DNA of 17,727 nt from NCBI GenBank assembly GCA_030589175.1, contig JAUUWJ010000004.1, positions 1 through 17,727 on the forward strand. The letters run 5' to 3'. The notes below the pieces were generated by a model. That model was given only the letters and a program-made list of their open reading frames with translations. It had not been told where the DNA came from and did no database searches. The DNA is from Actinomycetes bacterium. GTDB lineage: Bacteria > Actinomycetota > Aquicultoria > SURF-47 > JAUUWJ01. The translations under genes and the position numbers were made by a program. The number at the start of each line of letters is the position of its first letter. The stretch's first letter is position 1. Positions 1 to 17,727 of this stretch are shown piece after piece.

Positions 1-474
1 TATCTCTGTCTTATGGTTTTTCATACCGCTCATCATTTTTTCCTTTTCATTTAAAAGCTCATCGACGATAATTTTCATACTTTGCTCACCGAAGTCAGGT
101 ATAGCTCTTTTGTCATATCCTGAAAGAAAACCCTTCGAACCGCTAAAACCTATGGATAAGCTATTTATTTCAAATGTTACGCAGTTTCCGTCAAGGATAT
201 GTATTCCCTCATCATGCAAGATTTGTTTGATCTTTTCTTGTCTTTGATTGTGATACTCATGATTTCCTAGCACGGCTACTATCGGGATTTTTATCGGTCT
301 TAGCTCATGTAGGAGGACTTGGATTTCTTTTAGTTTTCCGGAGGCCGTAAAATCTCCGGTGATAGCGAAAATGTCCGCTTTTTCATTCAGATCTTTAAAC
401 GCAGGTTTGAGTAAATCTCGGGATTTTTCTTGAATATGTAAGTCACTCGAAGCAGCAAGGCGAATTTTTTTCAT
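1..474 (-). CDS. Metallophosphoesterase, calcineurin-like (N-terminal 158 residues, cut by window edge)
   Basis: The minus-strand frame is open from ATG at 474 to the window edge and starts MKKIRLAASSDLHI. It shows the ordered metal-binding blocks of the calcineurin-like phosphoesterase superfamily: SDLH near residues 10-13, GDFT near 40-43 and GNHE near 70-73. These Asp, His and Asn residues normally bind a dinuclear metal centre that hydrolyses phosphoesters. The C-terminal part with the later GHxH block lies outside the window, so the substrate cannot be assigned. There is no signal peptide, so a cytoplasmic enzyme is likely. The start has no clear Shine-Dalgarno sequence. It is transcribed divergently from the KGG genes and may share their promoter region. 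Confidence 0.9.
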   Translation of the reverse strand, partial: MKKIRLAASSDLHIQEKSRDLLKPAFKDLNEKADIFAITGDFTASGKLKEIQVLLHELRPIKIPIVAVLGNHEYHNQRQEKIKQILHDEGIHILDGNCVTFEINSLSIGFSGSKGFLSGYDKRAIPDFGEQSMKIIVDELLNEKEKMMSGMKNHKTEI

Positions 475-492
475 TTTAAGATTTTTTTCAAT

Positions 493-518
493 TTGCCCGT
501 TAAAGCTTTGTTTAAAAC
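493..518 (-). promoter_or_regulatory. Weak SigB-like promoter candidate for the metallophosphoesterase
   Basis: On the minus strand GTTTTA (518-513) is followed by 14 bases and GGGCAA (498-493), matching the SigB pattern GTTTAA-N12-14-GGG(A/T)A(T/A) imperfectly. Its -35 overlaps the -35 of the much better plus-strand site through the near-palindrome GTTTAAAAC. It may simply be a by-product of that palindrome. Confidence 0.22.
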
Positions 519-535
519 AAACACAAGCAGGGTAT
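510..535 (+). promoter_or_regulatory. SigB-type promoter (GTTTAA-N14-GGGTAT) upstream of the KGG genes
   Basis: GTTTAA at 510-515 and GGGTAT at 530-535 are separated by exactly 14 bases. This is a full match to the Bacillus subtilis general-stress SigB consensus (GTTTAA, spacing 12-14, GGGTAT). Transcription would begin near 543-545, leaving a leader of about 90 bases that holds the GTGA repeat and hairpin. The downstream gene is related to GsiB, a classic SigB-dependent stress protein, so site and gene agree. Recognition by the organism's own sigma factor is inferred. Confidence 0.6.
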
Positions 536-551
536 TCCACCAACAAATAAA

Positions 552-609
552 AGTGATTTAGTGAGAAAGTGAATAAGTGATGGCTCATCTAACTAATTCA
601 CTAATCACT
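552..609 (+). repeat. GTGA octamer array and inverted repeat in the KGG leader
   Basis: GTGA starts at 553, 561, 569 and 577, giving four degenerate 8-bp units. An inverted partner, TTCACTAATCACT at 597-609, can pair with 552-564 (AGTGATTTAGTGA) with one bulged base. The result is a hairpin of about 12 bp just ahead of the ribosome site at 624. It lies inside the predicted leader RNA of the KGG operon. Confidence 0.6.
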
Positions 610-636
610 ATGTCGCTGTTCTTAGGGGTGAAAGTT

Positions 637-867
637 TTGGCTAAAAGAAAAGGAATTTCAGTATCGGAAGCAGGGAGGCGCGGTGGCCTCAAAGTGCGCA
701 AGCTTTATGGTAGTGAGTTTTATGAAGCCATAGGTCGTAAAGGCGGAAAAAAAGGCGGCAAAGTCGTGAAACAAAAATACGGCTCGCCATTTTATAAAGA
801 AATAGGCCATAAGGGCGGCCAGAAAGTGCGCCGGCTTATTAACAAAGGCAAGAAGTCGTTGAAATAG
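637..867 (+). CDS. KGG-repeat stress protein (GsiB/YciG-like), 76 residues
   Basis: A small, very basic, glycine- and lysine-rich protein with repeated modules of the stress-induced KGG family (Pfam KGG, as in B. subtilis GsiB and E. coli YciG). GRRGG, GRKGG/KGGK and GHKGG blocks alternate with YGS(E/P)FYxxIG segments. I chose TTG at 637 because AGGGGTG (624-630) lies six bases ahead and the protein then begins AKRKGISVSEAG, just like its neighbour at 901. The upstream in-frame ATG at 577 would translate the GTGA repeat/hairpin region. It is transcribed with the 901 gene, probably from the SigB-type promoter at 510-535. The family is linked to desiccation, acid or general stress; the biochemical role is unknown. 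Confidence 0.82.
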   Translation: MAKRKGISVSEAGRRGGLKVRKLYGSEFYEAIGRKGGKKGGKVVKQKYGSPFYKEIGHKGGQKVRRLINKGKKSLK

Positions 868-900
868 AAACATTTATGAAGAAAACCAGGAGGTGGAGAG

Positions 901-1053
901 ATGCCACGTAAAGGACGACTATCTGTTGCACAAGCAGGAAAAAAAGGGGGACTTGCCGTAAAGAAAAAATACGGGCGTCCATTTTATCAAGAAATAGGCC
1001 AAAAGGGCGGCCAAAAGGTCAGCCAGCTTATCAAGAAAGCAAAGCAAATGTAA
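901..1053 (+). CDS. Second KGG-repeat miniprotein, 50 residues
   Basis: ATG at 901 follows a near-perfect AGGAGGT (888-894) at six bases. The 50-residue product begins MPRKGRLSVAQAGKKGG and contains a YGRPFYQEIGQKGGQKV module nearly identical to the last module of the 637-867 protein. It is thus a shorter paralogue with two GG blocks rather than about four. The 33-base gap and lack of a terminator suggest one operon. The very strong ribosome site suggests higher output than the TTG-started first gene. The FYQEIGQKGG wording closely resembles the GsiB repeat. It is cytoplasmic and has no signal peptide. Confidence 0.85.
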   Translation: MPRKGRLSVAQAGKKGGLAVKKKYGRPFYQEIGQKGGQKVSQLIKKAKQM

Positions 1054-1060
1054 GAAAAGC

Positions 1061-1198
1061 GGATTTTGGATGTTTGACATTAGATATTAGAAAGAATAAA
1101 AAAATGATTCTTAAAAAAAGTAAAACCGGACTTTATATATTGGACTTTGAATGCCATAAAATTAGTCCAAAGTCTAACGTCCAAAATCCAATATCTGA
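1061..1198 (+). repeat. Three heptamer arrays, partly in inverted orientation
   Basis: The gap between the KGG genes and the ATP-grasp gene is built from 7-bp units. GGATTTT-type units start at 1061, 1068, 1075 and 1082. CGGACTT/TGGACTT units start at 1127 and 1141. On the opposite strand, AGTCCAA-type units start at 1164, 1171, 1178, 1185 and 1192. The outer parts (1061-1083 and about 1167-1192) are imperfect inverted repeats sharing the phrase ggattttgga and could fold into a long stem. Confidence 0.7.
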
Positions 1199-1204
1199 AT
1201 TTAC

Positions 1205-2110
1205 GTGTATAAATTAGGCATATTAACAAACGATATAAAAAAGGATTTTCACGCGGCTGAATTGCTGGAAAAAGCCAGCAGTAGAGCTGATATTTTTGCT
1301 ATACAGCCTAAAGATCTGGAATTTAAGATCTGCAGAAATGTTCCTGTAATAAAAGCCGGAAATATTAACGCCTATGGCCTTAACGCCGTTTTTGTCAGGC
1401 ACTTAGATAATCGATTTGATACTGAACTTCAATTTGATTTATTAAAGGAGCTACAACAAGCGGGCATTCTTCTAATAAATTCCTATAATTCTCTACAAAT
1501 TGTTGAGAGCAAGGCGATGACCAGCTATCTGCTTGCCCTTTATGGCTTACCGGTAATAGAGTGCTTGGTAACTCAACAAGCTGGTAATGCTTTAAGCTTT
1601 TTCGCAGATTATGGTGATGTAGTTGTCAAACCGCTTTACAGTAATTTAGGTAGCGATTTGTTTCGACTAAAAGATTACAAAAAGCCAAAGAGAATTATCG
1701 TCGACTTAATTGCAAAATACGGCTCTATTTACTTAGAGCGCTATATTAACTCGGGAGGAAAAGATAAAAGAGTGTTTGTAGTAGACGACCATGTAGTTGC
1801 AGCTATAGAACGCAAAGCCCAAAGGGGATTTAAGACAAGCCTTTTTCAAGGAGGCAAAGCCAAGAACATTAGTCTGAGCAAGCAATTGCGCGATATGGCG
1901 ATAAAAGCCAGCCAGATTTTGGGGCTTGATTATAGCGGGGTAGATATAATAACCGAAGATGGCTGCTCTTACATTCTTGAACTTAACGGTTCTCCCTCTT
2001 GGGCCGGCGTTAAAGAAGCAACTGGCAAAGACATAGCAGCTGAAATAGTCTCGGCTACTATCAAGAAGCTGAAAAAATATAATAAAACAGGTCAGTTTAT
2101 ATCAAGTTAG
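1205..2110 (+). CDS. RimK-like ATP-grasp ligase, 301 residues
   Basis: The protein has the layout of RimK-type ATP-grasp ligases, which add glutamate or similar amino acids to a protein or cofactor using ATP. It has an N-terminal pre-ATP-grasp domain starting MYKLGILTND, then VVKPLYSNLGSDLF near 140-153 (ATP lysine K142 and flexible loop), DKRVFVV near 187-193, and the metal/ATP triad D247, E259 and N261 in YILELNGSPSW. Length fits the roughly 290-300 residue family. The start is GTG at 1205 with no Shine-Dalgarno sequence, directly after a heptamer array, so initiation may be leaderless. The substrate (ribosomal protein S6, a pterin or F420-type cofactor, or a peptide) cannot be told from sequence, and no cofactor genes adjoin it. 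Confidence 0.85.
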   Translation: MYKLGILTNDIKKDFHAAELLEKASSRADIFAIQPKDLEFKICRNVPVIKAGNINAYGLNAVFVRHLDNRFDTELQFDLLKELQQAGILLINSYNSLQIVESKAMTSYLLALYGLPVIECLVTQQAGNALSFFADYGDVVVKPLYSNLGSDLFRLKDYKKPKRIIVDLIAKYGSIYLERYINSGGKDKRVFVVDDHVVAAIERKAQRGFKTSLFQGGKAKNISLSKQLRDMAIKASQILGLDYSGVDIITEDGCSYILELNGSPSWAGVKEATGKDIAAEIVSATIKKLKKYNKTGQFISS

Positions 2111-2111
2111 C

Positions 2112-2192
2112 GCAGAGTGCAGAGTGCAGAGTGCAGAGTGCTACAATTCTAACGAACAACGAACACCGACCAACGAACAACGAAGAACGAAA
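2112..2192 (+). repeat. Two adjacent heptamer arrays: GCAGAGT x4 and AACGAAC x6
   Basis: GCAGAGT is repeated four times without error (2112-2139, plus two bases). After a ten-base gap, AACGAAC-type heptamers start at 2151, 2158, 2165, 2172, 2179 and 2186; those at 2151, 2158 and 2172 are exact. The block fills the convergent gap between the ATP-grasp and AarF genes. ACTCTG at 2192-2197 and GTTAG at 2197-2201 are inverse to CAGAGT and CTAAC (2149-2153), so a hairpin serving both convergent transcripts is possible. Confidence 0.9.
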
Positions 2193-2202
2193 CTCTGTTA
2201 GC

Positions 2203-3837
2203 CTACTGCCAATTAATGTTACGCAATAGTTGATAGAGCAAGTAGAATAACAACAGAAGAGACACAGTGCCAAAAATAATAGCGATTACGTAAAGTCCCA
2301 GCAGGAAACTAAGTATTGAAGTAAAACTAAAACCTAAGGCAACCAAAGAAAGAGCGATAGAGTAACCGCTCTTTTTTAGTGTGTCAGAGATTCCTTCTAA
2401 CCCTTCGTGTTGAAAAACTACATGAAACTCGTCCTTTAGAACTTTATCGATGAAGTAGCTGATTTTAGCCGGTAGATTACTTATCAGTTTTGATGACTCC
2501 ATAACGTTACGAGCTATCCTCGACGGTGTATAGTCAGAAGTTATATTTTCGTAAAGCAAAACAGGAGTTAAGTGAATCAAGTAAGAATAATAGTCAAAAT
2601 CAGGGTCGAGTTTTCGTGTCAGATAATCAAGCAACAAGGTTGCTTTTGCTACTTGGCTAAACATAGCCGGTATCTCAACGCTATGTTTTGAAGAGATGCG
2701 GGTGATTTCCAAAAGTGCTTTTCCGATACTTAAATATTTAGGCGGGGCACTAGCGTAATCGGCTATTAAACTACTTATATCGTTCCTGAAAGCAGTGTAA
2801 TTTGTATGCGGTTTTTGATTGCCGATTCTCAAAATAATTTCAGTTGCTTGCTCACCGTCTTTTGAAACGAAATGAAATATTAAAGTAGATATTTCTTTGC
2901 GCATATTTTCATCAAGTTTTCCTATGGAGCCGAAATCTATCAAATATACAAACCCGTTCTTATTAATAAGAATATTTGCAATGTGCGGATCAGCTTGAAA
3001 GAAACCATCAATATATATTTGCTTTGAATACACATCTAAAAGTGCGCTAGCCAACTTTTTTCTATCGAAACTGACTTTTTGAAGTTCTTCAAGCTGGCTA
3101 ATTTTGACGCCCTCAATGAATTCAAGACAAAGTAGATTTTTAGTCGTGTATTGCCAATAAATTCTGGGTATTCTTATGAATTTAAATTCTTTTAAATTTT
3201 CAGCCATTTTAGATGCATTATGGCCTTCGAGCTCAAAGTCCATTTCTTTGTATAAATCTTTTTTGAATTCTCTTACGAGCTCAACCAAATTGTAGGCTTT
3301 TAAGTAAGGAAACCTGTCTTGAAGGATTGAAGCAAAGCTTTGGAAAATATCGGTATCAGTTGAAATTATTTTATTAACGCCGGGACGCAATATTTTCAAA
3401 GCTACAACATCGCCATTTTTTAATTGAGCCTTGTAAACTTGGGCCAGCGAAGCAGATGCTACCGGCTTTTCTTCGATATAATTAAATATTGAATTTATGT
3501 CAGCATTGAGCTCCTCCTCAATCCTATTTCTTATATCGGTAAAGCTGACCGGCATTACTTCGTCTAAAAGTTTTTGCAGTTCATTGATAGCAATGTTTGG
3601 CAGCAAATCACTTCTTGAACTTAAAAGTTGACCTCCCTTAATAAAGGTTGGCCCGAGCTCTTGCAATGCTAATCGCAGATTGATTGCACTTTCTTTCATA
3701 AGCAAAGGGGTAGATGCTTTTTTCGGTAAACGGAAATATTTAATAAAGGAGGCTAAGTTCTTCAGGCCGTATTTAGAAAAAGTGGTAATTATTTTGCGAT
3801 AACGCTTAATATGTCTTAAAGATTTATATTTATTCAT
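2203..3837 (-). CDS. UbiB/AarF/ABC1-family atypical kinase-like protein, 544 residues
   Basis: A member of the UbiB (ABC1/ADCK) family of atypical protein-kinase-like ATPases associated with isoprenoid-quinone or lipid homeostasis. Visible marks are the family KxGQ block as FIKGGQ near 65-70, ASASLAQVYKA with VALKILRPG downstream (ATP lysine), FQADPHIANILI (catalytic-loop equivalent; most members read DPHPGN) and LIDFGSIGKL (DFG metal site). The last 55 residues form two hydrophobic segments, so it is a C-terminally anchored membrane protein. Its ATG lies inside the 3' end of the GGDEF gene with an 8-base overlap, implying translational coupling. The HIAN variant keeps the metal-binding Asn but loses the usual Pro-Gly. 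Confidence 0.93.
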   Translation of the reverse strand: MNKYKSLRHIKRYRKIITTFSKYGLKNLASFIKYFRLPKKASTPLLMKESAINLRLALQELGPTFIKGGQLLSSRSDLLPNIAINELQKLLDEVMPVSFTDIRNRIEEELNADINSIFNYIEEKPVASASLAQVYKAQLKNGDVVALKILRPGVNKIISTDTDIFQSFASILQDRFPYLKAYNLVELVREFKKDLYKEMDFELEGHNASKMAENLKEFKFIRIPRIYWQYTTKNLLCLEFIEGVKISQLEELQKVSFDRKKLASALLDVYSKQIYIDGFFQADPHIANILINKNGFVYLIDFGSIGKLDENMRKEISTLIFHFVSKDGEQATEIILRIGNQKPHTNYTAFRNDISSLIADYASAPPKYLSIGKALLEITRISSKHSVEIPAMFSQVAKATLLLDYLTRKLDPDFDYYSYLIHLTPVLLYENITSDYTPSRIARNVMESSKLISNLPAKISYFIDKVLKDEFHVVFQHEGLEGISDTLKKSGYSIALSLVALGFSFTSILSFLLGLYVIAIIFGTVSLLLLFYLLYQLLRNINWQ

Positions 3838-4780
3838 TACCAGCTTGTCTTTTCTTAGCAGAATTTGTCCAATGCGCTTTTCGTTTTTTGGCTCTAAATA
3901 AAGCTTTATCTGCGGCGTTGTAGATATGGATGGGCGAAGATGTTCCGTTTATGCTAATTCCTATGCTTACTGATATGTTCAAATCGGTCTTAAATTCACG
4001 TATTTTCGAAAAAGCTCCTTCTATTCGTTTTGTAACATCTGTTGCCTGGCTCAGCGAGGTTTCAGGAAGTATTAGAGCGAATTCATCGCCACCCACGCGA
4101 GCGACATAATCGGTATCTCTGCTTTGTCTGGTTAAATAAGATGAAAAATTTTTCAAGTACCTATCACCGGCCAAATGTCCTAATTTATCGTTTAGCTGCT
4201 TGAAGTTGTCTAAATCGATCATAAGCAAAGCAACGTCATGTCCGTATCTTTTAGCTCTTTTCAATTCTCTGTCGAGATTGCTGAAAAAAGCTCTTCTATT
4301 CAAAATATTTGTCAAAGGGTCGGTAGTTGCTTTCTTTTTGAGTTCTTTTGTGAAATTGGCGGTAAAAGTGTCGACAGCGTTTAGAAGTTGCTCGTCAATA
4401 GCTCTATCCAGGCGGCTGTGAAGAAGATATTCATTCTTAGTTATGATTTTGTTTTTTTCTAAATGAAGCAGGATTTGTTCTCTGAGCCATATATATTCCC
4501 TGAATATTTCAGTTAAGGAATAACCCTGATTTAACCGCATTATGCTTTGATCAGATGCCTTGATTCCAAACAACCCTGTTTTTTCGAGCTCTTTTTCGAT
4601 AGGTTTTGTAATATTTTTAGCAACAGCTCGCAAAACAACAGGCATGCCGTCGATTAGATCCAGTTTTGATATGTGATAACTTGATTCTATTTTTTCATCG
4701 GAAAGAACCAACTCTAACCAGCCTTCTATTATGTCCCAGCTATTCTTTTTGATTTGGTTGCTAGCCGTGTGTAGATCCAA
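3830..4780 (-). CDS. Diguanylate cyclase with RsbRD-like N-terminal domain, 316 residues
   Basis: Residues about 150-310 form a GGDEF domain that makes cyclic di-GMP. It begins ATTDPLTNILNRRAF, has the DLDNFKQLND metal block near 189-198 and an intact GGDEF at 230-234. RDTD at 221-224, five residues before GGDEF, is a canonical RxxD inhibitory site, so product feedback is expected. Residues about 1-145 are helical (SIMRLNQGYSLTEIFREY, then LREQILLHL) and resemble the RsbRD N-terminal domain of the RsbR-type stressosome family; this match is by eye. The start is TTG at 4780-4778, supported by AGGAGG (4792-4787) six bases away. It is divergent from an anti-sigma factor and coupled to AarF. Confidence 0.9.
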   Translation of the reverse strand: MDLHTASNQIKKNSWDIIEGWLELVLSDEKIESSYHISKLDLIDGMPVVLRAVAKNITKPIEKELEKTGLFGIKASDQSIMRLNQGYSLTEIFREYIWLREQILLHLEKNKIITKNEYLLHSRLDRAIDEQLLNAVDTFTANFTKELKKKATTDPLTNILNRRAFFSNLDRELKRAKRYGHDVALLMIDLDNFKQLNDKLGHLAGDRYLKNFSSYLTRQSRDTDYVARVGGDEFALILPETSLSQATDVTKRIEGAFSKIREFKTDLNISVSIGISINGTSSPIHIYNAADKALFRAKKRKAHWTNSAKKRQAGNE

Positions 4781-4801
4781 GCAAATCCTCCTACTATGAT
4801 T

Positions 4802-4827
4802 TTTCCATTCAGTCTATGTTTTTAAAC
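4802..4827 (-). promoter_or_regulatory. SigB-like promoter candidate for the GGDEF-aarF operon
   Basis: On the minus strand GTTTAA (4827-4822), 14 bases, then TGGAAA (4807-4802) fits the SigB pattern except for the first base of the -10. A start near 4795 would leave only a short leader covering the AGGAGG site. This is weaker than the two plus-strand SigB-type sites. Confidence 0.33.
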
Positions 4828-4843
4828 GATTTGTTTTACAACA

Positions 4844-4878
4844 ACCAATAACTAACAAGTAATAACTGACTAACAAGT
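4844..4878 (+). repeat. Degenerate heptamer array between GGDEF and anti-sigma genes
   Basis: Seven-base units of the form A(C/G)xAAxA start at 4844, 4851, 4858 and 4865, with a further weak unit at 4872. The array ends in CTAACAAGTTAG (about 4871-4881), a small inverted repeat of CTAAC and GTTAG immediately upstream of the SigB-type promoter at 4883. Confidence 0.5.
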
Positions 4879-4882
4879 TAGC

Positions 4883-4907
4883 GTTTATTAACCAGCAAAA
4901 AGGGAAT
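4883..4907 (+). promoter_or_regulatory. SigB-type promoter (GTTTAT-N13-GGGAAT) upstream of the anti-sigma factor
   Basis: GTTTAT at 4883-4888, a 13-base spacer and GGGAAT at 4902-4907 match the SigB consensus with one deviation in the -35. A start near 4914-4917 gives a leader of about 20 bases that contains the AGGAGGT ribosome site (4926-4932). SigB-type control of an RsbW-like gene is the classic autoregulatory arrangement of rsbV-rsbW-sigB operons. Confidence 0.5.
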
Positions 4908-4936
4908 AAAGGAACCGAATACTACAGGAGGTAGCA

Positions 4937-5362
4937 ATTAGAGCACGATTAGAACTTATGGCGACAAAAAAGAATATTTCTTTAGCCAGAGATTGGGTTT
5001 TTGAAAACTGCCGTTGTTTTGGTCTTAAGGGCAGGAAGCTTATTGCTGTAAAGATTATCACAAGTGAAATTGCAACAAATGTAGTTAAACACGCTTATTC
5101 AAACGGACAACAAAAACAATTTAGTGTCAACATAAAAATAAGCTCAAAAAAGCTTGTGCTTACTGTTGTTGACAATGGTTCCGGTTTTCATAGCAGCAAA
5201 AAAAGCGGTTTCCATTATGGCCTTCTTATTGTACGTTTTTTAGCGGATAGGGTAAGAATTAGCACTTTTGGGTTTCATACTAAAGTCAAAGCTGTTCTTT
5301 TCTTAAATAGAAATGAGGTATGCAAACCAGTTGCACCTAAATTGCGATTGATCAGTAATTAA
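4937..5362 (+). CDS. RsbW/SpoIIAB-like anti-sigma factor (GHKL serine kinase), 141 residues, probable ATT start
   Basis: A small GHKL-type ATPase of the RsbW/SpoIIAB family, which binds an alternative sigma factor and phosphorylates a STAS anti-anti-sigma protein. Motifs are the N box KIITSEIATNVVKHAY (Glu and Asn four apart), the G1 box VVDNGSGF and the G2-like stretch HYGLLIVRFLADRV. The terminal G3 region reads FHTKVKAVLF, without the usual Gly before Thr. The first ATG, at 4958, lies 25 bases past the strong AGGAGGT (4926-4932), too far to use it. ATT at 4937 lies four bases past it and adds (M)RARLEL, giving the strand-plus-helix start typical of this family. No ATG, GTG or TTG lies in frame between. 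No sigma factor or STAS gene is adjacent. If ATT is wrong, the gene is 4958-5362. Confidence 0.85.
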   Translation: MRARLELMATKKNISLARDWVFENCRCFGLKGRKLIAVKIITSEIATNVVKHAYSNGQQKQFSVNIKISSKKLVLTVVDNGSGFHSSKKSGFHYGLLIVRFLADRVRISTFGFHTKVKAVLFLNRNEVCKPVAPKLRLISN

Positions 5363-5424
5363 GAACAAAGTTATCAATTTATTCGGCGTCGTAAAGTCTT
5401 CAACCACAATAAAAATCAGTATTT

Positions 5425-5452
5425 TAAAGTTTTTTTAACTTTTGACCGATAA
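5425..5452 (+). promoter_or_regulatory. Sigma-28 (FliA/WhiG)-type promoter, TAAAGTTT-N12-ACCGATAA
   Basis: TAAAGTTT at 5425-5432 and ACCGATAA at 5445-5452 differ in one base from the sigma-28 consensus TAAAGTTT/GCCGATAA. The spacer is 12 bases rather than the enteric 11. The same 12-base spacing occurs in the perfect site at 10370-10397. Transcription from about 5459 would give a leader of about 34 bases ahead of the gene at 5493. Confidence 0.55.
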
Positions 5453-5492
5453 ATAATTAGAGATGTTATTTAGGTCTGAAAAGGAGCAACTA

Positions 5493-5699
5493 ATGTATAA
5501 AACAAAGTGCCCAGGATGTGGATATGCGCACGTAGTAGTAGGCGATCTTGGCCTGAATTGGGTGCTATATATTTTTAAATGCGATCATTGTGCTTCTGAG
5601 GTTTCCATACGAAGGGTAAATGCCAAAGATGATGAAATAAAAACTTTCAAAAATCAACTTCACAACGTGAATAACGTTGATGACTTTTTAGACCTTTAA
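5493..5699 (+). CDS. Zinc-ribbon miniprotein of unknown function, 68 residues
   Basis: A 68-residue protein starting MYKTKCPGCGYAHVVV, with a second pair in FKCDHCASEVSIRRV. The two CxxC knuckles (C6/C9 and C30/C33) form a probable zinc ribbon. The C-terminal third is polar (NQLHNVNNVDDFLDL) and may be a partner-binding tail. ATG at 5493 is chosen because AAGGAG (5481-5486) lies six bases ahead; an in-frame ATG at 5463 has no ribosome site and sits at the predicted transcription start. The stop overlaps the convergent ccdA stop by 4 bases. It follows a good sigma-28-type promoter, so it may belong to a motility or developmental regulon. Function not recognised. Confidence 0.75.
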   Translation: MYKTKCPGCGYAHVVVGDLGLNWVLYIFKCDHCASEVSIRRVNAKDDEIKTFKNQLHNVNNVDDFLDL

Positions 5700-6406
5700 A
5701 AAAACTGCCAACCTGCTGGAAATAATTTCTGAAGATTTATCGTAATTAATTCAAGTTTGTTGAAAAACAACAATAAGCCCATTATTACCAGCAAAAACCC
5801 GCCTATTTTATTGATTATAGAGCTGTTTTTCTTCAGCCAATCAAAGCGATATTTTGAAACTGCAAAAACCTGACCGGCTATAATAAGTGGCAAACCAAGG
5901 CCTAAGGAATAAGTAAGAAGCAAAGAGCTTCCCAGCAGTGAAGTTTCTGCTTGCGATGCCGTTGCCAGTATCGGAGTTAGGAAGATTCCTATACAAGGTG
6001 TCCAACCAAGGGCAAAAGCCATTCCCATTACGAAACTGGAGCTGTTCTTGGTTCTTTGCAAAAGAGATTGGTTGCTTTTATCTAGAAAACCAATCCTTAA
6101 AAGACCCATAAGGTATAAGCCGGCAAAGACAATAAATAATGCCGCAAACTTAATTAATAAATACTTATAAGTTTTTAGAAGGTAACCTAATAGCGTGCTT
6201 GTTGCACCTAAAATGGTAAAAATCAAGGTAAACCCGGCAACAAATAAAACAAGTGGCACAAGTGTTTTCGTAAAAGACTCGGGTTTTTCATCAGGCGCGA
6301 TGCCGGTTACAAAAGAAACATAACCGGGGATAAGCGGTAAGACACAGGGTGAAACAAAAGAGAAAACGCCTGCTATGAATGCTATCGGAAAACTTACTTC
6401 ACTCAT
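5696..6406 (-). CDS. ccdA: CcdA/DsbD-type thiol-disulfide transporter, 236 residues
   Basis: A polytopic membrane protein of the CcdA (short DsbD) family, which passes electrons from cytoplasmic thioredoxin across the membrane to extracytoplasmic thioredoxin-like proteins. The two redox cysteines are in the conserved contexts FVSPCVLPLIPGYVSF (C21) and GWTPCIGIFLTPIL (C138), with about six hydrophobic segments. Its ATG abuts the TAG of the upstream tlpA-like gene, so translation is coupled and the pair forms one redox module. The 236-residue length is normal. It likely serves cytochrome c maturation or general disulfide reduction; no cytochrome genes are in the window to decide. Confidence 0.93.
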   Translation of the reverse strand: MSEVSFPIAFIAGVFSFVSPCVLPLIPGYVSFVTGIAPDEKPESFTKTLVPLVLFVAGFTLIFTILGATSTLLGYLLKTYKYLLIKFAALFIVFAGLYLMGLLRIGFLDKSNQSLLQRTKNSSSFVMGMAFALGWTPCIGIFLTPILATASQAETSLLGSSLLLTYSLGLGLPLIIAGQVFAVSKYRFDWLKKNSSIINKIGGFLLVIMGLLLFFNKLELITINLQKLFPAGWQFF

Positions 6407-6889
6407 CTAAATGCTATCGATTATTTTGCCTAATTCTACGGCGGTTGTTACGCTCACTATATGTTTATATATTCGGTTATCATTTACTATTATTGTTTCC
6501 GGAACACCCGTCGCTCTATACTTTTTGTAAATTCGGCCATCAACGTCGGTTCCATTAGGGTAAGTTATTTTAAATTTCTTGATAAAAGACTTTGCATCTT
6601 TTTTAGAATCTTTATAGTTGACCCCGATCATATAAACTTTATCTTTGTAACTCTTCCAAAAAGCTTGCAGCTCAGGTGCTTCGTCCTGGCACGGTCCGCA
6701 CCAGGAAGCCCATATGTTTATGACAACGGGTTTGTCTTTGAGTTTGCTAAGGGTCATTTTCTTACCCTCAAATGTTGTTATGGTAAAATCAGGAGCTTTT
6801 TCCCCGGAGGGTTTTTTAAAGGTGGTTAAGAAACCTAAGATTATTATGAATACTACGATAAATATAGCAACGAATTTTACAGATCTCAC
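6407..6889 (-). CDS. TlpA/ResA-like membrane-anchored thioredoxin, 160 residues
   Basis: An extracytoplasmic thiol-disulfide reductase of the TlpA/ResA/DsbE group. An N-terminal hydrophobic anchor (residues about 5-22) without a clear cleavage site precedes the APDFTITTFEGK entry strand, the active site WASWCGPC (C64, C67) and the cis-proline region TGVPETIIV near 127-135. The start is GTG at 6889-6887, preceded by AAGGA at a suitable distance. It heads an operon with ccdA, its probable electron donor. The likely job is to keep cysteines of secreted or heme-binding proteins reduced. Confidence 0.93.
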   Translation of the reverse strand: MRSVKFVAIFIVVFIIILGFLTTFKKPSGEKAPDFTITTFEGKKMTLSKLKDKPVVINIWASWCGPCQDEAPELQAFWKSYKDKVYMIGVNYKDSKKDAKSFIKKFKITYPNGTDVDGRIYKKYRATGVPETIIVNDNRIYKHIVSVTTAVELGKIIDSI

Positions 6890-6926
6890 TTATTATCCTT
6901 TGTTTTTGTCTGCTTATTTACGCGTA

Positions 6927-6954
6927 ATAATAACTTTATTACTTATTCAGACAA
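6927..6954 (-). promoter_or_regulatory. Sigma-70-type promoter for tlpA-ccdA
   Basis: On the minus strand TTGTCT (6954-6949), a 16-base spacer and TATTAT (6932-6927) give a 4/6 and 5/6 match to -35/-10. The predicted start near 6920 leaves a leader of about 30 bases with AAGGA ahead of the GTG. Confidence 0.42.
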
Positions 6955-6975
6955 ATTTCATCTCTTTCTAGGTTA

Positions 6976-6987
6976 CCATAATTATGG
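6976..6987. promoter_or_regulatory. 12-bp perfect palindrome CCATAATTATGG, possible operator
   Basis: This perfect dyad lies in the 227-bp divergent gap between tlpA and the reductase gene, about 22 bp upstream of the tlpA -35 candidate. Its position suits a regulator binding site. No regulator gene is near, so only the symmetry supports the call. Confidence 0.3.
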
Positions 6988-7060
6988 AAAATATTATGCT
7001 TTTTTAATATGCTTATCTTGGTTTTTGTTACATGAATTAGCTGTTAGAAATAAATTTTAT

Positions 7061-7068
7061 GCTATATT
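7061..7068 (+). promoter_or_regulatory. Extended -10 element upstream of the reductase gene
   Basis: TATATT at 7063-7068 is preceded by TGC, an extended -10 element. No strong -35 is visible; CTGTTA at 7041-7046 matches 3/6 with a 16-base spacer. The start would fall near 7075, about 42 bases before the ATG. Confidence 0.33.
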
Positions 7069-7116
7069 TTAGTTTGTTTTAGCCAAGCTAGCATTTCTAA
7101 AATTGATGAGGTTTAA

Positions 7117-8364
7117 ATGAAAAAAAGCCAAGCAGTGGTTATTGGCGGAGGTCCGGCCGGAAGTAGTGCCGCTTACTTTTTAGCCAAACAAGGAATAAAA
7201 GTTAATCTAATAGATAAAGATAGTTGGCCGAGAGATAAGATATGCGGAGGCGGCTTAACTACTAATTGTTTTCCCGTACTTCAAAAAATGGGATTGATGG
7301 AGGAACTCGATAAAATTGCCGATTTTAAATTCACAGGTTATGTTATTTACTCGCAAGAAGGAGCGAAGATACAAGCACCGGTAAGACAGAGAATCGGTAA
7401 GGGTAGTGAAGAAATTTCTTACTCCTACATTATAGATAGAAAAGTATTTGACAAGATACTCTTGGATAAAGCCAGGGAAGCCGGCGCTAATATTTTTACC
7501 GAAACGGAAGCGGTAGAAGTTGATATAAGCCAAGATATTATTGTTGAAACTAAGCAAGAAGAGAATTTTGTGTGTGATGTTCTAGTAGTTGCCGATGGGA
7601 GCGGGTCCTCAATAACTCGCAAATTTCAACAAGATGTCCATAAGGGCTCGGCTATTGCTATTAAAAGCATCTTCACGGGCGTAAAAGGCTTAGAAGAAAA
7701 GATGGAGTTTTTCCTTGACGATGACGTAGGTTTTGGCTACGGTTGGATTTTTCCCATAGGAAGAGGCCGGGCAAATGTTGGCATAGGTCTTGATATAGCA
7801 TATTTAAAGCAGCGAAATAAAAATATTCGCCAACTTTTTGCTGAAATGTTGGAGAGGCCCTTGATTAAGCCTAGGCTAGAAGGGGCAAAGATGGAGGGTA
7901 AACCGCAATCATTTCCCTTACGCATGGGATTTGATCTGTCATCTTTTCGCAAAGGCAGGGTGTTATTTGCCGGAGATGCAGCGAGACTTGTATATCCTTT
8001 AAACGGCGAGGGAATTTCTTATGCTCTGCAAAGTGGTGAAGTTGCAGCTTCGGTAATAGCCGATGCGCTTAAAGAGCCGGTAGATTTTTGTCGCCTAACT
8101 CGCTATGAGAGACAAAGTGCAAAGGTTTTTAGCGATTTCAAAGCGGCTACGAGAATGCAAAAACTTATGGGCAGTCCACGTATCCAGCGCTTTGTCTATA
8201 ATAACTCGGTCTATGATGATAAACTTGGACAAAGAGCAATGGGTATTCTGGAGCATTCCTCAGATGTAAAAACCTTCTTTAACATCCGCAGTATTGTGCA
8301 AGGTTTTTATATCGCTTTTAAGCGGAGAATGAATAAGCAGAAAGTGGATCGTGGACAGAAATAG
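7117..8364 (+). CDS. Geranylgeranyl reductase-family FAD oxidoreductase, 415 residues
   Basis: A flavoprotein of the geranylgeranyl reductase (GGR/FixC-like) family, whose members saturate isoprenoid side chains of archaeal-type lipids, chlorophyll phytol or menaquinone. Family marks are the N-terminal Rossmann fingerprint VIGGGPAGSSAAYFLAKQG, KICGGGLTTN near residue 43, and the second FAD block LFAGDAARLVYPLNGEGISYAL near 285-306. The length is typical. ATG at 7117 has GAGG a few bases upstream. In a bacterium, menaquinone tail reduction is a reasonable guess, and a UbiB-family gene lies 3 kb away, but the substrate is not shown by sequence. The last codons (KVDRGQK) and stop lie inside a heptamer array, so the C-terminus may have been reshaped by repeat spread. 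Confidence 0.88.
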   Translation: MKKSQAVVIGGGPAGSSAAYFLAKQGIKVNLIDKDSWPRDKICGGGLTTNCFPVLQKMGLMEELDKIADFKFTGYVIYSQEGAKIQAPVRQRIGKGSEEISYSYIIDRKVFDKILLDKAREAGANIFTETEAVEVDISQDIIVETKQEENFVCDVLVVADGSGSSITRKFQQDVHKGSAIAIKSIFTGVKGLEEKMEFFLDDDVGFGYGWIFPIGRGRANVGIGLDIAYLKQRNKNIRQLFAEMLERPLIKPRLEGAKMEGKPQSFPLRMGFDLSSFRKGRVLFAGDAARLVYPLNGEGISYALQSGEVAASVIADALKEPVDFCRLTRYERQSAKVFSDFKAATRMQKLMGSPRIQRFVYNNSVYDDKLGQRAMGILEHSSDVKTFFNIRSIVQGFYIAFKRRMNKQKVDRGQK

Positions 8365-8392
8365 CGAATAGTGAAAAGTGAAAACGAATGGC
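8344..8392 (+). repeat. Heptamer array overlapping the reductase stop codon
   Basis: Seven 7-base units start at 8344, 8351, 8358, 8365, 8372, 8379 and 8386. The clearest pairs are GTGGATC/GTGGACA and TGAAAAG/TGAAAAC. The first three lie inside the coding sequence and the TAG stop ends the third. This is the only array in the window that enters a gene. Confidence 0.55.
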
Positions 8393-8448
8393 AAGGCCAA
8401 AAGCGTGTAAGAAATCTAAACTGGCTTGGTTTCTGATATCTGGTTAAT

Positions 8449-8476
8449 CGAACAACGAATAACGAACAACGAACTC
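8449..8476 (+). repeat. CGAACAA heptamer array abutting the lepA stop
   Basis: Units start at 8449 (CGAACAA), 8456 (CGAATAA), 8463 (CGAACAA) and 8470 (CGAACTC). The last base touches the lepA stop at 8477. The unit is the same as that at 2151-2192 in another phase. Confidence 0.85.
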
Positions 8477-10267
8477 TTATTTTATTTTCAAGAAATCAAT
8501 AAAAGCTTGTTGGGGAACCTCCACTTGGCCGACCATCTTGAGGCGCTTTTTTCCTTTCTTTTGTTTTTCAAGGAGTTTTCTTTTTCTGGTTACATCTCCA
8601 CCATAGAGTTTAGCGATTACGTCTTTTCTTAGAGGTCTTATCGTTTCGCGGCTGATAACACGGCTCCCGATGGCCGCTTGAATCGGCACTTCAAAAAGTT
8701 GGCGGGGGATAAGCTCTCTGAGTTTTTCAACTGTTTTGCGGCCTCTGTGGTAAGCGCCTTCTTTTGGCACAATCGAAGAAAAAGCGTCAATAACTTTTCC
8801 GGCAAGCAAAATATCGAGTTTTACCAAGTCTCCTTTTCGGTAACCGATAAGTTCGTAATCAAAAGTAGCGTATCCCTTAGTACCGGATTTAAGCAGATCG
8901 AAATAGTCGACAATTACTTCAGCCAAAGGTAGCTCATAGGTCAATTGTGCTCTATGCTCGCTAAGATATTCGAGTTTTTTATAAACGCCCCTTTTTTCTT
9001 GTGAGATTTCCATGATACTTCCGACGTACTCGGGAGGCGAGAGGACGGTCGCATTAATATAGGGTTCCTCGATGGATGCGATTAGGTTGGTTTCCGGAAT
9101 TTGAGAGGGATTTCGAATCTCGCTTTCTTTGCCATCCGTTTTTTCTATTTTATAAGCAACATTTGCCGTAGTTGCTATCAAATCGAGCTCATACTCGCGT
9201 TCAAGCCGCTCTTTTACAATTTCCATGTGCAAAAGTCCCAAAAAACCGCAGCGAAAACCAAAACCCAAAGCGTTTGAAGTTTCCGGCTCGAAAGTAAAAG
9301 AAGGGTCGTTTAACTTCAACTTTTCCAGAGCCTCTTTTAAGTCTTCATAACGGTCTCCTTTAATCGGGTAAAGGCCGGCAAAAACAACGGGTTTAATATC
9401 CTTATAACCAGGTAAAGGCGTATCAGCCTGGTGTTTAGCGTCGGTAACCGTATCTCCGATCTTTGATTCGCCAATATTTCGCGAGCCGGTTATGATATAG
9501 CCTACTTCACCTGCACTTAACTCTTGCGTTGGAGTAAGTTCGGGAGTAAATATTCCCACTTCTTCGATTTCAAGTTCTTTTCCCGTAGCCATAAATTTAA
9601 TTTTCTGCTTAGTTTTTAAAGAGCTGCTAAAAAGCCTTAGATAGGTTATCACTCCTCTGAACTGGTTGTAAATTGAATCAAAAACTAATCCTTTAAGCGG
9701 TTCACCGACATTTTCTTTGGGCGCACGTATGCGGGAGATAATAGCTTCGAGTACTTCTTGGACGCCTTCGCCGGTCTTAGCCGAGACAAGCAAAGCATCT
9801 TCAGCTTTCAATCCGAGACTTTTTTCAATTTCTTCCTTAACTTCATTGATTCTCGCACTCGGCAAATCGATCTTATTGATCACGGGAATTATTTCCAGGT
9901 CATTTTCCATCGCCAAAAAGGCGTTTGCCAAAGTTTGGGCTTCTACTCCTTGAACAGCATCAACTACCAAAAGAACACCTTCACAAGCTGCTAAGGAACG
10001 GGAAACTTCATAAGTAAAATCAACGTGCCCCGGCGTATCTATAAGATTGAATACATATTCTGTGCTGTCATTAGCCTTGTAATTGATTCGCACGGTTTGA
10101 GCTTTAATGGTTATGCCGCGTTCTCGCTCGATATCCATGCGATCGAGGAATTGATCGACCATTTTTCTTTTATCGACTGATTCGGTCAGCTCGAGGATTC
10201 TATCGGCTAACGTCGATTTACCATGGTCAATATGGGCAATTATGCTGAAATTTCTGATATTTTTCAT
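8477..10267 (-). CDS. lepA: Elongation factor 4 (LepA), 596 residues
   Basis: The ribosomal back-translocating GTPase EF-4. Complete GTPase motifs are visible: AHIDHGKST (11-19), DTPGH (77-81), NKID (131-134) and a SAK block near 162-164. The EF-G-like domains follow ([25 protein letters not shown]), then the LepA-specific C-terminal domain ending in [18 protein letters not shown]. The length matches the family almost exactly. ATG at 10267-10265 has no visible Shine-Dalgarno sequence. It is a single-gene unit facing the heptamer array at its 3' end and divergent from a small secreted-protein gene. Confidence 0.98.
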
Positions 10268-10301
10268 AAAATCACTAATTAAATTTCAAATTTCAGATAC
10301 A

Positions 10302-10331
10302 AGAATAGCAAAATAATCTGAAAATTGTCAG
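10302..10331 (-). promoter_or_regulatory. Sigma-70-type promoter candidate for lepA
   Basis: On the minus strand CTGACA (10331-10326), 18 bases and TATTCT (10307-10302), preceded by TGC, form a plausible housekeeping promoter about 35 bases upstream of the lepA ATG. TTTCAGAT and ATCTGAAA flank the -10 as an inverted repeat. Confidence 0.38.
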
Positions 10332-10369
10332 AAAAGAGCAAGAAAAGAAATAAACACCACTCTAAGTGC

Positions 10370-10397
10370 TAAAGTTTCACCGCTCCCTTGCCGATAA
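10370..10397 (+). promoter_or_regulatory. Perfect sigma-28 (FliA/WhiG)-type promoter, TAAAGTTT-N12-GCCGATAA
   Basis: TAAAGTTT at 10370-10377 and GCCGATAA at 10390-10397 each match the sigma-28 consensus in all eight bases, separated by 12 bases. The predicted start near 10404 leaves about 14 bases to the TTG codon, with AGGAG at 10407-10411 inside. This is the strongest regulatory signal in the window. Confidence 0.72.
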
Positions 10398-10417
10398 ATT
10401 AATTATAGGAGAAAAAC

Positions 10418-10774
10418 TTGAGGCGCATAATCGCACTAGGATTCATAATATTGAGCATAACAGGTCTTGCATTTGCTGAAAACGGACAGCCTATAGATCG
10501 TCCAACGGCTTATTCAACAAAAATAAGTTCTTATAAAATAATAGTTGTAACCCCTCTTGATTCGAAACGCTCAGTTTTGATAGGTATTCAGAAGGAAGGA
10601 CAAAAAAAACCTGACTCTTATCTTGCAGAAGGAGTGCTTGCTTTAGCTATTTCAAAGTTTACTAAAATGGCTGTCAAGGTAGATAACGATAAGAAAGTAA
10701 AAAAGTATGCGAAGGATATGGTTCAAGCAAAAGCACTCGCTGTAAAAGTCGATAGCGGAAAGAAGTTAGAATAG
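10418..10774 (+). CDS. Small secreted protein of unknown function, 118 residues
   Basis: A short exported protein. The first 20 residues (MRRIIALGFIILSITGLAFA) form a classic Sec signal peptide with probable cleavage at AFA|EN. The mature part of about 98 residues is lysine-rich toward its C-terminus, and two AVKVDxxKK phrases (AVKVDNDKK and AVKVDSGKK) hint at internal duplication. There are no cysteines, lipobox or membrane anchor. TTG at 10418 is supported by AGGAG (10407-10411) six bases upstream. A perfect sigma-28-type promoter lies directly ahead, so expression may be tied to motility or a WhiG-like developmental programme. I do not recognise the family. Confidence 0.8.
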   Translation: MRRIIALGFIILSITGLAFAENGQPIDRPTAYSTKISSYKIIVVTPLDSKRSVLIGIQKEGQKKPDSYLAEGVLALAISKFTKMAVKVDNDKKVKKYAKDMVQAKALAVKVDSGKKLE

Positions 10775-10824
10775 ATAAATAAAATATTGATAGAAAAGAA
10801 GACATAACGAGAAGAACTATGCTT

Positions 10825-11844
10825 TTATATTATTAGCATGGCATCGCCGAAACTAAAGAAGCGATAGCCTTTTTTTATCGCTTCAGAGTATGCGTTTCTT
10901 ATCCCATCTATGCTGGCGAAAGAGCTGACCATGGCAAGCAGTGTTGAGCGTGGTAGGTGAAAATTAGTAATCATGGCATCAACCGCCTTGAACTTGTATC
11001 CGGGATAAATAAATAAATCGGTTGAGCCTTCCTGCTCTTCATAAAAGTTTTTCTTAGCTAAAGTCTCAAGAACGCGGGCACTGGTTGTTCCAACGGCAAT
11101 TATCCTATGATTGAGATTTCTAGCTTCGTTTATTAGGTCGGCTGCAACTTGGCCAACTTTATAATGTTCGCTATGTATTTTGTGATCTTCCACTTCTTCC
11201 TCTCTAATTGGCTGGAAAGTATCCAGGCCGATTCTCAATGTTATTGACGCAAACTTTACTCCGAAATCTTTTAGCGATTGAATTAGTTTTGATGTGAAAT
11301 GGAGTCCTGCCGTAGGAGCGGCAGCCGATTCTTGTTTTTGAGCATAGACTGTTTGGTAACGCTCAGGGTGCAAGAGGGGCTTTACAATATAGGGAGGTAA
11401 GGGTATTTCGCCTATCTCTTGGAGTATTTTGAGCAACGGCTCTTTGCTTTTAAACAAAACCAAACGCCGGCCATCTTCAAGTTCTTTCAACACTTCCACT
11501 TTCAAATCAGCGTTGAAATCAATTACACTTCCCGGCTTTAAGCGCTTTGCCGGTTTAGCCAAAACTTCCCATTTATTTTCTTCGCTAGGTGATAAAAGCA
11601 AGAGTTCGATACTTGCCTTGGTATCTGTTTTTTGTCCTTTTATTCGCGCAGGAAGAACTTTTGTATCGTTTACTACTAATAAATCTCCAGGCTTTAGAAA
11701 GTCTCCAATTTGAAAAAACTGGTGGTGCCCGATTTGCTTAGTTTTTCTGTTTAAAACAAGCAACTTCGATGAATTCCTAGGCTCAACCGGCTCCTGAGCA
11801 ATTAATTTTTCTGGAAGATTGTAATCTAGTTCATCTGTTTTCAT
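10825..11844 (-). CDS. queA: S-adenosylmethionine:tRNA ribosyltransferase-isomerase (QueA), 339 residues
   Basis: QueA transfers and isomerises the ribosyl part of S-adenosylmethionine onto preQ1 at tRNA position 34, giving epoxyqueuosine. Recognisable blocks are the N-terminal DYNLPEKLIAQEPVEPRNSSKLL, VVNDTKVLPARIKG, AAAPTAGLHFTSKLI, VGTTSARVLETL and the C-terminal TNFHLPRSTLLAMVSSFA. The length is normal. ATG at 11844 has no clear ribosome site. It lies 109 bases downstream of queH on the same strand, so the two genes catalyse consecutive steps and may share a transcript. Confidence 0.97.
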   Translation of the reverse strand: MKTDELDYNLPEKLIAQEPVEPRNSSKLLVLNRKTKQIGHHQFFQIGDFLKPGDLLVVNDTKVLPARIKGQKTDTKASIELLLLSPSEENKWEVLAKPAKRLKPGSVIDFNADLKVEVLKELEDGRRLVLFKSKEPLLKILQEIGEIPLPPYIVKPLLHPERYQTVYAQKQESAAAPTAGLHFTSKLIQSLKDFGVKFASITLRIGLDTFQPIREEEVEDHKIHSEHYKVGQVAADLINEARNLNHRIIAVGTTSARVLETLAKKNFYEEQEGSTDLFIYPGYKFKAVDAMITNFHLPRSTLLAMVSSFASIDGIRNAYSEAIKKGYRFFSFGDAMLII

Positions 11845-11953
11845 GTTCTATTAATGTAACAGAAGAAGAACGAAATTGAACACAAACTGTTAGACGGATA
11901 ATAATTTAAATTTGAAGATAAACACGGGTTATGAAGAAAGTGAAATTTTGTAA

Positions 11954-12505
11954 TTATTCTTTGACTTTTGTTTTCCTGGCTTTTAGTTCAGCCTCTCTTT
12001 CTTCGAGACTGAATTTGCAGCCGCAATATTTTTGCCGGTAGATACCGAGCTCTTTTGCCGTTTTTTGGGCATCTTTGTAATAAGGCCTGAAGTCTTCGTA
12101 ATAGAAAGGGATATCGAATTTTTTTGATGCTGCCGTGCCCATCTCAATTATGAGTTCGTGTTTTTGATATGGTGAGACCAGTAGGGTAGATGTAAAAGTA
12201 TCAAAACCTTTCATTTGCGCAACTCGGGCAGTTTCTTTCAAGCGTAATTCATAGCATTTTTCACAACGCTCAGTTGTATCAAAAGCAACTTTATTTAAGT
12301 ATTGGTCCGGGTTGTAATGGTAGGTAATTAAATCTGTTTTTGCTTCCTCGGCGAATTGCTCGACCCAGGCAAGGCGTTGGTTGAACTCCTCAAAAGGATG
12401 GATATTCGGATTGTAATAAAAAAGTGCGAGCTTATTATCCTGCAATCTTTCAAAAGGTGAAAGCAAACAAGGTGCACAGCATGTATGTAATAATAATTTC
12501 ATCAT
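11954..12505 (-). CDS. queH: Epoxyqueuosine reductase QueH (formerly DUF208), 183 residues
   Basis: QueH reduces epoxyqueuosine to queuosine in tRNA and is the non-homologous replacement for QueG. The family cysteines are present: LLHTCCAPC near the N-terminus (C9, C10, C13), ERCEKCYELRL (C81, C84) and KYCGCKF (C161, C163). The CC and CxxC pairs are the expected iron-sulfur ligands. Length is typical of the single-domain form. It starts MMK, so ATG at 12505 or 12502 is possible; neither has a strong ribosome site. It lies upstream of queA, so the final two queuosine steps are encoded together. The upstream gap holds a good sigma-70 promoter and a heptamer array. Confidence 0.95.
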   Translation of the reverse strand: MMKLLLHTCCAPCLLSPFERLQDNKLALFYYNPNIHPFEEFNQRLAWVEQFAEEAKTDLITYHYNPDQYLNKVAFDTTERCEKCYELRLKETARVAQMKGFDTFTSTLLVSPYQKHELIIEMGTAASKKFDIPFYYEDFRPYYKDAQKTAKELGIYRQKYCGCKFSLEEREAELKARKTKVKE

Positions 12506-12513
12506 AATTTTAG

Positions 12514-12542
12514 TTGTTTGTTGTTCGTTTTTTCGTTGTTCG
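12514..12542 (-). repeat. CGAACAA heptamer array in the queH leader
   Basis: On the plus strand TTGTTTG (12514), TTGTTCG (12521), an 8-base variant (12528) and TTGTTCG (12536) follow each other. On the minus strand these are CGAACAA units, the same as at 8449 and 2151 but inverted. They lie between the queH promoter candidate and its start, so they would be in the mRNA leader. Confidence 0.75.
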
Positions 12543-12557
12543 AATATTTATTTAATT

Positions 12558-12586
12558 ATTATATCGTCAACAGATTGATTTTCTAA
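12558..12586 (-). promoter_or_regulatory. Sigma-70-type promoter for queH-queA
   Basis: On the minus strand TTAGAA (12586-12581), a 17-base spacer and a perfect TATAAT (12563-12558) form a strong housekeeping promoter, starting transcription near 12551. Confidence 0.5.
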
Positions 12587-12604
12587 AATGAAATTCTCGG
12601 TTTT

Positions 12605-12632
12605 GAGCTCTCAGCTCTAAGGTCTGATGTTT
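12605..12632 (+). repeat. Degenerate heptamer array upstream of the MFS gene
   Basis: Four 7-base units start at 12605 (GAGCTCT), 12612 (CAGCTCT), 12619 (AAGGTCT) and 12626 (GATGTTT). An inverted AGAGCT occurs at about 12653-12658. Confidence 0.5.
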
Positions 12633-12699
12633 GAGATAGTAATCGGATTGATTAGAGCTAAACAACTTTTTCGAGTTCAAAATGGGTAAATAGAAAAAA

Positions 12700-13881
12700 A
12701 TGTTAACTCGCGATTTAAAATTGATCTTTGCATCGATTTTTGCCCTTGGTTTTGGCTACGGCCTTTATTTTTATTTGGCGCCTATTTTTGCCAGGCAAAT
12801 AGGAGCAACTGCCGTGCAAGTAGGGATAATCTATACGACTTTTTATTTAGTAACGGGTATTGTTGCTATTCCCGGCGGCTTGTTAGCCGATCGTTATAAC
12901 CTCTACTACGTTATAGTTTTCACCTGGATTTTTGTGATACCCACAGGATTCTTATATTACTTTGCCCAAAGTTGGGTGACTTTAGTTGTTGCCAATGTGT
13001 TTGGTGGCTTGTCAATGATGAACTCACCGGCTATTGCCGTATATATCACAAAAAAAGCGGACCCAAAACACCTGGCCAGATCATTTACCTTAGTCTACTC
13101 TTCTTTTGCTGCGGGAATGATTTTAAGTCCGGCATTAGGTGGCTTTATTGCTCAAATTTACAATATCAGGATAATCTTTTTGATTGCCTCTGCGTTGTTT
13201 GTTATTAGCATTATTTTAATAAGTTTTATTTCAAAAGAAGAGCCGGCACTGTCTAAAGGTGAGGGTCTGTTATTGCCTATACTCAGAGACATCCGTTTTA
13301 TCGGAGCCATACTTTATTTCTCTTTAATATTTTTTATTATTTATATAAGCCAGCCTTTTTTGATGCCGTTTTTGCAAGAATTTCGGGATTTTTCGCTTGT
13401 CCAGATTGGGTTCTTGGGAGCAGTAAGTTCTTTGGGTGCTGCCATAATCGGGCCTTTTATGGGCCACCTTGCTGATATTTACAGTCGTCGTGTCGCTTTG
13501 ATAGGTGCGCTATTTTTTGTATTTTTAGGAGTAGTTATATTCTTAAGTTTTAGTTCATTTGCGGTAATGCTGATAGCTTTTATATTTTTCGGTGTTGTCG
13601 AGGGATTTTACTCATTATCGGGAGCTCTAATAAGTTCGATGCTAACAGATTTACCTTCAGGCCTGGCTTTTGGAGTTTTCAGGTCTATTAGCAACAGCAT
13701 CGCTTTTATCGGTCCTTTTGTGGGTGGTTTATTGTTTGAAGTGGATTTGCGCCTACCTTTTTTTGTTAGCGGTGTATCGGCTTTAATACTGATTATTGCT
13801 ACTTATACTGCTCCATTCTTAAGGGACAAAGGCATGCCGTTTGTTCAGGCAATAGTTAAGAGGCCACCTCCTCCTACTTAG
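12700..13881 (+). CDS. Major facilitator superfamily transporter, 393 residues
   Basis: A 12-helix MFS permease by hydrophobicity. The signature motif A (GxxxDR) is in the loop after helix 2 as GGLLADRYNLYYV, and its echo in the second half is GHLADIYSRRVAL, as expected from the internal duplication. Length fits drug/metabolite efflux-type MFS proteins of about 390-400 residues. The substrate cannot be read from sequence. ATG at 12700 has only a weak GGGT upstream, and initiation may rely on a short leader. The last 8 bases overlap the convergent kinase-like gene. The C-terminus ends in a proline run. Confidence 0.9.
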   Translation: MLTRDLKLIFASIFALGFGYGLYFYLAPIFARQIGATAVQVGIIYTTFYLVTGIVAIPGGLLADRYNLYYVIVFTWIFVIPTGFLYYFAQSWVTLVVANVFGGLSMMNSPAIAVYITKKADPKHLARSFTLVYSSFAAGMILSPALGGFIAQIYNIRIIFLIASALFVISIILISFISKEEPALSKGEGLLLPILRDIRFIGAILYFSLIFFIIYISQPFLMPFLQEFRDFSLVQIGFLGAVSSLGAAIIGPFMGHLADIYSRRVALIGALFFVFLGVVIFLSFSSFAVMLIAFIFFGVVEGFYSLSGALISSMLTDLPSGLAFGVFRSISNSIAFIGPFVGGLLFEVDLRLPFFVSGVSALILIIATYTAPFLRDKGMPFVQAIVKRPPPPT

Positions 13882-14695
13882 ATATTGATAAGCCCTTGTT
13901 GGAGATAACCAAATGCTTTGCAAGTTTAGGGAGATACTCGATTGAGTCATAACAAGCCAAAAGCAATGAGGCCATTGTTGCTAATGCGGCTTCATACTGA
14001 TAAAGCTCGGCTTTTGTCTCAGCTTTGTGGCGTTTGATAGCGGAGGGGCTTACTATATCGAAATCGTTTTTACTATTAATAACTAAGCTACGCTTTGAAT
14101 GGGTTTTTGTGCATATGCTCCTGCTTGTCTTAGCGCTATTATTGTTGTGGGTTATGAATAGGTCGTTTTTCTTGGTATTTGACGACGGTTGCTTAAGAGA
14201 CAAACGAGAGAAAAGAGCTAGGGGGATACTCGAACTTTTGCTTACCTTCTTAATTTCTTTATATATTTTTGGGCTGAAGCTTTCTGTATTTTGACTAACA
14301 TAAAGAATTGCCCGGGCCCCAAGGGCAAGCTTAAGAACCGATTCTAACATTTGCTCTTCGGTAATTATATTAAGGTGACTTTCTGCTTCGCCTTGATGAA
14401 GTTTTTTCCAGCAAAGGGTCGGTTTTAACGGGTCGATTACCAGGCCGGAAAGGTTTACTTTTTCTTTGCGCAATTTTGAGATGATGTCACTGCCGGAAAC
14501 ATCGGGCCCGACTGTGCTTACCAGAGAAACCGTTGCGCCCAAGTTAGTGGCATAAGTAGAAATCAGTGCAGACGAAGCTAGTAGTGTTTGTTTGCCGTTT
14601 TTTCGAAAACTGGGGCATTTTGCGGCCGAAATATCACCGATTACCAGTATTCTTTTTTGCTTGAAATCTTCTAAAACTTTTTGGATTTCTTCCAT
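13874..14695 (-). CDS. Degenerate PfkB/RfaE-type sugar kinase-like protein, 273 residues, probably inactive
   Basis: The backbone resembles the HldE/RfaE N-terminal kinase in the ribokinase (PfkB) superfamily. ILVIGDISAAK matches the LVIGDxxxD start, NLGATVSLVSTVGPDVSGSDIISKL matches the LGAxVxLxGxVGxDxxG block, and DPLKPTLCWKKL matches the PTxxKTR block. The catalytic and anion-hole motif (G-A-G-D) is absent: where it should precede the AALA helix the sequence reads KAETKAELYQYEAALA. The GGAxN substrate motif is also missing, replaced by SSALISTYATN. The middle (about 165-205) is rich in Ser, Asn and Lys. The intact frame suggests a retained pseudo-kinase rather than a fresh pseudogene. The stop overlaps the MFS gene by 8 bases. 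It has no ribosome site; a sigma-28-like element lies just upstream. Confidence 0.7.
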   Translation of the reverse strand: MEEIQKVLEDFKQKRILVIGDISAAKCPSFRKNGKQTLLASSALISTYATNLGATVSLVSTVGPDVSGSDIISKLRKEKVNLSGLVIDPLKPTLCWKKLHQGEAESHLNIITEEQMLESVLKLALGARAILYVSQNTESFSPKIYKEIKKVSKSSSIPLALFSRLSLKQPSSNTKKNDLFITHNNNSAKTSRSICTKTHSKRSLVINSKNDFDIVSPSAIKRHKAETKAELYQYEAALATMASLLLACYDSIEYLPKLAKHLVISNKGLSISK

Positions 14696-14703
14696 TTAAG
14701 GAA

Positions 14704-14730
14704 TTATCGGCTTTTTAGGCAAAATCTTGA
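14704..14730 (-). promoter_or_regulatory. Sigma-28-like promoter candidate, TCAAGATT-N11-GCCGATAA
   Basis: On the minus strand GCCGATAA (14711-14704) is a perfect sigma-28 -10. TCAAGATT (14730-14723) matches 6/8 of the -35 with an 11-base spacer. The start would fall near 14697, two or three bases from the ATG at 14695, implying a leaderless message; this fits the lack of a ribosome site. Confidence 0.35.
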
Positions 14731-14802
14731 ATAATGCCTGGTCGGTGCCTGTATAACTATCGTACTAAACAGTTAATCGATTGCTTTATTTTGCTTATTT
14801 TA

Positions 14803-14832
14803 TTGGACGAACTTGGAACCTCGCTGTAAAAT
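14803..14832 (+). promoter_or_regulatory. Sigma-70-type promoter candidate for the protease-trpS operon
   Basis: TTGGAC (14803-14808) and TAAAAT (14827-14832) are 18 bases apart. A start near 14839 would place GGAG (14846-14849) in a short leader before ATG 14855. The -35 match is poor (3/6). Confidence 0.3.
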
Positions 14833-14854
14833 GAATTGTTCAAATGGAGTAAAA

Positions 14855-15487
14855 ATGAGTAATATCGTAGTTAATTTTCTGATAGTTTTACCAATAATAA
14901 TATTTTCGGTAATTGTACACGAAAATGCCCATGGTATCGCGGCTTTTTTATTGGGCGACAAGACGGCTAAAAACGCCGGCCGTCTGTCTTTAAATCCGAT
15001 AAAGCATATTGATCCCTTTGGCTCGGTGTTATTACCTTTAATGCTGGCATTCACCGGTATGCCTATTTTCGGATATGCAAAACCGGTTCCCATAAATCCC
15101 AGATATTTTAAAGATCAACGAAGAGGAATGATGGTCACGGCTGTTGCCGGTCCGGCCTCTAATTTATTAGTTGCCGCTTTTTTTGCTCAGCTTTACAAGT
15201 TTATTGTTCCTCTATCTTTGTACGGCCAGATTCTTGGTTTCGTTATTTTAATAAACGTAGTATTGGCAGTTTTTAATTTGCTGCCTATACCGCCATTGGA
15301 CGGATCAAAAGTACTGGCCGGTTTTATTCCAAGCAGTATGCTAAAAAGTTATTATCGTTTCGAGTATTTTGCCGAGCGATATTTTATTCTCATATTTTTA
15401 CTAATTATGTTTGTTTGGCCAAGCGTATTACTAAAAGTGCTATTATTATTTATTAATCCCATTCTAAAAATATTAGGAGTCGGTTAA
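14855..15487 (+). CDS. Site-2 protease (M50 metallopeptidase) family membrane protein, 210 residues
   Basis: A compact intramembrane zinc metalloprotease of the M50 family. HENAH at residues 22-26 in the first membrane helix is the HExxH zinc site, and NLLPIPPLDG at 141-150 carries the distal zinc aspartate. GYAKPVPINPRYF near 73-85 and VAGPASNLLVA near 97-106 are family signatures. ATG at 14855 follows GGAG at five bases; an in-frame TTG at 14813 would add 14 polar residues without a ribosome site. Its stop is followed at once by the trpS start, so the two are co-translated. This gene pair is common in Gram-positive-type genomes. The substrate is unknown; regulated cleavage of an anti-sigma factor is a known role of some relatives but is not shown here. 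Confidence 0.92.
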   Translation: MSNIVVNFLIVLPIIIFSVIVHENAHGIAAFLLGDKTAKNAGRLSLNPIKHIDPFGSVLLPLMLAFTGMPIFGYAKPVPINPRYFKDQRRGMMVTAVAGPASNLLVAAFFAQLYKFIVPLSLYGQILGFVILINVVLAVFNLLPIPPLDGSKVLAGFIPSSMLKSYYRFEYFAERYFILIFLLIMFVWPSVLLKVLLLFINPILKILGVG

Positions 15488-16465
15488 TTGGCCAAAAGAG
15501 TTTTAAGCGGGCAACGGCCTACGGGAAGATTACATCTGGGCCATTTGCACGGAACTTTAAATCAGTGGGTCGAGCTGCAGGAAAAGTACGACACATACTT
15601 TTTCGTTGCTGATTGGCATGCCCTGACAACTGCTTATGATGATGTAAGTGCAATAAAGCAGGATACTACCGATATGGTAATCGATTGGCTGGCCGTTGGA
15701 ATCGATCCTGACAAAAGCATAATTTATCGCCAATCGGATTTAGGCGAGACTGCCGAACTTGCTCAATATTTATCGATTCTAACACCGCTTGGCTGGCTTG
15801 AGCGCAATCCGACCTACAAAGAACAGCTAAGAGAAATCAAAGGTAAAGAGATAACAACTCATGGCTTTTTAGGCTACCCGATTTTGCAAACTGCTGACAT
15901 TGCAATTGTTCATGGCGAGATCGTGCCTGTTGGCGAGGACCAGCTGCCTCATTTGGAGCTGGCCCGCGAAATTGTGAGAAGATTTAACAGCTATTACGGA
16001 AAAACATTTGCCGAACCGCAGGCGAAACTTACGAAAGCGCCAAAAGTATATGGTGTTGATGGCCGTAAGATGAGCAAAAGCTATTCAAATGCTATATATC
16101 TTTCCGACGAGCCAGACGTCATAAGAAAAAAAATATCCCAGATGATAACGGACCCGCAACGGAAAAGAAGAGTTGACCCCGGCGACCCGAATGCTTGTAC
16201 TGTTTTTGATTTACATCTTATATACTCGAAAGACTTAAATATTATAAAAAAAGAATGTCGAGAGGCTTTACGCGGATGCGTTGAATGCAAGGAGGAACTG
16301 GCAGAACGGGTAGTTGAGTCGCTGAAAGATTTTCAAGACAGGAGAAACTCTTTTGTGGAAAATCCTTTGCTGGCCAAAGAAGTTTTAGAAAGAGGAGCCG
16401 AAATCGTAAAGCCGATTGCTGAAAATACTCTGCACGAAGTCCGCAAGAAACTTAATTTAGATTAG
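15488..16465 (+). CDS. trpS: Tryptophanyl-tRNA synthetase with Fe-S-type cysteine motif, 325 residues
   Basis: A class I aminoacyl-tRNA synthetase that charges tRNA-Trp. The HIGH motif reads HLGH (16-19) in QRPTGRLHLGH, and KMSKS is at 194-198. The tryptophan-pocket region includes GDQ-like VGEDQLPHLELAREI. Four cysteines, C237, C257, C264 and C267, are arranged C-x19-C-x6-C-x2-C. This closely matches the C-x22-C-x6-C-x2-C pattern that binds a [4Fe-4S] cluster near the anticodon-binding region of Thermotoga maritima TrpRS. The start is TTG at 15488, directly after the protease stop, with AGGAG at 15475-15479. Confidence 0.97.
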   Translation: MAKRVLSGQRPTGRLHLGHLHGTLNQWVELQEKYDTYFFVADWHALTTAYDDVSAIKQDTTDMVIDWLAVGIDPDKSIIYRQSDLGETAELAQYLSILTPLGWLERNPTYKEQLREIKGKEITTHGFLGYPILQTADIAIVHGEIVPVGEDQLPHLELAREIVRRFNSYYGKTFAEPQAKLTKAPKVYGVDGRKMSKSYSNAIYLSDEPDVIRKKISQMITDPQRKRRVDPGDPNACTVFDLHLIYSKDLNIIKKECREALRGCVECKEELAERVVESLKDFQDRRNSFVENPLLAKEVLERGAEIVKPIAENTLHEVRKKLNLD

Positions 16466-16474
16466 ATTTAATGA

Positions 16475-16502
16475 GGGTATCGGGTCTAGGGTCTCGTGTC
16501 TT
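16475..16502 (+). repeat. GGGTCTA-type heptamer array
   Basis: Units start at 16475 (GGGTATC), 16482 (GGGTCTA), 16489 (GGGTCTC) and 16496 (GTGTCTT), ten bases after the trpS stop. Confidence 0.75.
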
Positions 16503-16521
16503 GAAAATCTCTGTCTTTTAC

Positions 16522-16556
16522 ACGAAAGTCGAAATACGAACCACGAAACACGATTT
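16522..16556 (+). repeat. ACGAAAC-type heptamer array
   Basis: Units start at 16522, 16529, 16536, 16543 and 16550: ACGAAAG, TCGAAAT, ACGAACC, ACGAAAC and ACGATTT. The unit is close to the AACGAAC/CGAACAA family at 2151, 8449 and 12514. Confidence 0.75.
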
Positions 16557-16560
16557 ACTC

Positions 16561-16588
16561 TTGAAGATTGAAGATTCCTGATTGAAGT
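16561..16588 (+). repeat. TTGAAGA heptamer array
   Basis: TTGAAGA at 16561 and 16568, a diverged unit at 16575 and TTGAAGT at 16582 keep exact 7-base phase. It is the third different array in one 205-bp gap. Confidence 0.75.
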
Positions 16589-16632
16589 TTGTTCCCCTCC
16601 TTGCTTGCCCAGCTTAATAGGGCCATCGACTA

Positions 16633-16661
16633 TTGTTAAATTCGTCTGACCTCTCTAAAAT
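16633..16661 (+). promoter_or_regulatory. Sigma-70-type promoter for the FNT gene, implying a nearly leaderless mRNA
   Basis: TTGTTA (16633-16638), a 17-base spacer and TAAAAT (16656-16661) match 4/6 and 5/6. Transcription would start near 16668, three bases before the ATG at 16671, which has no ribosome site. Confidence 0.45.
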
Positions 16662-16670
16662 AACCTTGTT

Positions 16671-17531
16671 ATGTCATTTAGAGCACCCGCAGAAATTGCC
16701 AAGGAAATAACCACGGTCGGCACGAAAAAAGCCAAGATGTCGTTTTCCAATACGCTTATATTAGCGATATTTGCCGGCTTTTATCTCGCGTTTGCCGGTC
16801 AACTCATGATTGTCGTAACTCATGACGGTCTGGCGAACTTTGGCGCTGGGATAATGCGTTTTATCGGAGGCAGCGCTTTCTCACTAGGCTTGATTTTGAT
16901 AGTTCTTGCCGGTGCCGAGCTTTTTACCGGCAATTCTTTGTTGACAGTGGGTTTATTAGAGAAGAAATTCGACCTAAAAGCTCTTTCGAGGAATTGGGCA
17001 ATAGTTTATCTTGGCAACTTCATAGGATCTATTCTTATCGTAGTTCTCATATACTATTCAGGTTTGTGGCAATTAGCTAGCAACGCGGTTGGAATAAAAG
17101 CTTTAGATATCGCGGTTTCGAAAGTAAAACTCGATTTTTGGACCGCAATGCTTAGAGGAATCGGAGCTAACTGGCTCGTTTGCATCGCAATATGGCTGGC
17201 GATAAGCGGTCGAAGCGGTATCGAAAAAATCTTGGGAATTTATTTTCCGATAATGGCTTTTGTGGTTTTAGGCTTTGAGCATAGCATAGCCAATATGTTT
17301 TTCATCCCGATGGGTTTGTTCTTAAAGGGTTCATTAAGTGTTGCCGGAGTTTCGCAACTAACCGTATCCTCAATGTTTCTAAATAACTTGATTCCGGTAA
17401 CGATAGGAAACATTATCGGCGGAGTTGCATTTGTTGCCTTTCCCTACTGGTTTGTTTATTTACGCAAAAACAAAATGCCGGCTCAATTAACTCCTAAACT
17501 GGTTGAAAAAGTCGTAGTTCAGACTAAATAA
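16671..17531 (+). CDS. Formate/nitrite transporter family (FNT) channel, 286 residues
   Basis: A pentameric anion channel subunit of the FocA/NirC family, carrying formate, nitrite or a related small monovalent anion across the membrane. Six hydrophobic helices are evident. Signature blocks are the N-terminal MSFRAPAEIAKE, AGAELFTGNSLL (the Omega-loop region), GANWLVCIAIWLA and GFEHSIANMFFIPMG, the last holding the central-pore histidine. Length is typical. Formate versus nitrite cannot be separated by eye, and no formate or nitrite enzyme gene adjoins it. It appears monocistronic, flanked by heptamer arrays on both sides. Confidence 0.95.
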   Translation: MSFRAPAEIAKEITTVGTKKAKMSFSNTLILAIFAGFYLAFAGQLMIVVTHDGLANFGAGIMRFIGGSAFSLGLILIVLAGAELFTGNSLLTVGLLEKKFDLKALSRNWAIVYLGNFIGSILIVVLIYYSGLWQLASNAVGIKALDIAVSKVKLDFWTAMLRGIGANWLVCIAIWLAISGRSGIEKILGIYFPIMAFVVLGFEHSIANMFFIPMGLFLKGSLSVAGVSQLTVSSMFLNNLIPVTIGNIIGGVAFVAFPYWFVYLRKNKMPAQLTPKLVEKVVVQTK

Positions 17532-17536
17532 ATGAT

Positions 17537-17566
17537 AGATATCAGATACCAGATATTAGATATCAG
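17537..17566 (+). repeat. AGATATC heptamer array after the FNT gene
   Basis: Units start at 17537 (AGATATC), 17544 (AGATACC), 17551 (AGATATT) and 17558 (AGATATC), five bases past the FNT stop. AGATATT also occurs as a unit at 1082, 16 kb away. Confidence 0.8.
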
Positions 17567-17630
17567 AAAAACTAATTCTCGAAGCGACAGCTAGAAGTAA
17601 GATGTCTTTTAAGTTTTCTTTCGAATCCCC

Positions 17631-17658
17631 AGGTCCGAGATTTTAGGTTCGAGCCCCG
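17631..17658 (+). repeat. Weak heptamer array (AGGTCCG/AGGTTCG)
   Basis: Four diverged units start at 17631, 17638, 17645 and 17652; the best pair is AGGTCCG and AGGTTCG, 14 bases apart. The rest of the last 160 bases shows no open frame I can support. Confidence 0.35.
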
Positions 17659-17692
17659 AACACACTAATGCTTCAAAGTTTTTTCATATTTT

Positions 17693-17715
17693 GCTAACAT
17701 ATATAGAAAGTTAGC
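17693..17715 (+). repeat. Small inverted repeat GCTAAC/GTTAGC at the window end
   Basis: GCTAAC (17693-17698) and GTTAGC (17710-17715) form a 6-bp stem with an 11-base AT-rich loop. No T-run follows, so a terminator call is not supported. It may be an operator or chance. Confidence 0.3.
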
Positions 17716-17727
17716 GCTTGAGCTATT

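Follow-up and report, generated by a model that had tools for sequence, protein, structure and literature searches.

Some intergenic heptad arrays of an Aquicultoria draft genome resemble arms of dispersed hairpin elements

Some, and perhaps most, of the tandem heptamer arrays that lie between the genes of this genome resemble arms of dispersed hairpin elements. The stretch of DNA analysed (the window) comprises 17,727 nucleotides of a draft assembly that is 71% complete and distributed over 276 contigs. In our preferred reading, to which we assign a probability of roughly one half, small hairpin repeats akin to REPINs and MITEs are dispersed through the genome, and each heptad array is an arm of such a repeat, whether whole, solo or decayed, with heptads that expand and contract in number.

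Results

Tandem heptamers had been noted in the intergenic DNA of the window by an initial annotation, which considered them to be something other than random simple sequence, and both observations were borne out. Over 2,009 intergenic bases, identity at lag 7 was 0.367, compared with 0.292 in shuffled sequence. Relative to dinucleotide shuffles, z reached 7.6 at lag 7, 5.5 at lag 14 and 2.9 at lag 21, with values between -1.0 and 1.5 at lags 5, 6, 8, 9 and 10. Autocorrelation at lags 5–10 was thus raised at lag 7 only, and in the gaps, coding DNA of the window giving a lag-7 identity of 0.253. The stretches named initially had lag-7 identities of 0.47–0.83; their P values are flattering because the stretches were picked by eye, the weakest being 4844–4878 (P 0.007), 12514–12542 (P 0.017) and 17631–17658 (P 0.007).

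The excess extends beyond the window. Sixteen further contigs of the source genome, picked by number regardless of arrays (74.9 kb, with 8.5 kb of gaps), contained 20 arrays of period 7 (0.17 in shuffles), one of period 11 and none of period 4, 5, 6, 8, 9, 10 or 12. After addition of the window and five contigs selected for CGAACAA arrays (22-contig set), 33 period-7 arrays were counted, with 0.38 expected. Seven further arrays were located inside called open reading frames (ORFs; 111 kb in this set): two at most 12 bases from the ORF start, a pair sharing an 81-aa ORF, two in A/G-rich lysine-type stretches and one 67 bases inside the ORF call. Seven was also the commonest unit length among periods 4–12 in the source genome, among periods 4–15 in the sister species G003 and G020, and among 80 named loci from other bacteria, so that the arrays are not confined to one assembly. 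Several sampled genomes of the class had a lag-7 z near 0.

Two gaps at the beginning of the window contain well-folding hairpins. At 530–620, AGTGA-type units about 8 bases apart form the arms of an imperfect hairpin with a predicted RNA folding energy of -28.1 kcal/mol (z -5.85, equalled by 0 of 200 shuffles); its inverted repeats, absent from the initial list, gave identities of 0.42 at lag 8 and 0.31 at lag 7 over 546–610. The stretch 1061–1198, originally taken for a single array, instead consists of two inverted heptad arms (1061–1103 and about 1165–1198) of one hairpin element at 1055–1202. This element begins with AAAAGCGGA, a single base separating its start from the stop codon at 1051–1053, and its 37-nt arms are 73% complementary (fold z -5.34). 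Partial matches were obtained on contigs C251, C38, C140 and C259; the relatives on C251 and C38, which were aligned, fold with z values of -6.3 and -6.1.

The other arrays are given on the plus strand unless stated otherwise. A perfect GCAGAGT array of 4.3 units (2112–2141) is situated in a convergent gap, followed by a CGAACAA-type array (2151–2191) whose match on C64 (L120) includes the flank TACAATTCT. Further CGAACAA-type arrays are found at 8449–8474 (matches on C26, C84 and C95) and, on the minus strand and with an indel, at 12513–12542 (83% match on C84). A divergent gap contains a degenerate array of AACCAAT type (4840–4878, period 14), with similar arrays at L138, L139 and L267. A GAATAGT/GAAAAGT array occupies 8360–8392, and a degenerate AGCTCTN array 12605–12632. 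For the GGGTCTN array (16475–16501), GGGTCTCGGGTCTAGGGTCTCG was found on L122, minus strand. The ACACGAA-type array at 16520–16553 resembles the right arm of a hairpin family, with an 81% match on C200 over 16516–16591 and additional copies on C113, C176 and C178. All four of these other copies possess a TCGTRNN-type left arm. The C200 copy folds as a hairpin with a z of only -1.8, and the window copy has a z of 1.0. The neighbouring TTGAAGA array (16561–16588) adjoins the ACACGAA-type array in the C200 copy as well. A nearly self-complementary AGATATC array (17537–17567) has matches on C16 (L130) and C182 (L124), and a weak, possibly decayed array follows at 17631–17658 (lag-7 identity 0.52). 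The contig ends in a dispersed repeat free of heptad arrays (17681–17727; 94% match to C214:5456–5504).

Neighbouring arrays tend to be inverted complements of each other and are therefore able to form imperfect hairpins. Ten of 17 neighbour pairs lay within two mismatches of the reverse complement (2.4 expected), with 2 of 17 alike in direct orientation (2.35 expected); at a lower threshold, five sets with partly overlapping loci yielded 32/75 inverted pairs (10.9 expected) and 16/75 direct ones (11.2 expected). Unit classes also recur within one genome (10 pairs of identical class, 1.2 expected). A hairpin or terminator role for every array was dropped, since array-bearing gaps of the source genome folded no better than its other gaps (mean z -0.15, n = 18, versus -1.10, n = 36). 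Among eight window gaps that were folded, only 530–620 and 1054–1204 gave good structures, the other six having z values of -1.9 to 1.3. Rfam searches at gathering score in 14 sources returned five matches (T-box, 5S rRNA, group I intron, PyrR and CRISPR repeat), with no family in the window or over any listed array.

One array type forms an arm of a 120–160-nt hairpin element (R1). Its core motif CACTAAATTCTAAATNCTAAACAATATC (up to 3 mismatches) occurs in 23 copies in the source genome, as against 0 copies for the backwards pattern and 0 in 55 other genomes. R1 is dispersed: 17 of 20 copies could be aligned end to end and share sharp ends, as in MITEs, with apparently unrelated sequence outside, and heptads occupy fixed places within the element. 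The 16 copies folded had z values of -2.2 to -7.1 (mean -4.8), as is consistent with an inverted doublet with hairpin potential. A covarying RNA structure was rejected, because a covariation term of +0.8 lends no support to a conserved fold, and the flank match at 16 copies (3.69 versus 3.39, sd 0.27) gave no indication of target-site duplication. A covariance model of R1 gave hits in 8 of the 36 class genomes, drawn from five families, with many places matching on both strands because R1 is palindromic. At E values of up to 1 the model had no match in the window; a scan of 50 survey genomes, more strictly filtered and lacking a positive control, yielded none either. Lag-7 z was higher in R1-bearing genomes (7 versus 14 sampled genomes of unequal sample size, Mann-Whitney P 0.005).

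Further families are the GTGAACN element, the AAAAGCGGA-TCCGCTTTT hairpin and the TCGTRNN/ACGAANN hairpin. Of 56 genomes, five contained GTGAACN (three members of genus g4 and the genomes of L037, Saprospiraceae, and L092, Bacteroidales) and none its backwards pattern; given this distribution and that of R1, a single sequence dialect across all phyla was rejected. Dispersed relatives were initially obtained for 25/32 array gaps in G003 and 17/26 in the source genome. As arrays match arrays, this comparison was discarded in favour of one with masked arrays, which is harsh because the mask strips heptad arms too. It gave dispersed relatives in 19/30 array gaps and 58/188 other gaps of G003 (P 0.0009), and in 3/25 and 6/44 gaps, respectively, of the source genome.

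Homologous copies differ in length by whole heptads. Of 18 gap indels of 4–30 nt that separate two sister species, nine were multiples of 7 (P 3.5e-4, with the size range fixed after the list was seen and several indels stemming from one gap), only two of the nine being near-exact tandem copies. Homologous copies of the TTGGTTACAC..GTAATTATAT element, which is dispersed in one genus, contain 1, 3 or 4 GTTCACN units, with inner lengths of 16, 30, 30, 30, 36, 37 and 44 (one of them 1 base off the 7-step). Of 13 array-bearing matched gaps, 8 had the array in one sister species and lacked it in the other. Column 7 of GTGAACN arrays in genus g4 was variable in 14/20 cases (3.6 expected), and adjacent units were alike at this column at chance level (12/33, 12.3 expected); a looser family filter raised this to 19/43 (14.4 expected), which counts against a free column. 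As a general property, a free column was not found (2.28 invariant columns, 2.27 expected; mixed result in a second test); position-specific constraint was therefore dropped as a general rule and retained solely for GTGAACN in one genus.

Searches for Y1_Tnp, on which the transposase search was based, and RVT_1 linked no mobiliser to the elements. Y1_Tnp matches were obtained in 29 of 36 class genomes, with and without R1, and G015 matches R1 but not Y1_Tnp. The gaps flanking the single Y1_Tnp match of G000 (71% complete) showed no array, R1 match or similarity to the genome's own loci. A RAYT as mobiliser is thus not supported. A fixed array position relative to genes was likewise rejected, as the proportions of divergent gaps with arrays disagree across the source genome (0/12, P 0.012), G003 (1/33, P 0.089) and G020 (4/41, P 1).

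Discussion

Under the preferred reading, each genome would contain several sequence families of hairpin repeat, with arms assembled from 7-nt modules; in some families, 5–6 nt of a module would pair with the other arm and 1–2 nt would be free. The elements would enter intergenic DNA as units through a putative mobiliser, after which slippage or switching of template could add or remove modules by whole heptads, mutS1 being undetected in the class. Such growth and shrinkage would yield arrays of many unit sequences and one period. We infer from the patterns described above that solo or decayed arms make up the plain arrays, and that the elements are mobile and move in this manner.

Similar features have been found in other systems. 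Cyanobacterial STRRs are tandem heptamers between genes, whereas many units and inverted pairing are seen here. MITEs (PMC4853749, cited part) share with the present elements their shortness, dispersal, inverted-repeat arms and lack of a visible internal gene; the elements found here differ in showing no target-site duplication and, as judged by Y1_Tnp, no known parent transposase. REPINs and REP elements, in the sections cited (PMC3116915, PMC3733652), are likewise dispersed, extragenic inverted doublets with hairpin potential, but the present arms exceed theirs in length and consist of heptad modules, and no linked RAYT gene was found. A GTAG or CGTC tag is described at the foot of the REPIN hairpin (PMC3733652, cited section). 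The paired sites of Geobacter metallireducens, according to the cited portion of PMC2700814, also comprise 3–5 tandem 7- or 8-nt units on opposite strands, dispersed and at variable distance; they have other units and a putative regulator role, whereas homologous copies here differ by whole heptads. In heptanucleotide long simple sequence repeats (Mrazek et al. 2007, as presented in passages of PMC4679880 and PMC4692102), period 7 is likewise dominant, intergenic and taxonomically patchy; these are regarded as simple repeats, whereas the present arrays have inverted complements as neighbours and include families of dispersed hairpins. The intergenic TAACTGA heptamers of Beggiatoaceae (PMC4679880, passages) have one main unit, in contrast to the many units and inverted pairing found here. 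The likeness to cyanobacterial STRRs drawn initially is fair, heptanucleotides in Calothrix being cited in a passage of PMC4692102, but the excess is not limited to cyanobacteria.

A possible alternative, to which we give a minor share of our confidence, is that the arrays are plain heptanucleotide simple repeats arising by polymerase slippage at each site, with 7 favoured by the length of DNA held inside the polymerase (Mrazek et al. 2007, as quoted in PMC4679880 and PMC4692102). It agrees with the strict period, the multiple-of-7 indels, perfect arrays such as GCAGAGT x4.3, the long near-perfect GTGAACC arrays in the L037 genome (Saprospiraceae; L244), the lack of a surplus of shared flanks in the masked source-genome test, and the failure to detect mutS1 in 36 of 36 class genomes (detected in 11 of 14 controls). 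Because this absence is class-wide and the genomes of the class nevertheless differ in lag-7 z, mutS1 loss is insufficient, and was rejected, as the sole cause. The slippage-like process proposed initially does capture the way in which arrays lengthen and shorten seven bases at a time (9/18 indels; 1, 3 or 4 heptads per copy), but slippage at each site leaves the recurring unit classes, the inverted-complement neighbours and the fixed places of heptads in a dispersed element unexplained. It is also at odds with the 7 of 9 heptad-step indels that are not near-exact copies and with the chance-level agreement of adjacent GTGAACN units at column 7 in genus g4. Seven base pairs do not make one turn of B-DNA, and slippage or helical spacing covers at best half of the pattern.

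Selected multi-site arrays for a putative DNA- or RNA-binding regulator, with paired sites on opposite strands, appear unlikely. The paired repeats of G. metallireducens are putative global regulator sites of this kind (PMC2700814, cited portion), and genus g4 keeps the GTGAAC core with a free seventh base; however, each genome has many unit sequences, the divergent-gap counts reveal no single position rule, and 8 of the 13 matched array gaps have the array in one sister species only. Yet more doubtful is the broader notion that heptanucleotide repeats of many bacterial phyla are footprints of one hitherto unrecognised kind of mobile hairpin, with arms obligately built of 7-nt modules (5–6 nt paired, 1–2 free) because of a copying enzyme that would read or write one module per step, and families that would represent lineage dialects. 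Writing by a reverse transcriptase in the fashion of DRT10, which is reported to make tandem-repeat DNA (PMC12632851, cited part), would fit tandem repeats in which one position is partly free but is largely refuted for this class and has a negligible probability, as RVT_1 had no match in G000, G003 (99% complete), G015 (97% complete) or G020, all of which bear heptad elements. An assembly or binning artefact, suggested by the incomplete draft, contig breaks at repeats (C214) and a run of N at a hairpin in G020, is similarly remote, given period 7 in G003, G020 and the 80 named loci of other assemblies.

The sister species G003 and G020 allow the preferred reading to be tested through empty sites and heptad numbers. 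Repeats counted in draft genomes may be a mixture of simple repeats and element arms, and heptad hairpins can break assemblies. A period-7 excess in bacteria is already published, and the preference for 7 in bacterial simple repeats has been debated since at least 2007 (as quoted in PMC4679880). Heptad-built hairpins are a possible source of this excess in some bacteria; should many arrays prove to be dispersed-hairpin arms, the question would move from the footprint of a polymerase to an element and its mobiliser.

Period-7 arrays in intergenic DNA

The window corresponds to contig 72 in a draft genome of 1.18 Mb (71% complete, 276 contigs); among the genomes available for comparison, 35 others belonged to its class and 0/35 to its family. 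The period-7 arrays described for the intergenic gaps by the initial annotation were borne out: in the window gaps, lag-7 identity had a z of 7.6 over dinucleotide shuffles and harmonics appeared at lags 14 and 21, while lags 5, 6 and 8–13 gave no signal. Beyond the window, 16 contigs of the same genome, picked by contig number and containing 8.5 kb of gaps, held 20 arrays of period 7 versus 0.17 expected, one of period 11 and none of periods 4, 5, 6, 8, 9, 10 or 12, and this count, made without selected contigs, upholds the earlier period-7 result. An enlarged set of 12.4 kb, comprising these contigs, the window and five contigs chosen for their CGAACAA arrays, contained 33 period-7 arrays versus 0.38 expected. 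Period 7 was also the top period in the same-class genomes G003 (38 arrays versus 0.65 expected in 420 kb sampled; 8 and 5 for periods 13 and 8) and G020 (25 versus 0.5 expected in 342 kb sampled) as well as in 80 named loci chosen by their LepA gene alone (27 versus 2.4 expected, followed by the harmonic 14 with 19 and period 8 with 9 versus 2.2). The period-7 observation is thus correct and not confined to the lineage of the window. Heptanucleotide repeats were reported in 2007 to be over-represented across many bacteria, with polymerase slippage as the guessed cause, according to the passages citing that report in PMC4679880 and PMC4692102.

The ten window genes scanned were all ordinary (KGG, RimK-type ATP-grasp, ABC1 kinase, GGDEF, histidine-kinase-like ATPase, LepA, QueH, M50 peptidase, class I W/Y tRNA synthetase and formate/nitrite transporter). 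The best named matches of LepA, from Clostridia bacterium AS08sgBPME_225 and Actinobacteria bacterium UBA912, showed 61–62% identity. Adjoining KGG-like genes were located at 577–867, which was covered by the domain scan, and 901–1053; positions 698–855 gave a 69% match to contig C275 of the same genome. The contig breaks off within a repeat (17681–17727) that was 94% identical to a stretch near the end of contig C214, and repeats of this kind probably break the assembly.

Recurrence and inverted pairing of arrays

Array pairs of the same unit class numbered 10 versus 1.2 expected when letters were permuted within units. Neighbouring arrays matched as inverted complements, at ≤2 mismatches, in 10/17 pairs (2.4 expected) versus 2/17 in direct orientation (2.35 expected). 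When five sets, partly reusing the same loci, were summed at a lower threshold, the values were 32/75 (10.9 expected) and 16/75 (11.2 expected), respectively. Pairs of CGAACAA units were present on six contigs of the window's genome, on both strands, and in two cases a CGAACAA array was separated by a short gap from an ATTGGTT- or GCTGGTT-type array with ≤2 mismatches from its complement. In arrays of CGAACAA, as in those of the GTGAACN unit of genus g4, GAAC recurs at 7-nt intervals. This tetramer forms the half-site of LexA boxes in Gram-positive bacteria.

Dispersed hairpin elements

The pattern CACTAAATTCTAAATNCTAAACAATATC occurred 23 times in the window's genome (up to 3 mismatches); read backwards it occurred 0 times there, and CACTAAATTCTAAATNCTAAACAATATC itself was absent from 55 other genomes. 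Copies of R1, the hairpin element with heptad arms of which this pattern is the core motif, were alignable over about 120–160 nt, with sequence outside the ends that looked unrelated. The 5' arm consists of AAATYCTAAGCACTAAATYCTAAATYCTAAACAATATC and the 3' arm terminates in GGATTTAGATATTAGGATTTAGGATTT; sixteen copies folded with z values of -2.2 to -7.1. A covariance model of 17 copies found matches in 8/36 class genomes, from 5 families, and none in the other 28. The lag-7 z was higher in genomes with R1 matches, a value that varies with sample size and comes from a sampling that left out genome G024. No R1 match was obtained in the window at E up to 1, and neither target duplication at the copies nor covariation was found. 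In one element copy (L265, 1489–1669), a GC-rich, insertion-like hairpin (CCCGCCTGCC..GGTAGGCGGG) was located within the 3' arm.

Window positions 1055–1202 form a hairpin (fold z -5.3) with relatives on contig C251, terminating in TCCGCTTTT, and contig C38, starting with AAAAAGCGGA and terminating in TCCGCTCTT; the arms of the C38 copy are mostly helices of 6 or 7 bp with single mismatches between them. A second copy of 16516–16591 was found on C200 (81% identity), and its ACACGAA arm also on C113, C176 and C178; these four contigs carry a TCGTRNN-type left arm where the window has a GGGTCTN array. The arrays appear to be more than simple repeats, as unit classes recur, neighbours tend to be inverted complements and some of the arrays belong to dispersed elements. 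Hairpins of 8-nt modules next to heptad ones (window 530–620; L177, 15783–16097) resemble the octanucleotide sites of Geobacter metallireducens.

Heptad gain and loss between relatives

The sister species G003 and G020, which belong to a single genus, showed 95% identity across 117 kb of matched DNA. Among 58 matched gaps (235 considered), 13 held an array, shared by both species in 5 cases and confined to G003 in 6 and to G020 in 2; blocks were present or absent between flanks of 98.8–99.2% identity. Clean indels of 4–30 nt, a range chosen after the list was seen and with several indels falling in one gap, were multiples of 7 in 9/18 cases (P 3.5e-4), of which only 2/9 involved near-exact tandem copies. 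Whole-heptad steps are thus shown, but clean duplication is not.

Seven copies of a TTGGTTACAC..GTAATTATAT element, chosen by eye out of a loose pattern search, contained three (three copies), four (two copies) or one (one copy) GTTCACN units, and the remaining copy exceeded its orthologue by 14 nt. The inner lengths of the seven copies were 16, 30, 30, 30, 36, 37 and 44. For the g4 GTGAACN arrays, obtained by a column-neutral search after which those with a consensus starting GTGAAC were retained, column 7 was variable in 14/20 (3.6 expected), and adjacent units were alike at this column in 12/33 (12.3 expected). This g4-only count upholds the earlier GTGAACN result; a looser filter gave 17/27 and 19/43 (14.4 expected), respectively. 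In an unrelated Saprospiraceae genome (that of L037), three long, near-perfect arrays of the shared unit GTGAACC (L244, 1501–1701) look as products of recent slippage would.

Search for a mobiliser and repair genes

With arrays masked, dispersed relatives were found in 19/30 array gaps versus 58/188 other gaps of G003, an excess; no such excess was seen in the window's genome (3/25 versus 6/44), and its array gaps folded no better than other gaps. No mobiliser was found in a search covering reverse transcriptase, not found in the window's genome, G003, G015 or G020, and Y1 transposase, common in genomes both with and without R1. The Y1 transposase of the window's genome had flanks without elements. 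At L270 (1245–1772), a RAYT-like Y1 transposase gene lies between GGGACGGTCC and GGACCGTCCC. The relative G003 also gave a group I intron hit that reached the gathering score (L160, 3414–3698).

The mutS1 gene was detected in 0/36 class genomes (controls matched in 11/14). Its lack may permit slippage; being common to all 36, it cannot alone explain differences within the class.

Proposed account

The nearest published likeness found is in Geobacter metallireducens, where sites made of 7- and 8-nt repeats occur in pairs, one on each strand (PMC2700814), and the dispersed hairpins resemble REPINs in behaviour (PMC3116915). The portions of the open-licence literature covered did not trace heptanucleotide repeats to dispersed mobile hairpins, the G. 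metallireducens paper coming closest. We favour a two-part account of heptad-armed dispersed hairpins and changes in heptad number. Evidence against it comes from the masked and folding comparisons in the window's genome, from the failure to find target duplication or covariation, and from the search for reverse transcriptase and Y1 transposase, which yielded no mobiliser. Plain arrays would be solo or decayed arms, to which the masked test in the window's genome lends no support. Dispersed hairpins whose arms consist of heptad modules would supply the arrays, and slippage or template switching would alter heptad number.
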